From contig MFRN01000011.1 of the NCBI GenBank assembly GCA_001784585.1, forward strand, positions 63,953 through 127,952: a stretch of DNA of 64,000 nt, written 5' to 3'. Below the pieces are notes generated by a model, which did not search any database, had not been told where the DNA came from, and was given only the letters and a program-made list of their open reading frames with translations. Shown piece by piece: positions 1 to 64,000 of this stretch; the first letter of the stretch is position 1; every line of letters begins with the position of its first letter. The position numbers were made by a program, and so were the translations under genes. Source of the stretch: Candidatus Melainabacteria bacterium RIFCSPLOWO2_02_FULL_35_15. Its GTDB lineage: Bacteria > Cyanobacteriota > Vampirovibrionia > 2-02-FULL-35-15.

Positions 1-1140
1 CATCTCCAATCCGTTTTACTTAGTACCGGTGCAGATGTAAATAAAAATTTATCAATCGCAGTTTCTTACTACCCTCACCATAATGTATCAGGAGACTTTT
101 ACTGGCTGTGTGAACTAGCTCCTCATATGGTTGGAATACTAATTGGAGATGTATCAGGTAAAGGTCCTGCAGCAGCATTACTTACAGGATATATTATTGG
201 AGAAATAAAAGGACTTTTAGAAAACCAGGAAACTTCCTGGAATCCGGAAGTCTTTTTAACAGCACTTAGCAATTCAATATATGAACAAAATCAATATTCT
301 GATTTTTATGCAACTGCCTGGTACGGTATATTTGACATTGTAAAAGGAAAGGTCATATGTTCAAATGCAGGACACCCTTGTCCCTATTTAGTCCAGAAAG
401 ATTCATCTGCTGTCAGGAAAATCCCTGATGAACCCGGCGTACCCATTGGGCTCTTATCGACAAAAGACTTTTCGGGAGGTTTTGTAAGAAAAGAATTTTA
501 TTTAAACCCCGGTGATAGAATGATTATATTTACTGATGGGTTAACTGAACAAAGACAGCTGGATGGTTCGTTTATTCCTGAAGTATGGCTAAGAGAAGCC
601 CTGCTAAAATTAAAGAACTATAAGTTAAATGAAATACCAGAAGCCTTAATAAAAATACTTAACATCGTAAGCAAAGGGGCACCTGCTGACGATGACAGAT
701 TAATAGTTGCAGTAGAAATGCCGGAAAACAAAAAAATTACTTTAACAGAAAATGATCACGATATCATCAAGGAAAAAATTAAATTTATTATTGATGATAC
801 TGTAAATAACGGAATGCCAAGAGCACTGGAAGCCAGTCTTAAACTTGGATTACTTGAAGCTCTGTATAATGCTTTCAGACACGGCTTACCAAAAACGCCA
901 AAAGACAAAAATCCAAATATACAACTGTGCTGGTGGATTAGAGAAAATATATTTTCATGTTCAATAATTGACTCAGGAGCCGGATTTAACTGGCAGAAAA
1001 CACTTAAAAACAAAAGCAAAATAAAAGACGTAGATATAACTTCTGAAGGTGGAAGAGGCATACCACTATTATTGGAAATTTTCAATAAAGTATCATGGAA
1101 CCCTGAAGGAAATGAACTTGGACTTACTTTGAAATGGTAA
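1..1140 (+). CDS. SpoIIE/PP2C-type serine phosphatase fused to GHKL ATPase (5' end cut)
   Basis: The frame is open to the left edge, so the gene starts outside the window; the ATG at 127 lies inside the phosphatase domain and is not the start. The visible 379 residues hold a SpoIIE/RsbU-type PP2C domain (VSGDFYW at residues 29-35, GDVSGKG at 49-55, FTDG near 177, ADDDR near 230). A HATPase_c_2/RsbW-like GHKL domain follows (EALYNAFRHG near 286, DSGAGF near 324, GGRGIPLL near 350). Such fusions act in partner-switching: the phosphatase removes phosphate from an anti-sigma-factor antagonist and the kinase-like half adds it or binds a sigma factor. A sensor or receiver domain probably lies upstream, outside the window. 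The stop is 36 bp before murD. The family call is firm; the regulated target is unknown. Confidence 0.88.
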   Translation, partial: HLQSVLLSTGADVNKNLSIAVSYYPHHNVSGDFYWLCELAPHMVGILIGDVSGKGPAAALLTGYIIGEIKGLLENQETSWNPEVFLTALSNSIYEQNQYSDFYATAWYGIFDIVKGKVICSNAGHPCPYLVQKDSSAVRKIPDEPGVPIGLLSTKDFSGGFVRKEFYLNPGDRMIIFTDGLTEQRQLDGSFIPEVWLREALLKLKNYKLNEIPEALIKILNIVSKGAPADDDRLIVAVEMPENKKITLTENDHDIIKEKIKFIIDDTVNNGMPRALEASLKLGLLEALYNAFRHGLPKTPKDKNPNIQLCWWIRENIFSCSIIDSGAGFNWQKTLKNKSKIKDVDITSEGGRGIPLLLEIFNKVSWNPEGNELGLTLKW

Positions 1141-1176
1141 AACGTTTTACGTCATTTGCATGTTAAATTTATTTAT

Positions 1177-2556
1177 ATGGATTTAAGCAGGAAAACAGTT
1201 CTAATCCTTGGCGCTGGCAGGACCGGCATAAGCAGTGCATTTTTTCTTTTAGGTAAAGCAAAAGAAATACTGCTAAGCGAAAGCAAAGACTTATCAAAAG
1301 ACATTGAAGATAAAATCTCATTACTGAAAAAATCAGGTGTTGAAACAGAATTTAATCAGAATTCGGATTTGTTTATAAATAAAGCTGATCTTGTAGTTAT
1401 TAGCCCCGGGATCAGTCCTCAATCAGAAATTGTAAAAAAAATTAATTTGCTGAATATTCCTATAATTTCAGACATTGAGCTTGCAGGTTATTTTACAAAG
1501 AAACCAATAATTGCAGTAACAGGTACAAATGGCAAGACTACAACTACAAGTTTAATTACTCATTTGATAAATACTTCGGGTAAAAAAGCTGTGTCGTGCG
1601 GAAATATCGGTAAGCCGTTTGTAGAAGCAGTTAATGAAGACAATGGTAATGTGGATTATTTTGTGCTTGAAATCAGCTCGTTTCAGATATATTACAGCCC
1701 GCATCTATCCTGCTTTATAGCTGTCTGTTTAAATATAACACCAGATCATCTGGACTGGCACATAAACTTTGATGATTATATAAGAACAAAAGAAAAATTA
1801 TTTCTCCAGCAAAATAAAAAAGCATGGTCAGTCTTGAATTATTCGGATAAAATACTAAAAAGCTTTAACCCAAATACAAACAAATTTTATTTTTCATTTA
1901 AAAAACCAGACGAATACACTTTTAAAATTTTTCCTAAATTCGCATTTTACGAAAGTGGAAATTTGTTTATTAAAGATAATGATAAAATTCATAAGATTCT
2001 GCACAAAGATGAACTAAATATTTTAGGTTCACATAATATTGAAAATATACTGGCTGCAAGCATTACAGCAAAAATAATTAATATGGATTATAGCTTTATT
2101 ATAAAAGGTTTAAAAAGTTTTAAAGGTGTAGAGCACAGACTTGAATATGTTAAAGAAACAAAAAATAAAATATTTTACAATGATTCAAAAGCTACAAATC
2201 CTGAAGCCACTGTTAAAGCTATAGAAGCAATCAGTGAAGTAAAAAACAAAAATATCACTTTAATTCTTGGTGGCAAAGATAAAAAAACAAGTCTTAATGA
2301 AATGGTGAATATTATTAAAAATCATGTGAGTGAAGTTATTTTATATGGAGAGGCCAAAGAGCGTTTTCAGAACGAGTTAAACAAAAATAGTTTCAAAGAA
2401 TTAATAATTGTAAATGATTTAAAAGACGCTGTTACCGCATCATTAAAATCTAAAACAAATATAGTCTTATTCTCACCAGCTTGTGCAAGTTTTGATATGT
2501 TTAAAAATTATGAAGAGAGGGGAAGAATTTTTAAAGATCTGGTTGACAAACTTTAG
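1177..2556 (+). CDS. murD: UDP-N-acetylmuramoylalanine--D-glutamate ligase
   Basis: Cytoplasmic ATP-dependent ligase that adds D-glutamate to UDP-MurNAc-L-Ala in peptidoglycan synthesis. The N-terminal nucleotide-binding fold begins KTVLILGAGRTG. The Mur ligase P-loop TGTNGKTTTT lies near residues 115-124, followed by EISSFQ, NITPDHLDWH, the SHNIENILAA segment, YNDSKATNPEA and the C-terminal LFSPACASFD signature. I chose ATG 1177 (MDLSRKTVL) because it fits the family N-terminus; an in-frame TTG at 1156 would add seven residues. Length is 459 aa, normal for MurD. The 3' end overlaps the start of ftsW in another frame, as in many dcw clusters, but murF, mraY and murG are absent here, so the cluster is broken up. 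Confidence 0.95.
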   Translation: MDLSRKTVLILGAGRTGISSAFFLLGKAKEILLSESKDLSKDIEDKISLLKKSGVETEFNQNSDLFINKADLVVISPGISPQSEIVKKINLLNIPIISDIELAGYFTKKPIIAVTGTNGKTTTTSLITHLINTSGKKAVSCGNIGKPFVEAVNEDNGNVDYFVLEISSFQIYYSPHLSCFIAVCLNITPDHLDWHINFDDYIRTKEKLFLQQNKKAWSVLNYSDKILKSFNPNTNKFYFSFKKPDEYTFKIFPKFAFYESGNLFIKDNDKIHKILHKDELNILGSHNIENILAASITAKIINMDYSFIIKGLKSFKGVEHRLEYVKETKNKIFYNDSKATNPEATVKAIEAISEVKNKNITLILGGKDKKTSLNEMVNIIKNHVSEVILYGEAKERFQNELNKNSFKELIIVNDLKDAVTASLKSKTNIVLFSPACASFDMFKNYEERGRIFKDLVDKL

Positions 2557-3646
2557 AAACATTGATGTTTTTTTTCTTCAACTTACTTTCACTTTAATTA
2601 TTACCGGAATAATCTTTGCATTTTCAAGCAGTGTATATGAATCATACAGACTTACAAATAGTTTCTGGACTATGGGACTAAAACAACTGGCTGCACTTGT
2701 AATTGGATTAGCTGCAATGGTTTTATTTTCAAAAGTAAATTACAAATTTTGGTTTAAATCCACCACAGCAATTTCAGTCATAATGTTGCTAGTAATGATA
2801 ATTACTGTATTTTCCGGTATGGGAAAAGCCAGTGGTGGTTCACAGAGATGGATTGATATTGGCGGATTCCAGTTTCAACCTGCAGAAATTGCAAAGTTTT
2901 CTGTAATTTTACTTTTAAGTAATTTTCTCACCCTGTACAAATGGACTGAATTTAAAAAATATTTTCCTTACATAATCTTAATTACATTATTAATATTCAT
3001 AATATTAAAACAACCTGATCTGGGTTCAGCATCAATACTTGTATTAGTTATCCTGGAAATGCTTTTTGTATTTGGATATCCTGTATGGATATTGTTTTTA
3101 GTCGTCCCGTTAACAGGGTTAGCAGGTTATTTAAAATTAAAATCAATTCCTTATCAGGCAGAAAGAATTACCTACTGGATTAATCCTTATCTTGATCCAC
3201 AGGGAAAAGGTTATAATCTAATCCAGTCCAGATATGCATTTGGATTTGGCAGTTTATTTGGAGCAGGACTAGGAAACTCTGTTCAAAAAAACGGACACCT
3301 CCCAATTCCTCATTCTGATTTTATATTTGCAGTAATTGGTGAAGAAACAGGGTATCTGGGTGTAACTGCAATTCTGATTTTATATTTAAGCTGGATATTA
3401 AGAGGAATATTTCTAATTAATAAAGTACAAAACAAGTATGGAAGAATCCTTGGCACGGCAATTATTTTTTTAATCAGCACACAAGCAGTGATAAATATTT
3501 CTGTTACAGCAGGTCTTATGCCTGTCACTGGAGTAACCTTGCCATTATTTAGCTGTGGCGGAACATCTTTAATAGTCACTCTTGCTATGATTGGAATATT
3601 TTTTAATATTTTGTCACTGGAAAAAGAAGCTGAATTGAAAACCTAG
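2510..3646 (+). CDS. ftsW: FtsW/RodA/SpoVE-family lipid II polymerase
   Basis: Polytopic membrane SEDS protein that polymerises lipid II at the division septum. About ten hydrophobic segments are visible. Family motifs include SGGSQRWIDIGGFQFQPAEIAK, KQPDLGSASI, the GKGYNLIQSRYAFGFGSLFGAGLG stretch with HLPIPHSDFIFAVIGEE after it, and the C-terminal GLMPVTGVTLPLFSCGGTS. Immediately downstream of murD, FtsW is favoured over RodA. The start is uncertain: the open frame extends to 2483, which would overlap murD by 74 bp. ATG 2510 and TTG 2543 are more plausible, and the family N-terminus fits either. The gene ends 12 bp before the convergent fabZ stop. Confidence 0.9.
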   Translation: MKRGEEFLKIWLTNFRNIDVFFLQLTFTLIITGIIFAFSSSVYESYRLTNSFWTMGLKQLAALVIGLAAMVLFSKVNYKFWFKSTTAISVIMLLVMIITVFSGMGKASGGSQRWIDIGGFQFQPAEIAKFSVILLLSNFLTLYKWTEFKKYFPYIILITLLIFIILKQPDLGSASILVLVILEMLFVFGYPVWILFLVVPLTGLAGYLKLKSIPYQAERITYWINPYLDPQGKGYNLIQSRYAFGFGSLFGAGLGNSVQKNGHLPIPHSDFIFAVIGEETGYLGVTAILILYLSWILRGIFLINKVQNKYGRILGTAIIFLISTQAVINISVTAGLMPVTGVTLPLFSCGGTSLIVTLAMIGIFFNILSLEKEAELKT

Positions 3647-3658
3647 AAACAAGGTTAC

Positions 3659-4117
3659 CTATACTTTTCTGTCAGCAGGTTTTGGCGCTAACGCAAATAA
3701 CACTTCAGCTTCACAAGCCAATATTCCATCTACTTTAGCCTCACCCTTAAATTTTCCAATTGGACCTTTTAGCTTAATTAGTTCTACACTTAAATCAAGT
3801 CTGTCACCAGGGTAAACAGGTTTCTTAAAACGTACACCATCAATACCAGCAAATAAACCAATCATATTTTTATATTCTTCTTTTATAAGCATTGCTGTAC
3901 AACCAAGCTGGGCCAGAGCTTCAATAATAAGAACACCGGGCATTATAGGGTTTCCGGGGAAATGTCCCTGAAAAAATGGTTCATTTGTGGTTACATTTTT
4001 ATAACCAATAGCCTTAATGCCAGGCTCTAAATATGTAATCCTGTCTATTAGCAGAAACGGGTATCTGTGAGGAATTATTTCTCTTATTTTATTTATGTCA
4101 ACTGCTTCCTGAGTCAT
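3659..4117 (-). CDS. fabZ: 3-hydroxyacyl-[acyl-carrier-protein] dehydratase
   Basis: Hot-dog-fold dehydratase of type II fatty acid synthesis. [12 protein letters not shown] near the N-terminus and the active-site helix [20 protein letters not shown] are both intact, giving catalytic His52 and Glu66 in the numbering used here. I start at ATG 4117 (MTQEAVDI); a TTG three codons upstream (4126) is also open. At 152 aa it is of normal length. It is a lone fab gene here, divergent from the prenyl synthase with only 43 bp between start codons, so the two promoters must overlap. A TTGACA hexamer at 4120-4125 lies in this gap, but I could not pair it with a well-spaced -10. Confidence 0.95.
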
Positions 4118-4160
4118 TGTTGACAATATAATAACATAAAAGTTAGGCTAAAATATTCCC

Positions 4161-5117
4161 ATGCCTACACAAACAGGATCTAATATTGACATTGAAAGCT
4201 ACCTGACTAAACAGAAAAACATAATAGATAATAATTTAAAAAGATTATTTGAAGAAAGTAAAAATTTTTCTTATCCGGGCAAGCTCTGGGATGCAATTAA
4301 ATATTCACTTCTTGATGGTGGAAAAAGAATAAGAGGAATTTTTTGCCTGGCAACGCTAGAATCTATAAATAATTTATTCCTGGAGGATTGTTTAACTCTG
4401 GCATGTTCCATAGAAATCGTACATGCAATGAGCTTAATCCACGATGATTTACCTTCCATGGACAATGATGACTTAAGACGCGGCAAACCATCCTGTCATA
4501 AAGCGTTTGGTGAAGCTATTGCTATCCTGGCTGGAGATGCAATGTTAAGTCTTGCATTTCAGCTGGTAACTGAACATACAAAACAAATATCTTCATATCA
4601 GAAATTAAATTTGATAAATATTCTGTCAAGAGCATTTACATTAGGGCTTGTTCCTGGTCAGGTCCTGGATCTTATGAATTCCGAAAATGAAAAAGACTTA
4701 AAGTTAACTGAAAACATCTATAAACTGAAAACAGCCGAGCTGATAAAAGCTTCGGTTTTGTGCGGAGCAATAATAGGCCTGGATTCAGATAATCAATCCG
4801 AGAACAAATTATTTAAACCACATGAAAAAGAAAAAATACTCAGATATTTCAGTAGCTTTGGACTTAAAGTAGGTATTGCTTTTCAAATAATTGATGATAT
4901 TCTCGATATTACAAGCGACACAAAAACGCTGGGCAAAACGTCAGGAAAAGATAAAGAACAAAAAAAAGGAACTTACCCGATGATATTAGGAATAGAACAG
5001 TCAAAGAAAATTTCAGGGGACCTGATTGCAGAAGCAAAATTAGAATTAAAAAAGATTCCTTTTAAAACACAGATCCTCTCAGAATTATCTGAGTATGTAA
5101 TTAACAGGATAAATTAA
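4161..5117 (+). CDS. Geranylgeranyl/farnesyl diphosphate synthase (trans-polyprenyl synthase)
   Basis: Head-to-tail condensation of isopentenyl diphosphate with allylic diphosphates. The first Asp-rich motif, HDDLPSMDNDDLRRGK near residue 94, has the DDxxxxD spacing of bacterial IspA/CrtE enzymes. The second motif is IIDDILDITSD near residue 243, and GGKRIRG and the GDAMLSLAF segment are also present. At 318 aa it is of normal size. Product chain length (FPP or GGPP) cannot be decided by eye. It is followed after 4 bp by a DUF212 membrane protein, probably co-transcribed. Together with ispD further down it supplies isoprenoid precursors, for example for undecaprenyl lipid carriers. Confidence 0.93.
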   Translation: MPTQTGSNIDIESYLTKQKNIIDNNLKRLFEESKNFSYPGKLWDAIKYSLLDGGKRIRGIFCLATLESINNLFLEDCLTLACSIEIVHAMSLIHDDLPSMDNDDLRRGKPSCHKAFGEAIAILAGDAMLSLAFQLVTEHTKQISSYQKLNLINILSRAFTLGLVPGQVLDLMNSENEKDLKLTENIYKLKTAELIKASVLCGAIIGLDSDNQSENKLFKPHEKEKILRYFSSFGLKVGIAFQIIDDILDITSDTKTLGKTSGKDKEQKKGTYPMILGIEQSKKISGDLIAEAKLELKKIPFKTQILSELSEYVINRIN

Positions 5118-5121
5118 CTTT

Positions 5122-5565
5122 ATGCACTTAAGTAATGGTGTTGAGATTATTTTATCTGCTATTTCTGCAAATTTTCTGGCACAGGTTTATAAGTTTGTCG
5201 TTCATTACCTTGTACATAAACAGTTTAATTTTAAAAGGCTTTTTCAAACAGGAGGAATGCCATCCAGTCACAGTTCATTCATGATGGCAATGACTACAAG
5301 TGTCGGATTACTAAGTGGATTTAATTCAGTGGCTTTTGCGATTGCACTAACAGTAACACTTGTAGTAATGTATGATGCTGCAGGACTTAGAAGAGCAGTA
5401 GGCAGACAGGCTTCAGTCTTAAATCAAATTGTTGCTGAAATATTTTCAGAACATCCGCACTTAAGCTCACAAAAATTCAAAGAACTCCTGGGACACACTC
5501 CCGTGGAAGTATTTATCGGAGCATTACTTGGAAGTGCTGTAGCAGTTTGGATACACTGGTTGTAA
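5122..5565 (+). CDS. Divergent PAP2 family (DUF212) membrane protein
   Basis: A 147-aa membrane protein with the DUF212 hallmarks: GGMPSSHSS around residues 44-52, then MYDAAGLRRAVGRQA and LNQIVAEI. The family is related to PAP2 lipid phosphatases and is inferred to act on lipid or prenyl phosphates; its exact substrate is not established to my knowledge. Three hydrophobic stretches are visible, including the C-terminal GALLGSAVAVWIHWL. The start is 4 bp after the prenyl synthase stop, so the two are very likely translated from one mRNA, which fits a role in prenyl-phosphate handling. The stop abuts the convergent thrB stop without a gap. Confidence 0.88.
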   Translation: MHLSNGVEIILSAISANFLAQVYKFVVHYLVHKQFNFKRLFQTGGMPSSHSSFMMAMTTSVGLLSGFNSVAFAIALTVTLVVMYDAAGLRRAVGRQASVLNQIVAEIFSEHPHLSSQKFKELLGHTPVEVFIGALLGSAVAVWIHWL

Positions 5566-6480
5566 TTATTTCGTCACTAAATTTCCCACCTTAACACCAT
5601 CACTAGCAACATTTAAAACTTTATAAGTACTTTTAACCTTAAACTCATTCCACTTTTCAGTCATAGATTTTCCTATTTGTTCTGCTTTATTTTTATCATT
5701 TACAAATGCTACTAAAGCAGGTCCGGCACCTGAGAGAGTAGCTCCACAAGCACCTTTCTTAAGCCCTTCACTTAATACCTCTTCCATACCAGGTACAAGA
5801 TCCTTTCTAAACGGCTGGTGCAACCTGTCCTGAAAACCAATCTTTAAACCTTCCCAGTCTTTATTTAAAAGACTTGAAAGTAAATATGCAGTACGACTTA
5901 CATTAAAAGTAGCATCACCATAAGTTACTTTTGGAGGCAAAAGTTCTCTTGAAATTCTGGTAGGCAGTTCAAAATCAGGAACTACTACAATTACAACTAA
6001 TTCCTTAGGCCATGGAAACTGGCTCACATAAACTTTTTCGTCCTGAGAAACAGATACAGTAAGTCCACCATAAATCGCTGCTGCACAATTATCAGGGTGA
6101 CCTTCAAGTTTTGTAGCTAAGCTCAGGATTTCACTTTTTGTTAAGGCATTGTCAAGCAAAGTATTTGCTGCCAGTACTCCACTTACCACAGCACTGGCAC
6201 TTGATCCTAATCCTGCTGCAAGCGGTATCTGGCAATTAATATCCAGCTCTATGCCAGGAGGTGTTTTTTTTAACTTTTTAAACACTTCACAAAAACATTT
6301 ATATACCAGATTCGTACTGTCTTCAGGCAGTTTGTTTGAATTTAACTGGGTTATTTTTAAACCTTCTTTAGTTACTTTAAAAGTAAATTCGTTATACCAG
6401 TCAAGTGCAAGCGATAAAGTATCAAACCCCGGTCCAAGATTTGACGTAGATGCTGGTACCTTGATTTTAATTGTATTCAT
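5566..6480 (-). CDS. thrB: Homoserine kinase
   Basis: GHMP-family kinase that phosphorylates homoserine in threonine synthesis. The N-terminal VPASTSNLGPGFDTLSLAL, the ATP-binding loop IPLAAGLGSSASAVVSG and the C-terminal LSGAGPALVAF are all present. I start at ATG 6480 (MNTIKIKVPAST); the open frame reaches 6510, but that extension (MLKPAWSKTK) does not look native. This start overlaps the 3' end of ispD by 14 bp and suggests translational coupling. ThrC and homoserine dehydrogenase are not in the window. 304 aa, typical. Confidence 0.95.
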   Translation of the reverse strand: MNTIKIKVPASTSNLGPGFDTLSLALDWYNEFTFKVTKEGLKITQLNSNKLPEDSTNLVYKCFCEVFKKLKKTPPGIELDINCQIPLAAGLGSSASAVVSGVLAANTLLDNALTKSEILSLATKLEGHPDNCAAAIYGGLTVSVSQDEKVYVSQFPWPKELVVIVVVPDFELPTRISRELLPPKVTYGDATFNVSRTAYLLSSLLNKDWEGLKIGFQDRLHQPFRKDLVPGMEEVLSEGLKKGACGATLSGAGPALVAFVNDKNKAEQIGKSMTEKWNEFKVKSTYKVLNVASDGVKVGNLVTK

Positions 6481-7222
6481 CTTTGTTTTGCTCCAGGCAG
6501 GCTTGAGCAATCTTTAGATCTTCTGGATACGTAACTTTCATGTTCGTTCTGTCACCGGGAATTAATTCTACCTCTTCTCCAAGGATTTCTATCATATTAG
6601 CTTCATCAGTTACAACTTTTTTAGAATATTCAGGTGTTTTAAATATTTTATATGCCTTCAATAATAGGTTATAACTAAACACCTGAGGAGTCTGAACCAT
6701 AAACAAATCTGTCCTATCCATAGTATTTTTAACCATCAATCTGTCTTTATCTGATCTGGAAAACTTTATAGTATCTACAACAGGAACTGCCAATATAGCT
6801 GCACCGGTATTTGAGGCTGCTTCAATACATTTTTCCAGATTTTTAGTTTGGAATAAAGGTCTTGCTACATCATGGATTACAACCAGACTGGCAGAATTAT
6901 TCACCTTACAAAAACCATTAAAGACTGAATCCTGCCTCAGCTTACCGCCTTCAGTAATTTTAATTTCTACATTATCTGCATAATCTGTCTTCTCTAAGAG
7001 TCTTTTTGTAGAATCTGCATCATTTGTAACAATTATAATTTCAAGCAGATTTTTTAAATTTAAAAATTTTTTCATGGAATAAAACAGAAGTGGTTTCCCG
7101 GAAAGCAAAAGGAATTGTTTGGAGATCAAATTTTTCTGATCAAATCTTTCAGCACTGCCACCGGCAGCAATAATTACAGATATCTTCTTATTACTTACCA
7201 CTTGTTTTCTTGTACTCTTCAA
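6467..7222 (-). CDS. ispD: 2-C-methyl-D-erythritol 4-phosphate cytidylyltransferase
   Basis: MEP-pathway enzyme forming CDP-methylerythritol. The nucleotidyltransferase signature IIAAGGSAERFDQ (the GxG..R loop), KQFLLLSGKPLL, EGGKLRQDSVFNG, VIHDVARPL, VPVVDTIK, MVQTPQVF, VTDEANMIE and the final GDRTNMKVTYPEDL all match IspD. The gene overlaps the 3' end of nrnA; ATG 7222 gives a 32-bp overlap and GTG 7201 gives 11 bp, so the start is open. IspF, often fused or adjacent, is not here. It sits second in a tight nrnA-ispD-thrB unit of functionally unrelated genes. Confidence 0.95.
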   Translation of the reverse strand: MKSTRKQVVSNKKISVIIAAGGSAERFDQKNLISKQFLLLSGKPLLFYSMKKFLNLKNLLEIIIVTNDADSTKRLLEKTDYADNVEIKITEGGKLRQDSVFNGFCKVNNSASLVVIHDVARPLFQTKNLEKCIEAASNTGAAILAVPVVDTIKFSRSDKDRLMVKNTMDRTDLFMVQTPQVFSYNLLLKAYKIFKTPEYSKKVVTDEANMIEILGEEVELIPGDRTNMKVTYPEDLKIAQACLEQNKDEYN

Positions 7223-8198
7223 TTACATTATTCAATATTAAATCTCTGACATCTGAAAATTTTGATTTTATATTAATTCCTGCTGCATGTTTATGTCCGC
7301 CGCCGCCATATCCGGCTGCAATTTTACTTACATCAAAATCGTTGTTTGATCTAAGGCTGACTTTAGTTTCAGAATTATCCTCTCTAAAAAAAATCCCTAC
7401 TTCCACCCCCTCTGTTCTCATAACATAATCCACAATATCCTCCGTATCGTCAGCAGATGCGCTATATTTTTTTAATAACTCATTGCTTGTATATGTCCAG
7501 GCAATTTTTCCGCCACAAACCAAATTTAAGTCTGCCAGACCACTTCCAAAAACTTTAATTGCCCTATATGGCTTTTTCATAAATACTTCTCTATAAACCC
7601 GTAAGTGATCCGCTCCTAAATCAATAAGTTCAGCACCCCACCTTAAAGATTCAGCATTAGTATGTGAATTTGAAAAACAGCCTGTATCTGTTAAGAGAGT
7701 AGTATAAAGCAGAGTTGCAACTTCAGGAGTAATCCGGACATTTAATCCCTTAGCAACCCAGTACACTACCTGACCAGTACTTGCAGCATCTGCTTCAATA
7801 CAGTTTATATCTCCAAATCTTTCATTTGATACATGATGATCAATATTTACCCTGGTATCTGAACCTGACCATAAAATTCCTGCTTTTCCCAGTCGCTTTA
7901 CTGAACCACAATCCAGACTAAAAGCCATATCATATTTTTTGCCCAGTGAAGAATCGCCCGGGACTTTTACCAAATTTGAAAACGGTAAAAATCTGTAAAC
8001 TTCAGGAACAGGATCTGAAATCACACGATCTACTTTGTGACCTAATGTTTGAAGAACTTCACCTAAAGCAAGCATAGATCCTAAAGTATCACCATCCGGA
8101 TTTTGATGTGAAAGAACAAGGCTTACTTTTGCATTTTTTATTTTTCCGGAAATAACATCCAGCATTTCTTTTGAAATCATTGTTTTTTGAAGCCTCAT
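7191..8198 (-). CDS. nrnA: DHH/DHHA1 phosphoesterase, bifunctional oligoribonuclease/pAp phosphatase type
   Basis: Cytoplasmic Mn-dependent phosphoesterase of the NrnA family, which degrades short oligonucleotides and/or 3'-phosphoadenosine 5'-phosphate. The DHH domain shows LSHQNPDGDTLGSMLALGE near residue 30, LDCGS, NIDHHVSNERFGDIN and EADAASTGQVVY. The DHHA1 domain ends with the substrate loop GGGGHKHAAGI near residue 305. At 335 aa the length is typical. An internal ATG at residue 7 (MISKEML) could be the true start. It is the first gene of the minus-strand nrnA-ispD-thrB run. Upstream lies a copy of the 131-bp dispersed repeat. Confidence 0.9.
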   Translation of the reverse strand: MRLQKTMISKEMLDVISGKIKNAKVSLVLSHQNPDGDTLGSMLALGEVLQTLGHKVDRVISDPVPEVYRFLPFSNLVKVPGDSSLGKKYDMAFSLDCGSVKRLGKAGILWSGSDTRVNIDHHVSNERFGDINCIEADAASTGQVVYWVAKGLNVRITPEVATLLYTTLLTDTGCFSNSHTNAESLRWGAELIDLGADHLRVYREVFMKKPYRAIKVFGSGLADLNLVCGGKIAWTYTSNELLKKYSASADDTEDIVDYVMRTEGVEVGIFFREDNSETKVSLRSNNDFDVSKIAAGYGGGGHKHAAGINIKSKFSDVRDLILNNVIEEYKKTSGK

Positions 8199-8253
8199 TT
8201 ATATCTCAGTATACTGCCAACTAAGTTTTTCTACTTTGTTCCATTTACTTGAT

Positions 8254-8384
8254 GCTGCACTATACGCAGCAACCTAAGTAATTTTACAAGTGAGGGTTGT
8301 CCTTCGACAACCCGAACGCCAATGAAGATCCGCCATAAAATAGCGACATAATATGCGTTAGCATTTATGTCGCGTTATATAGAA
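8254..8384. repeat. 131-bp dispersed two-hairpin repeat, copy 1
   Basis: Almost identical to 39549-39678 in the same orientation; I count two substitutions and one 1-bp indel. It contains a perfect 8-bp stem with 4-nt loop (8294-8313) and a longer hairpin (8343-8373) of 9 bp plus 4 bp separated by a one-base bulge with loop GTTA. The ends carry loosely inverted CTATA/CGC sequences. It lies between divergent nrnA and hinT. No T-run follows either hairpin, so it is not a standard intrinsic terminator. It is most likely a small non-autonomous mobile or REP-like element. Confidence 0.9.
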
Positions 8385-8416
8385 TAAATAATACAACTTG
8401 TATTATACTTTAATTT

Positions 8417-8773
8417 ATGACTGACTGTATTTTCTGCAAGATAGTAAAAAAAGAATTATCGACAAAAATAGTTTTTGAGAATGATGATTTTGTAGCTTTT
8501 AATGACGTAAAGCCTGTAAGCCCTGTTCATATACTTGTAATACCAAAAGCACATATAGCAAATTTATGGGAAGTCGAAGATACTGTAGGAACATCGCATG
8601 CCACGTCCCTGCTTGGGAAATTATTACTTGCTGCAAAAGAAGTAGCAAAACAACAGAATCTTAAAGAAGGCTTCAGGACAGTTATTAATACAGGTGATAA
8701 TGGCGGACAGACGGTTTATCATCTGCACCTGCATATCCTTGGAGGCAGATTTCATAAGTGGCCACCAGGATAA
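8417..8773 (+). CDS. hinT: HIT-family nucleotide hydrolase (HinT-like)
   Basis: A 118-aa histidine triad protein. The N-terminal zinc-binding-type CIFCKI, the central KPVSPVHILVIPKAHI and the active-site HLHLHILGG near residues 101-109 are all present. HinT enzymes hydrolyse AMP-lysine and purine phosphoramidates. It opens a plus-strand run of hinT, murT, mfd, surA-like and leuB. Its stop overlaps the GTG start of murT by 16 bp, suggesting coupling. The leader region 8385-8416 is AT-rich, with TATTATACT just upstream of the start, but I see no convincing -35. Confidence 0.93.
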   Translation: MTDCIFCKIVKKELSTKIVFENDDFVAFNDVKPVSPVHILVIPKAHIANLWEVEDTVGTSHATSLLGKLLLAAKEVAKQQNLKEGFRTVINTGDNGGQTVYHLHLHILGGRFHKWPPG

Positions 8774-10152
8774 ACAAACTATTTTTTCTACTTTCACTCT
8801 GGTCAGCTAAATTTGTAAGCTTCATTATTTCTGTTCTTCATGTTGGTCAGGCATCAAATGTCCCGGGAAGAATTGCATTGCTTTTAAAAAAAGAGATTCT
8901 TAAAGATTTTAAAATAAGACCTGAATGCAAAGTGATTTTAATAACTGGTACAAACGGGAAAAGCACTACATGCGGATTACTTGCAAACATTCTTAAAGGT
9001 ACCGGTAAAAAAGTAATGTATAACAAATCCGGTGCAAATCTTCTATCAGGCATCACCACAACGTTCTGTCGCTATTCAAACATTTTGGGAGGATTAAACT
9101 ATGACTTTATAATACTTGAATCAGATGAAGCCTCACTGCATTTAATCACAAAACAAATTCACCCAGATATTATTACTGTAACAAATTTATTTAGAGATCA
9201 GCTCGATCGTTTCGGAGAACTAGATACAACTGCCAGATTAATTGAAAAAGGAATCGTAAATAATAAAAATACAACCGTAATTTTAAATGCTGACGATGTA
9301 AGAGTGGCTTTTTTGAAAACAGTAAATAAAAAGATTTATTTTGGCATAGGAACGAATCACGAATCACGAATCACAAATCACGAATCATGGCTCTCAGACC
9401 CTGAAGAAGCCACTATATGCCCAAAGTGCAAATCAGATCTGTTATTTGACTATAAATCACTTGCTCATCTGGGTAATTACAACTGCACAAAATGTAATCT
9501 TAAAAGACCGAATCTTGATTTTTCAGTAACTGGTTTTAAGACGGATAATCTAACAATTAATTTTGATATTGCTTATAACAATTCCAAAAGCAACTTTTTT
9601 TTGCCAATGATTGGCACATTTAATCTTTATAATGCTCTATGTGCTATAGCTCTTGCAAAGACAATTTCAAATGTCACTCAAGTTCAGATTCAAAAGGCAT
9701 TGGATTCATACTCTACTATTTTTGGGCGAGGGGAAAAGTTAATTATAAACAAAAAAAATGCCTGGATCTATCTTATAAAGAATCCCACCGGAACGACAGA
9801 AGTGTTAAAAACCCTGATTAAAATTCCAAATGTAAGGTTTTTAATAGCTGTAAATGACAACTATGCTGATGGAAGAGATGTATCATGGCTGTGGGATGCA
9901 CGATTTGACTTTTTACAAAACCACGATAAAAATATCTTTGTTTCCGGGAAAAGGGCTTATGATATGGCTCTAAGATTAAAGTATGCAAATATAAACGAAG
10001 GACAAATCAGTATCAATAAAAATATTACCAGTGCTATAAATAAATCCTTGAAATCTTTGGATACAAATGAAACACTGTACATATTACCTACATATACAGT
10101 TCTATTAGAGATGCAGAGAAAGGGGTTATGTAAAGGTATTATGAAAATCTAG
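8758..10152 (+). CDS. murT: MurT-type Mur ligase (lipid II isoglutaminyl synthase, ligase subunit)
   Basis: Mur ligase of the MurT family, which activates the D-Glu carboxyl of lipid II for amidation by the glutaminase GatD. It shows the P-loop ITGTNGKSTTCG near residue 62, a four-Cys zinc ribbon (CPKC...CTKC) inserted in the central domain around residues 220-245, and a DUF1727-type C-terminus with NPTGTTEVL and NDNYADGRDVSWLWD. A hydrophobic N-terminal stretch is also normal for MurT. The GTG start overlaps hinT. No gatD is next door, which is unusual. A heptamer repeat (9354-9388) encodes residues before the zinc ribbon. Confidence 0.88.
   Translation: MATRINKLFFLLSLWSAKFVSFIISVLHVGQASNVPGRIALLLKKEILKDFKIRPECKVILITGTNGKSTTCGLLANILKGTGKKVMYNKSGANLLSGITTTFCRYSNILGGLNYDFIILESDEASLHLITKQIHPDIITVTNLFRDQLDRFGELDTTARLIEKGIVNNKNTTVILNADDVRVAFLKTVNKKIYFGIGTNHESRITNHESWLSDPEEATICPKCKSDLLFDYKSLAHLGNYNCTKCNLKRPNLDFSVTGFKTDNLTINFDIAYNNSKSNFFLPMIGTFNLYNALCAIALAKTISNVTQVQIQKALDSYSTIFGRGEKLIINKKNAWIYLIKNPTGTTEVLKTLIKIPNVRFLIAVNDNYADGRDVSWLWDARFDFLQNHDKNIFVSGKRAYDMALRLKYANINEGQISINKNITSAINKSLKSLDTNETLYILPTYTVLLEMQRKGLCKGIMKI
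9354..9388. repeat. Heptanucleotide tandem repeat GAATCAC x5 inside murT
   Basis: Five adjacent 7-mers: three perfect GAATCAC, then AAATCAC and GAATCAT. They encode the T-H-E-S-R-I-T-N-H-E-S-W stretch between the central domain and the zinc ribbon. Because 7 is not a multiple of 3, successive copies are read in different frames and give different residues. The type resembles the short tandemly repeated heptamers (STRR) of cyanobacteria. Confidence 0.9.
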
Positions 10153-10196
10153 GAATCTCTGATACAGTCTATATCATACCTGGGTATAAAACATAA

Positions 10197-13100
10197 ATGG
10201 TCATTGAGAAATTAATACATGAATTCCAAATAAGCGCTATTGGGCAGACAGTGATCCCCAGACTCAAAGCACAAAAGGCTCAGGAGTTACATTTTCACGG
10301 GCTGACAGATCCGGCAAAAGGTTTTTTTCTTACTTCATTAATATATTCACTGAATAGACCCATACTTTACCTGGCAAGTGATTTAAATTTTGCACTGAAC
10401 CTGTACCTTGAGGTTTCAAATTTAACAGGTGCTCCTGTTTTTTACTTTCCAATTCAGGAAGTTTCGCCATACGATCAAATCTCAAGTGATACAGAAATTA
10501 TTACAAATCAGACAAAAGCACTCCTGCACCTGTTAAACAAAAAAGAACCTTGTTTGATTATAGGCTCTGCGAAAAGTCTCCTGGAAAAAATTTGGAATCC
10601 GGATGATTTAAAAAATAACACTTTTGAAGTTAATTTCAATACAAATACAGAACCTGCTCTTCTTGCAAAAAAATTAGTTTCTCTTGGCTATAAAAAATCA
10701 AACCTGGTAACAAGCAGGGGCGAATTCAGTATCAGGGGAGATATTTTTGATGTATATCCAATCGTAGGAGAACCCGCAAGAATAGAATACTTCGGAGAAG
10801 AAATTGAATCGATTAGAATCTACTCACCTGCTACCCAGAGATCACAGGAAAACATAAGTAACATAATTATTACTCCCAGATATTATATTGCAGGATATGA
10901 TGCACAAGCATTAACAGATAAAATCACTCAGTTATTAAATTACCAGCATGACCTGAAAGAAATAACAAATCAGGAAGTTGAACAAATTAAATTAAATACT
11001 TATTCAGAATCAATAGAATACTATGCACAGCTTACAAATCAGAAACAATCATCACTATTTGATTATTTGCCGGAAAATACACTTGTAATAATTGATGACT
11101 GGGAAACTAACGCTATTAACCTGAAAAGCTCGTATCAGAGAAATCTTGACATAAAAAAAGAACTGGAGAAAAATAAAAAAATTATTCCATTACCTGAGCT
11201 TTTAATAAATGAAGCGGAATTCATTTTAAAAAAAATAAAAAATTATTCAATATCGTACATAGAAAGATTTGAATTGTTTGATAAATCCACCAGGCAGTCA
11301 ATCGATCTTTCATTCTTACCTGTTGACAGATTTCAAAATCAGATAGAAAAATTTGCTGAAAAAATCCGTGAATGGTTTTCACTAAATCAAAAAATTATAA
11401 TTTATAGTGATCAACCTCAAAGAATAACAGGCATCTTACGGGAGTGGAATATACCCGGGAAATATCTGGAATTTCTAAATGAAGAAGATTACAAACAAGA
11501 GCAGGTGTTCATCAGTAAAGGTGGCACAATAAATGGCTTTAAAATGGGATTTGCAAATATTATTATTCTGACAGATCGGGAAATTTTTGGCACAAAACGC
11601 AGGCCGAATTTTTTAAAGAAAAATTTAAAATCGGAGAAATATGATTATTATTCAAATATAGAAGACTTAAAAACAAATGACTATGTCGTTCATATAAAAC
11701 ATGGCATTGGAAGATATCGTGGACTTGTCAAAGTAACCCTGGATAATGTCGAACGCGAATATCTGATGATCGAATATGCCAGTGATGGAAAGCTTTATTT
11801 GCCGGTTGAGCAAATAAATATCTTATACAGATATCGTGGTTCTACAGATGTAGTTCCAAAGCTGTCAAAGCTTGGCGGAGCGGACTGGGAATCAACCAAG
11901 AAAAAAGTTAAGAAAGCAGTTAAAAGAGTAGCAGAAGATTTGCTTAATTTATACACAGCCAGATCGAAGCTGGAAGGATTTTCATTTAATCCTGACTCAC
12001 ACTGGCAAATTGAAATGGAAGAGGCTTTTCCTTATACTGAGACTCCTGATCAGTGGAAAGCAATCTGTGATGTTAAAGCTGACATGGAATCCACAAAACC
12101 AATGGATAGATTAATTTGCGGAGATGTAGGTTATGGAAAAACAGAAGTTGCAATAAGAGCAATTTTCAAGGCTGTCTTATCAGGAAAACAAGTGGCAGTA
12201 CTGGTTCCGACTACTATCCTTGCCGAACAGCACTTCAATGTAATTTCAGAACGTCTTACACCATTTCCTGTAAGGACTGCGCTTCTTAGTCGGTTTATAA
12301 GCCCCGGAGATCAAAAGAAAGTAGTAAGCAAATTAGCACTTGGCGAGTTCGATGTAGTCATTGGCACACACAGACTTTTGCAAAATGATGTGACTTTTAA
12401 AGATCTTGGACTGGTAGTCATCGATGAAGAACAAAGATTTGGAGTTATCCATAAAGAAAGATTAAAGCAGCTCAGAGTAACCGTAGATGTTATAACACTA
12501 AGTGCTACTCCGATTCCACGTACACTACACATGGCATTAACAGGTGCAAGAGACATGTCGCTCATAAACACTGCTCCACTAAACCGTTTGCCTATAAAAA
12601 CTTTTGTAGGAGAATTTAAGCCAACAATTATAAAAACTTCAATTCTTCATGAGCTTGAAAGAAGCGGACAGGTTTATTTTGTACACAATAGAATTGAATC
12701 AATAAACCAAACTGCAGCATACTTAAAAGAACTGGTACCTGAAGCACAAATTATAATTGCACACGGACAGATGCAGTCAAAAGAGCTTGAAAACGTTATG
12801 CTTGACTTTTCTCTAAAGAAATTTAATATTCTTGTCTGCACTACAATTATTGAATCCGGTCTGGACATACCAAACGTAAACACAATAATTATTAACAATG
12901 CAGATCACATGGGCTTAGCCCAGCTTTATCAGTTAAGAGGCAGAGTAGGAAGATCAGATGTTCAGGCATATGCTTACTGTTTGTATCCAAACGAAGCAAT
13001 TTTAACTGAAACGGCAAAAAACAGACTTGCAGCAATTAAAGAGTTTTCAACACTGGGTTCAGGATACCAGATTGCCATTCGGGACATGGAAATAAGAGGT

Positions 13101-13715
13101 GTTGGAAATATCCTTGGAGCAGAACAGCACGGACACATGATTTCAGTAGGATTTGATTTATACTGCCAGTTGCTTAATGAAGCTGTTGATAAATTAAGAG
13201 GTTTGGAAGTCAGGGATAAAGAGCTGGAGTGTATAGTTGACTTAAATATTAGTGCATATATTCCAAATAGTTACATAGAAGATGATTCACAAAAAGTAAT
13301 CGAATATAAAAGGTTAGCTAATGTGAGAACAAATAAAGAACTGGAGTATATTGCTTCTGAATGGAAAGACAGATTTGGAAATTTCCCTGATGAGATTAAA
13401 AATCTAATACGAATTGTAGATCTTAGAATTTTTGCAAATGAGCTGGATATTAAATATATAAAATCAGAATCCGGAGCAGTTGACAATGTGAAAATTTTCA
13501 TTAACTTAAGACTGCAGTCATGGCTGAGCATGCAGGGCCAACTTCCAAAAAGTTTAATTGGAAGGGTTGCCTTTAAGGGAAGTGCAAGGGGGGGAAGTGA
13601 AAATTCGTATCTGCTTGTTAAAACATCCGGTTTATCTGCCGAGCAGCAGCTTGAGGTACTCTTTGAACTAATTCGGTATTTAAAAGCAACAAATATGAAT
13701 GAGAAGATAGCATAA
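10197..13715 (+). CDS. mfd: Transcription-repair coupling factor
   Basis: Cytoplasmic DNA translocase that removes stalled RNA polymerase and recruits UvrA. Domains in order: UvrB-like N-terminal part (SRGEFSIRGDIFDVYP near residue 175), CarD-like RNA-polymerase-interacting domain (DYVVHIKHGIGRYRGL near 495), helicase 1 with Walker A GDVGYGKTE near 640 and DEEQRFG near 740, helicase 2 with STTIIESGLDIPN-type motif and YQLRGRVGRS, and the TRCF C-terminal domain. At 1172 aa it is full length. It starts 44 bp after murT and is followed after 36 bp by the SurA-like gene. Confidence 0.97.
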   Translation: MVIEKLIHEFQISAIGQTVIPRLKAQKAQELHFHGLTDPAKGFFLTSLIYSLNRPILYLASDLNFALNLYLEVSNLTGAPVFYFPIQEVSPYDQISSDTEIITNQTKALLHLLNKKEPCLIIGSAKSLLEKIWNPDDLKNNTFEVNFNTNTEPALLAKKLVSLGYKKSNLVTSRGEFSIRGDIFDVYPIVGEPARIEYFGEEIESIRIYSPATQRSQENISNIIITPRYYIAGYDAQALTDKITQLLNYQHDLKEITNQEVEQIKLNTYSESIEYYAQLTNQKQSSLFDYLPENTLVIIDDWETNAINLKSSYQRNLDIKKELEKNKKIIPLPELLINEAEFILKKIKNYSISYIERFELFDKSTRQSIDLSFLPVDRFQNQIEKFAEKIREWFSLNQKIIIYSDQPQRITGILREWNIPGKYLEFLNEEDYKQEQVFISKGGTINGFKMGFANIIILTDREIFGTKRRPNFLKKNLKSEKYDYYSNIEDLKTNDYVVHIKHGIGRYRGLVKVTLDNVEREYLMIEYASDGKLYLPVEQINILYRYRGSTDVVPKLSKLGGADWESTKKKVKKAVKRVAEDLLNLYTARSKLEGFSFNPDSHWQIEMEEAFPYTETPDQWKAICDVKADMESTKPMDRLICGDVGYGKTEVAIRAIFKAVLSGKQVAVLVPTTILAEQHFNVISERLTPFPVRTALLSRFISPGDQKKVVSKLALGEFDVVIGTHRLLQNDVTFKDLGLVVIDEEQRFGVIHKERLKQLRVTVDVITLSATPIPRTLHMALTGARDMSLINTAPLNRLPIKTFVGEFKPTIIKTSILHELERSGQVYFVHNRIESINQTAAYLKELVPEAQIIIAHGQMQSKELENVMLDFSLKKFNILVCTTIIESGLDIPNVNTIIINNADHMGLAQLYQLRGRVGRSDVQAYAYCLYPNEAILTETAKNRLAAIKEFSTLGSGYQIAIRDMEIRGVGNILGAEQHGHMISVGFDLYCQLLNEAVDKLRGLEVRDKELECIVDLNISAYIPNSYIEDDSQKVIEYKRLANVRTNKELEYIASEWKDRFGNFPDEIKNLIRIVDLRIFANELDIKYIKSESGAVDNVKIFINLRLQSWLSMQGQLPKSLIGRVAFKGSARGGSENSYLLVKTSGLSAEQQLEVLFELIRYLKATNMNEKIA

Positions 13716-13751
13716 AGATAATTTTTAAATTTTGTTTTAAAATATATATCT

Positions 13752-14405
13752 ATGAAGAGGTCTTTTATCTTATTGTTTTTATTTCTGACCATTTTAAATT
13801 TTCATTTAAATTCTTCGACTCAAGCCGCACAGAACGAAATCATAGCCAAAATAAACAATGAAGATATTTTTCAAAGTGATTTTAATCGTCTTTTAAATGC
13901 ACAGAAGAAAAAATTAATTGAAAAACTTGTAAATGAAACATTGCTTTTACAGGAAGCTAAAGCAAAAAATATCAGTATTTCAGAAGAAGACATTACAAAA
14001 AGGCTAAACCAGATAAAAGAAAAACAAGGCGGAGAACAAGCATTTAACAAATTTCTTACGGAAAACAATGCTACGGTAGAAGATGCAAAAAATGAAATTA
14101 AAAATCAGATATTAATCCGGCTTGTGAAAAACCAAATAAATGATCTGAGTAATTTTCTTACTATGAAAAAATTAAGCTCTGACATAATAATTTATACAAA
14201 TAAAATATTTCCCACAACAGCCTGCTTACAGTCCATTCCATCAGATCCGATCAAAATGGAAGAAAGTATCAGCAAGGCCCTTGCCGAAGAAATTCAAAAA
14301 GATGAAAGCACCTTTTCAGATATACAAAACAGGACAGATAACCCATCTAAAGTCCTTCAGGAATTAAGAAGAAAAATTGAGCAAAGACGGATAACAAACA
14401 GATAA
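13752..14405 (+). CDS. SurA N-terminal-domain chaperone-like lipoprotein/periplasmic protein
   Basis: A 217-aa exported protein. Residues 1-27 form a signal peptide (basic MKR, a hydrophobic FILLFLFLTIL core, then a polar region ending near TQA-AQ). The rest has the SurA/trigger-factor-like helical N-terminal domain: IIAKINNEDIFQSDFNRLL, then EKLVNETLLLQEAKAKNISISEEDI. It stops without a parvulin PPIase domain, so it would be a chaperone-only SurA relative. The C-terminal third is helical and charged. It abuts leuB with no gap, so the two are co-transcribed; an outer-membrane or secretion role is inferred from family only. Confidence 0.75.
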   Translation: MKRSFILLFLFLTILNFHLNSSTQAAQNEIIAKINNEDIFQSDFNRLLNAQKKKLIEKLVNETLLLQEAKAKNISISEEDITKRLNQIKEKQGGEQAFNKFLTENNATVEDAKNEIKNQILIRLVKNQINDLSNFLTMKKLSSDIIIYTNKIFPTTACLQSIPSDPIKMEESISKALAEEIQKDESTFSDIQNRTDNPSKVLQELRRKIEQRRITNR

Positions 14406-15503
14406 ATGAGATTAAAAAAAATAACTTTACTAAGCGGAGATGGAATAGGCCCTGAAGTTTCACATGAAGGCGAAAAACTACTTAAAGTAATTGAAGAGCT
14501 TTTTGATTACAAATTTGAAATTATAAAAAAGGATTTTGGCGGAATAGCTATTGATAAATATGGTATACCTCTGCCTGAAGACACCCTGGATTCCTGTAAA
14601 AAATCAGATGCAGTTTTACTGGCAGCAATTGGTGGACCAAAGTATGACAATCTGCCACGCGAAAAGCGCCCGGAGACCGGGCTTTTAGGATTGAGAGCAG
14701 GACTAAATGCTTTTAGTAACTTAAGACCGGTAATAGCTTTTGATTCTTTATTAGACAGCTCAACTATTAAAAAAGAGATTTTGTCCGGAACAGATTTAAT
14801 CGTAGTCAGAGAATTAACCGGCGGATTGTATTTCGGGAAACCAAAAGGTATTGAAATAAGAAATGGAGAAAGAGTTGGGTTTAATACCATGCTTTACGCT
14901 GAGTCAGAAATAAGAAGAATAGCAAAAGTAGCATTTGATATAGCCAGAAAAAGAAAGAAAAAAGTTACATCCACAGACAAAGCAAATATTTTAGATGTCT
15001 CACAGCTTTGGCGGGATATAGTAACAGAAGTATCAAAAGATTATAAAGATGTAACTCTTGAGCATTTATACATAGATAATGCTTCAATGCAGTTAATTAA
15101 AAATCCAAGACAGTTTGATGTCATTTTAGCTGAAAATTTATTTGGAGATATTTTATCAGATGAAGGAGCTATGCTGACCGGAAGTATAGGAATGTTACCC
15201 AGTGCATCCATGGGAGATGGTTCTTTTCCTTCTATTTACGAACCGGTACACGGCAGCGCACCTGACATAGCCGGGAAAAATTTGGCTAATCCAATAGCTA
15301 TGATACTTTCAATAGCAATGATGTTTAAATACAGTTTTAATGATGAAAGGATTTATGATACTATTTTAAAATCAGTAAAAAATATTTTAAATGAAGGTTA
15401 CAGAACTAAAGATATTCAGCAGGATAAATGCAAACTGACTGGAACAGTTGAAATGGGAGATTTGATTTGTAAGCAGGTAAAAAGTTTTAATTGTAAGGTT
15501 TAA
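14406..15503 (+). CDS. leuB: 3-isopropylmalate dehydrogenase
   Basis: NAD-dependent oxidative decarboxylase of leucine synthesis. SGDGIGPEV at the N-terminus, the substrate-binding ETGLLGLRAGLNAFSNLRPV, VRELTGGLYFGKPKG, TSTDKANILDVSQLWR, IDNASMQLIKNP, ENLFGDILSDEGAMLTGSIG and EPVHGSAPDIAGKNLANP are all intact. The LRxxL-type substrate loop supports LeuB over isocitrate dehydrogenase. 365 aa. The start ATG follows the previous stop directly. No other leu gene is in the window. The stop overlaps the convergent ychF stop. Confidence 0.95.
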   Translation: MRLKKITLLSGDGIGPEVSHEGEKLLKVIEELFDYKFEIIKKDFGGIAIDKYGIPLPEDTLDSCKKSDAVLLAAIGGPKYDNLPREKRPETGLLGLRAGLNAFSNLRPVIAFDSLLDSSTIKKEILSGTDLIVVRELTGGLYFGKPKGIEIRNGERVGFNTMLYAESEIRRIAKVAFDIARKRKKKVTSTDKANILDVSQLWRDIVTEVSKDYKDVTLEHLYIDNASMQLIKNPRQFDVILAENLFGDILSDEGAMLTGSIGMLPSASMGDGSFPSIYEPVHGSAPDIAGKNLANPIAMILSIAMMFKYSFNDERIYDTILKSVKNILNEGYRTKDIQQDKCKLTGTVEMGDLICKQVKSFNCKV

Positions 15504-16588
15504 ACATTAAACTTAAACTCTATTACATCACTGTCCTGAACTATGTATTCTTTTCCTTCCAGCCTGGCTAAACCAGCTTCTCTTACAGCAATCTTTGTGC
15601 CAAGCCTGATTAAATCATCGTATTTAATTACTTCAGCTTTAATAAATCCTTTTTCAAAGTCAGTGTGAATAACTCCGGCAGCCTGAGGTGCCTTTGTATT
15701 TTTTAAGATAGTCCATGCCCTGACTTCTTTTTCACCAGCAGTAAAGTATGTAGTAAGTCCAAGCAGATCAAAAGTTGCCCTGATTAAATCATCAACACCT
15801 GTATACGGTTTACCAATTCCAATAATTGCATCTCTTTCTTCCTTATTAAAAGAAATTAATTCTGATTCTAAGGTAGCACAAACAGGGACACATTTTGAAT
15901 CTGATTCTTTTGCATAGTTTTCCACTGTCTGAACATATTTATTTTCTTTTATATTTTTAAAATCATCTTCGGAAACATTACAGGCAAAAATAACAGGTTT
16001 GTTTGAAAGAAAAAAAAGGGATTTGTAAAATGGGATCTCCCCGTCATCTAATTTTACTGATTTGTTTTCATTTAAAGCATTTTTTAATTTTTCCAAAATG
16101 GCTAGTTCCTGCTTACTTATTTTGTCATTAGTTTTTGCCCTTTTGGATACAGTATCAATTTTCTTTTCAATTGACTGAAGATCATTCAGAGCAAGTTCAA
16201 TATTTATAATTTCAATATCACGAATCGGATCTATGTTTCCTTCCACATGTATAATATTTGGATCTTCAAAGCATCTGATTACATGTACAATAGCATCTAC
16301 TTCACGAATACAGCTTAAAAACTGGTTTCCAAGCCCCTCACCCTTGCTGGCACCCTTTACCAGTCCTGCAATGTCTACAAATTCAAATGCAGCTGGCACA
16401 ATTTTATTTGTTTTAACAATCTTTGCCAGTTTATCCAGTCTTCCATCCGGAAGATTTACGATTCCAGAGTTTGGTTCAATAGTACAAAAAGGATAATTAC
16501 TGGCTTCTGCCAGGTGATTTCTAATCAGTGCATTAAACAAAGTTGACTTACCAACATTTGGAAGTCCGACTATACCAGCTCGATACAT
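15500..16588 (-). CDS. ychF: Redox-regulated ATPase YchF (Obg/OLA1 family)
   Basis: A 362-aa P-loop ATPase of the Obg-HflX superfamily that binds ribosomes. The G1 loop GLPNVGKSTLFNAL, VDIAGLVKGASKGEGLGNQFL (G3) and ACNVSEDDF are visible. The last has NxxE in place of NKxD, which explains ATP preference in this family. The C-terminal TGS domain begins LTTYFTAGEKEVRAWT and ends DVIEFKFNV. The ATG lies 2 bp after the stop of the upstream MFS/synthase fusion gene, so the two are probably coupled. Confidence 0.97.
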   Translation of the reverse strand: MYRAGIVGLPNVGKSTLFNALIRNHLAEASNYPFCTIEPNSGIVNLPDGRLDKLAKIVKTNKIVPAAFEFVDIAGLVKGASKGEGLGNQFLSCIREVDAIVHVIRCFEDPNIIHVEGNIDPIRDIEIINIELALNDLQSIEKKIDTVSKRAKTNDKISKQELAILEKLKNALNENKSVKLDDGEIPFYKSLFFLSNKPVIFACNVSEDDFKNIKENKYVQTVENYAKESDSKCVPVCATLESELISFNKEERDAIIGIGKPYTGVDDLIRATFDLLGLTTYFTAGEKEVRAWTILKNTKAPQAAGVIHTDFEKGFIKAEVIKYDDLIRLGTKIAVREAGLARLEGKEYIVQDSDVIEFKFNV

Positions 16589-16590
16589 AG

Positions 16591-19500
16591 CTATACCATT
16601 GGAGGAATTATTTTTATTGTTATCATTCCAGTAGCAGTCATAATTTCAGTGGTAGTTATATTGTTTGTGTCAAACTGGTTGAAGCTTTTATTTGATTTTA
16701 TGTCTCCAGCCGGGTTGTTGCCTTTTGGTTCTTCTTTTATATCACCCTGAATTTGAAGAAGTCGTTTTAATTTTTCTTCTTCGTTGAGCTTTTCAGGACT
16801 TTGTTCTTCCTGTGCATTTTGAGATTGTGCTGCCTGTGGCGGTGGCTGTTGCTGAGGTGGCTGTTCTGCCTGCTGTGGTGCCTGCCTTTGCTGAGCTGGC
16901 TGTCTTTGAAACTGTCCGCCACTTTGTTGCTGTTTTTGAACTTCTTCCTGAATTATCTGAAGCTGTTGTTTTACATCTTCAATTTGATCTTCTTCAAGCC
17001 CAAGCTGTAGTGCTGCCTGGTATTGCTGGTAGGCAGGAATTAAATTCCTTTGTCCCTGCAGAATCTTTGCAGCTAAAAATCTGGCTTCTGAATTTTGCGG
17101 ATTAAGTCTGCCAATAATATGAAAGAAGTGCTTTAGAGCTTCAGTATAACGTGTCGGCCCCTGTCCATAAAGGATTTTTGCATAGTTTAACCTGGCAGGC
17201 CAATAATTTAAATCTGCCCTAAAAGAATTTAAATAAGCTTCTTCAGCCAGTGGTATATATTCAAATTCTTTAAAGCGGCTTGCAAAACTAAAATAAACAT
17301 TGCCTTCTCCTGACCATGCCTCTACATTATAAGGAGATAATTCTCTTGCTTTTTTAAAGTATGAAACTGCCTCAGTAAATAAAGATTTGTTATTTGCTTT
17401 TTGGGCTTTAGTAAAAACAGCTTCACCTAGTTTTGACCAGGCTGTGTCACTGTTCGGGCTAATCTGCGTTCCTGTTCTGAATGTACTAATTGCACTGTCT
17501 ATATCATCATCAGTTGCTCTGATTTGTCCAAGTGCAAGATAGTCATAGACTGATGTAGCAGAAGCATTTTTTGCTTTTTGCAGATAGTGTTCTGCTTCAG
17601 TAGTATTTCCTTTTTTCAAATTAAGTAAATAATTTGCCACATAAGTTTCTACAGACGGATTAAGCTCAACTGCTCTCTTTGACAAGTATTCCGCAATTTT
17701 TAAATTTGGATCCATTAAAGATCTGGAAGGATCAAAATTGCTGGCTTTTTTTACATGGGCAACTGCAAGTCTGGCTAAAAAACTTGCCTGCTGTGGTTTG
17801 GTTTCTCCGAAGTTTTTAAGATACTGTTCAATATTTCCATCAGTACCGCCTGCAATTGAGCTTAAGTTATCACCAATTGGAGCATAAAATAAGTGAAGTT
17901 TTTTAGGTGCTTCAAATTCGATAATTACATTGTCATCTGTATTAATCCTTTTATTTAAAGGAAGTGATTTTAATTTTGGGACCAGTTCAGTCTGAGCTTC
18001 TGCATACTTTGTTACCTGCTCAGTTCCTAAAAGCAGCTGAGAAACCACGTCTACAGAATTATGAAGTGAGATCCGCGCAAGGTCGTCCAGGGTTTTTACT
18101 TCAAGAGGAGGAGCAGTTTTGCTTTCTGCCTTAAAACTGGTTTTGATTCTGTTTTCGATTTGTTCGACATCGATGTCAAGCGGATCGTTTGAACCAATTA
18201 ATAAAATCTCTCCTGCAAGTCCCGGACGAAATAAATAAACATATCCGTCTGTAACTTTTTTACCATTTTCATATTTCCCAAATGCTTCTTTAAAGCTATT
18301 TACAAGTACTCCAAGATATTCAGGAGTGATTGAATAAAGCTGTATCCATTCACAAAATAGTCCATTTTCTTTTAAGTGTTTTGCACCAAGCTCCCAAAAC
18401 TCTTTTGTAAAGAGCTGGGAAGCACCGCTTACCCAGGGATCTGCAGGCTGGGAAATAATGATGTCAAATTTTTCTTTAGTAGTAAGCAGATAGTTTCTTC
18501 CGTCAGTGTGAATGGCTTTGATCTTTTCTGCCAGAGGATTTCTCGCTTTATTTAGCGGAGAACCGTTACCGCCCAGCGGACTTTTATCTGGTGGTGGCTC
18601 AAAGAATTTGTCGCCGTCAATAACTGCTTTTTCGATTTCACATACTTTTACACTTTTAATAGTAGGATAACGTACTACAGAGCCAGTAGTACAGCCGCTT
18701 CCAAGTCCTACAACAAGAGCATTTTCAATTTCATCGCCTTTGTGTAAAAGCAGTGGCAGCTGTCCCAATAAAACCTGAGTAACCATATCTGCCTGAGAAG
18801 GTCCGTCTCCGTCAGTAGGAACACCGGCATCCACTTTTCCATTGTTTTTTAATAATGTGGTGTTCCCGTTTTCATCTGCAGTAATTGTAACTATTGTAGT
18901 TAAACCTTCCTTATAAAATTTGATTCTTTCTCTTGAGTTGTCAAATTTAAATGCATTAAAAAATTGCTCTCTTGTAAGGTTTTTATATGAAAGCGAGTGA
19001 TAAATAGCTACACCGGTGGTCATAATTGATTTATCCCAGGCTGGCATAAACAATAAATTTCCTATTAAGCCGGCTGCAAGACCAATGTAGATCCATGAAG
19101 TAGAAATTTTTACCTGTTTTTCTGAAAGTGAATTATTGTTAATTATGTCGTTGTAAATCAGATAAAGTCCCATGGCAAGAGAAAGTAAAATAGTTAGTTT
19201 TGTAGTGGTTTGAATACCGCTTCCAAAGATCCCAAAAAAAGGTACAAAAACAAACCCACAGGTAAATGAACCAAGAATACAGCCAAGTGTATTTAGCGAA
19301 TAAAGTTTTCCTACTGATTCTCCGATATGGTCAGGTCTTGCTGCATAGATCCTGATTACAAGCGGAAATATCATTCCTGAAAGGATGGTAGGAGGGAACA
19401 TTACAGCACTTGAAATTATAAACCTGTGGAGGGTAAGTAAAAACCAGCTTGTGCCGACATCATCAGGTAATTTTTGTGCCTGCGATAAAAACATCCAGGG

Positions 19501-20565
19501 TAATTCATTAAACATGCAGGCAGTTAAAAAAGCACTTACTGCAATAGCACATAAAATACCACCTACCCAGAATACAGGTCTTTCAATTTTTTCCTGTATC
19601 TTTGTCATGATTGCAGTTCCAATTGCAAGACCGGTTAAAAAGGTAACAAGCATTGTAGAAAATGCATATGTAGATGATCCAAAAACAAGCGTAAGAGTTC
19701 TTGTCCAGAGGACTTCAAAAGTAAGAGCCACAAAGCCGCTTACTGCAAAAGCCAGCATTGAAAGTTTGATTAATTTAAGGGGAATATCTTCCTGTGATTT
19801 ACTGATTAATATTTCCAGGTCACCAGTAATTTCAGAAGAATCATAGCTTGGAGTGTCTGCCTGAACTTTTTTACTCGCGCTAGCAAGAAAAATTACTGCA
19901 GAAGCAAGTATTAAATTTAATGCCGCAGCAATATAAACAGTAGTGTTTACACCAAAGATCGGTAAAAATATAAAACCAGAAAGAAATGTTCCTATGACTG
20001 CACCCACAGTATTTATGGTGTAAAGGGCTCCTACGTTAAAAGAGGTTATATCTGATCTGACATTTGTCAGGTATCTGCTTAAAACAGGAAGAGTAGCACC
20101 CATTAAAACAGTCGGAATACCAAGCAAAGCAACTGAAATTAAAAATCTTACAAGATATGAAACAAACTGAACCCCTTCAAACATCTGAACAACTGTTTGC
20201 CAGATGGGAGATAAAAAATGTTCGCTAAAAATAACAGGTACAAGTAATCCATAAATTCCAATTGCAAGCTCTAACGCACCGTATGCCAATAGTGGCTTTT
20301 TAAAGCGATCTATAAACTTCCCGCCAATGTAACTTCCAAGCGCTAAACCTCCAAGGAATGCTGTCAAAACAGTACTAACTGCAAGTGTAGTACCGCCAAA
20401 AACATAAGTTAACATTCTTGTCCAGACTACTTCATAAATCAGCCCGCTTATTCCTGAAAATAAAAAGCAGCCAAATACAATTGAATAAATAAAATTATAT
20501 GAAGAAGAGTCTGCTTTTTTTTGGTTTGATGGTTTTTCTAAAGTTGTAGCAGAAACATTTGCCAT
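16591..20565 (-). CDS. MFS-like membrane domain + spermidine-synthase-like domain + TPR fusion protein
   Basis: A 1324-aa fusion. Residues about 25-560 carry two similar sets of membrane helices, each opening with a GxxxLxxEVxWTRxLxxVFG-type motif (GLIYEVVWTRMLTYVFGG and ALTFEVLWTRTLTLVFGS). Residues about 600-790 form a polyamine-synthase-like methyltransferase fold (VVGLGSGCTTGSV, VCEIEKAVIDG, ISQPADPWVSG). TPR repeats fill about 955-1190 and a Gln/Pro-rich tail follows. I chose ATG 20565 because AAGGAGA lies at 20571-20577; the frame is open to 20679. Such fusions occur in several phyla and their substrate is unknown. It is followed 2 bp later by ychF. Confidence 0.85.
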   Translation of the reverse strand: MANVSATTLEKPSNQKKADSSSYNFIYSIVFGCFLFSGISGLIYEVVWTRMLTYVFGGTTLAVSTVLTAFLGGLALGSYIGGKFIDRFKKPLLAYGALELAIGIYGLLVPVIFSEHFLSPIWQTVVQMFEGVQFVSYLVRFLISVALLGIPTVLMGATLPVLSRYLTNVRSDITSFNVGALYTINTVGAVIGTFLSGFIFLPIFGVNTTVYIAAALNLILASAVIFLASASKKVQADTPSYDSSEITGDLEILISKSQEDIPLKLIKLSMLAFAVSGFVALTFEVLWTRTLTLVFGSSTYAFSTMLVTFLTGLAIGTAIMTKIQEKIERPVFWVGGILCAIAVSAFLTACMFNELPWMFLSQAQKLPDDVGTSWFLLTLHRFIISSAVMFPPTILSGMIFPLVIRIYAARPDHIGESVGKLYSLNTLGCILGSFTCGFVFVPFFGIFGSGIQTTTKLTILLSLAMGLYLIYNDIINNNSLSEKQVKISTSWIYIGLAAGLIGNLLFMPAWDKSIMTTGVAIYHSLSYKNLTREQFFNAFKFDNSRERIKFYKEGLTTIVTITADENGNTTLLKNNGKVDAGVPTDGDGPSQADMVTQVLLGQLPLLLHKGDEIENALVVGLGSGCTTGSVVRYPTIKSVKVCEIEKAVIDGDKFFEPPPDKSPLGGNGSPLNKARNPLAEKIKAIHTDGRNYLLTTKEKFDIIISQPADPWVSGASQLFTKEFWELGAKHLKENGLFCEWIQLYSITPEYLGVLVNSFKEAFGKYENGKKVTDGYVYLFRPGLAGEILLIGSNDPLDIDVEQIENRIKTSFKAESKTAPPLEVKTLDDLARISLHNSVDVVSQLLLGTEQVTKYAEAQTELVPKLKSLPLNKRINTDDNVIIEFEAPKKLHLFYAPIGDNLSSIAGGTDGNIEQYLKNFGETKPQQASFLARLAVAHVKKASNFDPSRSLMDPNLKIAEYLSKRAVELNPSVETYVANYLLNLKKGNTTEAEHYLQKAKNASATSVYDYLALGQIRATDDDIDSAISTFRTGTQISPNSDTAWSKLGEAVFTKAQKANNKSLFTEAVSYFKKARELSPYNVEAWSGEGNVYFSFASRFKEFEYIPLAEEAYLNSFRADLNYWPARLNYAKILYGQGPTRYTEALKHFFHIIGRLNPQNSEARFLAAKILQGQRNLIPAYQQYQAALQLGLEEDQIEDVKQQLQIIQEEVQKQQQSGGQFQRQPAQQRQAPQQAEQPPQQQPPPQAAQSQNAQEEQSPEKLNEEEKLKRLLQIQGDIKEEPKGNNPAGDIKSNKSFNQFDTNNITTTEIMTATGMITIKIIPPMV

Positions 20566-20615
20566 AATTATCTCCTTGGAATTGTAATAAAGATCGCTAA
20601 ATATATCTCTACGAT

Positions 20616-20645
20616 AGTATAAAGTAAAGGATACAATCTTGTGAA
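20616..20645 (-). promoter_or_regulatory. Predicted sigma70-type promoter for the MFS/synthase fusion gene
   Basis: Minus-strand TTCACA (20640-20645), an 18-bp spacer and TATACT (20616-20621) match the vegetative -35/-10 consensus at five of six positions each. A strong AAGGAGA ribosome site follows at 20571-20577. The placement in the 103-bp gap to the divergent MTHFS gene is sensible. This is a visual match only. Confidence 0.45.
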
Positions 20646-20668
20646 GGATATAAAGGATAAGGGGAAGA

Positions 20669-21229
20669 ATGGACAACAAGTCTGAAAAAGAAAAGCTAAG
20701 GCAGTGGACAAAAGATATAAGACGTACGTTAGATTTAAAAAGAATAAGCAGGGAAATTGAAAATAAGATTATTAACCTTGATATTTACAAATCTTCCGGT
20801 AATGTTATGTCATATCTTTCAAAGGATATTGAAATTTCTTTGGATAGTCTTTTTAGAGGAGCCAGGAAAAAATGGTTTGTGCCTGTTATTGTACAAACAT
20901 ACTACGGTACAAGTTTAAAAATAGTTCCATATATTCATGGCAGAACAAAATTATTTAAAAACAAGTTTGATATTTTAGAACCTGCAGCTGGAAATGATGA
21001 GTGTTACGATCAACTTCAAAAAAAAATAAAACTGGATGTGATTTTTGTGCCGGGACTTTGTTTTGATAAACAAGGAAACAGGCTTGGTTTCGGAATGGGG
21101 TATTATGATCAGTTTTTAAAGTTAAATCCTGACAGCTATAAAATAGGGTGCTGCCCCAAAAGGTGTCTGGTAGACAGGCTGCCTGCTGACGAATGGGACA
21201 TAAAGATGGATTTAGTGGTAACAGAGTAG
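20669..21229 (+). CDS. 5-formyltetrahydrofolate cyclo-ligase
   Basis: A 186-aa MTHFS-family enzyme that converts 5-formyl-THF to methenyl-THF using ATP. The C-terminal signature NRLGFGMGYYDQFL, VIFVPGLCFDKQ and the early VMSYLSKDIEI segment support the call. A purine-rich AAGGGGAAGA ribosome site directly precedes the ATG. It is divergent from the MFS fusion gene. Together with metH and the pteridine-reductase-like SDR it forms part of the folate/one-carbon set seen in this window, although these genes are not one operon. Confidence 0.92.
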   Translation: MDNKSEKEKLRQWTKDIRRTLDLKRISREIENKIINLDIYKSSGNVMSYLSKDIEISLDSLFRGARKKWFVPVIVQTYYGTSLKIVPYIHGRTKLFKNKFDILEPAAGNDECYDQLQKKIKLDVIFVPGLCFDKQGNRLGFGMGYYDQFLKLNPDSYKIGCCPKRCLVDRLPADEWDIKMDLVVTE

Positions 21230-21288
21230 AGGTGTGATTAATCGACCTTTGCTTAACCTTCTTTTAACTATTTTCTGTAATATATTAG

Positions 21289-21309
21289 CTCTTAGCTTTT
21301 GGCTATCAG
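21289..21309. repeat. Degenerate heptamer array upstream of the 102-aa ORF
   Basis: Three adjacent 7-mers (CTCTTAG, CTTTTGG, CTATCAG) of the same CTTTTGG type as the array in glpK at 33810-33837. They are intergenic here, just before the start of the small hypothetical gene. Confidence 0.55.
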
Positions 21310-21340
21310 CCGAACAATTAAAAGCCAACAACTGATCACT

Positions 21341-21649
21341 ATGCCAATAAAATCAAGAAAAAAGAATAAAGATCAAGCAGGCTCATATGCTTACAGCAGA
21401 GAAACAGTTCCCTTTCCTGAGTCAGATAGCAAAAAGGTTAAGCCGCCGTCTGCTGAAGCCGGACTCTCTGAAAGCAGTAACCTGTTTGTTCAGAGAGAGT
21501 TAAGTCAGGAAGAAAAAGCCATAGAATATATGAGTACATATAAAAAATTTGAGAGAGTAATTGTTTGTAATTTTTATACCGGTGGTGGTGTTTATACAAG
21601 AGGTATTTTAGATTCAATTTATAGAGGGTTTAACCCGTTGAATCCGTAG
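21341..21649 (+). CDS. Small hypothetical protein
   Basis: A 102-aa ORF starting at ATG 21341 (MPIKSRKKNKDQ); a TTG at 21299 would extend it but lies in repeat sequence. The first 60 residues are polar and probably disordered (SESSNLFVQRELSQEEKA). The C-terminal 40 (IEYMSTYKKFERVIVCNFYTG and on) look folded. No signal peptide or membrane segment is visible and I recognise no family. The stop codon lies inside a GC-rich palindrome (21647-21673), so the last codons may have been altered by insertion of that element. It sits alone between MTHFS and the riboflavin operon. Confidence 0.55.
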   Translation: MPIKSRKKNKDQAGSYAYSRETVPFPESDSKKVKPPSAEAGLSESSNLFVQRELSQEEKAIEYMSTYKKFERVIVCNFYTGGGVYTRGILDSIYRGFNPLNP

Positions 21650-21673
21650 AGACGCGCCGCTGGCGCGTCTCTA
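21647..21673. repeat. TAGAGACGCGCC palindrome upstream of the rib operon
   Basis: A 12-bp perfect stem with loop GCT. It is GC-rich against AT-rich flanks and supplies the stop codon of the preceding gene. There is no T-run on either side, so a terminator role is doubtful. It shares the TAGAGAC...GTCTCTA arms with the element inside glpK. Confidence 0.85.
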
Positions 21674-21692
21674 TTACGATACAATTGTGTAC

Positions 21693-22307
21693 ATGTTTTC
21701 AGGCATTGTACAAGAGATTGGAATTATAAAAGATATTGGGATGAAAAATAGAATCCTTGAATTAACAATTTCCTCTAAGCATTTAATAAATGATCTTAAA
21801 ATCGGAAGCAGTATAGCAGTTAATGGATGTTGTCTTACTGTAGTAGAATGCTCTCCGGCAAAGACCTTTAAGGTTCAGGTTACAGAAGAAACATTAAAAA
21901 AAACCAACTTTCTAAATTTAAAATCCGGTTTAAAAGTTAATCTGGAATCATCTCTAAAACTTGGTGAAACAATTGACGGGCATTTAGTTTCAGGCCATAT
22001 TGATACTGTCGGGGAAGTCTCAGACATCTGTTCATCTGGTGAAAATAAGATAATAAAAATTTCATATTCATCTGAATATGGAAAATATATTGCACCAAAA
22101 GGTTCAATATCCGTAAATGGGGTAAGCTTAACGATAATTGAATCAAAAAATGACAAATTTGACTTTACTTTAATTCCTTTTACCAGAGACAATACAAATC
22201 TTGGTTTGCTAAAAGCTGGTGATCTTGTAAACTTAGAAATAGATTTAATAAGCCGATATGTAGTCAATGCTCTCGAAAGCACCAGACAGGAAATAAAACT
22301 CAGATGA
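21693..22307 (+). CDS. ribE: Riboflavin synthase, alpha subunit
   Basis: Trimeric enzyme that dismutates two 6,7-dimethyl-8-ribityllumazine molecules to riboflavin. The N-terminus [10 protein letters not shown] and two Lum-binding repeats are clear: [13 protein letters not shown] in the first, [13 protein letters not shown] in the second, with [14 protein letters not shown] between. I use ATG 21693; a GTG two codons earlier is also open. 204 aa. It overlaps ribBA by an ATGA-type junction, so the riboflavin genes form one operon. No FMN riboswitch fits in the short leader after the hairpin. Confidence 0.95.
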
Positions 22308-23578
22308 TATTAAATACTCAGGAAAAAACTTTAAAAGATCAGCTTTTCAATACTGTGGAAGAAGCTATGGAAGCTATTCGTAACGGTGAGATTGTAATTG
22401 TAGCTGATGATGAAGACAGGGAAAATGAAGGTGATTTGGTTTGTGCTGCAGAAAAAGTTACCCCTGAAATTATAAACTTTATGGCAAAAGAAGGCAGAGG
22501 TCTTATTTGTCTGGCTCTTGAGGATACTATTGCAGATAAGCTTGAACTTTTTGATATGGTCCGGAATAATTCAAGTAATTTTGGTACAGCATTTACTGTA
22601 AGTATTGATGCAGATAAAAAGTTTGGAATTACTACAGGTATTTCAGCACATGAAAGAGCAAAAACCATCCAGGTAGCATTAAGTGATAATGCAAAACCAG
22701 GCGATCTGGTAAGACCAGGCCACATCTTTCCTCTCCGTGCAAAACGCGGGGGAGTATTAAAGAGAGTCGGACAGACTGAAGCTTCCGTAGATCTGGCTCG
22801 TTTAGCTGGTTTTAAAAGCGCCGGGGTTATCTGTGAAATATTAAATGACAATGGCACAATGGCTAGAAGACCTGATCTTGTTCGTTTTGCAAAAAAGCAT
22901 AATTTAAAATTTATTTCAGTGGCTCAGCTGATTTCTTACAGATTAAAAAAAGAAAGATTCGTAATAAGAGAGGCAAAAGCAAAACTGCCAAGTGAAATAG
23001 CAAAAAAATATAACAGAGAATTCCAGCTTTATGCGTATAAAGATACACTGAATAATAAAGAGCATATAGCAATTGTATGTGGAGATTTGGCTGGTAAAGA
23101 AGATGTTTTAGTTCGTGTTCACAGTGAGTGTTTGACCGGTGATGTCTTTCAAAGTTTGCGATGTGATTGTAATTCACAGCTTCACCTGGCTTTGGAAAAA
23201 ATTGCAAAAAAAGGTGTAGGAGTAGTGGTGTATTTAAAACAGGAAGGCAGGGGAATTGGCTTAGTAAATAAAATTAAAGCTTATGAACTTCAGGATCAAG
23301 GCTTTGATACTGTTGAAGCAAATGAAATTTTAGGATTTAAGGCTGACTTAAGAGAGTATGGAGTAGGTGCACAGATACTAACTGATCTTGGCTTAACTAC
23401 TATAAAGTTAATGACAAACAACCCCCGCAAAATTATAGGTATTGAAGGCTATGGCCTGAAAGTTACTGACAGAGAACCTGTTGAGATATGTACCGAGCAT
23501 AATCATGAGTATTTAAAAACAAAAAATGAAAAACTAGGACATGTTATTGATTTAAAAAAAAGAGAAGATGGAAGATAG
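22304..23578 (+). CDS. ribBA: Bifunctional 3,4-dihydroxy-2-butanone-4-phosphate synthase / GTP cyclohydrolase II
   Basis: A two-domain enzyme feeding both branches of riboflavin synthesis. The DHBP synthase half (about residues 15-220) shows [23 protein letters not shown], and [12 protein letters not shown]. The GTP cyclohydrolase II half (about 225-405) shows [17 protein letters not shown] with the zinc Cys residues, KQEGRGIGL and the [11 protein letters not shown] end. 424 aa, full length. It starts within the ribE stop codon region (4-bp overlap) and ribH follows after 15 bp. Confidence 0.97.
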
Positions 23579-23593
23579 TTTAGAGTTTCCAAT

Positions 23594-24079
23594 ATGTTAA
23601 ATATAATTGAAGGAAATTTAAAAATTAATGAAAGTAACAAATTTGCAATTGTTGTAAGCAGGTTTAATGAGTTTATTACTGAAAAACTTTTAGATGGATG
23701 TATTCAAACCCTTGCTAATAATGGAATTGAAATGAAACACGTGGACATTATAAAAGTTCCGGGTACTTTTGAAATCCCGACAATGGCAGGAAATCTTGTT
23801 GACTTGGAAAAATACAGTGCAATAATTTGTCTTGGTTGTGTGGTTCGCGGAGAAACATCTCATTATGATCATATTTGTAATGCAGTGAGTAATGAGATTT
23901 GCAGGCTTGGTACAGAAAGCAGAATACCGGTAATCTTTGGAATTCTAACATGTGAAAATATTGGTCAGGCAATGGACAGAGCTGGTGGCTCTAAGGGTAA
24001 CAAAGGCTCTGAATCAGCTCTCGCGGCTATTGAGATGGTGAATCTTCTGAAAGATATAAAAATAGTTTGTTTATCTTAA
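23594..24079 (+). CDS. ribH: 6,7-dimethyl-8-ribityllumazine synthase
   Basis: A 161-aa lumazine synthase, the penultimate riboflavin enzyme, usually a 60-mer or pentamer. VVSRFNEFITEKLLDGC, VPGTFEIP, CLGCVVRGETSHYDHI with the active-site His, and PVIFGILTCENIGQAMDRAG are all present. It is last in the ribE-ribBA-ribH operon. The deaminase/reductase RibD is missing from this cluster and must be elsewhere. Its 3' end overlaps the convergent SDR gene by 9 bp. Confidence 0.96.
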   Translation: MLNIIEGNLKINESNKFAIVVSRFNEFITEKLLDGCIQTLANNGIEMKHVDIIKVPGTFEIPTMAGNLVDLEKYSAIICLGCVVRGETSHYDHICNAVSNEICRLGTESRIPVIFGILTCENIGQAMDRAGGSKGNKGSESALAAIEMVNLLKDIKIVCLS

Positions 24080-24784
24080 ATGATCTCCGCCACCTGCAAA
24101 AATACACTGACCAGTCAGATAATCATTTTCACATAAAAAATCTATGCTCTGAAGAATGTTTTGAATAGAACCCCATTTTTCCAGCGGTACACTATCCAGG
24201 CTGTGTTTCAGATATTCTTTTTCTTTATTTAATGGCGGAATGATGCGACCTGGTGCTATTGCATTTACCCTTATATCCGGAGCAAGCTCTGCTGCAGCCA
24301 TTTTTGTAAACTCAGAGAGCATTTTTTTAGTTAAGTTGTAAATAAAATATTTTGTGCGATCCCGGGTAATATTTGTATCAAGCAAATTTATTATATGTCC
24401 TTTTTTTATACTTTTCGCAAAACTTTGTGAAAGAAAAAAAGGAGCTTTAAAATTTATATTAAAATGATTTTCAAAAAAAGCTATGTCAGATTTAAGAAAC
24501 GAGCTTTCTGCAAATATTGATGCATTATTAATTAAAAGTGACAAAGATGGAAAAGATTGTTTTACTTTATTTATTAGAAATAAAATATCTTTAGTGTTTG
24601 TAAGGTCAAATTGAAATAAAACACAATTTTGTCCTTTGTCTTTAATTTCTTTTAATACCTTCTTGGCATCAGCTTTTGAAGTATTATAGTGAAGTGCAAT
24701 GTCAAAGCCGGATTCAGCCAGATGTATTGCAATAGCTTTTCCAATACGTTTTGCGCTACCGGTAATAAGAGCTGCTTTTTTCAT
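24071..24784 (-). CDS. SDR-family pteridine reductase-like oxidoreductase (FolM/PTR1 type)
   Basis: A 237-aa short-chain dehydrogenase. The cofactor loop reads TGSAKRIGKAIA, with RIG and the later HYNTS as in pteridine reductases that use NADPH; NNASIF follows. In the catalytic region the usual Ser is absent: the Asp of NLLDTN lies 13 residues before the Tyr of the YxxxK motif (YNLTK), the spacing I recall for Asp181/Tyr194/Lys198 of Leishmania PTR1. This favours dihydropteridine or dihydromonapterin reduction. The stop is 6 bp past the aldehyde dehydrogenase stop-start junction on the same strand, so it probably ends that operon. Substrate is inferred. Confidence 0.78.
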   Translation of the reverse strand: MKKAALITGSAKRIGKAIAIHLAESGFDIALHYNTSKADAKKVLKEIKDKGQNCVLFQFDLTNTKDILFLINKVKQSFPSLSLLINNASIFAESSFLKSDIAFFENHFNINFKAPFFLSQSFAKSIKKGHIINLLDTNITRDRTKYFIYNLTKKMLSEFTKMAAAELAPDIRVNAIAPGRIIPPLNKEKEYLKHSLDSVPLEKWGSIQNILQSIDFLCENDYLTGQCIFAGGGDHLR

Positions 24785-24790
24785 TAAATT

Positions 24791-26287
24791 TTAATCTATC
24801 TGTGCTCTTTGTAATTTGTTTGAATAATCAATATAGATAGTTTTATACTGGGTATAAGTATCCAGAGCCATTACTCCGCCTTCACGGGTACCGTTTCCTG
24901 TATTTTTCCAGCCCCCAAAGGCTGCTGCTCCACCACATTCTGCACCAATAGTCGGAGCATTTATATAAACAATTCCTGATTCAAATCTGTTTGCAGCCTG
25001 CATCCCCAGGTTTATGTCTCTTGTATAAATAGAAAGTGATAAACCATATTCTACATTGTTTGCTACTTTAATAGCCTCTTCAAAATTACTTACCGGAATA
25101 ACTGCAAGCACAGGTCCAAAAACCTCTTTACAAGCCAGTTCCATATTTGGTTTTATGTCTGTGATTATGGTAGGCGCGTAAAAGTTTCCTTTATCAAACT
25201 CACCGCCGCTTAAAAAATTTCCGCCGCATAAAACTTTTCCGCCTTCTTTTTTAGCTCTTTCTGTAAAGCCATGAATATTTTCACGTTGTGACGCTGTAAT
25301 TACCGGACCAACCTGTGTTTTTTCATTTAACCCGTTTCCAGCTATTAATTTTTTAGCAGCGTTTGATAATTTTTCTAAAAATGAATCAGTCCAGGAAGAT
25401 TTCTGGATAATTAGCCTGCTTGTAGATGTACACCTCTGTCCTGTGGTACCAAATGCTCCCCATAATACTCCTTCTAAAAGTAAATCCTGATTTGCATCTT
25501 CTAATGCAATAATTGCATTTTTTCCGCCAAGTTCAAGAGCACATTTTTTAAGCATTCTCCCGCAGGTTTCATAAACCATTTTTCCTACTTCTACTGAACC
25601 GGTTACACTTATAACTTTTATGTCAGGATGTCTGACTATTAAATCTCCAAATTCTCCGCTTCCAAATAAAACACTTGCACAACCGCTTGGCAGACCGGCT
25701 TTGTATAAGTTTTCAATTAGTTTATATCCTGATATTGGAGCATCTTTTGAAGGTTTTAAAATTACTACATTCCCGGAAATAAGTGCTGGTGCTATTTTCC
25801 AGCTTGGAACAGCCGATGGAAAGTTCCATGCTGTAATTAATCCGCAGATCCCAACAGGCTGTCTTACAGTAATTATGGATTTATTCTGAAGTTCGCTTTG
25901 TCCGGTTAGCCCGTAAATCCTCCTGCCTTCCCCTGCAAAAAATAAGTAAGTATCAATAACTTCCTGTATTTCTCCGCGTGCTTCAATTATTGGTTTGCCG
26001 GTTTCTCTGGTTAAAATTTTTGCCAGTTCTTCTTTTTCTTCTAATGTAATCTGTGCGGCTCGGTATAAGACTTCAGCCCTTGTTGGAGCAGGTGTATATC
26101 TCCATACTTCAAATGCTTTTTTTGCATAGCTTACAGCTTCATCCAGATCTTTTTGATTTGATTTTGGAAACTTTCCCAGACATTCATTTTTATCAGCCGG
26201 ATTGTATTTTTCAAAAAAATCTTTTGATGAGCTTTCTTTCTGGCTTCCGCCGATTATGTTTTTGAATGTTGTGGTTGTAGTTTGCAT
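24791..26287 (-). CDS. NAD(P)-dependent aldehyde dehydrogenase (ALDH7/aminoadipate-semialdehyde type)
   Basis: A 498-aa ALDH. The Rossmann part shows AWNFPSAVPSWKIAPAL and LKPSKDAPISG. The general base Glu lies in LELGGKNAII near residue 251 and the nucleophile Cys in GQRCTSTSR near 286. The C-terminal NAPTIGAECGGAAAFGGWKN and the YSNKLQRAQID end resemble ALDH7/antiquitin-like enzymes that oxidise amino-aldehydes from lysine breakdown. It is downstream of a class III aminotransferase, which would make the aldehyde. A 30-bp perfect palindrome separates the two genes. Substrate cannot be fixed by eye. Confidence 0.9.
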   Translation of the reverse strand: MQTTTTTFKNIIGGSQKESSSKDFFEKYNPADKNECLGKFPKSNQKDLDEAVSYAKKAFEVWRYTPAPTRAEVLYRAAQITLEEKEELAKILTRETGKPIIEARGEIQEVIDTYLFFAGEGRRIYGLTGQSELQNKSIITVRQPVGICGLITAWNFPSAVPSWKIAPALISGNVVILKPSKDAPISGYKLIENLYKAGLPSGCASVLFGSGEFGDLIVRHPDIKVISVTGSVEVGKMVYETCGRMLKKCALELGGKNAIIALEDANQDLLLEGVLWGAFGTTGQRCTSTSRLIIQKSSWTDSFLEKLSNAAKKLIAGNGLNEKTQVGPVITASQRENIHGFTERAKKEGGKVLCGGNFLSGGEFDKGNFYAPTIITDIKPNMELACKEVFGPVLAVIPVSNFEEAIKVANNVEYGLSLSIYTRDINLGMQAANRFESGIVYINAPTIGAECGGAAAFGGWKNTGNGTREGGVMALDTYTQYKTIYIDYSNKLQRAQID

Positions 26288-26298
26288 AAATTACCCCG

Positions 26299-26328
26299 CG
26301 TAGGGACGTAGCATGCTACGTCCCTACG
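26299..26328. repeat. 30-bp perfect palindrome CGTAGGGACGTAGCA...
   Basis: Bases 26299-26328 equal their own reverse complement. The element lies in the 36-bp gap between aminotransferase and aldehyde dehydrogenase and contains the aminotransferase stop codon. There is no T-run. It shares GTAGRGAC arms with the palindromes at 21647 and 33686. Confidence 0.92.
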
Positions 26329-27628
26329 TCTTGTTTATGATACCAATTATTTTATCAGTAGCATTAAATAACAAATCTCTTTCTATATTTAATGGTGGTA
26401 TAAATCTGATTATGTTTTGTTCAACACCAGCGCTTAAAATGAGTATTTTTTCTTTAAAACATTCCTGAATAACCTTTTCTGCTATATCTTTGGAAAACAA
26501 CTCAATGCCAATCATAAACCCAAATCCTCTTACATTTGCTTTTGATTTTCCGTCAAAGGCGGATCCACCTTTGGTGGATAATTCACCTTCAAGGTGCTTT
26601 ATAAGTTCGCTTCCTGTTTTGGAAACATAATCCAGTATTTTATCTCTTTCAATTACTTCAAGTGTTTTAATAGCAGCTGCACATGATACAGGATTCCCTC
26701 CAAAGGTACTGCCGTGTGAACCAGGAAGCATTTCAGACATTTTTTCTTTTTGAGCCGAAAACCCTCCAATCGGAAGACCGTTCCCAAGCCCTTTTGCCAT
26801 GGTTATTATATCTGGTTCAATATCATAATGCTCTACAGCAAACCATTTCCCTGTTCTTCCGATTCCGGACTGAACTTCATCACAAATAAGCATAATGCCA
26901 TTCTTATCACAAATCTTTCTTAACTCTCGCAGAAAATTAACTGGTTTGAGAGGAGAAGGTATGTATCCACCCTCGCCAATAACAGGCTCAATAATCATTG
27001 CTGAAACTGAATCGGGAGGAAGGCTTGACTTAAACAATTTTTCAATTGATTCTAATACCCTGGATGCTTCTTTTTCAGGTTCTTTGCCTGTATAACAATT
27101 TGGGTAGTCAACTATATTTATCCCGGATAAAAGCGGATCGTAATATTTTCTGTGCAGTTCTTTTGATGAAGAAAGAGAAGTTCCGCAAAGAGTACGCCCG
27201 TGAAATGCTCCTCTAAATGAAATAATATTCGGTCTTCCTTTATTAATCCTTCTTGAAAACTTAATGGCTCCGTCTACAGCTTCAGCCCCGCTATTACAGA
27301 AAAAAGTATTATTTATTTTCCCCGGAAGAATCCTGGATAATTTTTCAGCAAGTGTAATATTTAATGTATGGTGAGTTACACAGCTTATGTGTACTAATTT
27401 ATCCAGCTGATCTTTTGCTGCTCTTATTACTTCAGGATGGCAGTGTCCTAACTGGGTAACACCAATGCCGCAGGTTAAATCTAAATACTTTATTCCGTCA
27501 GTGGAGTAGAGATACGGTCCTTCTCCGCGTTCAGCAACAATGTGAAAAACCCTGTAAAGGGCATTTGATAAAAATTGTTCATCTTTGGCCAAGAGTTCTT
27601 TTAAATTTGTTGTACTGTTTGTTATCAT
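26324..27628 (-). CDS. Class III PLP-dependent aminotransferase (4-aminobutyrate/omega-amino type)
   Basis: A 434-aa fold-type I aminotransferase. Seen: GIGVTQLGHCHPEVI, FFCNSGAEAVDGAIK, SFRGAFHGRTLCGTSL, MIIEPVIGEGGY, ICDEVQSGIGRTGKWFA, the PLP-lysine in ITMAKGLGNGLP near residue 279, and HGSTFGGNPVSCAA. The sequence is closest in style to GabT/omega-aminotransferases rather than ArgD or HemL. With the next-door aldehyde dehydrogenase it probably turns an omega-amino acid or diamine into a semialdehyde and then an acid. Residues encoded by 26549-26580 (STKGGSAFDGK) come from a palindromic insertion. Confidence 0.9.
   Translation of the reverse strand: MITNSTTNLKELLAKDEQFLSNALYRVFHIVAERGEGPYLYSTDGIKYLDLTCGIGVTQLGHCHPEVIRAAKDQLDKLVHISCVTHHTLNITLAEKLSRILPGKINNTFFCNSGAEAVDGAIKFSRRINKGRPNIISFRGAFHGRTLCGTSLSSSKELHRKYYDPLLSGINIVDYPNCYTGKEPEKEASRVLESIEKLFKSSLPPDSVSAMIIEPVIGEGGYIPSPLKPVNFLRELRKICDKNGIMLICDEVQSGIGRTGKWFAVEHYDIEPDIITMAKGLGNGLPIGGFSAQKEKMSEMLPGSHGSTFGGNPVSCAAAIKTLEVIERDKILDYVSKTGSELIKHLEGELSTKGGSAFDGKSKANVRGFGFMIGIELFSKDIAEKVIQECFKEKILILSAGVEQNIIRFIPPLNIERDLLFNATDKIIGIINKT
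26549..26580. repeat. Double palindrome inside the aminotransferase gene
   Basis: A 7-bp stem ATCCACC/GGTGGAT with TTT loop at 26563-26579 lies directly next to an imperfect TCCG...CGGA arm pair (26549-26564). It is read in frame as S-T-K-G-G-S-A-F-D-G-K near the C-terminal domain. A further small 6-bp inverted repeat (CACCTT/AAGGTG) lies just beyond. Confidence 0.65.
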
Positions 27629-27934
27629 AGTTATTATTGAAGAAATGAAATTCTTAAAAGAGTATGTATATGAGTTTAAATCATTATATTAAAAATGTCC
27701 TTGAAATATACAAACAAGCTTCTTATGTCATTTGAGCTTATTACCGATCCTGATTTTCCGTAACTACGTCATTGCCCGCTCCGACTCGTCAGAGACGAGG
27801 CGAGGGCGGTAGGCAATAACCATTTCTTAATTAAGATTTTTATACTAAAAGTTAGGGGCTTCCATATAATAAAATCAATTTTTTTTAGAAGCTGCTTTTT
27901 ATATTTTAAAGAGACTGTAGCATAAGGGGGTTTT
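27629..27934. other. 306-bp intergenic region between divergent aminotransferase and orphan gene
   Basis: It holds the REP-like inverted repeat at 27771-27817, an AT-rich leader with a TATAAT hexamer (27865-27870) and a TAAGGGGG ribosome site just before ATG 27935. A 23-codon open frame (27664-27735) is present but has no supporting evidence. No RNA gene was recognised. Confidence 0.6.
27771..27817. repeat. REP-like imperfect inverted repeat (ATTGCC...GGCAAT)
   Basis: Outer arms ATTGCC/GGCAAT, inner perfect CTCGTC-AGA-GACGAG hairpin, and GC-rich arms between. It is preceded by ACGTC. The layout resembles widespread extragenic palindromes beginning CGTCATTGC. No T-run follows. Confidence 0.65.
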
Positions 27935-29221
27935 ATGCTGCGTGGTATTTCACAAAATAGCTTTGAGTGTTATATAAGTCGCCACAGAAATACTGCTGGT
28001 GAAGGACAAAATCCTGAAGGTACAGATTTATCAGGTGCTGAAGATGAGTTTGTGAGCCCTGAAAGTAATGAAGTTAGTGATGAATCAACTACTTCAAGCA
28101 TAACAAATCTTATTAGCAGTCTTGCTAACAGGATGACTGATATTTTTAATATTTTTTCTCCTCTTTTATCGTTTATAAAAAATCTTACTGGCGGGAGCAA
28201 AGAAGAAGTAATTCAAAATTTTAGTAACTTATTAAGAAATACGGAGGAAAATATAAGCAGGCAGAATTTATTGTCAGAACAATCAAGACAAGCAATTCAT
28301 GAGCTTTCCAGTGTCGTTTCTAATTTACATAATCATCATGAAAATATAAATCTTGGACAAATTATTGCTCAGTGGAGAGACACCAGAGATGCTCAACACT
28401 TATTACAGACAGCTGAACATCTGGAAAGAGGCAGGTGTGTATCATTAAATGAAAGTGAGCTTCGAGAATTAAGAGAATCATTTATACGGGGGCTCAGAAC
28501 ATTGTCCAGGGCAATAAGAGATGCAGAAAACAGAGGAGAGCATCATGCGGCTGAACATTTACGTAGTGCAGCAGACCCGCTTATGGCTGGTGTAGAAAGA
28601 GCTCACGAGACCAGTCAGAGAGAAGATAGCAGGCTAACAACTGATGAGAAACAGTTTATGGGCGAAAGGTTACAGGAAAGTTGTGAGTGTGTAAATGAAG
28701 GAATCAGAAACGGGGTTTTTAACAGACTTGATCAATCTATAGTTCATGAATTAAATGACTGGACAAATTATGTCTATGATTTTTTAAAAGATTTTTTTGA
28801 ATGGATTGACAAACAAAGAGAGGAGGACGAAAAAGCAAAAAAAGAAGAACAATGTAAAAAAAGATGTGAAGAGCAGGAGCGAATCAGGATTTTACACGCT
28901 CTTCACAAAAGAGCTGAAAATAAAAAACTTATGTTTCTCTCACATATGAAAAAGGCAATGATGGAGGCTTATATTGCTTTAAAACATGCACAAGCTGAAT
29001 TAAATAAGATTATTGTAAATCGTGCAAAATATCATAGAGAAAATGAAATAGCAAGAAAGGAATGTAATAATTCTTTATATGCAGAAAACATGTACAAAAA
29101 AGAAGCAAACAGGGAGAATTCTTTTGAATATGAAGAGCAAAGAATAATTAGCGAGTTGCCGCCAGCTTCGGTGTGTGAACATGAATTTCCTCTTGGATTT
29201 ATCTTTGATGTTCATTGTTAA
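27935..29221 (+). CDS. Hypothetical helical/coiled-coil protein
   Basis: A 428-aa protein of no family I recognise. The first 50 residues are polar and Ser/Glu-rich (EGTDLSGAEDEFVSPESNEV). About 60-330 are predicted alpha-helical, with amphipathic stretches rich in Glu, Arg and His. About 290-400 are a strongly charged coiled-coil-like region (EEDEKAKKEEQCKKRCEEQE). There is no signal peptide, no clear membrane helix and no nucleotide motif. A TAAGGGGG ribosome site supports the ATG. It is a single gene, convergent with metH with a 4-bp stop overlap. A structural or cytoskeletal-adaptor role is conceivable but not shown. Confidence 0.75.
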   Translation: MLRGISQNSFECYISRHRNTAGEGQNPEGTDLSGAEDEFVSPESNEVSDESTTSSITNLISSLANRMTDIFNIFSPLLSFIKNLTGGSKEEVIQNFSNLLRNTEENISRQNLLSEQSRQAIHELSSVVSNLHNHHENINLGQIIAQWRDTRDAQHLLQTAEHLERGRCVSLNESELRELRESFIRGLRTLSRAIRDAENRGEHHAAEHLRSAADPLMAGVERAHETSQREDSRLTTDEKQFMGERLQESCECVNEGIRNGVFNRLDQSIVHELNDWTNYVYDFLKDFFEWIDKQREEDEKAKKEEQCKKRCEEQERIRILHALHKRAENKKLMFLSHMKKAMMEAYIALKHAQAELNKIIVNRAKYHRENEIARKECNNSLYAENMYKKEANRENSFEYEEQRIISELPPASVCEHEFPLGFIFDVHC

Positions 29222-32200
29222 CTCACATTAAAATACTTTGCCTGAGGATGATGAACAATAATTGCTGATGTGCTTTGCTCAGGGTATAGCTGAAAGCTTT
29301 CAGATAAAGATATTCCGATTCTTTCAGGTTTTATTAATTCAAATATTTTATTTTGATCTTCTAAATGCGGGCATGCAGGATATCCAAAGCTATAGCGAGC
29401 GCCGTGATATCCCTGCCCAAGAAGCTTTTTCATTTCTTTTTCATCTTTGTGATGAATATCAAGTTCTGTTCTTATTTTTTTATGTGACCATTCAGCCAGG
29501 GCTTCGGCTGTTTCTACACTCAATCCGTGAAAATAAAGATAGTCAGTGTATTTGTTTTCATTAAATAAACTCTTCGAATATTCACTGGCTTGTTTACCTA
29601 CAGTTACTATATGAAATGCCGCTACATCTATTCCCCGCTTATCCATTTCATCCTTGCTTATAAAGTAATCAGAGAGACAAAGATTGTCTTTGTCTTTTTG
29701 CCGGGGGAAGGTAAATCTTTGTATTTCTGTTTTTTTATCTTCATCGAGAATAATCAAATCATTCCCTTCAGATATACAGTAATAATAACCATATATAGTT
29801 TGTGGAATCAGTAATTTCTTTTCTTTTGATAATTCTTTTAGATTTTCGAGAACAGGATAAATTTTTTCTTTTAAAATTTTTTCATATTCTTCTTTTGATA
29901 ATTTTCCTCTTTTTACCTGCCATTGACCTACTATAAGAGCAGTTTCATTTATATAAGGATAAATTTCATCAAGAGAAATGTTTTCAAGAACCTTAGAACC
30001 GTAAAACGGGATTTTAGGAATTTTTACTGCAGGCTGAATTAATGGACTTCTGGTTAAAACAGAAGATGATACAGATCTTTGCTTCTTTGCTCCTCCATCT
30101 CCCTGCTTCTTTGTTCCCCCGTCTCCCTGCTTCCCTGCCTCTCTCTCATTAAATATCTTTTCCATAAACCTCAGATTACTGAATGCATCTGAGCCGTAAA
30201 ATACTTTACCATTATAAGTATTCTGACAGTCTTCTTCTACAAATTTTCTATTCAGTGCTGCACCACCAAGAATTACAGGAACGGTAATATTTCTTTCGTT
30301 TAATATTTCTAAATTCTCTTTCATTATCTGGGTAGATTTTACTAATAGTCCACTCATCCCGATAACATCGGGATTTGTCTCAAGTACCTTATTTATAATA
30401 TTTTCAACTGGTTGCTTAATTCCAAGATTAAAAACTTCATAGCCATTGTTTGTAAGAATAATATCAACAAGGTTTTTACCAATATCATGAACATCACCTT
30501 TTACTGTAGCTAAAATAATTTTCCCTCTTTTTTTAGCATCTTTTTTTTCCATGAACGGTTCTAAGTATCCTACAGAAGCTTTCATAACTTCTGCTGACTG
30601 CAAAACAAATGGCAACTGCATTTCACCACTTGCAAATAAATCACCTACTGCTTTCATTCCGTCAAGAAGAATATTATTTATGATGTCAAGAGGTGAGTGT
30701 TTTTTCAGAGCTTCATCCAGATTTTTTATAAGACCGGATTTATTTCCATCTATAATTCTTTTCTTTAATATTTCTTCGATTGACAGATTCTCTTTTTCTG
30801 ATTTATGTTCCCTGTTTTCCGTCTTCTTTATATTTTCAAACAATGACATAAACTTATGAAGCGGATCATAACCTTCTTTTCTTTTGTCATAAATCAAATC
30901 CAGAGCTGTTTGTTTTTGCTCTTCAGGTATCTTATACAAAGGAAGGATTTTTTTTGCATTTACAATAGCCATGTCTAAACCATTTGCCACTGCTTCATGC
31001 ATAAAGACTGAGTTTAAAACCTGCCTGGCACAGGATGAAAGCCCAAATGAAATATTACTTATTCCAAGTATGGTTTTTACTTCAGGAAGATTCTTTTTAA
31101 TTAATTTGACTCCTTCAATTGTTTCAGTGCCTGCTTTCCTAAACTCTTCATCCCCGCTTCCAAGCGTAAAAGTAAGAGTATCAAAAATCAGATCTTTCCC
31201 CGGGATTTTATATTTTTGGGTAGCCAGACTATAAATCCTGTGTGCAATCTCAAATTTCTTTTTAGCTGTTTTTGCCATGCCGTCTTCGTCTATTGTCAGG
31301 GCTACTATACCAGAACCAAATTCTTTTGCAATTGGGCAGACTTTTTTCATTCTTTCTTCGCCGTCTTCAAGATTTATGGAATTTATCAGTGCTTTTCCGC
31401 CAATCAGCTCCAGTGATTTTTGAATTACAGTGGCTTCGGTAGAGTCAATCATTAAAGGAATATTTACCTGAGTGTTTAATTTTTTTACATATTCAGTCAT
31501 ATCTTTTACTTCATCTCTGCCCACATATGCAGTACAAACATCCAAAAGATGTGCTCCTTCTTCAAGCTGTTCTTTTGCCAGGTGTATCATTCCATCAAAA
31601 TCTTCTTTACTAAGCAGCTCACGGAAGAGCTTGCTTCCGTTTGCATTTGTTCTTTCTCCTATAAAAACCGGAGGCGGGTTTATACTCAGAGGAACTGAAT
31701 TATACAGACTGCTTACAGAGTTTATATATTCTGGATTTCTTTTTTTTGGTTCTTTATTTCCGATTAAATCAACAAGCGCTTTTAAATGCTCCGGGGTAGT
31801 ACCGCAGCACCCCCCGACAATGCTTACTCCCAAATCATTTACAAAATGAAAAAGCGTTTTAGAAAATTCTTCAGGTGATAAATGATAATGACTTTTGCCA
31901 CCTCTGTTTTCAGGCATTCCTGCATTTGGTATACATGAAACCGGCAGCCTGCTTACTTCACACAAATACCTGATGTGATCTGACATTTCAAGTGGTCCTG
32001 TAGCACAGTTCAGTCCTATAATATCTATTTCATACGGTTCAACTGCACAAAATGCACATGCAATATCTGAGCCTACAAGCATTGCTCCTGTTCTTTCAAT
32101 GGTTATTTGAATCATGACGGGAATTCTTTTTTTCTTTTCCTCCATTACTTTAAAAATTCCTGAAAGCCCGGCTTTAATTTGTAAAATATCCTGACATGTT

Positions 32201-32670
32201 TCAAGTACAAATAAATCAATTCCCCCGTCAAATAATCCGTTAGCCTGGATATAAAAAGATTTTTTCATGTCTTCATAGCTTATATGTCCAAGCGTGGGAA
32301 GTTTTGTAGCAGGACCAATGGAACCGGCTACAAATCTGGGTTTTGAAGCACTAAAATCACCTGCTGTATCTTTGGCCAGTTTGGCGGACTGGTAATTTAA
32401 TTCATATGATTTTTCTTTTATGTCATATTCAGCCAGAACAATACTGCTTGAGCCAAAGCTGTTTGTTTCTATGACATCACAACCTGCTTTTAAAAACGAA
32501 GAGTGAATTTCTTTGATAATTTCAGGTTTTGTTTTTACCAGGATTTCATTACATCCGTCTTTGCCTTCAAAATCATCCAAAGTAAGCTGATAAGCCTGAA
32601 TAGAGGTACCCATTGCACCGTCAAAGAATACAATTTTTTCTTTACATAAATCTAAAAAACTTTTTGGCAT
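29218..32670 (-). CDS. metH: Cobalamin-dependent methionine synthase
   Basis: Transfers methyl from 5-methyl-THF through cobalamin to homocysteine. Modules in order: homocysteine domain (FFDGAMGTSIQ; zinc Cys in LNCATGP and VGGCCGTTPEH), pterin domain (FIGERTNANGSKLFRELL and the later DSTEA), cap and B12 domains (DVHDIGKNLV supplies the axial His near residue 725), and AdoMet activation domain (HGLSVETAEALAEW, GARYSFGYPACP). I prefer ATG 32670, 5 bp after the glpK stop; the frame opens at 32724 inside glpK. 1150 aa, slightly short of E. coli. A repeat-derived KQGDGG(T/A)K linker separates B12 and activation domains. Confidence 0.95.
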   Translation of the reverse strand: MPKSFLDLCKEKIVFFDGAMGTSIQAYQLTLDDFEGKDGCNEILVKTKPEIIKEIHSSFLKAGCDVIETNSFGSSSIVLAEYDIKEKSYELNYQSAKLAKDTAGDFSASKPRFVAGSIGPATKLPTLGHISYEDMKKSFYIQANGLFDGGIDLFVLETCQDILQIKAGLSGIFKVMEEKKKRIPVMIQITIERTGAMLVGSDIACAFCAVEPYEIDIIGLNCATGPLEMSDHIRYLCEVSRLPVSCIPNAGMPENRGGKSHYHLSPEEFSKTLFHFVNDLGVSIVGGCCGTTPEHLKALVDLIGNKEPKKRNPEYINSVSSLYNSVPLSINPPPVFIGERTNANGSKLFRELLSKEDFDGMIHLAKEQLEEGAHLLDVCTAYVGRDEVKDMTEYVKKLNTQVNIPLMIDSTEATVIQKSLELIGGKALINSINLEDGEERMKKVCPIAKEFGSGIVALTIDEDGMAKTAKKKFEIAHRIYSLATQKYKIPGKDLIFDTLTFTLGSGDEEFRKAGTETIEGVKLIKKNLPEVKTILGISNISFGLSSCARQVLNSVFMHEAVANGLDMAIVNAKKILPLYKIPEEQKQTALDLIYDKRKEGYDPLHKFMSLFENIKKTENREHKSEKENLSIEEILKKRIIDGNKSGLIKNLDEALKKHSPLDIINNILLDGMKAVGDLFASGEMQLPFVLQSAEVMKASVGYLEPFMEKKDAKKRGKIILATVKGDVHDIGKNLVDIILTNNGYEVFNLGIKQPVENIINKVLETNPDVIGMSGLLVKSTQIMKENLEILNERNITVPVILGGAALNRKFVEEDCQNTYNGKVFYGSDAFSNLRFMEKIFNEREAGKQGDGGTKKQGDGGAKKQRSVSSSVLTRSPLIQPAVKIPKIPFYGSKVLENISLDEIYPYINETALIVGQWQVKRGKLSKEEYEKILKEKIYPVLENLKELSKEKKLLIPQTIYGYYYCISEGNDLIILDEDKKTEIQRFTFPRQKDKDNLCLSDYFISKDEMDKRGIDVAAFHIVTVGKQASEYSKSLFNENKYTDYLYFHGLSVETAEALAEWSHKKIRTELDIHHKDEKEMKKLLGQGYHGARYSFGYPACPHLEDQNKIFELIKPERIGISLSESFQLYPEQSTSAIIVHHPQAKYFNVS
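30078..30133. repeat. 24-bp direct duplication in metH linker
   Basis: Two 24-bp units (30086-30109 and 30110-30133) differ at three positions, preceded by a partial unit at 30078-30085. Each encodes the octapeptide KQGDGG(T/A)K. The unit is GC-rich relative to the flanks and lies in the loop between the B12 and activation domains. Confidence 0.88.
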
Positions 32671-32675
32671 TTCTT

Positions 32676-34166
32676 CTATTTTATGATATCCCATGCCAAA
32701 GATCTTTTCAGGGCTTCTTTCCACAACGTGTATTCTTTTTCCCGGTTTATTCTGGGTACAAACAGTTCATCAGGATGCCATGTCTTCTGCAGATCTTCGA
32801 ATGACTTCCAAAATCCAAGTTTTAATCCTGCCAAATATGCTACACCAAGTGCTGTTGCTTCAGTTTGTGAAGACCTGGTTACCGGTATACCCAGAAGATC
32901 GGCCTGGAACTGTAGAAGAAAATTATTTTTTGTAGCGCCGCCATCAGCTTTGATAAAAATATCTTTTGGCAGCTCATTTTTAACAGGCAAAATCAAATCA
33001 GCTATCTGGTATGCCATTGATTCTACTGCAGCGCGGACTATATGAGCTTTTGTAGAACCCCTGGTAAGTCCTAAAATCGTTCCTCTTGCACTTTGATCCC
33101 AGTGCGGTGCACCAAGCCCTACAAGCGCCGGGACCAGATAAACACCTTCATTACTGTTTAAACTAAGGGCAATTTTTTCACATTCACTGGAATCTTTTAT
33201 AATCCCAAGTCCATCGCGAAGCCACTGAATTATGGCACCGGAGATAAAAGTAGAACCCTCGAAGGCATATGTTGGGGTTTGATTAATCAAACTCTTACAA
33301 TGCCATGCTATCGTAGTCAGGAAATTTTCACTCAGTTTTAATTTTTCACCAATATTAATTAATAAAAATCCGCCTGTTCCATAAGTAATTTTTAAATCGC
33401 CTTCTTTAAAACAGCACTGACCAAATAACGCTGCCTGCTGATCACCAAGAACTGCATGAACAGGAATCTCTGCACCAAAATATTTTTTATCAGTTAAACC
33501 AAAATTCCCATTTGAAGGGATTACTTTCGGCAGCATCCATTCTTCTATTTTAAATATTTCTAAAAGTTCTTTATCGTATTTATTCTCTTTTATATTGTAA
33601 AGCATTGTACGGGAGGCATTTGACGGATCGGTATAAAAAGATTTTTTGCCTGTAAGGTTATATATTAACCAGGAATCAATGGTTCCAAACCGTAGAGACT
33701 TGCCATAGCAAGTCTCTACGGTTTGACGTACGACATTGTCAAGGATCCACCTTATCTTGGATGCGCTAAAGTAAGCATCTATTTCAAGCCCTGTTTTTTC
33801 TTTTATCAGCTTTTGGCTTTTGGCTTTTAGCTTCTGGCAGAAATCAGCAGTACGCCTGCACTGCCAGACTATTGCATTGTAAACAGGTTTTCCGGATTCA
33901 CTGTCAAAAGCTACAATTGTTTCTCTTTGATTTGTAATCCCGATGCCAAGAATATCTTTTGCATTAATGTTTGATTTATTAATTGCATCCTGTGCTGTTT
34001 CAAGCTGGCTATTCCAGATTTCCAGAGGGTCATGCTCTACCCATGATGGTTTTGGAAAAATTTGTTTAAACTCTTTTTGTGATTTTGAAATTACTTTTCC
34101 GTTTTGATCGATAAGCAAAGCTCTGGAACTTGTAGTACCCTGGTCGAGACTTAAAATATATTTCAT
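32676..34166 (-). CDS. glpK: Glycerol kinase
   Basis: A 496-aa FGGY-family kinase making glycerol 3-phosphate. SLDQGTTSSRALL, QCRRTADFC, NASRTMLYN, AVLGDQQAALFGQ, EGSTFISGAIIQWLRDGL, VGLGAPHWDQSARG and KADGGATKNNFLLQFQADLLG are all intact, so the enzyme should be active. Two repeats are built into the coding sequence: a 40-bp perfect palindrome (33686-33725) encoding about residues 148-161 and a heptamer array (33810-33837). Both fall in surface segments of variable sequence. It starts 14 bp after the stop of the 1278-aa secreted protein and runs into metH, so the three may share a transcript. Confidence 0.95.
   Translation of the reverse strand: MKYILSLDQGTTSSRALLIDQNGKVISKSQKEFKQIFPKPSWVEHDPLEIWNSQLETAQDAINKSNINAKDILGIGITNQRETIVAFDSESGKPVYNAIVWQCRRTADFCQKLKAKSQKLIKEKTGLEIDAYFSASKIRWILDNVVRQTVETCYGKSLRFGTIDSWLIYNLTGKKSFYTDPSNASRTMLYNIKENKYDKELLEIFKIEEWMLPKVIPSNGNFGLTDKKYFGAEIPVHAVLGDQQAALFGQCCFKEGDLKITYGTGGFLLINIGEKLKLSENFLTTIAWHCKSLINQTPTYAFEGSTFISGAIIQWLRDGLGIIKDSSECEKIALSLNSNEGVYLVPALVGLGAPHWDQSARGTILGLTRGSTKAHIVRAAVESMAYQIADLILPVKNELPKDIFIKADGGATKNNFLLQFQADLLGIPVTRSSQTEATALGVAYLAGLKLGFWKSFEDLQKTWHPDELFVPRINREKEYTLWKEALKRSLAWDIIK
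33686..33725. repeat. 40-bp perfect palindrome inside glpK
   Basis: An 18-bp perfect stem with a 4-nt loop (CATA on the plus strand). The core arms read CGTAGAGACTTGC/GCAAGTCTCTACG. It is read in frame as Q-T-V-E-T-C-Y-G-K-S-L-R between ILDNVV and FGTIDSW. From memory of E. coli and Bacillus GlpK, the spacing between those anchors is only one residue longer than usual. Confidence 0.95.
33810..33837. repeat. Heptamer array CTTTTGG x4 inside glpK
   Basis: Four adjacent 7-mers: CTTTTGG, CTTTTGG, CTTTTAG, CTTCTGG. On the coding strand they encode the K-L-K-A-K-S-Q-K-L segment. The same unit type is present at 21289-21309. Confidence 0.85.
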
Positions 34167-34180
34167 AAGGATTTAAATAT

Positions 34181-37100
34181 TTATGGTGTAAATGGACAGT
34201 AGCTCATTAAGCAAACGTCAGATACTTCTTGTGCTCCTATCATAGGACAATCTTCCATTCCCGGACCAATCATATTAAAAGGACACAACATTTGGAGACA
34301 CTGGTATGTCATAGAAGCCTGCCAGTATGCACCTGGTGGAGACCAGCCCAAAGGCCTAAAAGCCGGTAATAGTGTAAAAATAAAATTATGTTTCATTACA
34401 CACTTACAAATTGCCTTGCAGTATTCTATATTAAAACCAGGAATGCTACCTCCTCCCAGGCTCATCCATCCGGGAGGGACCATTGCTATTACCGGTGGAC
34501 CATAATTATTTAAAATTGTGGATAGATCCATTAACTCGGCTGGAACTGGTGCAAGAGCTGTAGTGTTAATAGTCATTAATCCAAGAGCATCCGGGAAAGC
34601 TGCACAGCTCATATCACAACAATCATTAATAGCCATATAGGCTCCGGCAAAATTAAGTGGAAAATAATTATCCATAAAAGCCATATCTATACAAGCCATA
34701 TCAATACAAGAACCCCAGGGACTAACAGCGAAGTAATTATTATCACATCTATAAACAGGATTGCAAGTTCGGGTAAATGGTTTCCCAGCCATTCCAGGAT
34801 CCTGATACCTGCACTGTCCTACACTCACTGACTGATAGTATGAAGTATTAGGAGGAACAGGACACTCCTGCCCGACATTACAAGTCACGCAATCTCCTTC
34901 AAGAAAAACTTTATCGCAAATTTTCCCCGGGTTTCTGCTATTTGCCATGCAGTAAGGCAGTGAGCCCGCTGAACATGTATAATTTTGTACTGGCATAAGC
35001 GGCATACCCTCGCTAACCGGAAAAGCCGGTCTGGCACATAATTTCCTTGTACAAGCGTTAGCATCAGTTACATCTCCACAGCCTTTATCTTTTGTACATC
35101 CTACACATGTAAAGAAAGGACTGCACGATGGTTTTTCGGCATCACGATTTTGACAGATAAGGTTCTTGCCATCATCTGCATCGTTGTCAGCCGGGCGACA
35201 TGCAACACACATGTTAACTCCTTGACAAAAAGGCCTTACGTTCGGGAAATTGGCAGCGCAAAGCTGGTCTCCTGTATCTGCTCCGCCACCACATTCCTGA
35301 CAAAAACCATCACTATCACAAAAAGATTTTTGATTAGGCGCAGGATATAGTGCATCACAGTTCTCATTTCTGCCAAATAGCATGTTCATTGATGGATCAC
35401 ATTCCCGGCAAAAATTATTTAAACAAAGTGGATTAGCTCCTGCTGCTACCTCTATATCTCCTCCACCCGGCTTACAGCTGACAGTATCACAGTCAAGCAC
35501 ATTACCCATAAACATACATGCTCCTGCTGCATTGTTTGCAATAACACACTCACGACACCTCCAGTTATTTACAAATCCGGGCATTACTGGATTATCATCC
35601 AGGCACAGAGGACGCTCCATACCAAATACCGGATAAAGCGTAGCGCAAACTGCATCCCCGGCAGCTCCTGGGCCTGGACACTCTCTGCAATTACCAGTAC
35701 CTGTCATAGTAGCAGCATCCCAGTTACAAAAAGTTCTTACTTCATCGCTTGGAATTGTAGGGCCAAGAGGTCTGAGCGAAATGGTTTCAGTATTTTGATC
35801 CCACTTCTCCTGACACCGGTCAAAAACAGTTGCACTTCTGTTAACTAAGCCTTCAAAACCACCGCAGACATTTTTTACCCTGGAATTATATGAACAATAA
35901 ATTGTTTTGCACATAACCACTGCATCATTTACTGCCGTACTGTCTGCACCCAGATAACGATCGCAGTCTTCATGACCCGGGAAAAGAATAACAGCGTTAG
36001 CTACATCTCCTCTGCATTCAACACAGGTTCCACCATTTAGTCCTGGTCCTGTAATGTTATATGGAGGAGGAGGTAGTGGAGCATCAGGATCCGGAAATTT
36101 ACAAAATATATTGTCAGGCCCATGCATTGCACTACACCAGGCATCCCGTGGTGTTCCCGTAAGTCCAAGTGGTGGCAATCCTATTGGTATTGTTGATGGA
36201 AACCCTGCCTGCCAGCCGCACATATCATTTCCCACTTCACATATAGGAAGGCTGTATCTTATCCATGTAGTTTTTCCATTCTGAGTTACCCTCGCTGAAA
36301 TAATTTTTTTATCTTTATCGATAGTTACTTCTTCTATTCCTTTTTCTTTTATCGGAGGAATTTTTATTTCATCGTATAAAACGGGTTCTACTTTATTTAC
36401 GATAGTATATTTTCTGGCTTTAGATGCAATCTCTTTTTTGTATTCTTTTGTAAATGCTTTTTGAATTGTCTTGGAAATATCATCAGATGCAAACACTCGT
36501 GCGCTTCCTGTACTGCCGCTTGAACCACTAAAACAACACACACAACATCCAAATAAATTTGGCTGGCATGTTCCTCCTGAACTTGAACTTCCTGCTACAC
36601 AAATTTGACAAGCCAGAGGAGGTACTGGACCTGGACCGTCAGGATCACCTAAGCCTTCAGGATCACAGATCGGATTGCTATAGTTTGGTCCGCTGTTATC
36701 ACCTGGGTTACAGATCGTTGCACAGTTACAGGAAGTGCCATCTACAGTACAAATTTCACCTGTTAGGCAGCTGCCATTACAAGCAGGATATGTTAACCCG
36801 CAGGCAACTCCAAAAAAACTACCTGAAGAAGATCCACCACCCGAAGAAGAGCTGCTACTTGATGATGATGAACTGCTGGAGGAAGAGCTTGAAGAAGAAG
36901 ATGAGCTTGAACTACCGGAAGAAGAGCTTGAAGATGATGACGATGAACCAGAACCTGGTGTACAGAAGCCTCCTACACAAGTTTCCCCCTCAGGGCAGTC
37001 AGCATCAATAGTACATGGGCAAGCTATATCAAATCTAATCCATTTACTTTTTCCAGTGTAGTCAGCCTGTAGTTTTTTACCAGCAGCTAATTTATTAATT

Positions 37101-38017
37101 TTTACATAAAAGATATTTTTATTTCTTCCTGTTCTGATTTCCTGAATGTATTTTGCTGATTTTCCTGTTAACTCTACCTGTGCAAATTTTATTCCTGTAA
37201 CATTATCTGTTACTTTTACTGTTTTACTGCCCGGGGATTTTTTATTTATTTTTATGGGTAGCGTTTTAAAAGCAGCTCTTTCTGATTCTCTTGCTTTTCG
37301 CATTACCTGTATTAGTGTTGTAGTAAAGATTTTATCCTGTGCCAGTGTCCTTGAAAAAACAGAACTGCTTGCAGGAGTCGCAAAGCAGCCGGAAGTAGAA
37401 CCAGAAGATGATGAGCTGGAACTTGAAGAAGAAGAGGAGGATCCACCACTAGAAGAAGAGCTGCTGGAAGAGGACTCACCACTACTTCCACAAGCATCTG
37501 TAGAATCTGATGGGCAAGGATCGCATGAATCTCCTAAACCGTCACCATCAGTATTTTCCTGGGTGGGATTTGAGACAGTTGGACAGTTATCGACTGGGTC
37601 CGGTACATCATCATTATCTATATCAGTTTCACAGGAATAATTACCCAAACATGCTTTACCTGAAGGACAGTGGCTATTATCACAACATTCTGTGCAAACT
37701 CCTGATAGAAGGCAGCAGCGTGGAAAAAGAGGACTAAGACAGTCAGCATCTGATGTACAAGGAACAGCAATAGGTATTATTTGACTTTTGTCAAATTCAA
37801 AATCACTAAATAAATTATCTTCAAATGATGCACCATCAAGAAATTGAGAATTGAGAATTGAGAATTGAGAATTAATAGTAGGAGAAATATCCTGGGAGAA
37901 AGCAGGGACAGATCTTGCATCGGCTATTAAAGCTACCGGATAAAAACTTTGAATAATAATTACATATGAAAATAATAGTGATATTGAGATCGTTAGTAGT
38001 TTTTTAAATTTGCTCAT
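34181..38017 (-). CDS. Secreted Cys-rich protein with thrombospondin type-3-like repeat and poly-Ser linkers
   Basis: A 1278-aa exported protein. Residues 1-34 look like a signal peptide (MSKFKKLLTISISLLFSYV..., cleavage near ADA). Next come a Cys-rich segment and a calcium-binding thrombospondin type-3-like stretch (DIDNDDVPDPVDNCP, NTDGDGLGDSCDPCP) near residues 125-165. A Ser/Gly linker (37390-37495), a beta-type domain, a second Ser linker (36825-36955), a similar beta-type domain, and about 600 residues of repeated CxEC/CxxC motifs follow. The N-terminus MSKF, the NSQFLDGAxF motif and the linkers are shared with the giant protein. No membrane anchor is visible. It probably works at the cell surface; the ligand is unknown. 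Confidence 0.85.
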   Translation of the reverse strand: MSKFKKLLTISISLLFSYVIIIQSFYPVALIADARSVPAFSQDISPTINSQFSILNSQFLDGASFEDNLFSDFEFDKSQIIPIAVPCTSDADCLSPLFPRCCLLSGVCTECCDNSHCPSGKACLGNYSCETDIDNDDVPDPVDNCPTVSNPTQENTDGDGLGDSCDPCPSDSTDACGSSGESSSSSSSSSGGSSSSSSSSSSSSSGSTSGCFATPASSSVFSRTLAQDKIFTTTLIQVMRKARESERAAFKTLPIKINKKSPGSKTVKVTDNVTGIKFAQVELTGKSAKYIQEIRTGRNKNIFYVKINKLAAGKKLQADYTGKSKWIRFDIACPCTIDADCPEGETCVGGFCTPGSGSSSSSSSSSSGSSSSSSSSSSSSSSSSSSSSSSSSGGGSSSGSFFGVACGLTYPACNGSCLTGEICTVDGTSCNCATICNPGDNSGPNYSNPICDPEGLGDPDGPGPVPPLACQICVAGSSSSGGTCQPNLFGCCVCCFSGSSGSTGSARVFASDDISKTIQKAFTKEYKKEIASKARKYTIVNKVEPVLYDEIKIPPIKEKGIEEVTIDKDKKIISARVTQNGKTTWIRYSLPICEVGNDMCGWQAGFPSTIPIGLPPLGLTGTPRDAWCSAMHGPDNIFCKFPDPDAPLPPPPYNITGPGLNGGTCVECRGDVANAVILFPGHEDCDRYLGADSTAVNDAVVMCKTIYCSYNSRVKNVCGGFEGLVNRSATVFDRCQEKWDQNTETISLRPLGPTIPSDEVRTFCNWDAATMTGTGNCRECPGPGAAGDAVCATLYPVFGMERPLCLDDNPVMPGFVNNWRCRECVIANNAAGACMFMGNVLDCDTVSCKPGGGDIEVAAGANPLCLNNFCRECDPSMNMLFGRNENCDALYPAPNQKSFCDSDGFCQECGGGADTGDQLCAANFPNVRPFCQGVNMCVACRPADNDADDGKNLICQNRDAEKPSCSPFFTCVGCTKDKGCGDVTDANACTRKLCARPAFPVSEGMPLMPVQNYTCSAGSLPYCMANSRNPGKICDKVFLEGDCVTCNVGQECPVPPNTSYYQSVSVGQCRYQDPGMAGKPFTRTCNPVYRCDNNYFAVSPWGSCIDMACIDMAFMDNYFPLNFAGAYMAINDCCDMSCAAFPDALGLMTINTTALAPVPAELMDLSTILNNYGPPVIAMVPPGWMSLGGGSIPGFNIEYCKAICKCVMKHNFIFTLLPAFRPLGWSPPGAYWQASMTYQCLQMLCPFNMIGPGMEDCPMIGAQEVSDVCLMSYCPFTP
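36825..36955. repeat. Poly-Ser/Gly linker DNA in the 1278-aa gene
   Basis: Low-complexity DNA of GAA/GAG/GAT/CTG/CTT triplets on the plus strand, read on the minus strand almost only as Ser with scattered Gly. It joins a Cys-containing segment (CVGGFCTPG) to the next domain (GVACGLTYPAC). A second such tract lies at 37390-37495. Confidence 0.9.
37846..37873. repeat. Heptamer array GAGAATT x4 inside the 1278-aa gene
   Basis: Four perfect 7-mers with a degenerate fifth at 37839-37845. On the coding strand they give N-S-Q-F-S-I-L-N-S-Q-F just after the signal peptide. Two copies of the same unit occur in the giant gene at 46213-46226, again followed by LDGA. Confidence 0.92.
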
Positions 38018-38456
38018 ATTACTTTTCTATGATATCTCGCAAGCATCTTCCTTCATTTATTTTATGAATTAAATTATTTGGCAAAATCAATAATATGCCA
38101 GTTAATATGATGTTTTTTAACTGGAATTGTATGAATTTACGGCAGGAAGGTTATGGAAATGATAAGAGGTCAGGCAGATTACAAAGGTACTAGCCTCAAT
38201 GAAAATAAATCATTAAAAAGCAGTCCTTAAGCTAGGTTAAGGTGATTTTAAATATTAATAAAAGCTAAAAGTTAAGCCTTGTAAGGAACTTTTTTCATTT
38301 CTATTGTTTACTGCTAAGACATATTTTGTTATTATTTTATTCTAATGAAATTAAAATTTAAATTAAAGTATAAACATCATGTTGAATCAGTTGAAAATAA
38401 AAAATTGATTAAGCTTTATTTAACTTCGGTTTTTGATGAATAGGAATTTTTAAACA
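38018..38456. other. 439-bp intergenic region between divergent genes
   Basis: It contains an 8-bp inverted repeat CCAGTTAA/TTAACTGG with a long spacer (38098-38124). A 25-codon open frame (38153-38230) with AGGAAGG just upstream is also present, but its reality is uncertain. No tRNA or known riboswitch was recognised. It should hold the promoters of both flanking genes. Confidence 0.5.
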
Positions 38457-39575
38457 ATGATAGACCCTGTAGGAAAAGATAAACTTGAACCCATAAGAGG
38501 TAAGCCTACAGGTCCACGACAAGAAGGTCAGACTAGAGTAGATGAACCTTCACTGCCATCCGACAGTGCTGACAATAAAGCTAAGCCGCCAGGTTGGAAA
38601 GAATTAAGCGCTCAGGAAAAATCCGAAAAAGCATTTGATAATAGTTTTAACTTTTTTATTGCGCCGTTATGTGCAATTTCACTTTTATCGTCAATGGGAA
38701 GTTTAATTTATGCCAATTTTTTAGATGGTGAAAATGAGTTTCTTGATAAAGTTTCTGAGCTTTCAAATAAAGGAGCTTATTTCTTTAATGGTATTTATGG
38801 TGCAATAAATAATGCACTTAGTAACAATATAGTAGGTGCTGTCGGGTATTCCTGTGTATCACTTGCATCAATTGTAGGCAACAATGACAATATGTACCAG
38901 TGGAAGGCGCCCGGAAGTGCATTAGATCAGCTGCCTGGATTAAATGATTGTACTGTTAACAATAAAAAAATTATGAAAAAATATCCTGGCACAAATGCTG
39001 TTAATGCATATAAAAATTTTTCAGATAGCATATATAAAACCTGGGATTCTATTAAGGCAGTCATCTCTGATATTTATGATGAGTATAAATCTAAACTAAG
39101 TGAAGGTAAAAATATATTTAAGACAACCAGTGAGGTTTTTGTAACAAATGAGAGAAATGCTGAAAGGCACCTTGTAATATCATCAATTGGAATTTTTGCA
39201 GGATTCTTTGCCGGAATTGGATTTGGCTTTAAAAAACTTGGTTCAACCATCAGGGATATTTTTGGAATACTTGCTGATATTGGAATTTTTGGAATTTCAA
39301 AGTCACCTTCGGACAAACAGCAATCACGTTCTTCCAGGGTCAAATACGGGTTTTCCGGTAGTGGCTATCTCGGCGGAGGTTTGGCAGACCTTATCTACAG
39401 ATGGGCTGGAATACCTAAAGCTGATCTTTTAGCTGTCGGCCTGGATAATCTGGGATTTGGCTTTATGACATGGGCAAATGCAGATTCAAATAAAAAAGCA
39501 AGAGAGCTTGCCAGACAAAAAAATGCTGAAGAAATTCCGGCACAAATGGCTGCATATACGCAGCGACCTAAGTAA
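38457..39575 (+). CDS. Hypothetical membrane protein
   Basis: A 372-aa protein of no family I recognise. The first 55 residues are polar (KDKLEPIRGKPTGPRQEG). Hydrophobic segments appear around residues 65-85 (FFIAPLCAISLLSSMGSLIYA), 245-265 (ISSIGIFAGFFAGIGFGF) and again in the 270-345 range. The central part (95-230) is soluble-looking. The C-terminus ends in the dispersed 131-bp repeat, which supplies roughly the last nine codons and the stop. It stands alone, divergent from the 1278-aa secreted protein and convergent with the permease. Confidence 0.7.
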   Translation: MIDPVGKDKLEPIRGKPTGPRQEGQTRVDEPSLPSDSADNKAKPPGWKELSAQEKSEKAFDNSFNFFIAPLCAISLLSSMGSLIYANFLDGENEFLDKVSELSNKGAYFFNGIYGAINNALSNNIVGAVGYSCVSLASIVGNNDNMYQWKAPGSALDQLPGLNDCTVNNKKIMKKYPGTNAVNAYKNFSDSIYKTWDSIKAVISDIYDEYKSKLSEGKNIFKTTSEVFVTNERNAERHLVISSIGIFAGFFAGIGFGFKKLGSTIRDIFGILADIGIFGISKSPSDKQQSRSSRVKYGFSGSGYLGGGLADLIYRWAGIPKADLLAVGLDNLGFGFMTWANADSNKKARELARQKNAEEIPAQMAAYTQRPK

Positions 39576-39678
39576 TGTTACAAGTGAGGGTTGTCCTTCG
39601 ACAACCCGAACGCCAATGAAGATCCGCCATAAAATAGCGACATAATATGCGTTAGCATTTATGTCGCGTTATATAGAA
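39549..39678. repeat. 131-bp dispersed two-hairpin repeat, copy 2
   Basis: Same orientation and nearly the same sequence as 8254-8384. Hairpins are at 39588-39607 (8-bp stem) and 39637-39667 (13 bp with one bulge). Its left end overlaps the 3' end of the 372-aa gene and includes that stop codon. It fills the gap to the convergent permease. Confidence 0.9.
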
Positions 39679-39694
39679 GCATATTACAATGCCT

Positions 39695-41305
39695 CTACCT
39701 GCGCATCTTACTAAACCAAAAACCATATAAGTAATATATTATAATTCCAATTAACATCCACACTACAAAGCGTAACCATGTAGCTGTAGGCAGTCCTGTC
39801 ATTAAAAGAATATTTACTATCACGCCAAGGATTCCTGTAAGCGGCATCCAGGGACATCTGAACTTTGCTTTTAAATCCGGTCTTGTTGCTCTTAAAATTA
39901 AAACTGCAAGGCATACAAAAACAAATGCAGCCAAAGTTCCAATACTTGTAAGTTCAGCTACTGTAAGTATAGGTGTAAATGCTGCAATAAGTCCTGAAAA
40001 TAATCCTGTAATTAAAGTAGCTATAAATGGTGTTCTGTACTTTGGATGAATTAAACTGAAAAATTTTGGCAAAAGCCCGTCGCGGGACATTGAAAATAAA
40101 ATTCTTGCCTGACCGACTATCATGACCAGAATAATGCTGGTCATCCCGCACAGAGCGCCAAAACCTACAATAAGTGCTGCCCATTTATGGCCAAGTGCTG
40201 TAAAAGCTACTGACAGCGCTGCTCCTGCTTCATGTCCTGTAAGTGCCGGATTTGGTTTTCCATCAATGGTTACAGGTATAAGTCCGGTTAAAACAAGAGA
40301 AACAATTAAATATAAAACAGTACATATCAGAAGACTTCCAATAATTCCTACAGGCATATCCTTCTGCGGATTCTTTGATTCTTCAGCTACTGTAGTCACA
40401 GCATCAAAACCAATATATGCAAAAAATACAATTCCTGCTGCAGTTAAAACTCCCTGCCAGCCGTAATGGTATACGAGGTCATTCTGCACTCCAAGTGTTC
40501 CGTGGAATAATTTCATAAGGAATTCATTAAAGGGCAGATGTAAAATATCAATCGTATGTCCTGAAGGGATAGCTGTTCTGGGTGGAATAAAAGGATGCCA
40601 GTATTCAGGATGCAGGTGAAATACTCCAAATCCGATAAAAAATAAAACTACTGAAACTTTTATGGAAACAATAATATTATTAAAAACAGTTGAGTTTTTT
40701 ATTCCGGCAATTGCCAGAAAAGTAAGCCCGACAGTTATAGCAAGAGCAGGCAGATTCATAATAGCTCCCGGTACATCAGATGTTCCGGGTGAAGCAGTTA
40801 AGATCGCAGGTAAATGTATTCCAAAGTTTTTTGCAATGTTACAAAAGTATGCCCCCCACCCGATGGCTACTACAGAAACTGAAACCAGATATTCAAGCAA
40901 TAAATTCCAGCCAATTAACCACGCAGCTAATTCTCCAAGAGTTACATAGACATAGGTATAAGCACTTCCTGATAAGGGTACAAGTGATGCAAACTCACTG
41001 TAAACAAGTGCAGCCAGTGCACATGCAGTGCCTGCAAATATAAAGGAAAAGAAAACACCCGGTCCTGCATAATTACTGGCAGCAATTCCCGTTAAAACAA
41101 AAATTCCTGTACCTATAATACAACCAATTCCAAGGTTAATTAAATCCCATGCACCTAATGTTCTTACCAGCCCATGGGCCCCGTGTGCAGCATGCTCATC
41201 AACTGTTACAGATTCCATGGCTTTAATTCTTAAAATCGAATTCTTTTTTGACACAGATTCCTCTTTTTCTAAAACAGCTACATTACCTGAATTTTTGATT
41301 GACAA
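39695..41305 (-). CDS. APC-superfamily amino acid permease (cationic amino acid transporter type)
   Basis: A 536-aa polytopic membrane protein with about twelve to fourteen hydrophobic helices. The opening LGAWDLINLGIGCIIGTGIF is the APC TM1 signature, followed by SEFASLVPLSGSAYTYVYVTLGE. FFAYIGFDAVTTVAEESKNPQKDMP in the middle is typical of CAT/YfnA-type transporters, and the long loop after TM5 with repeated HP is also seen there. The start is TTG 41305, preceded by AAGGAG at 9-nt spacing. It may import an amino acid feeding the aminotransferase/aldehyde dehydrogenase pair, but they are not adjacent. Substrate unknown. Confidence 0.9.
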   Translation of the reverse strand: MSIKNSGNVAVLEKEESVSKKNSILRIKAMESVTVDEHAAHGAHGLVRTLGAWDLINLGIGCIIGTGIFVLTGIAASNYAGPGVFFSFIFAGTACALAALVYSEFASLVPLSGSAYTYVYVTLGELAAWLIGWNLLLEYLVSVSVVAIGWGAYFCNIAKNFGIHLPAILTASPGTSDVPGAIMNLPALAITVGLTFLAIAGIKNSTVFNNIIVSIKVSVVLFFIGFGVFHLHPEYWHPFIPPRTAIPSGHTIDILHLPFNEFLMKLFHGTLGVQNDLVYHYGWQGVLTAAGIVFFAYIGFDAVTTVAEESKNPQKDMPVGIIGSLLICTVLYLIVSLVLTGLIPVTIDGKPNPALTGHEAGAALSVAFTALGHKWAALIVGFGALCGMTSIILVMIVGQARILFSMSRDGLLPKFFSLIHPKYRTPFIATLITGLFSGLIAAFTPILTVAELTSIGTLAAFVFVCLAVLILRATRPDLKAKFRCPWMPLTGILGVIVNILLMTGLPTATWLRFVVWMLIGIIIYYLYGFWFSKMRR

Positions 41306-41349
41306 GGTAAGTCTCTCCTTTAAAAATAAATCTAAGACATTCCACTTAT

Positions 41350-41378
41350 TCTATACTAAACTAATAATTTAAATACAA
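41350..41378 (-). promoter_or_regulatory. Possible promoter for the permease
   Basis: Minus-strand TTGTAT (41373-41378), a 17-bp spacer and TATAGA (41350-41355), 45 bp upstream of the TTG start in the gap after the giant gene. Each hexamer matches consensus at four of six positions. Confidence 0.3.
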
Positions 41379-41402
41379 ATATTACAATCCTGACTTACAG
41401 AT

Positions 41403-43160
41403 TTAACCTTTTTTGTTTTGTGGTTTTATCTCAGTTTTATCTGTTTCATTATCCAGTTCTAATATAACGTTTCTAACAGGCGGCTTTGACAATAATTTAA
41501 TTTCCATCTTCTTTGAGAAGAATTGCCCTTTAGGTGTGCTGACTGTAAAAGATCTTTTTGATATATCATCACCTGTAAATCTTATCAGAAGTAAAATTTG
41601 TTTTCCTTTATTTAAAACTCTTGTCCTTAAAATTTCAATATCGCTTTCATTACTGAATGAGACAAAAGTGTGTGATTTTGACGGTTCAGATATAAATTCT
41701 CTTCCGTTTATTTTTATTAATCTTGAGGCAAAGTTTTCTCCAGACAAAATTAACCGGATTATTTTTCCGCCTTTTTTGGAAGAACCGGTTACCCGTCCCT
41801 GAATTTGTTTGACTTTTGGCAAACCTGTTTTAATTTCAGCTTCTCCTACATTTTGAAAATCATATGAGTTAAACAGTTTTACTGTTCCTTTGGATAAAAC
41901 TTCTTTTTTGCCTCCTCCTTTATTTAATACTGTTACAAGCGTGGCTACTCCACTATTTATGGACTCAGGGAAAAAGAGTCTGGAAAGAAGCACACTGCCT
42001 GATTTTATCTCCTGAGTGTTTCCGGGAATTACGGTAGTTTTTTTATTGGTGTCTATAATTACATAATTTATATTTTTTAAATCTTTTTCTTTAAGTTTTA
42101 TCCCGGAGTTTAATTTAATAATATATCCGCCGAATCCTGATTTTATAATTCCATGAGTTTCTGAAGTCTGGGCTGGCTGATCGCTTACCTGTTTTTTAAC
42201 GTTAGAAGGTTTACCGGAAGCAGTTTCAATAAGAGCAGTTTCTAATGTTTGTTTGCTAAATGAAATCAGGGGAATTTTTGGAGTGTAAATTACCTGGTTT
42301 GCTCCGCTTAAATCAAGTGACTTAATGTTTATATCTAATGAGGTATCTGATCTAAAAGACAAGGTTTCTGCAGGAATTAATTTTACTTCCGGAATATTTT
42401 GAATATTTTGATTTTGCGGGAAAGAAGGCGGCGGCTGAAAGAACCTTTCGTTAAAAGGCCTTCTGCCAGCCGGAGGATTAAACTGGTTATTTGCCTGATA
42501 ATTTTGTGAAACATTTTTTTTATTTGTATTGAATTGTACAGAACCGGTAAATTTGTTAGTTTCCGGAAAAGCACTTGGAGGCCTGCCCGGTGTTCCGGTA
42601 AATTCAGCCGGTCTGCCACTATTAACCAGGTTGGTTAAAGGTGCAGCCTGCCCTGTAAAAACCGGAGCTTGTGCAGTACCCGGGTTTGTAATAGTAATAG
42701 TTTGATCAGTCGATAATGTTTTATCCGGGGATTTGTCCGGTGGTTTATTTGCTGCTACACCACTAGCAGGTTTATCTGCCGGTTCTATTTTTTGAATAAA
42801 ATCTGCGCTGCGAAATGTAACTTTACCTGTGTCCTGACCGTTTAATGTGCTGACGGTAAAATATCTAATATCATCAGATGTAACAGGAACAGAGCTGTCA
42901 TATTCAAGTCTGGCTTTTATTAAAACTCTTTTTATCTCAGATAAGCTCTTTGGTACTCTGATTTGTTTTAAGGTAATTTTACTGTTATCAGTAAAAGTAA
43001 TTGTAGTAAACGGCTGATTTGCAACTGGTGATCTAACCGTTTGGTTATTAATTTCTACTTTATGTCTCATGAAGTTATGTCCTGTTATTTTAAGTAAGTA
43101 CTGTTTCTTGGTTGAACCGGTATTTTGAATGTCTGGAATTTCAGTCAGTGTTATTTCTGT
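41403..43160 (-). other. C-terminal IPT-like domains of the giant protein
   Basis: Two copies of one motif set: LKITGHNFMRHKVEINN ... YFTVSTLNGQ (around 42840-43110) and LILSGENFASRLIKING ... SFTVSTPKGQF (around 41500-41790). A third relative is in the truncated neighbour at 63007-64000 (ITGKNFIGRRAKI ... LFVSTPAGQTF). The GxNF...STPxGQ frame resembles IPT/TIG Ig-like folds. A Pro/Asn-rich disordered stretch lies between the two copies here. Confidence 0.6.
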
Positions 43161-46100
43161 AATAACAGGCTTACTGATGATTTTATTATGAATTATTGAT
43201 GTTACAAATACCCTCGGTGATATTTTAAATTCAGCTTTAGAAATCAGCTTTGTGCTTTGATCCTTATTAATGGTTAAGATTAAATATACATCACCCGGTG
43301 GTATCTCATCTGTAAGCTGAACTTCTAAAAGCAGTTCTCTTGTATCTGCATTATACGAAACAATTTTTGTAATAGAGTCATATGTCTTATTATCAGCTTT
43401 GGACTTAATTAAAAATTTAAGCAGTTGTACTTCGTCTGGAGCAAGATTTATTTCAGGACCAAACCTTAATCCTACATAAGCCCTTCCGCCTGCGACTAAA
43501 CTAGTAACAAAATTTTCATTATCAACGGGACTGCTCAGCCACTTCCTGAATAAATTTGACTTATCAGACGGGAATTTAAGTATTGTGGTTTTGTCCTGTA
43601 TATTCAGAGTATTAAGCAGTTTAACTATATTGAATAATTTAGGCAGAGTTGTAATCTGGGCTTGCGGAAGTTTGTCAAGGTCCAGCGTCAGTTCTTCAGT
43701 AAGACAGTTTTGCAGGCTGGATGGATTTATAACTTTTGGCAGGCCATCCTGTGGGAGTATTGTCAGGGTGAAGGTACGATCAAAATATTTTGAAGGAGTT
43801 CCGCCATCGGTTGCTCTTATAGTTACAGATATATCTTTTGCTGTTTGCAGCCCGGATTTACCCGGAGCTAAAGTTAAAATATAATTTTGATTATTTGTCA
43901 GCGGATTTATACCACAGAGTTTTACTCCGTTAATTTCCGGTTTAACTGAAATTATTGAGTATGTAATTCTGCCAAGATTGTTTTTGTCCGGATCAGGATC
44001 AATTCCAAGATCATCAAGATTAATAATTATTTGATCTCCTTCATGAAGTGTAATTTGAGGAATTTCTCTTATATACGGCCCTTCATTTTCATCAGGATTA
44101 TTTATAGCAAAGTAAGCTGAGATTCCAGTGCCGTCGCATTTTTCCTTACTGGTAAAGAATGTAACTTTATGGACACCACTAGGAAGATTTTTCGGATGTA
44201 GTTTTGTATTTAATGTAAATGTTTGCGGGTTTGGTCCTCTTTGAGTCCAGATTAATCTTTCTGTGCCGCTGTTAATATTACTGTCATCAAACGGTTTATC
44301 ATAAACAGTCCAGTTGGCATAACTTGTTCTGTATCCTGTATCTGTTTCACTGGCTGAAACGATCAGCATTAGTGAGGAATTGCTTTCTATCCAGTAGACT
44401 CCTGATATGCCAGTTTGAGGCGGGAGATCAGGTCTGGTTATTAGCACAGGGTTAATCTTCGGAGGGTTTGGCGGCGGATTATTCGGACTGCATAGTCCTG
44501 TATCTGTTGGTGTTCCTGAAGGAAGTACACAATTTCCGTTAACACATAGATTCGGACCCGGGCAGGAGGTTTTTTGTCTGCATATTCCGCTGTCACAGTA
44601 TCCTTCACGGCATCTCATCGGATCTGATAAAACCTGACAATCACTAATTTGAGAACAGAATGGATAATTTTTTCCACCACTGGATGAGCTGCCAGGAGGG
44701 ATTATCCAGTGCCCAGATGATGACGATGAACTGGTGGATGAAACAAGGACACAGGTGTTTGTAGAAAGATTACAGAAGTAATTTTCCGGACAGTCGCTAT
44801 CTGATGCACAGATAACACCTGATGAACTGCTACTGGAAGATGCAGGCGGGTTATGTATACAGAACGGGGCAGACCAGCTTACACCGGAAGAAGATGCATC
44901 ATTAACACATACTGGGGTACTGTTACTGTCACATCTGGGCAGCTCTGAGCTTGTAAAACATGTTGGAATAAAATTTTCATCAGAGCACTTTGGATTTCCA
45001 CTTGAGCAAAGTACACTGGGCGGACTGCCTGATGAGCTTGAAGAAATACATGCTGCTGCTTCACAGCTATGAGTATATGGAGTTAAGCAACATAGTGGGC
45101 CACTTTCTTCTTCAGATGGACAGTATGTATAAGGTTTGGAATACGGACAGAAAATATTTAATCCGTTTGGACAGCCTGGCTCACCACTTGAACAGAAGCC
45201 TCCACCTGATGAAGAGCCTGACAGGGCACAACCCGGTTCAACACAGTTAGATGCAAATAAATTATCACAGCAAACCGGGATATCATCAGATGTACATAAG
45301 GTGTATATAAAATCATTTGGGCAACTTATTTCAAAACCATTAGAACATTGGGCATATCCGCTTGAACAGAAAGGTGTACCGGAAGAAGCTGCTCCGGAAG
45401 AAGACGATGAGCTGGAAGAGGAGCTTGATGATGAACTTCCACCACTGGATGAGCTGGATGATGATGATGAGCTTGACGAACTGCTTGATGAAGAGCTTCC
45501 ACTACTGGATGAGCTGCTTGAGCTAGAAGATGATGATGAGCTTGACGAACTGCTTGATGAAGAGCTTCCGCCACTGGATGAGCTGGACGAAGAAGATGAT
45601 GAGCTTGAAGATGCGCATGGATCTGTAGAGTAATTAATCAAAATACATTGCCCATTTATACAAACATATTTTTGATAAGTCATTCCATTTGGACAGGTGC
45701 CTAAAGGACAGTTTGCATCTACAGTACAGCTAATTACTCCGCTAGAGCTGCTGGAAGAAGATGATGAACTTCCGCCACTGGATGAGCTGGAGGAAGAAGA
45801 GCCTCCCGAGGAAGAGCTGGAAGATGGGATTGGCGTGCAGGTTCCTTCTTTTAGATCATTGTTACTTGAATTAAAGCACTTAGGTACAGGGATATTTTGA
45901 ACATCACTTACACAGACTTTTGTATATTCACTATCACAAGTAAATTGGTATCCGGTACAACATGTAGGTAAATTATTTACACATGTTTTTGGACAATCAA
46001 ATTCACAAGTGCCTGATAAGAACCTTGGGTTGCAGGCACATCGCGGACGAGTACCACTTATACAAACTTTACTGCAACCTTCCGGGCAGGTGAAGCTATA

Positions 46101-49100
46101 ACCGTCACAGCAACCTGGTAAATTATTTGTGCACTGAGGAGAACAGGCGTTTTGGACATTTATAATTTCATCGTAGTTAAATTTGTTTGAATTACCAAAG
46201 CAAGCACCGTCTAAGAATTGAGAATTGAGAGCTAATCGTTCTGCATTTGGAGGTGTAATATTAAATCCGCCGGATGGAACACATACTGCTTCCGGAGCAC
46301 CTGGTTCATTTCGCCAGAATCCTTGTTGTGCGCATCCTGGCACAGGCCCCCATCCATCTCCAAGATCTCTACATTCCGGGGTTGCTCCCTGGTGTATTAC
46401 ACACTCAGGAGTTGTTCCACCAGAACATGAAATGTTTCCATTGCCATCACAAGTTGGAAGGATAACACTGGCTCCGCTAGAGCTGGAAGAAGATGATGAT
46501 GAGCTACTGGAAGATGAGCTGCTTGAGCTTGAAGAAGATGAGCTGCTTGAGCTTGAAGAAGATGAGCTGCTTGAGCTTGAAGAAGATGAGCTGCTTGAGC
46601 TTGAAGAAGATGAACTGCTGCTTGATGAAGAACTTCCGCCACTAGACGAGCTACTGGAAGATGAGCTGCCAGAAGAAACAAGCTGACATGAAGAAGCATA
46701 TTCGTAAAATCTGTAATCTGAGTTTTCGTAGCTAAAGCATCCGGGGATTTGTCCAATACACCTTGGCATAAATCCACTTTGTGGAGTATATCCCCCAATG
46801 GTTGTAGGGCAAATAATTTCGTATCCCGGAGGACTCATAATTACATTGTTTCGATCACATGTTGGACATGCTGGTGTACCTGGCAAACAAACAGGTGGAT
46901 TTGGAGATTCAGTAGGTGGAATAGTACTTAAGTTAAAGCATGTAGGTACTCTGTCTAAACAGAATAGATCATAACCATCCTGACATTTAGCAATAAATCC
47001 ATCTGTGATAACTAACTCATCATTTTCATCACAGCTAACAGAACATAGTGGTCCTCCACCACTGGATGAGCTGGAAGAAGATACAGAAGTTTGGCAGAGT
47101 GGAGTTGGAGGACCAGAAGAAACACATGAAACTAATTCTGAACAGTTTAGTGAGCTTGCATCCGGACAGCATATAGTAGCACCGCCGGCTAAACATCTTA
47201 TACATGTACCAGTCTGACATTTTGGATTAGAATTATCAGTGCAATATGGTTGATTGTTAGTATTGCAGAAAGCCTGTGCCCCTGGAAGACCACTACTGGA
47301 AGAAGATGAGCTGCTTGAGGATGAAGAACTTCCGCCACTGGATGAGCCGGAAGATGATGACGAACTGCCGGAAGAAGATGAAGAGCTGCTTGAAGATGAT
47401 GTAGTAGTGGACGTTCCGCTTAAGATACATGTTCTTGCAAGATCTGCATCACTTATATTTGCTATATTTTCCTGTCCGGGTGCTACAGGTAATGTAGAAC
47501 AATCTCTTGCAATTTGATTTGTAGCAAAAGCATGAATAAGAGCATCATTACCTCCCGGTGAACAGTTGGTAAGTAATATAAAAAGATACTTACCATCATT
47601 AGTTACATCAGCAGATGTAACAGCAAGATAAGGAACACCTGAAAATCTGGGTAATTGTACAGTAGGACCATTTTTAATTAATGGACATACCCTCGGATCA
47701 ATCCTGTTTGCAAAGGTATCGATGGCAAATGACTGAATGGTATTTGTACCATATTTATCAATTAAAAATAATGTCTTTGTATTTGGATTAATTACAATTT
47801 GTCCTGCAACTTTTTTAATTACATTTCCTGAGCCATCAGTAGCTGTAACAGTAGCTGGTACCGGAGGTCCTTTTGGCACTATGTGACCTGTAAATGGTTC
47901 TAATTCAGAATTACGTCTGATTAGATCAAATGCCCTTACAAAACCTTGCTCCAGATTATTAGCATCCGGTACCAGGTAAGAAATAAACAAGATACCTTTT
48001 GAGATTGCAACATCAGCAATAGTTATATTTTTAGCTGCATTCCCGGCAATGATTGTTCCAAGATCCAGAATTCCACCCGTACCGATTTGTTTAAGTTTGG
48101 CAACTGTTCTTGGACTTGTGTTATTTATATCAGGCTTTTTATTAAATACAAATATTGAAAGTGAATTTGTAGAAGTATCACCAGACGGTGGATCGCTCTT
48201 TGAAATATTTGCACTAAGAGCATAATAAAATGTTCCTTCAGGCGGAGAATTGTCAAACCTGAATAATGAGTAATCTTCATTATTACTCTCATATGTATAT
48301 GGTGTATTTGGTGTAATCAGTCCTGGTATTAATCCGCCTGAGCTGGATAAGTATTTTTGAATTTGCCCGTCATAAAACTCTGAATAAATAACAGGGTTTG
48401 CTCTCTGTGCGGTTTGATTATTATTAATTGCAGCACCAAAATATAATGCATCTGGTCCAAAGTCCAGGTCACTATAATAATTTGGAAGTAATGTAGAGCT
48501 TGATGCCTGGTTTGCAGCCGGCAGATCAGATTTAATTAACTGAAGGGTGCTACCTGCTACTTCCTGAACCTGTCCGAGATTATTTGTGTTTGGAATATTT
48601 TGAATAGTAAATGCTTTTATAGCAGGCCTGTCTGTATCGTTAGTTACACTTAGATTACTTACAGGAGCAAAATACAAAGTGTCAGAAACGCCATTATTAT
48701 AACGAACTTTAGCAACAGGCCCTTGCAATACTGCCTGTGTACCTGATCCTGCACTTACAGAAGAAGTACTAAAGGTTAGGTTTAGGTCTATCATTCCAGG
48801 TAATGTTTCTGTAAATCCAAAACCAAATATTGTATCTGAACCATGAATTGAAACTACACCTGCCCCCTGGTTTTGAGTAGCTGATTTTTGAACTGCTATT
48901 TCTCCATATCTGTTTTGCAATCTGAGTCCGCCTCCGCTTGAATTTGTAATATTTCCACCGCCAGCTATATTTATAAATCCTGAACTGTTAGATATGGCAG
49001 GTATAAGATTTGAAATATAGCACTGTCTTAAGTTACAGCATACTGCAGGCGGAACTTCACTGCTTAAACCAAATGTAACTATCTTACCTGTCAGGTTTGT

Positions 49101-52100
49101 AGTGGTTTCATTCAGGAGATTTCTTTGGGCGCTGGTTAATCTGTCTGTAACACCTGCAATTAAAACATTGTTCCTGCTTATATCAAAATCTGATATGTAT
49201 GATTCAAAATACTCACGTTCATTTGAAGTGGTTATCATTATCGGATCGTGTTCCGGAGCCAGGTTTAAATTTAAAATATTTAAATTATTCAGTGCAAATG
49301 TATCCACATCATTTCCTTTTAGTTTTTGTTTTAACACTGAATCTGAACCTGTTAAAAGTCCATCGCTGTTTGTACTGTCAGCTAATTTAGCAGCTTTGTT
49401 TTTTGCAAGACCAAAATCTATTCCATATGTTCTGATATTTTTCTTATATAGTTTATCTGCAACAGCTACAGTGGTTCCACATGCAGTTGTAGCTATTGAT
49501 CCAGCCAGTGGTGCTCTGATTGTTACAGCTAAACCAGTGCCTGAGTTTTCATATAAAGAAGAAGGACAATCCTGATCTATATAATCAGTCGGTATATCTT
49601 CCAGGAACGTAACAGGATTAGTATCATTGATAAATCCTGTTTGCTGATTACGATTAATTGCAAATAATGCCAGGTGAGATCCCAGTATTGCAGCTCCGGA
49701 ATTTATTTCTTTCGATTCAAGTATTGGTACATAGACTGTGCCGTCCTGTGTAACATTATTAAATTCTCCGCTTGGAGCACTAAAGAGGTTTGCTGATATT
49801 GGGCAGGATACGACAGTGCCAGAGGAAGAGCCGCCTGATGAAGAACTTCCGCCACTGGAAGAACCACCAGAAGAAGAACTGCTTGAACTACCGGAAGAAC
49901 CACCACTGGAAGATGAAGATACGCCAGAAGAGGAAGAAGAGCTACTTACTGTTATACATGAACCGCCACCTTCATTAAAGCCAACACCTAAACAGCCAGG
50001 TAAAGTACCATTGTTACAAGAAGGAGTACCGGTGTTACAGAAATAAATTTGATCTGCACTACAGCAAGTTGGCACGTTATTTACACAGGTAGGTATACAA
50101 CCGCTGGATGAACTGCTGCTGGAAGAAGTAGAAGTCTGGCAAACTGGTGTTGGAGAACCCGAAGAAACACATGAAACTGGTTCTGAACAATTTATTGAAC
50201 TTGCATCAGGACAGCAGATAGTAGCACCACCAGCTAAACATCTTATACATGTACCAGTCTGACATTTTGGATTAGAACCATCGGTACAATACGGCTGATT
50301 GTTAGTATTGCAGAAAGCTTGTGCTCCTGAAGATCCGCCTGAAGAGGAACCGCCACTGGAAGAAGATCCACCACTGGAAGAACCACCGGAAGAAGAGCTG
50401 CCAGAAGAGGAACCACCGGAAGAGCTACTTGAGGAAACAGAGAAACAAACAATCTTCCCTACGTTATTTTCACCAACAAACCAGAGATTCCCGTCTGGTC
50501 CTGTAGTAATATCATATGGATTACTATTAGTAGTAGGAATAGAAAACTCAGTAATAGTACCCCCGGGTGTAATCCTCCCTATTTTATTTACACCTGGTTC
50601 AGTAAACCAAATATTCTCATCTGGTCCTATCGTAATATTCCACGAATTACTATTAGCAGTAGGAATAGGGAACTCAGTAACAGTACCTCCGAGTGTAATC
50701 CTCCCTATTTTATTTACACCTGGTTCAGTAAACCAGAGATTCCTGTCTGGTCCTGTGGTAATGCCAGCCGGAGAACTATTAGCAGTAGGAATAGGGAACT
50801 CAGTAAGTACGCCATCAGGTGTAATTTTCCCTATTTGATTTCCGACATTCTCTGTAAACCAGAGATTCCCATCTGGCCCTGCAGTAATATCCCATGGAAA
50901 ACCATTAGCAGGGAACTCAGTTATTGCGCCACCAGGTGTAATCTTCCCTATTTGATTTCCAAGACTTTCCGTAAACCAGAGATTCCCGTCTGGTCCTGTG
51001 GTAATACCATGTGGTTGACTACCAAGAGTTGTGATAGGAAACTCAGTTATTATGCCATCAGGTGTAATCTTCCCTATTTGATTTCCGACATTCTCCGTAA
51101 ACCAGAGATTCCCGTCTGGTCCTGTAGTAATATTTACAGGCAAACCATTAGCAGGGAACTCAGTTATTATGCCACCAGGTGTAGTCCTCCCTATTTTATT
51201 TCCAAGGCTTTCCGTAAACCAGAGATTCCCGTCTGGTCCTGTGGTAATACTTACAGGAGCACCATTAACAGTTAAAACAGGAAACTCAGTAATATTAATA
51301 CCGTCACAGGAAGCTGTTCCACTGGAAGATGAGGAGGTATTTAAAACACATCTGGCTAAAGCAGGATCCTGTCCTTGACCAATGATACATGTCGCATAAC
51401 CAGGTGCACAAGAAGGAGTACCACTGCTCCCGCATTCAAAGTGATAGTTTGAACAGCAAACAGGAAGAGATGTACTGTCAGGGCAGGTTGGATCACAACC
51501 GCTGGATGAACTGCTACTGGAAGATGAAGAACCACTGGAAGAAGATCCACCACTGGAAGAACCACCTGAAGAAGAGCTGCCAGAAGAGGAACCACCACTG
51601 GAAGAAGATCCGCCGGAAGAAGATCCGCCAGAAGAACTTGAAGATGCCGGGCAGCTTCCACTGCCAATATTACAAACTGGTACATCACAGCAGCCAGGTG
51701 TATTTGAATCCGGATCACAACACGGTGTCTGTCCATTAGTGCAGGTAAATGTCTGGCCATTTGAGCAGACAGGTAAACCATTGGAGCAAAACACAACACT
51801 GCCGGAAGATGAACTGGATGAAGAGCTGGATGAAGAACCAGATGAAGAGCCTGAAGAAGAAGAGCCACCACCTGAAGAGCTTGACGGACAATTCAACGGT
51901 CCAAAATGAAAATCATCAATGAAAAATCTGCCGCCCGAAAGTTCGCCGAATGCAACTTTTGCTACATCTCCTGTAGTAAACTGTAAGATTCCATTTGTAC
52001 TTCTTTTTTCTTCAATCAATGCTCCGTTAATATCGTATGTTTGTGCTATTACTTCTCTGGTAACATTTAATAACGGTTGTACAAAAACAAAAGAACTGAT

Positions 52101-55100
52101 AGTAGATCCAGGAGCAGTCAGTAATGTGCCGGTATCCGGATTAGCAAACCATGCAATTAAATTAATCGGACTATCCTGATACGGCTCAACCACCAAAAGA
52201 TTATCACCGGATGGACCAGCCGATACACTTGTCCAGTACCGGGTTTTAGTAACATAAACAAAACCATCAAAGGATCCAAGGAACTGATGAGAGAAATAAA
52301 CACCTTTATTTATAGTAATGTCGCTAACTTTTGGCAGGTAGCTGCCGAGTCCTGCAGTTGGGAAATCCATATGAAGAGGATCAACACCGCCCACCAAGCC
52401 ATTTTCACTAAATGTTACAGTATAAGGATTATTGTCAGATATACATGGAGTAAACGGACAAGATTGATTTACAGGAACATAGTTACAGCTCCATTGTCCT
52501 GTTGCTCCATTACATTTATATCCGCAGAACTTTTCACCCTGAGGTATTTGTGATTCACAGTTTAGCTGACTCCACTCTGACGGAATAAATGAACTACAAT
52601 CCGAATTTGCACCGGATGAAGAGCTGCTTGAAGATGATGTAGTCATAGTCTGGCAACTCCCGCTACTACCATAGAAAGCTGATATAGCACCGCAGCCAGC
52701 TTGACCCGAGCTTGCACAGCAAGGCACTTCTCTACTAGGACAAATAAATTGTTGACCGTTTGGACATACCGGTGCACCGGTAGAACATAAAGCACCACCA
52801 GAGCTGCTGCTAGTACCGCAAATAGGAGAAGCTATTAAACCTGAGCTGGAAGAGCTGGAAGAGCTGGAAGAGCTGGAAGAACTTGTAGAAGAGCCGCCTG
52901 AAGATAGTTCACAATTTCCAGCGCCACCATCGCAGAAAATTCCAGTACCACAACCAGCCTCTTCTGAGTTTGGTACACAACATGGATCTTGTCCGAATGG
53001 GCAAATATACTGGTTACCTTGACAGTCTGGTTGTCCGGTTGAACATAAAACAACTCCTGTTCCTGAGGAAGATGATGAGGATGTCGAAGTTGAACTTGCA
53101 GGAATACAGCTAACTACTTCAGAGCAATTACTTGGATCTGTAGGAGAGCAGCATATGGCAGTACCATCAGTAAGACACTGGATACATCCACCAGACTGAC
53201 ATCTGGGCACATTGCCATCTGTACATGTAACACTACCGCTGGAACAAAGTGCCGGAGTATCTGGCACACATCTAACTAAGTCAGGATCTTGTCCTCCTCC
53301 TATAAGGCATGTAGGACCAATGAAACAGGCAGGCATACCGCTGCTTGCACATTCAAAGTGATAGTTTGAACATGGGCATACAGGTTCACCATTTTCACAG
53401 GTTGGAGTGCAACCGCTTGAACTACTTGATGAAGAAGAAGTAATATTTTCACACAGAGGAGTTCCTGAAGAAGAGGAAGAAACACCTGATACGCAAACAG
53501 GCTCTTCAGAACAAGAAATAGAGTTAGGGGCCGGGCAACAAATAGCTGCTCCATTGCCGAGACATTGTATACAACCACCTGACTGACAAGCAGGTACAGA
53601 GCGATCTGTACAATACGCATAATCACCACTGGAATTATTTCCACAAAATACTTGTCCACTTGATGAAGTGGCTATACAAGTGCCATCAGCAGGTGTGCAA
53701 ACACTATTAGAATCACTACTTTCACAGCATAATAAGTCACTTCCCTGACACCTTGAGTAAGGGTTTGTAGACGGGCAATTTGGTTCTTTTCCAGGGTCAC
53801 AGATCTTTGTTCCAGAAACACATCGACAACAATCTCCTGAGCTTGAAGAGCTGGATGCAGGACAGCAGCATACCTGATTAATTAAATCTGAGCATGCTGG
53901 TAAAGGGTTTTCTATAGTACCGCTGCAGAAAGCAGACAAAGGTTGTAAATTACATCCCGCATTACAACAATCTCCTGAGCTTGAAGAGCTGACAGGGCAA
54001 GTACTAGGATCCGGGCTTACGTTAATGGAAAATGCTTTTTGAGATGTTTTTCCGTTTCCATCTGTTACATTTACAGTAAATAAGTAAGTAAATAAATGTG
54101 GGATTCGATAATAGTAATATTGATTGGAGTAATAATGACCATCATCTACTTCATTTATATAAGCTGAGGTATATGATGCTCCTGTTTCTGAATGTCCACA
54201 GTTTAATATACCGGTACTGGCTTCAAGAGAACACCTGTAACAATATTCAGTTGAAGTATAATATCCGTTTGCAGGAGTCCATACTTTATAACACCACCTG
54301 GGCAGTTCATTTGAAGTTGAATCCAGTCCCCAGGTATATGACGGCTCTCCGCCCTGAGCACGGAAAGTGTATCTGTAGAACTTGTTTTGTATTGCATCCG
54401 GCAGGGCACCATTATCTAAGATTTCCAGTGTAGATGCAGTGGATCCACCGCTACTTCCTCCACTGGTATCACCGCTTGTGTTGCTTGTAGATCTGGCAAA
54501 GCAGCTTAATCCCCCTGTTTGACCAGTAGCTGCACAAATATTTGTATTTGAAGAGGGTCCGATTTTTAAAGTGCAGTCTTTTGTAACATTTGCTCCGTCA
54601 AAATCTTTAGCCTGAAGTACAAAACTAAATGTTTTTTCTGTATCACGAGGCTCTCCTCCACTAAGTGTTGGGAAGCCGTGTATTCTTCCTGTACCGTCTA
54701 TGGTAAGACCAGACGGAAACTCTCCTGAAATAACCATAAATTCATATGGCGGATTACCACCTACAGCTGCAACTGAATGTAAGTAAGCAGCGCTCCATGT
54801 GCCATCCGGTAAGGTACCTGCGTTAGCTATCTGAAAGTCACATGGTCCTATGCATGTTTTAGGTACAACCTTAATGGAGAAAACTTTGGTAACTTCTTTT
54901 GGAGGCACAGCACTGTCTGTTACTTTAGCAGCAAATAACACATTATATGAATCTTTCATAAAAGGATCAGTTTCAGGTAAGAGATTATTCCAGGAAGGCG
55001 GATTACAATAAATTTTTCCATCTGTATAAAAAATACAGGTTGGCGGGAGATTGCCGCCTGCTTGTGACCATGTATAAGGAGGCACTCCTCCTGCTGCGCT

Positions 55101-58100
55101 GAATGTAGGAACACTATAAACTTCACCTAAAACTGCATCGTCAAGCGGAGAGCTGGTAGTTATTTGCAGTGGTGATGTTCCTGTTCCTCCGCTGGAAGTA
55201 CCAGTATCTGAAGTACATGACTGTCCGCCGCCTTGTTGATTAAGAGTACATGATGGATTACTGCTGTAGGGTGAAACCTTTAAGGTTAATTGTTTGTCAG
55301 CAGTCTGAAGGTTAGTATCCAGAACATGAGCTGTAAGAGTATAAGCTCCTTCAGCAGTTGGTGTTCCCCAGAGAAGATCATTAGACAGCATTAAGCCAGG
55401 CACTGTACCTGAAGCAATAGTTACCGTATAGGGTGCCTTCCCACCGTAAGGTAAGATATTGTGTTCGTAAGGTCTTCCTACAAATGCATCCGGAAGCAAA
55501 GAATCATTTGCTATGTCTAATGTACAGGCTTTACATGCAGCAGGAAGAATATTTACTGAAAATACTTTTTGAGCTTTATTCCCACTGGTATCAGCTACAC
55601 CCAGTGTAAATAAAAGATTATGTGCTTCAGGTCCCCAGATATTTGAACCGTATACTATACCATTACTTAGAGCAGACGGGTATGGAGGCGCTCCTGAATC
55701 AAGAGACCAGCTATAAGGTGTGCTGCCGCCTGCAGCAGTAGGAGTAAACAGGAAAGATTGAGACTGAAGTGTTTCCGGAACACTGGATGGTGAGCTTATA
55801 CTTAATCCACCGCCACTGCCATTAGTACTTCCTACACAAGTTAATCCTCCCGGCTGACTATTTACACTGCATGAAGGATTTACTTCATATGGTTTTACAT
55901 GCAGAGTAAGGCTGCTGCTTTCTACTTCAGTTCCATCAGCATCGGTAGCTTTAACTGTAAATGAAAAATCACCTTCAATTTGAGATTTGCCGCGGAGTAT
56001 ACCGGTAGGATAAAATGCAATTCCCGGAGGAACAGAGCCGGTAATTATCTGCCATGAATACGGTGCTGTTCCACCGATTACTGCAAGTGAGTGATAGTAT
56101 TCTTTACCGTTAATAGCATCAGGCAAAGTACCGCTATTTGCTATTTTTAAGTCACAGGTATTGCATGCTCTTGGTTCAACGCTAACTGAGTAAACTTTTT
56201 GAAGCTTCTTAGGTGGTGTACCTGAATCTGTAACCTGGACAGTAAATAAAAAAGCAGCTGCATCTTTTAGGTACGGTTCATTGACAGCACAGTAAAAGAC
56301 ATCTGCGTAAAGTCCGCAGCCATTAGGCGGATAACCGTATAGAGCCCAGGTGTAAGGTGGCATGCCACCATTTGCAGCAAAAGCTTTTGAATATACCTGA
56401 CCATGAGTTAGCTCACTATCTAAAGTAGTACTAATAGTCAGTCCGCCACTTCCTGTAGCACAAGTCTGAGAACTTGAAATATTTAAATTACAGGATGGAG
56501 CATTGTTAACAGGATTATCCACAGTAAGTGTAAATGAAACATCTTTTGTAGCATTATTTAAATCTGTAACTCTTACTGTAATGTCTTGCGGGCCTGTAGT
56601 AGTAGGAGTTCCGTACAGTACGCCGGAGTAATGCAGTGTCAAACCTGGAATTGATCCTGAAACAATACTCCATTTATATCCCGGAGCACCGCCTGTAGCT
56701 GCAAATGAATGTTCATAATATCTGCCTTTTTTTGCATTGGGTAATGTGGCAGGATTGGCGATTAAGAGCGGGCATTGATCACACAAATCTGCCCGTGGCA
56801 AAACATTAACTGAAAATACTTTTTTGGCTTCCTGAGCCGGATTGCCTGAATCAGTTACCTTTACAGCAAACAAAGTATTATGTGCTTCATCTGCAGGAGG
56901 ATCATTTGTAGGAGTGCAGCTTATTGCACCTGTGCCAGTAGCTAAATTACATCCGCCAGGTAACGATCCACCTGCAAGAGACCATGAATATGGAGAAGTA
57001 CCGCCAGTTGCTGTAAGAGTTCTAAGAGCAGTCATCCCCTGAGTTAGTGCATTTAGGGGTGAAGATGCAGTGATAACTAAAGCAGGTGCTCCGCTTCCGC
57101 CTTCTCCGGTACAGCTGGTTCCTGTAGCCTGTGAAGAAATACTGCAGGCTGATTCACTGCTTGCACGTACTGATATAGAAAAAGTTGCCCAGTAGGATTG
57201 AGCCGGGTTTGATGAATCAGTTACTTTAACTGAAAAACTATACTCTACATCGATCTCTGCATCTGGTGCTACAGTCCCTGATATATAGCCATTTGAAAAA
57301 CTAAGTCCAGGAGGAGGTGAGCCGGATTCAAGTATCCAGCTGTATCCTGGTTTTCCGCCAAATGCTATTAGCCTGTGGCTATAAGGTGCTCCTTGTCTTC
57401 CGCTTGGAAGAGGAGTGGTGTTTGCTATTGTCAGTGGTGTTTCCTGGCAACTGCCTGCACCACTGGAAGATGATCCGCCACTGGAAGATCCACCGGATGA
57501 AGAACCACCTGAAGAACTGGTAGTTGACATTCTGCAGTAGCATCCGCCCATTTCATCAGTAGCATCAGTAGGATCAATAACACATTCTTCACCAGGAGAA
57601 CAACTACCATTACACCGAGGAAATAATGAATCTGCACATGCTTTTGGAATAGTTGGGTGGCATGAACCAGCACCTGGATAGAATGTGTTGAGAAAAACAC
57701 ATCCTGGAACAAGAACACCCTGTGAGAATTTACATGTAGCACCAGACTCAGGATACTGACCACTCTGGCACTGATAAGTATAGTCAGAGCAGCCAGAACA
57801 GCTGGGCGGAGAACCAACACTCTGGCAAACAGGAGTACAATCACCGGAAGAAGATCCACCGGATGAAGTAGTTGATCTGCATGAACCAAAATTTGGAAAG
57901 AACTGGTTTAAATCATTACATCCTGGAACAAGAATATTTTGTGAGAAATCACATGTAGCAAATCCAGCCTGGCACTGATAAGTATAGTCAGAGCAGCCAG
58001 AACAGCTGGGCGGAGAATCAACACTCTGGCAAACAGGAGTACAATCACCGGAAGAAGATCCACCGGATGAAGATCCGCCACCGGAAGAGGTAGTTGTCCT

Positions 58101-61100
58101 GCACTGACATAGGCTGATTGGCCCATCATCAAACACAAACACACTACCACTAGCACACTCTTCGCCAGAAGGACAGCTGCCATCACACTGAGGAAATGAA
58201 TCGGAACATGCTCTGCCGGAAGATCCACCTGAAGAGGATGAACAGGCATCTGCGCATTGTCCATCACAGCATATAGCTCCGGATGGAGGACAGCCCTCTG
58301 GAGGTGAAGTACAGTCATTATCAGTGGTACAACTACAGTCAATTCCACCAGAAGAACTGCTTGAAGTAGTGGTCCCGCAGTAGTCATCAGGATTATCATT
58401 ATTCCAGGTACCAGGTATACATGTATTATTGCTTTGACTACAGCAGGAACCTGCTTGGCACTGATAGTTTCTGCAGCACTCATTACATGTGGAATTACTT
58501 CCAAACCAGCAGCAGTGTAGTCCTAAGTTACAGTCAGTATCAGCATTACACATGCCAGAAGATCCTCCGGAAGTACTGCCGCTGGAAGATACACAAATGC
58601 AGGGAGGGTTATAACTGCCTTCAGGATCTTGTATACAAGTTTCTCCTGAAGGGCATGTTCCATTACACAGTGGAGCAGTATCTGAGCAGGCTGCCATATT
58701 TTGGGATTCGCATATTCCGTTAACACACTGTTCACCAATATTAGTATTGCAACATTTTCCATTACAACAAATATCAGTCTCCTGGCAACAGTCTGTTTCT
58801 GTAGTTCCAATACAACATTGTGTTGAGTCAGCACAGCAATAACCATTTGAACAGCTAAAGTAACCAGTACCGCAATCTCCTGAAGATCCACCACTGGAAG
58901 AAGATCCGCTGCAGTCCTCAGGACAGGTAGAAGGATTTTCATTTACATCACAGATTCCATCACCGCACTCAATGCAGCTTCCACCAAAGCAATAACTGCT
59001 TGCACCACAGCGTGTTCCATCCAGCGCCACCGAATAAGTACAGGTACAATCAACACAATCTACAGGATGGCAGGCATCAGTTGCAGCACAATAATCTTCC
59101 AGACCATCCTCGCACTCTTCAGTACCTCCTAGCATTCCATCACCACAGACAGGAGACAATTGTCTGCAAGATGAGTCTGGAGGCATATCGATACAACCGA
59201 ATTGACAAGAGTCAAAATGGGACCACTGACAAGTACCTGCACCTACTAATGCACAATACTGAAGTTCGCCAGAACCATCCGGATTACACCTTCGGCTCCC
59301 TTCTGGCCAAGTATCACAAAAACAATTAAACGCTGTAAATAAAATTTGATCTGAATCTATGTAATTTGACTGACTGAAATAACCTCCGTCTAAAAAAGTA
59401 AATGGTGATCTGACTTTTTGACAGCTAATATCTGATATCTCATAGCTTGGTGAAAATGTAAGTGCAACAGGTGTAAAATTTCTAAACTCATTATTAAAAC
59501 CTGATGGAGAAGGACAGCAACACTTATACTGTCCAATTAGGTGTGAGCAAAAACCTACAGGATCTTCCTTTATACCATCGCAAGAATCATCTAATCCTGT
59601 TAAATAGCAGGTATCCTGAGGGCAGCAAAGATCTGAATTTTCACCTGAACTTGATGAAGATGAGCTGGATGAACCTGATGAACTTGAACTGCTTGAAGAA
59701 CTTGATGAAGATGAGCTGGATGAACCTGATGAACTTGAACTGCTTGAAGAGCTTGATGATGAGCTGGATGAACCTGATGAACTTGAACTGCTTGAAGAAC
59801 TTGATGAAGATGAGCTGGATGAACCTGATGAACTTGAACTGCTTGAAGTAGTAGAGCAGGCAGTAATCCTTCCAATTCTATTTCCATTGTATTCAGTAAA
59901 CCAGAGATTATCATCAGCTCCTGCAGCAATTCCATATGGGTTACTGCCTGCTCTAAGCGGAGCATACTCAGTAATATTACCGCCAGTTGTAATACTTCCA
60001 ATTCTGTTTCCCAGATATTCAGTAAACCAGAGATTACCATCAGCTCCTGCAGCAATTCCAAACGGGGCACTGTTTGAACCAGGCAAAGTATACTCCATAA
60101 TATTTCCACCGGTTGTAATACTTCCAATTCTGTTTCCGGTGCGCTCTGTAAACCAGAGATTACCATCTGGTCCTGCTGTTATAGCAAACGGGCCGCTGTC
60201 TGCATTAAGCAGAGGATATTCCATAATATCTCCGTCTGTTGTAATACTTCCAATTCTGTTTCCCAGATATTCAGTAAACCAGAGCTTACCGTCTGCCCCG
60301 ACTGTGATTTCCATCGGGACACTCCCTGCATTAGGCAGAGTATACTCTGCAATAATATTTCCAAGAGTTGTAATTACTCCGATTTTATTTTCATTATTTT
60401 CAGTAAACCAGAGATTACCGTCCGGCCCGAGTATAATTCCGCCAGGAAAACTATCTTCAACAGGCAGACTATGCTCACTAGTAATTACACCAAGCGTTGT
60501 AATTACTCCGATTTTATTTTCACTATATTCGGTAAACCAGAGCTTGCCATCAGAACCTGCAGTAATTCCATAAGGAAAGCTGTCTGCATTAGGTAAATCA
60601 TATTCAGCAACTGAACCGCCCGTAGTAATCTTTCCGATTCTATTTCCATTGCTTTCTGTAAACCAGAGATTGTTATCCGGTCCCATTGTAATTCTAAATG
60701 GACTGCTGCTTGAAGTCAGATTGTACTCTGCAATTGTCCCGGTTATACAAATATCACCACCAGATGAGGAGCTTGAAGAAGAGCTGCTTGAGGAAGAAGA
60801 TGAGCTGCCTGAAGATGAGCTGGAAGAGCCTGAAGAACCGGAAGATGAGCTTGAAGAACTTGATGAAGATGATGAGCTGGATGAACCTGATGAGCTGCTA
60901 CTGGAAGATGATGATGAGCCGGATGAAGTTTGTGATGGCGGTGTAAATCTAAGTGTTCCTGAACTTGTAGTTTGTCTGTAGTAAGAAACCAGCAGGTAAT
61001 AATCATTCGGGTTTGCAGGATCTGTAATGGTTTTAATTCCGCTAATGTATTCATCTCCTTTAAACGGTGCATTAGAATTAGGATTTAAGCTGATAAATGA

Positions 61101-62708
61101 TTTTCTGGTAAAATTATTTGAATTATTTACAGTCGGATCTGCAGTACCGAAATAATGATATGCCCTGTGAAACATATCAGTAGTTTCATCATAATCAAAT
61201 AAACTAAATCCCATAAATGCATCTAAAGCCGGGTTTAATGCTGATCCTGCAATTTTCTGGAGATCTTCAGTTCTGTCATGAATAAATGTCAAAGCACCAA
61301 TAGTAATATTTTGAAATTTTTCAACAGCTTCGGTTCTGACAGTCTTAGCCGGAATATCAATAGTGTTATGGATAATTAAATCATTATTAATTTTGTCAGT
61401 AATATTAAAAAGATTTTGATCGTCAAGGATGGCCTGATAAGTACTGCCTGAGCTTCCTGTATTTTTTATAATTCCTAAGGCTTCGATGTCATCACCTGAA
61501 TCACTTTTTCCTTTAACAAGTGAAATTAATTTTGTCGGATCATCCGGAAGCGATACAAAAGAAATAATATTATTTTTGTCATTTAATTTAAAGATCAAAG
61601 ATGTAGTAGAGCTGATTTCTTCATGTGAAACATTCATTCCGTCAATTTTAGATACTACTCCGAACGGAAAAGTAGTGTTGTCACTTTGCTGAGCCGGAGT
61701 AAAGAGATTAAACTTCGGACCGTCAGGTGTTGTTTCTGTTTTTTGTTTAGCAAATGAAAACGATACAGTCCGTGCATTTGAAGTTAAGTTCTGAGGTGTA
61801 ATTGAAATATTTTTAATGCTAATCTGGTCAGGAGTAATCTGAGAAATCAGTTCAAAATTATTGACACCCCCGAATCTGGCAACTGCCAAGATGGTATTAT
61901 TATCCACTGAACCGATATCAGAAGTGTCTTTTGTAACTGCTCCATATCCTGCATCAATGTCAATTGCATTTTCCAGATAAGCCAGGGTACCGTCTCTTAA
62001 GCTTGTAATGGAGTTTTCAGCAATTGTCGGCTGAATGTCTATACTCGTACAAAATCCGGAGTTTATTATCCTGGCATTTACACCTTCTGTTAATGCTTTA
62101 ACAGCTTTTTCAATTTGCGGCTGGCTGGTTTTTTCATCTTTTGAAATTTCATAATCTTTGTCACTTATGGATTTCTTTTTTGCAAGTTCATAAAAATGAT
62201 CTTTGTTTATATCGAGTAAAACTTTTAATTCACTGTAAGAATAAACAGGTCCGTCAAAAACAATTTGATTTAAAAGTTTTATTTGTTCTTCATCAGGGTA
62301 AGCACCGAATACTGATTTAAATGCATTAATCCCGGCCTTCAGTCTTAAATTATCATTTTTTCCAAGTATGGATTTTATATAGGCTACAACGCTTTCAGTA
62401 ACAACTGCTCTTTTCTTTTTTTTGAGAGCAATGCAGGTGAGATTGACAATTTTTAAATCAGGCTCTTCCCCAAGTACTGTATTGTAAGAGTAAACTATTG
62501 AATATTTTTCAGCAATTGAACATTTTATTTTATCTTCATCCTGACTTTGTTCTGACTTTGGTAAAGGGGTTTCTCCAAGGGCTAATGCTGGCCAAAAATA
62601 TCCGGCTAATATTTCAAAGGTAAAGATAAGAGCTACTGCGGCCCTTTGAAATTGTTTTAAAAATTTCTTTGCTTTACTTTGCAAAAATATCCTCTCAAAT
62701 TTACTCAA
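41403..62708 (-). CDS. Giant modular secreted protein (7101 aa): Vgb propellers, He_PIG Ig domains, Cys-rich modules, poly-Ser linkers
   Basis: One uninterrupted frame of 7101 codons. The start is TTG 62708 (MSKFERIF). Residues 24-44 form a hydrophobic signal segment ending PALALGE. Then, approximately: 45-585 unrecognised beta-rich domain; 590-650 Ser linker; 650-953 seven Vgb/streptogramin-lyase-type repeats; 955-1020 Ser linker; 1020-1750 Cys-rich modules (CGDGMLGGTEEC, CGDGICDVNENPSTCPEDC); 1750-2900 ten He_PIG Ig domains; 2900-3790 Cys-rich plus a jelly-roll-like domain; 3800-4090 second seven-repeat propeller; 4090-5100 Cys-rich and lactonase-like beta region; 5100-6080 Cys-rich with long Ser tracts; 6080-7101 cadherin/IPT-like domains. 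No anchor or sorting motif is visible. Likely surface or extracellular adhesin; function inferred only. Confidence 0.9.
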   Translation of the reverse strand: MSKFERIFLQSKAKKFLKQFQRAAVALIFTFEILAGYFWPALALGETPLPKSEQSQDEDKIKCSIAEKYSIVYSYNTVLGEEPDLKIVNLTCIALKKKKRAVVTESVVAYIKSILGKNDNLRLKAGINAFKSVFGAYPDEEQIKLLNQIVFDGPVYSYSELKVLLDINKDHFYELAKKKSISDKDYEISKDEKTSQPQIEKAVKALTEGVNARIINSGFCTSIDIQPTIAENSITSLRDGTLAYLENAIDIDAGYGAVTKDTSDIGSVDNNTILAVARFGGVNNFELISQITPDQISIKNISITPQNLTSNARTVSFSFAKQKTETTPDGPKFNLFTPAQQSDNTTFPFGVVSKIDGMNVSHEEISSTTSLIFKLNDKNNIISFVSLPDDPTKLISLVKGKSDSGDDIEALGIIKNTGSSGSTYQAILDDQNLFNITDKINNDLIIHNTIDIPAKTVRTEAVEKFQNITIGALTFIHDRTEDLQKIAGSALNPALDAFMGFSLFDYDETTDMFHRAYHYFGTADPTVNNSNNFTRKSFISLNPNSNAPFKGDEYISGIKTITDPANPNDYYLLVSYYRQTTSSGTLRFTPPSQTSSGSSSSSSSSSSGSSSSSSSSSSSSSSSGSSGSSSSSSGSSSSSSSSSSSSSSSGGDICITGTIAEYNLTSSSSPFRITMGPDNNLWFTESNGNRIGKITTGGSVAEYDLPNADSFPYGITAGSDGKLWFTEYSENKIGVITTLGVITSEHSLPVEDSFPGGIILGPDGNLWFTENNENKIGVITTLGNIIAEYTLPNAGSVPMEITVGADGKLWFTEYLGNRIGSITTDGDIMEYPLLNADSGPFAITAGPDGNLWFTERTGNRIGSITTGGNIMEYTLPGSNSAPFGIAAGADGNLWFTEYLGNRIGSITTGGNITEYAPLRAGSNPYGIAAGADDNLWFTEYNGNRIGRITACSTTSSSSSSSGSSSSSSSSSSSSSSSSGSSSSSSSSSSSSSSSGSSSSSSSSSSSSSSSSGSSSSSSSSSGENSDLCCPQDTCYLTGLDDSCDGIKEDPVGFCSHLIGQYKCCCPSPSGFNNEFRNFTPVALTFSPSYEISDISCQKVRSPFTFLDGGYFSQSNYIDSDQILFTAFNCFCDTWPEGSRRCNPDGSGELQYCALVGAGTCQWSHFDSCQFGCIDMPPDSSCRQLSPVCGDGMLGGTEECEDGLEDYCAATDACHPVDCVDCTCTYSVALDGTRCGASSYCFGGSCIECGDGICDVNENPSTCPEDCSGSSSSGGSSGDCGTGYFSCSNGYCCADSTQCCIGTTETDCCQETDICCNGKCCNTNIGEQCVNGICESQNMAACSDTAPLCNGTCPSGETCIQDPEGSYNPPCICVSSSGSTSGGSSGMCNADTDCNLGLHCCWFGSNSTCNECCRNYQCQAGSCCSQSNNTCIPGTWNNDNPDDYCGTTTSSSSSGGIDCSCTTDNDCTSPPEGCPPSGAICCDGQCADACSSSSGGSSGRACSDSFPQCDGSCPSGEECASGSVFVFDDGPISLCQCRTTTSSGGGSSSGGSSSGDCTPVCQSVDSPPSCSGCSDYTYQCQAGFATCDFSQNILVPGCNDLNQFFPNFGSCRSTTSSGGSSSGDCTPVCQSVGSPPSCSGCSDYTYQCQSGQYPESGATCKFSQGVLVPGCVFLNTFYPGAGSCHPTIPKACADSLFPRCNGSCSPGEECVIDPTDATDEMGGCYCRMSTTSSSGGSSSGGSSSGGSSSSGAGSCQETPLTIANTTPLPSGRQGAPYSHRLIAFGGKPGYSWILESGSPPPGLSFSNGYISGTVAPDAEIDVEYSFSVKVTDSSNPAQSYWATFSISVRASSESACSISSQATGTSCTGEGGSGAPALVITASSPLNALTQGMTALRTLTATGGTSPYSWSLAGGSLPGGCNLATGTGAISCTPTNDPPADEAHNTLFAVKVTDSGNPAQEAKKVFSVNVLPRADLCDQCPLLIANPATLPNAKKGRYYEHSFAATGGAPGYKWSIVSGSIPGLTLHYSGVLYGTPTTTGPQDITVRVTDLNNATKDVSFTLTVDNPVNNAPSCNLNISSSQTCATGSGGLTISTTLDSELTHGQVYSKAFAANGGMPPYTWALYGYPPNGCGLYADVFYCAVNEPYLKDAAAFLFTVQVTDSGTPPKKLQKVYSVSVEPRACNTCDLKIANSGTLPDAINGKEYYHSLAVIGGTAPYSWQIITGSVPPGIAFYPTGILRGKSQIEGDFSFTVKATDADGTEVESSSLTLHVKPYEVNPSCSVNSQPGGLTCVGSTNGSGGGLSISSPSSVPETLQSQSFLFTPTAAGGSTPYSWSLDSGAPPYPSALSNGIVYGSNIWGPEAHNLLFTLGVADTSGNKAQKVFSVNILPAACKACTLDIANDSLLPDAFVGRPYEHNILPYGGKAPYTVTIASGTVPGLMLSNDLLWGTPTAEGAYTLTAHVLDTNLQTADKQLTLKVSPYSSNPSCTLNQQGGGQSCTSDTGTSSGGTGTSPLQITTSSPLDDAVLGEVYSVPTFSAAGGVPPYTWSQAGGNLPPTCIFYTDGKIYCNPPSWNNLLPETDPFMKDSYNVLFAAKVTDSAVPPKEVTKVFSIKVVPKTCIGPCDFQIANAGTLPDGTWSAAYLHSVAAVGGNPPYEFMVISGEFPSGLTIDGTGRIHGFPTLSGGEPRDTEKTFSFVLQAKDFDGANVTKDCTLKIGPSSNTNICAATGQTGGLSCFARSTSNTSGDTSGGSSGGSTASTLEILDNGALPDAIQNKFYRYTFRAQGGEPSYTWGLDSTSNELPRWCYKVWTPANGYYTSTEYCYRCSLEASTGILNCGHSETGASYTSAYINEVDDGHYYSNQYYYYRIPHLFTYLFTVNVTDGNGKTSQKAFSINVSPDPSTCPVSSSSSGDCCNAGCNLQPLSAFCSGTIENPLPACSDLINQVCCCPASSSSSSGDCCRCVSGTKICDPGKEPNCPSTNPYSRCQGSDLLCCESSDSNSVCTPADGTCIATSSSGQVFCGNNSSGDYAYCTDRSVPACQSGGCIQCLGNGAAICCPAPNSISCSEEPVCVSGVSSSSSGTPLCENITSSSSSSSSGCTPTCENGEPVCPCSNYHFECASSGMPACFIGPTCLIGGGQDPDLVRCVPDTPALCSSGSVTCTDGNVPRCQSGGCIQCLTDGTAICCSPTDPSNCSEVVSCIPASSTSTSSSSSSGTGVVLCSTGQPDCQGNQYICPFGQDPCCVPNSEEAGCGTGIFCDGGAGNCELSSGGSSTSSSSSSSSSSSSSSGLIASPICGTSSSSGGALCSTGAPVCPNGQQFICPSREVPCCASSGQAGCGAISAFYGSSGSCQTMTTSSSSSSSSGANSDCSSFIPSEWSQLNCESQIPQGEKFCGYKCNGATGQWSCNYVPVNQSCPFTPCISDNNPYTVTFSENGLVGGVDPLHMDFPTAGLGSYLPKVSDITINKGVYFSHQFLGSFDGFVYVTKTRYWTSVSAGPSGDNLLVVEPYQDSPINLIAWFANPDTGTLLTAPGSTISSFVFVQPLLNVTREVIAQTYDINGALIEEKRSTNGILQFTTGDVAKVAFGELSGGRFFIDDFHFGPLNCPSSSSGGGSSSSGSSSGSSSSSSSSSSSGSVVFCSNGLPVCSNGQTFTCTNGQTPCCDPDSNTPGCCDVPVCNIGSGSCPASSSSSGGSSSGGSSSSGGSSSGSSSSGGSSSGGSSSSGSSSSSSSSSSGCDPTCPDSTSLPVCCSNYHFECGSSGTPSCAPGYATCIIGQGQDPALARCVLNTSSSSSGTASCDGINITEFPVLTVNGAPVSITTGPDGNLWFTESLGNKIGRTTPGGIITEFPANGLPVNITTGPDGNLWFTENVGNQIGKITPDGIITEFPITTLGSQPHGITTGPDGNLWFTESLGNQIGKITPGGAITEFPANGFPWDITAGPDGNLWFTENVGNQIGKITPDGVLTEFPIPTANSSPAGITTGPDRNLWFTEPGVNKIGRITLGGTVTEFPIPTANSNSWNITIGPDENIWFTEPGVNKIGRITPGGTITEFSIPTTNSNPYDITTGPDGNLWFVGENNVGKIVCFSVSSSSSSGGSSSGSSSSGGSSSGGSSSSGGSSSGGSSGAQAFCNTNNQPYCTDGSNPKCQTGTCIRCLAGGATICCPDASSINCSEPVSCVSSGSPTPVCQTSTSSSSSSSSGCIPTCVNNVPTCCSADQIYFCNTGTPSCNNGTLPGCLGVGFNEGGGSCITVSSSSSSSGVSSSSSGGSSGSSSSSSSGGSSSGGSSSSGGSSSGTVVSCPISANLFSAPSGEFNNVTQDGTVYVPILESKEINSGAAILGSHLALFAINRNQQTGFINDTNPVTFLEDIPTDYIDQDCPSSLYENSGTGLAVTIRAPLAGSIATTACGTTVAVADKLYKKNIRTYGIDFGLAKNKAAKLADSTNSDGLLTGSDSVLKQKLKGNDVDTFALNNLNILNLNLAPEHDPIMITTSNEREYFESYISDFDISRNNVLIAGVTDRLTSAQRNLLNETTTNLTGKIVTFGLSSEVPPAVCCNLRQCYISNLIPAISNSSGFINIAGGGNITNSSGGGLRLQNRYGEIAVQKSATQNQGAGVVSIHGSDTIFGFGFTETLPGMIDLNLTFSTSSVSAGSGTQAVLQGPVAKVRYNNGVSDTLYFAPVSNLSVTNDTDRPAIKAFTIQNIPNTNNLGQVQEVAGSTLQLIKSDLPAANQASSSTLLPNYYSDLDFGPDALYFGAAINNNQTAQRANPVIYSEFYDGQIQKYLSSSGGLIPGLITPNTPYTYESNNEDYSLFRFDNSPPEGTFYYALSANISKSDPPSGDTSTNSLSIFVFNKKPDINNTSPRTVAKLKQIGTGGILDLGTIIAGNAAKNITIADVAISKGILFISYLVPDANNLEQGFVRAFDLIRRNSELEPFTGHIVPKGPPVPATVTATDGSGNVIKKVAGQIVINPNTKTLFLIDKYGTNTIQSFAIDTFANRIDPRVCPLIKNGPTVQLPRFSGVPYLAVTSADVTNDGKYLFILLTNCSPGGNDALIHAFATNQIARDCSTLPVAPGQENIANISDADLARTCILSGTSTTTSSSSSSSSSSGSSSSSSGSSSGGSSSSSSSSSSSSSGLPGAQAFCNTNNQPYCTDNSNPKCQTGTCIRCLAGGATICCPDASSLNCSELVSCVSSGPPTPLCQTSVSSSSSSSGGGPLCSVSCDENDELVITDGFIAKCQDGYDLFCLDRVPTCFNLSTIPPTESPNPPVCLPGTPACPTCDRNNVIMSPPGYEIICPTTIGGYTPQSGFMPRCIGQIPGCFSYENSDYRFYEYASSCQLVSSGSSSSSSSSSGGSSSSSSSSSSSSSSSSSSSSSSSSSSSSSSSSSSSSSSSSSSSSSSSSSSSSSGASVILPTCDGNGNISCSGGTTPECVIHQGATPECRDLGDGWGPVPGCAQQGFWRNEPGAPEAVCVPSGGFNITPPNAERLALNSQFLDGACFGNSNKFNYDEIINVQNACSPQCTNNLPGCCDGYSFTCPEGCSKVCISGTRPRCACNPRFLSGTCEFDCPKTCVNNLPTCCTGYQFTCDSEYTKVCVSDVQNIPVPKCFNSSNNDLKEGTCTPIPSSSSSSGGSSSSSSSSGGSSSSSSSSSSGVISCTVDANCPLGTCPNGMTYQKYVCINGQCILINYSTDPCASSSSSSSSSSSSSGGSSSSSSSSSSSSSSSSSSSSSSGSSSSSSSSSSSSSSSSSSGGSSSSSSSSSSSSSSGAASSGTPFCSSGYAQCSNGFEISCPNDFIYTLCTSDDIPVCCDNLFASNCVEPGCALSGSSSGGGFCSSGEPGCPNGLNIFCPYSKPYTYCPSEEESGPLCCLTPYTHSCEAAACISSSSSGSPPSVLCSSGNPKCSDENFIPTCFTSSELPRCDSNSTPVCVNDASSSGVSWSAPFCIHNPPASSSSSSSGVICASDSDCPENYFCNLSTNTCVLVSSTSSSSSSGHWIIPPGSSSSGGKNYPFCSQISDCQVLSDPMRCREGYCDSGICRQKTSCPGPNLCVNGNCVLPSGTPTDTGLCSPNNPPPNPPKINPVLITRPDLPPQTGISGVYWIESNSSLMLIVSASETDTGYRTSYANWTVYDKPFDDSNINSGTERLIWTQRGPNPQTFTLNTKLHPKNLPSGVHKVTFFTSKEKCDGTGISAYFAINNPDENEGPYIREIPQITLHEGDQIIINLDDLGIDPDPDKNNLGRITYSIISVKPEINGVKLCGINPLTNNQNYILTLAPGKSGLQTAKDISVTIRATDGGTPSKYFDRTFTLTILPQDGLPKVINPSSLQNCLTEELTLDLDKLPQAQITTLPKLFNIVKLLNTLNIQDKTTILKFPSDKSNLFRKWLSSPVDNENFVTSLVAGGRAYVGLRFGPEINLAPDEVQLLKFLIKSKADNKTYDSITKIVSYNADTRELLLEVQLTDEIPPGDVYLILTINKDQSTKLISKAEFKISPRVFVTSIIHNKIISKPVITEITLTEIPDIQNTGSTKKQYLLKITGHNFMRHKVEINNQTVRSPVANQPFTTITFTDNSKITLKQIRVPKSLSEIKRVLIKARLEYDSSVPVTSDDIRYFTVSTLNGQDTGKVTFRSADFIQKIEPADKPASGVAANKPPDKSPDKTLSTDQTITITNPGTAQAPVFTGQAAPLTNLVNSGRPAEFTGTPGRPPSAFPETNKFTGSVQFNTNKKNVSQNYQANNQFNPPAGRRPFNERFFQPPPSFPQNQNIQNIPEVKLIPAETLSFRSDTSLDINIKSLDLSGANQVIYTPKIPLISFSKQTLETALIETASGKPSNVKKQVSDQPAQTSETHGIIKSGFGGYIIKLNSGIKLKEKDLKNINYVIIDTNKKTTVIPGNTQEIKSGSVLLSRLFFPESINSGVATLVTVLNKGGGKKEVLSKGTVKLFNSYDFQNVGEAEIKTGLPKVKQIQGRVTGSSKKGGKIIRLILSGENFASRLIKINGREFISEPSKSHTFVSFSNESDIEILRTRVLNKGKQILLLIRFTGDDISKRSFTVSTPKGQFFSKKMEIKLLSKPPVRNVILELDNETDKTEIKPQNKKG
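46513..46608. repeat. Four perfect 24-bp tandem repeats encoding poly-Ser
   Basis: The unit GATGAGCTGCTTGAGCTTGA plus AGAA is repeated four times without a mismatch and is read on the minus strand as eight Ser per unit. Further similar but imperfect Ser-coding DNA flanks it (46480-46680). Confidence 0.93.
47086..47290. repeat. Cys-module duplication, copy A
   Basis: About 205 bp closely matching 50131-50335 in the same orientation, with roughly one difference per ten bases. Both encode the AQAFCNTNNQPYCTD ... CIRCLAGGATICCPDASS ... SCVSSG module. Two more diverged protein-level copies lie near 53100-53240 and 53480-53620. Confidence 0.88.
50131..50335. repeat. Cys-module duplication, copy B
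   Basis: Partner of 47086-47290, just C-terminal of the second propeller in the protein. Cys positions and spacing are unchanged between the two copies. Confidence 0.88.
50436..51312 (-). repeat. Second seven-repeat Vgb/streptogramin-lyase-type beta-propeller
   Basis: Seven repeats of about 40 residues with the pattern ITEFP...ITTGPDGNLWFTE...NKIGRITPGG. At the DNA level the repeats are still highly similar, for example the CCAGAGATTCCCGTCTGGTC stretch recurs. Seven copies match the seven blades of Vgb. The catalytic His residues I know from Staphylococcus Vgb are not apparent, so a binding role is more likely than lyase activity. Confidence 0.85.
54000..57460 (-). repeat. Ten He_PIG-type Ig domains arranged as five A-B pairs
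   Basis: A-type domains begin near 57445, 56780, 56160, 55530 and 54848. They carry a (x)IANxxxLPxxxxGxxYxHxxxxxGG core, and all but the first are preceded by CxxC or CxxxC. Each is followed by a B-type domain preceded by SCxxxxxxGxxC and ending with (Q/K)KxFSxxVxPxxC. The pair repeats five times with a period of 620-680 bp; the last B domain has a Tyr-rich insertion (near 54100-54170). Confidence 0.85.
57765..58072. repeat. 204-bp-period tandem duplication in Cys-rich region
   Basis: Bases 57765-57868 and 57969-58072 match at 103 of 104 positions by eye, in direct orientation. They encode the CTPVCQSV(D/G)SPPSCSGCSDY module twice. 204 bp equals 68 codons, so frame is kept. Confidence 0.92.
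59645..59848. repeat. Poly-Ser linker built of 48/51-bp tandem repeats
   Basis: Four copies of a unit containing GATGAGCTGGATGAACCTGA; three have the 51-bp spacing and one lacks a GAA triplet (48 bp). On the minus strand each reads as 15-16 Ser plus one Gly. It links the first propeller to the following Cys-rich module. Confidence 0.92.
59849..60761 (-). repeat. First seven-repeat Vgb/streptogramin-lyase-type beta-propeller
   Basis: Seven repeats of about 42 residues: IxEYxLPxADSxPxGITAGxDGxLWFTEYxGNRIGxITTGG. It is flanked on both sides by long poly-Ser linkers and begins and ends with Cys (ICITGT ... ITACS), which may close the ring by a disulfide. It is more diverged from the second propeller than repeats are within each propeller. 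Confidence 0.85.
60762..60942. repeat. Poly-Ser/Gly linker before the first propeller
   Basis: Minus-strand translation is almost only Ser with single Gly residues (GSSSSS type). The plus-strand text is GAAGAAGAGCTGCTTGAGGA-like DNA. It separates the N-terminal domain from the propeller. Confidence 0.9.
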
Positions 62709-62796
62709 ACCTTATAATTAGACTTATAAGTTCTATTTTGGAAACAATTTTATTGTGATTCTTTATTTATGTTCCCGAGGAGAGCCCTTACAAATC

Positions 62797-62812
62797 TAAC
62801 TTACGTCAGTTA
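62797..62812. promoter_or_regulatory. 16-bp near-palindrome upstream of the giant gene
   Basis: TAACTTACGTCAGTTA: seven of eight base pairs between the two half-sites are complementary. It lies about 90 bp upstream of the TTG start in the 298-bp gap. Possible operator; the binding protein is unknown. Confidence 0.35.
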
Positions 62813-62943
62813 TTTGACTGTATAAACATCTTTTTTACAGCCAAAAAGTTATAGTTTGACTAAGTTAAGTCCAGCTATGCGACGTATGTCACTAAAGTAT
62901 CTGATAGGATAGCAAATTTTCTGAAAAAATCAAAAAAAAATCC

Positions 62944-62959
62944 TGTGACACAGATCACA
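62944..62959. promoter_or_regulatory. CRP-like site TGTGA-N6-TCACA or weak terminator stem
   Basis: A perfect TGTGA(N6)TCACA match, the consensus of CRP-family regulators including cyanobacterial SyCRP1. It lies 236 bp upstream of the giant gene start. On the minus strand it is followed by GGA and nine T residues, so it could instead be the stem of an intrinsic terminator for the truncated upstream gene, 48 nt after its stop. The stem is only 5-6 bp. Confidence 0.4.
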
Positions 62960-63006
62960 TAGTTAAAATATTATCTAAAAAATCATCTAAACGGACTAGA
63001 CCAAAT

Positions 63007-64000
63007 CTACTGCTTTTTAACCTGAGCCCGGGTATATTCAGTTAAATCAATTGTAGTAAATGTCTGCCCTGCAGGAGTAGAAACAAACAGATCTTCTTTT
63101 TTGCCTGCATAATTTTTTGGTAAGAGTAATTTTATGATTAGTTTAGTATTGTTATCCTTTGTTTTGATCTTTGTAACCTGAATAATATTATTTCTAAATT
63201 CTGCATATGTAAATCTCGACAATTCACCAGATCTGAATTTCTTAGAAATTACAACGTTGGTATTTTTAATCTTAGCTCTTCTGCCTATAAAGTTTTTTCC
63301 TGTGATATGTAATTTAAGACTAAGCCTGTCATTAGGATCTTCTGTAATCTCATATTTTTCTATAAATGGCTTGCCAAAAGGCTTCCCGGTGGTTCTGTAA
63401 ATTTTCTGGGGTTTTATAATATTTAATTCAGCAGAAACTATATCACTTTTGAATCTGCTGACATCATAAATAAATACTTTAGCCGTGCCTTCAGGCTCGC
63501 TTTTGTCAACTACAGTAGTAAATTTAATTATATTGTCTTTAGACAGAGTTATTGTAGCAGGCGGGAGCTTTATTCTGTTTGTGCTTGAGACCCAGCTTAA
63601 TTTTAAATTCGAAGAGTTCACATTAAATATTTTCAGCGGGATTTCCAGGGAAGCTTTGGAACCTGCAATAATTGCTCTTGGCAAATCATATTTTATTTTT
63701 GCATATAGCCTGCCTGGTGTTTTTTCAACTGATTTTAAAACTTCATCTGCTATAAACGGAACTCTTGGAAGCCAGACGCTGGCAATATTTGATTCTTCCA
63801 GTTCAGAAACAGGGATATCTATCACTAAGATACTGAATATAAATCTGCTTGGTTTACAATTGTCTTCGGCTACTGATTTTACTGTAAGTTTGCCGGAAGT
63901 TTTAGGAGTACCTTTGATTAATATGAAATTATATCCCGGCGCTTTATTTAATTCTACAGATTTAAAATCAGAATTCAGACCTGTGATTTTTACTTTGTTT
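63007..64000 (-). CDS. Ig/IPT-like domain protein, 5' part outside the window
   Basis: The frame is open from the TAG at 63007-63009 to the right edge (330 residues visible). The GTG at 63825 is internal, not the start. The visible N-terminal part carries a He_PIG-like end (YNFILIKGTPKTSGKLTV ... FSILV). After about 100 residues of beta-rich sequence comes an IPT-like domain (ITGKNFIGRRAKIKN ... DLFVSTPAGQTF) that closely parallels the C-terminal domains of the giant protein. No Ser linker is visible in this part. It is on the same strand as the giant gene, 298 bp upstream, and may belong to the same surface-protein locus. Confidence 0.8.
   Translation of the reverse strand, partial: NKVKITGLNSDFKSVELNKAPGYNFILIKGTPKTSGKLTVKSVAEDNCKPSRFIFSILVIDIPVSELEESNIASVWLPRVPFIADEVLKSVEKTPGRLYAKIKYDLPRAIIAGSKASLEIPLKIFNVNSSNLKLSWVSSTNRIKLPPATITLSKDNIIKFTTVVDKSEPEGTAKVFIYDVSRFKSDIVSAELNIIKPQKIYRTTGKPFGKPFIEKYEITEDPNDRLSLKLHITGKNFIGRRAKIKNTNVVISKKFRSGELSRFTYAEFRNNIIQVTKIKTKDNNTKLIIKLLLPKNYAGKKEDLFVSTPAGQTFTTIDLTEYTRAQVKKQ

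Follow-up and report, generated by a model that had tools for sequence, protein, structure and literature searches.

The window analysed here, a stretch of 64,000 nucleotides from Candidatus Melainabacteria bacterium RIFCSPLOWO2_02_FULL_35_15, carries on its minus strand, at positions 41403-62708, a reading frame of 7,101 codons (21,306 nt) that no stop interrupts. No N occurs in the window, and the unbroken frame claimed by the earlier note, made from the letters of this DNA, is confirmed. From base composition alone, the chance of a stop-free run of such length is about -193 on a log10 scale, while the other five frames across the same DNA hold 241-661 stops each. The source genome (1.94 Mb in 45 contigs, 99% complete) is that of a member of the groundwater Caenarcanales/Melainabacteria family, a non-photosynthetic relative of cyanobacteria. 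The features of the locus are as follows.

62759..62869, minus strand: conserved leader of ~110 nt before the start codon, the same element occurring in 8 genomes
41403..62708, minus strand: whole open frame, 7,101 codons, residue numbers being counted from the TTG at 62708
62574..62684, minus strand: probable start TTG (residue 9) and Sec-like signal peptide, residues 9-45; TTG and N-terminus kept in 8 genomes
60933..62573, minus strand: B1, N-terminal domain specific to the family, residues 46-592, present over nearly its whole length in 8 family genomes
60756..60929, minus strand: poly-Ser linker, residues 594-651, one of the Ser runs of at least 5
59856..60755, minus strand: Vgb-type beta-propeller 1, residues 652-951 (Pfam PF24684; PDB 2z2n at 2e-73)
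57459..59642, minus strand: Cys-rich block 1, residues 1023-1750, with mostly even Cys counts
54009..57458, minus strand: ten He_PIG-type Ig domains, residues 1751-2900 (Pfam PF05345; ten core motifs)
51315..54008, minus strand: Cys-rich block 2, residues 2901-3798, including a beta-rich domain (3367-3608); nothing matched in Pfam at E <= 1 over 2900-3610
50436..51314, minus strand: Vgb-type beta-propeller 2, residues 3799-4091 (Pfam PF24684; PDB 2z2n at 8e-84)
47421..49814, minus strand: B2, new domain of ~800 aa, residues 4299-5096, with orthologs in genomes G001 and G003 (dN/dS 0.14)
44661..47420, minus strand: Cys-rich block 3, residues 5097-6016, where the poly-Ser tracts are longest
42807..44660, minus strand: B3, residues 6017-6634, ending in an internal TIG-like domain (6506-6634; 43193-42807)
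41406..42806, minus strand: B4, residues 6635-7101, a Pro-rich stretch followed by the C-terminal TIG-like domain (6957-7071; 41840-41496)

Organisation of the giant protein

An in-frame stop lies 6 nt ahead of the TTG at 62708. As the orthologs all begin at a TTG that stands behind a GAGGATA-type ribosome-binding site and matches residue 9 of the window protein, the true start of the giant is probably the second TTG, at 62684 (8 codons in), which would give a protein of 7,093 aa. The Sec-like N-terminus (a K-rich part, a hydrophobic part, then ALA-Q) is conserved in 8 genomes. It is followed by B1, which is helical at residues 65-184 and beta-rich thereafter. Matches to B1 were found in 9 of the 97 genomes scanned, each a member of the family (in 8, most of the B1 length was matched), and in none of the 86 class genomes outside the family. 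A scan of genome contigs gave no match with a single protein as query, but did with an alignment. The named relatives carrying B1 are groundwater Candidatus Melainabacteria and one Candidatus Caenarcanales MAG. The AlphaFold model of B1 was fair for the helices (residues about 65-184, pLDDT 65-83) and poor for the rest, and neither a PDB fold search with this model nor a PDB sequence search with B1 returned a significant match. A DUF4214-like nature of B1, suggested by a motif, received no support from Pfam.

The second large domain, B2, is 76-77% identical to its ortholog in G001 and 55% identical to that in G003; it has no Pfam family and no PDB sequence match, and AlphaFold yielded no usable model of it. 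A kinship of B2 to the N-terminal domain of a separate downstream protein of the relatives (Y) received no support, with an hhalign probability of 0.7%. Both B1 and B2 had been overlooked in the part list of the earlier note, which correctly announced the two propellers and the ten Ig domains. Indeed, the Pfam Vgb_lyase model (PF24684) matched the two propellers at 1e-108 and 1e-141 (362 and 471 bits, for a cut-off of 50), and the Ig region displays ten GGxPxYxW-type cores (residues 1784-2786) and Pfam He_PIG (PF05345) matches at 1e-18 and 5e-17. In the alignment with PDB 2z2n, both propellers have a Tyr in place of His270, which we take to be the active-site residue of virginiamycin B lyase (Vgb), and both score below the curated NCBIfam cut-off for Vgb enzymes. 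The sequence family thus matches, but the active-site His270 is missing twice; because of this replacement, the two propellers are expected to bind rather than to catalyse.

Even at E <= 1, Pfam gives no match to the three Cys-rich blocks. The labels "granulin-like" and "CGDG-type" given earlier to their modules found no support, since no granulin or Cys-repeat family was recovered from Pfam (E <= 1) or NCBIfam (E <= 0.01). The number of Cys is even in 17 of the 23 linker-bounded segments considered (at least 4 Cys, at most 250 aa), and the modules are consistent with a disulfide-bonded extracytoplasmic type because of these mostly even counts. The linkers comprise 42 Ser runs of 5 or more, and 784 residues lie in S/G/T linkers of 6 or more. 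All six Ser codons are mixed in them, in proportions roughly as elsewhere, and identical neighbouring Ser codons show no excess (0.192 observed vs 0.217 expected).

The dN/dS values (Nei-Gojobori) are 0.14 for B2, 0.19 for B1 and 0.27 for B3-B4, and they are rough as dS is above 1. From these low values, from the mixed Ser codons without excess of identical neighbours and from the recurrence of the domain order in relatives, we conclude that selection acting on the protein maintains both the frame and the linkers, as the earlier note had claimed for the frame.

Module exchange and the shared TIG-like tail

In G001, which carries the same locus and belongs to the same genus, B2 and most of B3-B4 are kept (76% and 52% identity), and the tandem Cys modules around them are quite different from those of the window protein. 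The comparison thus points to a conserved backbone with exchanged beads, i.e. to a turnover of modules at the locus.

The arrangement of the C-terminal part also varies. In G003, G008 and G010, the counterpart of the internal TIG-like domain closes a protein of its own, and a second gene lies directly after this one, with its own signal peptide and a C-terminal half matching B4. In G000 (the genome of the window), G001 and G007, both parts stand in one frame. The giant therefore looks as if two secreted proteins encoded side by side had been joined; a fusion of this kind would leave one TIG-like domain inside the protein and so account for the presence of two.

The kinship of the TIG-like domains to the IPT/TIG family of Pfam (PF01833) is weak (matches from 3 of 12 members, the best at E 0.014), so that their Ig fold is a supposition drawn from this weak match. 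What the earlier note had overlooked is that the C-terminal domain recurs in many other genes. A profile built from it (alignment A4) was scanned against 11 family genomes, 86 other class genomes and a 244-genome phylum sample. It matched at 4 to 10 places per genome in all 11 family genomes, in 0 of the 86 other class genomes and, in the phylum sample, in the 5 included family members and in 0 of the 239 others. Among 64 closed-end ORFs, the last TIG-like domain lies at most 40 residues from the C-terminus in 59 and 61-84 residues from it in the other five. The parts ahead of this tail vary (propeller, Ig, FG-GAP-like, protease-like, Cys-rich), and 35 of the 44 complete N-termini are signal-like according to a crude rule. 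In each of two genomes of the genus, three TIG-tailed genes follow one another in tandem (L079/L121, G000:C4:93228-97321; L098, G002:C7:35535-40149).

The class has been described as diderm, with LPS genes (PMC4040986), and secretins occur in 11 of 11 family genomes. The TIG-like tail is a possible outer-membrane sorting or anchoring signal, by analogy with the type IX cargo of Bacteroidota, the secretion signal of which is an Ig-like C-terminal domain (PMC4804311). Like type IX cargo, the family proteins associate a Sec signal with one Ig-type domain (its fold being presumed) at the C-terminal end of many unrelated exported proteins. Unlike it, their tail is TIG-like in sequence, and none of 12 TIG-like members matched a T9SS sorting-domain model (NCBIfam at E <= 1; Pfam). 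A search for SprA/PorV gave no match in the 11 family genomes, yet the control genomes were equally silent, which makes this search uninformative; we do not class the TIG-tailed proteins as type IX cargo because no T9SS sorting model matches them. We tentatively suggest that the TIG-like domain may serve as recognition signal for a so far undescribed route of secretion or anchoring at the outer membrane, one that would resemble type IX secretion while being distinct from it and would have the giants as its largest cargo, a possibility that we regard as rather doubtful. The family-wide occurrence of this domain is new here; it is the part of our findings that could go beyond known kinds, and it offers a handle to list the surface proteome of the family and to ask how the outer membrane is crossed.

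Proposed role and rival explanations

As the best explanation, we consider it reasonably probable that the gene encodes an intact, very long, Sec-exported surface protein of a diderm Melainabacterium, which would serve as a multi-ligand adhesion or recognition fibre with its modules borne on flexible poly-Ser linkers. First, the giant would be exported by the Sec pathway. Second, it would cross the outer membrane or attach to it, the C-terminal TIG-like domain being the best candidate signal for this step. Third, a flexible chain of disulfide-bonded and beta-rich binding modules would be displayed outside the cell, where the propellers and Ig domains may bind ligands without catalysis, and where linker-separated modules may be gained or lost to track changing partners. 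The earlier note had proposed a surface adhesin or prey-binding fibre; its view of a secreted modular protein under selection stands (Sec-like signal, dN/dS, disulfide-type modules, no catalytic family), and the adhesin or prey-binding role itself is what we infer. No segment of the giant matched a catalytic family (Pfam, NCBIfam), nor did any match, in Pfam, the RTX repeats or C-terminal beta-barrel of type I or autotransporter adhesins. An enzymatic activity may still be hidden in B1, B2 or the Cys modules, because these have no known family and poor structure models.

This locus deserves attention since a genome of ~2 Mb devotes about 1% of its length to a single secreted protein, the plan of which recurs in several further giants, and does so in a lineage that is sister to the cyanobacteria. 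The conserved ends and changing modules suggest a gene facing changing partners, be they prey, hosts or competitors.

Among the alternatives, we find unlikely that the protein is a secreted scaffold for polymer capture or breakdown, in which the poly-Ser-linked modules would hold the substrate near the cell. He_PIG and TIG-like domains do occur alongside poly-Ser-linked carbohydrases. Moreover, as in the giant, poly-Ser runs part the secreted modules of the Saccharophagus degradans carbohydrases, such linkers being present in over a quarter of this organism's depolymerases (PMC2386152). Unlike these enzymes, the giant, which is far larger, shows in none of its segments a glycoside hydrolase, lyase or carbohydrate-binding family, and its Vgb propellers are devoid of the catalytic His.

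It appears more improbable still that the protein is a structural coat or an S-layer-like surface polymer without specific ligand, directed for instance against grazers. The giant is very long, repetitive and rich in Ser, Gly and Thr, as such a coat might be, and coat and grazing-defence roles have been proposed for other giants (PMC10066038; PMC4949707). Nevertheless, the diversity of its modules and their exchange at the locus are high, which fits recognition better than a uniform coat, and Pfam detected no S-layer domain.

The frame is not an assembly chimera: the misjoining of several Ser-rich genes at poly-Ser tracts by a short-read assembler is very improbable, even though the contigs of most relatives break inside the gene, the upstream giant on the same contig is interrupted by a run of N and a misjoin at Ser codons would preserve the frame, since the gene has no exact 31-mer in common with the other Ser-rich loci fetched from its own genome, G003 has B1 and B2 within a single contig (though a 40-N gap and a broken frame occur there in a Ser tract), B2-B3-B4 stand in one frame in G001, and the downstream genes are conserved. 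These adjoining genes, a permease (78-90% identical) and a glycerol kinase, are adjacent in G001, G003, G007 and G008, with MetH also seen in three of these. Synteny, domain order and purifying selection thus reappear in relatives that are independent of the window genome. Doubt is limited to the length of two Ser tracts, at about residues 954-1020 and 5366-5410, the exact sizes of which could be wrong as exact repeats reaching 90-99 nt underlie them. All the exact repeats of at least 60 nt inside the gene are under 100 nt, and the positions listed for them are neighbouring; the gene thus has no long exact repeat that could have served to misjoin unrelated pieces.

The proposed adhesion or recognition fibre has several counterparts among giant surface proteins. 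Giant ORFs (>20 kb) have been reported in Omnitrophota, and similar ones in Patescibacteria and Chlorobium chlorochromatii, with proposed roles in adhesion, predation or coat formation (PMC10066038). Like the Omnitrophota giants, the present protein is predicted to be extracellular and is encoded by a single frame of >20 kb in an uncultured lineage with a small genome; many of the former have multiple transmembrane helices, LamG, discoidin and dockerin domains (PMC10066038), whereas the Melainabacteria giant combines a Sec signal, poly-Ser linkers, Vgb propellers, He_PIG domains and a TIG-like C-terminus. SwmB of marine Synechococcus, a surface protein of 10,791 aa involved in swimming and grazing defence, is likewise a lineage-specific giant from the same wide phylum (PMC4949707), but the photosynthetic genomes sampled here lack the TIG-like C-terminal domain. 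Similarly, Giant1-5 of Apilactobacillus kunkeei are described as extracellular proteins of 3,000-8,000 aa encoded by consecutive genes in a small genome (PMC12863079), their host differing from the Melainabacteria in being a Gram-positive lactic acid bacterium. With virginiamycin B lyase, the giant shares the PF24684 propeller, in two clear copies, and differs from it by the double replacement of His270 by Tyr and by scores under the NCBIfam enzyme cut-off. With its conserved ends and exchangeable beads, the giant is a fresh case among already known giant surface ORFs, and our literature search found no description of these Melainabacteria giant proteins.

Upstream region and other giants

The leader was found in all 8 genomes with a full B1 and nowhere else among 121 loci. 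Its shared motifs are TATAAC, GTTTGTAAG and GGGCACAT..TAAAGAA. Rfam returned nothing above noise for the leader, and RNAalifold predicted no pairs on its MAFFT alignment. In an alignment-free arm-swap test, one helix gained support, its two arms pairing better when both come from one genome than when they come from different genomes (none of 5,000 permutations did as well, for arms picked by eye beforehand), and the other candidate helices were unsupported. Farther upstream, a perfect CRP-type palindrome, TGTGATCTGTGTCACA, occupies positions 62944-62959, about 260-275 nt before the start of the giant; near-matches with 1-2 mismatches lie at the same distance in G008, G006, G009 and G010, and only this shared position is notable because sites with 1 mismatch are expected by chance in the window.

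The window protein is one of a family-wide class of giant poly-Ser-linked secreted proteins. Such frames in relatives encode 5,330 aa (L064, G006:C1), 5,127 aa (L061, G002:C74), 3,976 aa (L027/L028, G002:C79) and 3,862 aa (L041, G010:C129). Several giants of relatives carry Vgb propellers, and G006 has 26 Vgb matches. The upstream neighbour of the gene is itself another giant (L025, G000:C11:124000-133422), the 3' end of which lies in the window (63007-64000, minus strand). Its sequence contains a gap of 99 N and is truncated where the contig ends; it includes propellers of the Vgb and Kelch types, poly-Ser linkers and, at the C-terminus, the same TIG-like domain. On the other side, at 34181-38017 (minus strand), a Ser/Cys-rich protein of 1,278 aa has the same kind of linker and a thrombospondin type 3 repeat, without the TIG-like C-terminus. 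A second class of giants occurs in G002 and G006 (L061, L063, L065-L067); its N-terminus, unlike B1, reads ...LLSVLSIFLFNLPTLAAFDFNYxNLFKxP directly after the hydrophobic stretch.
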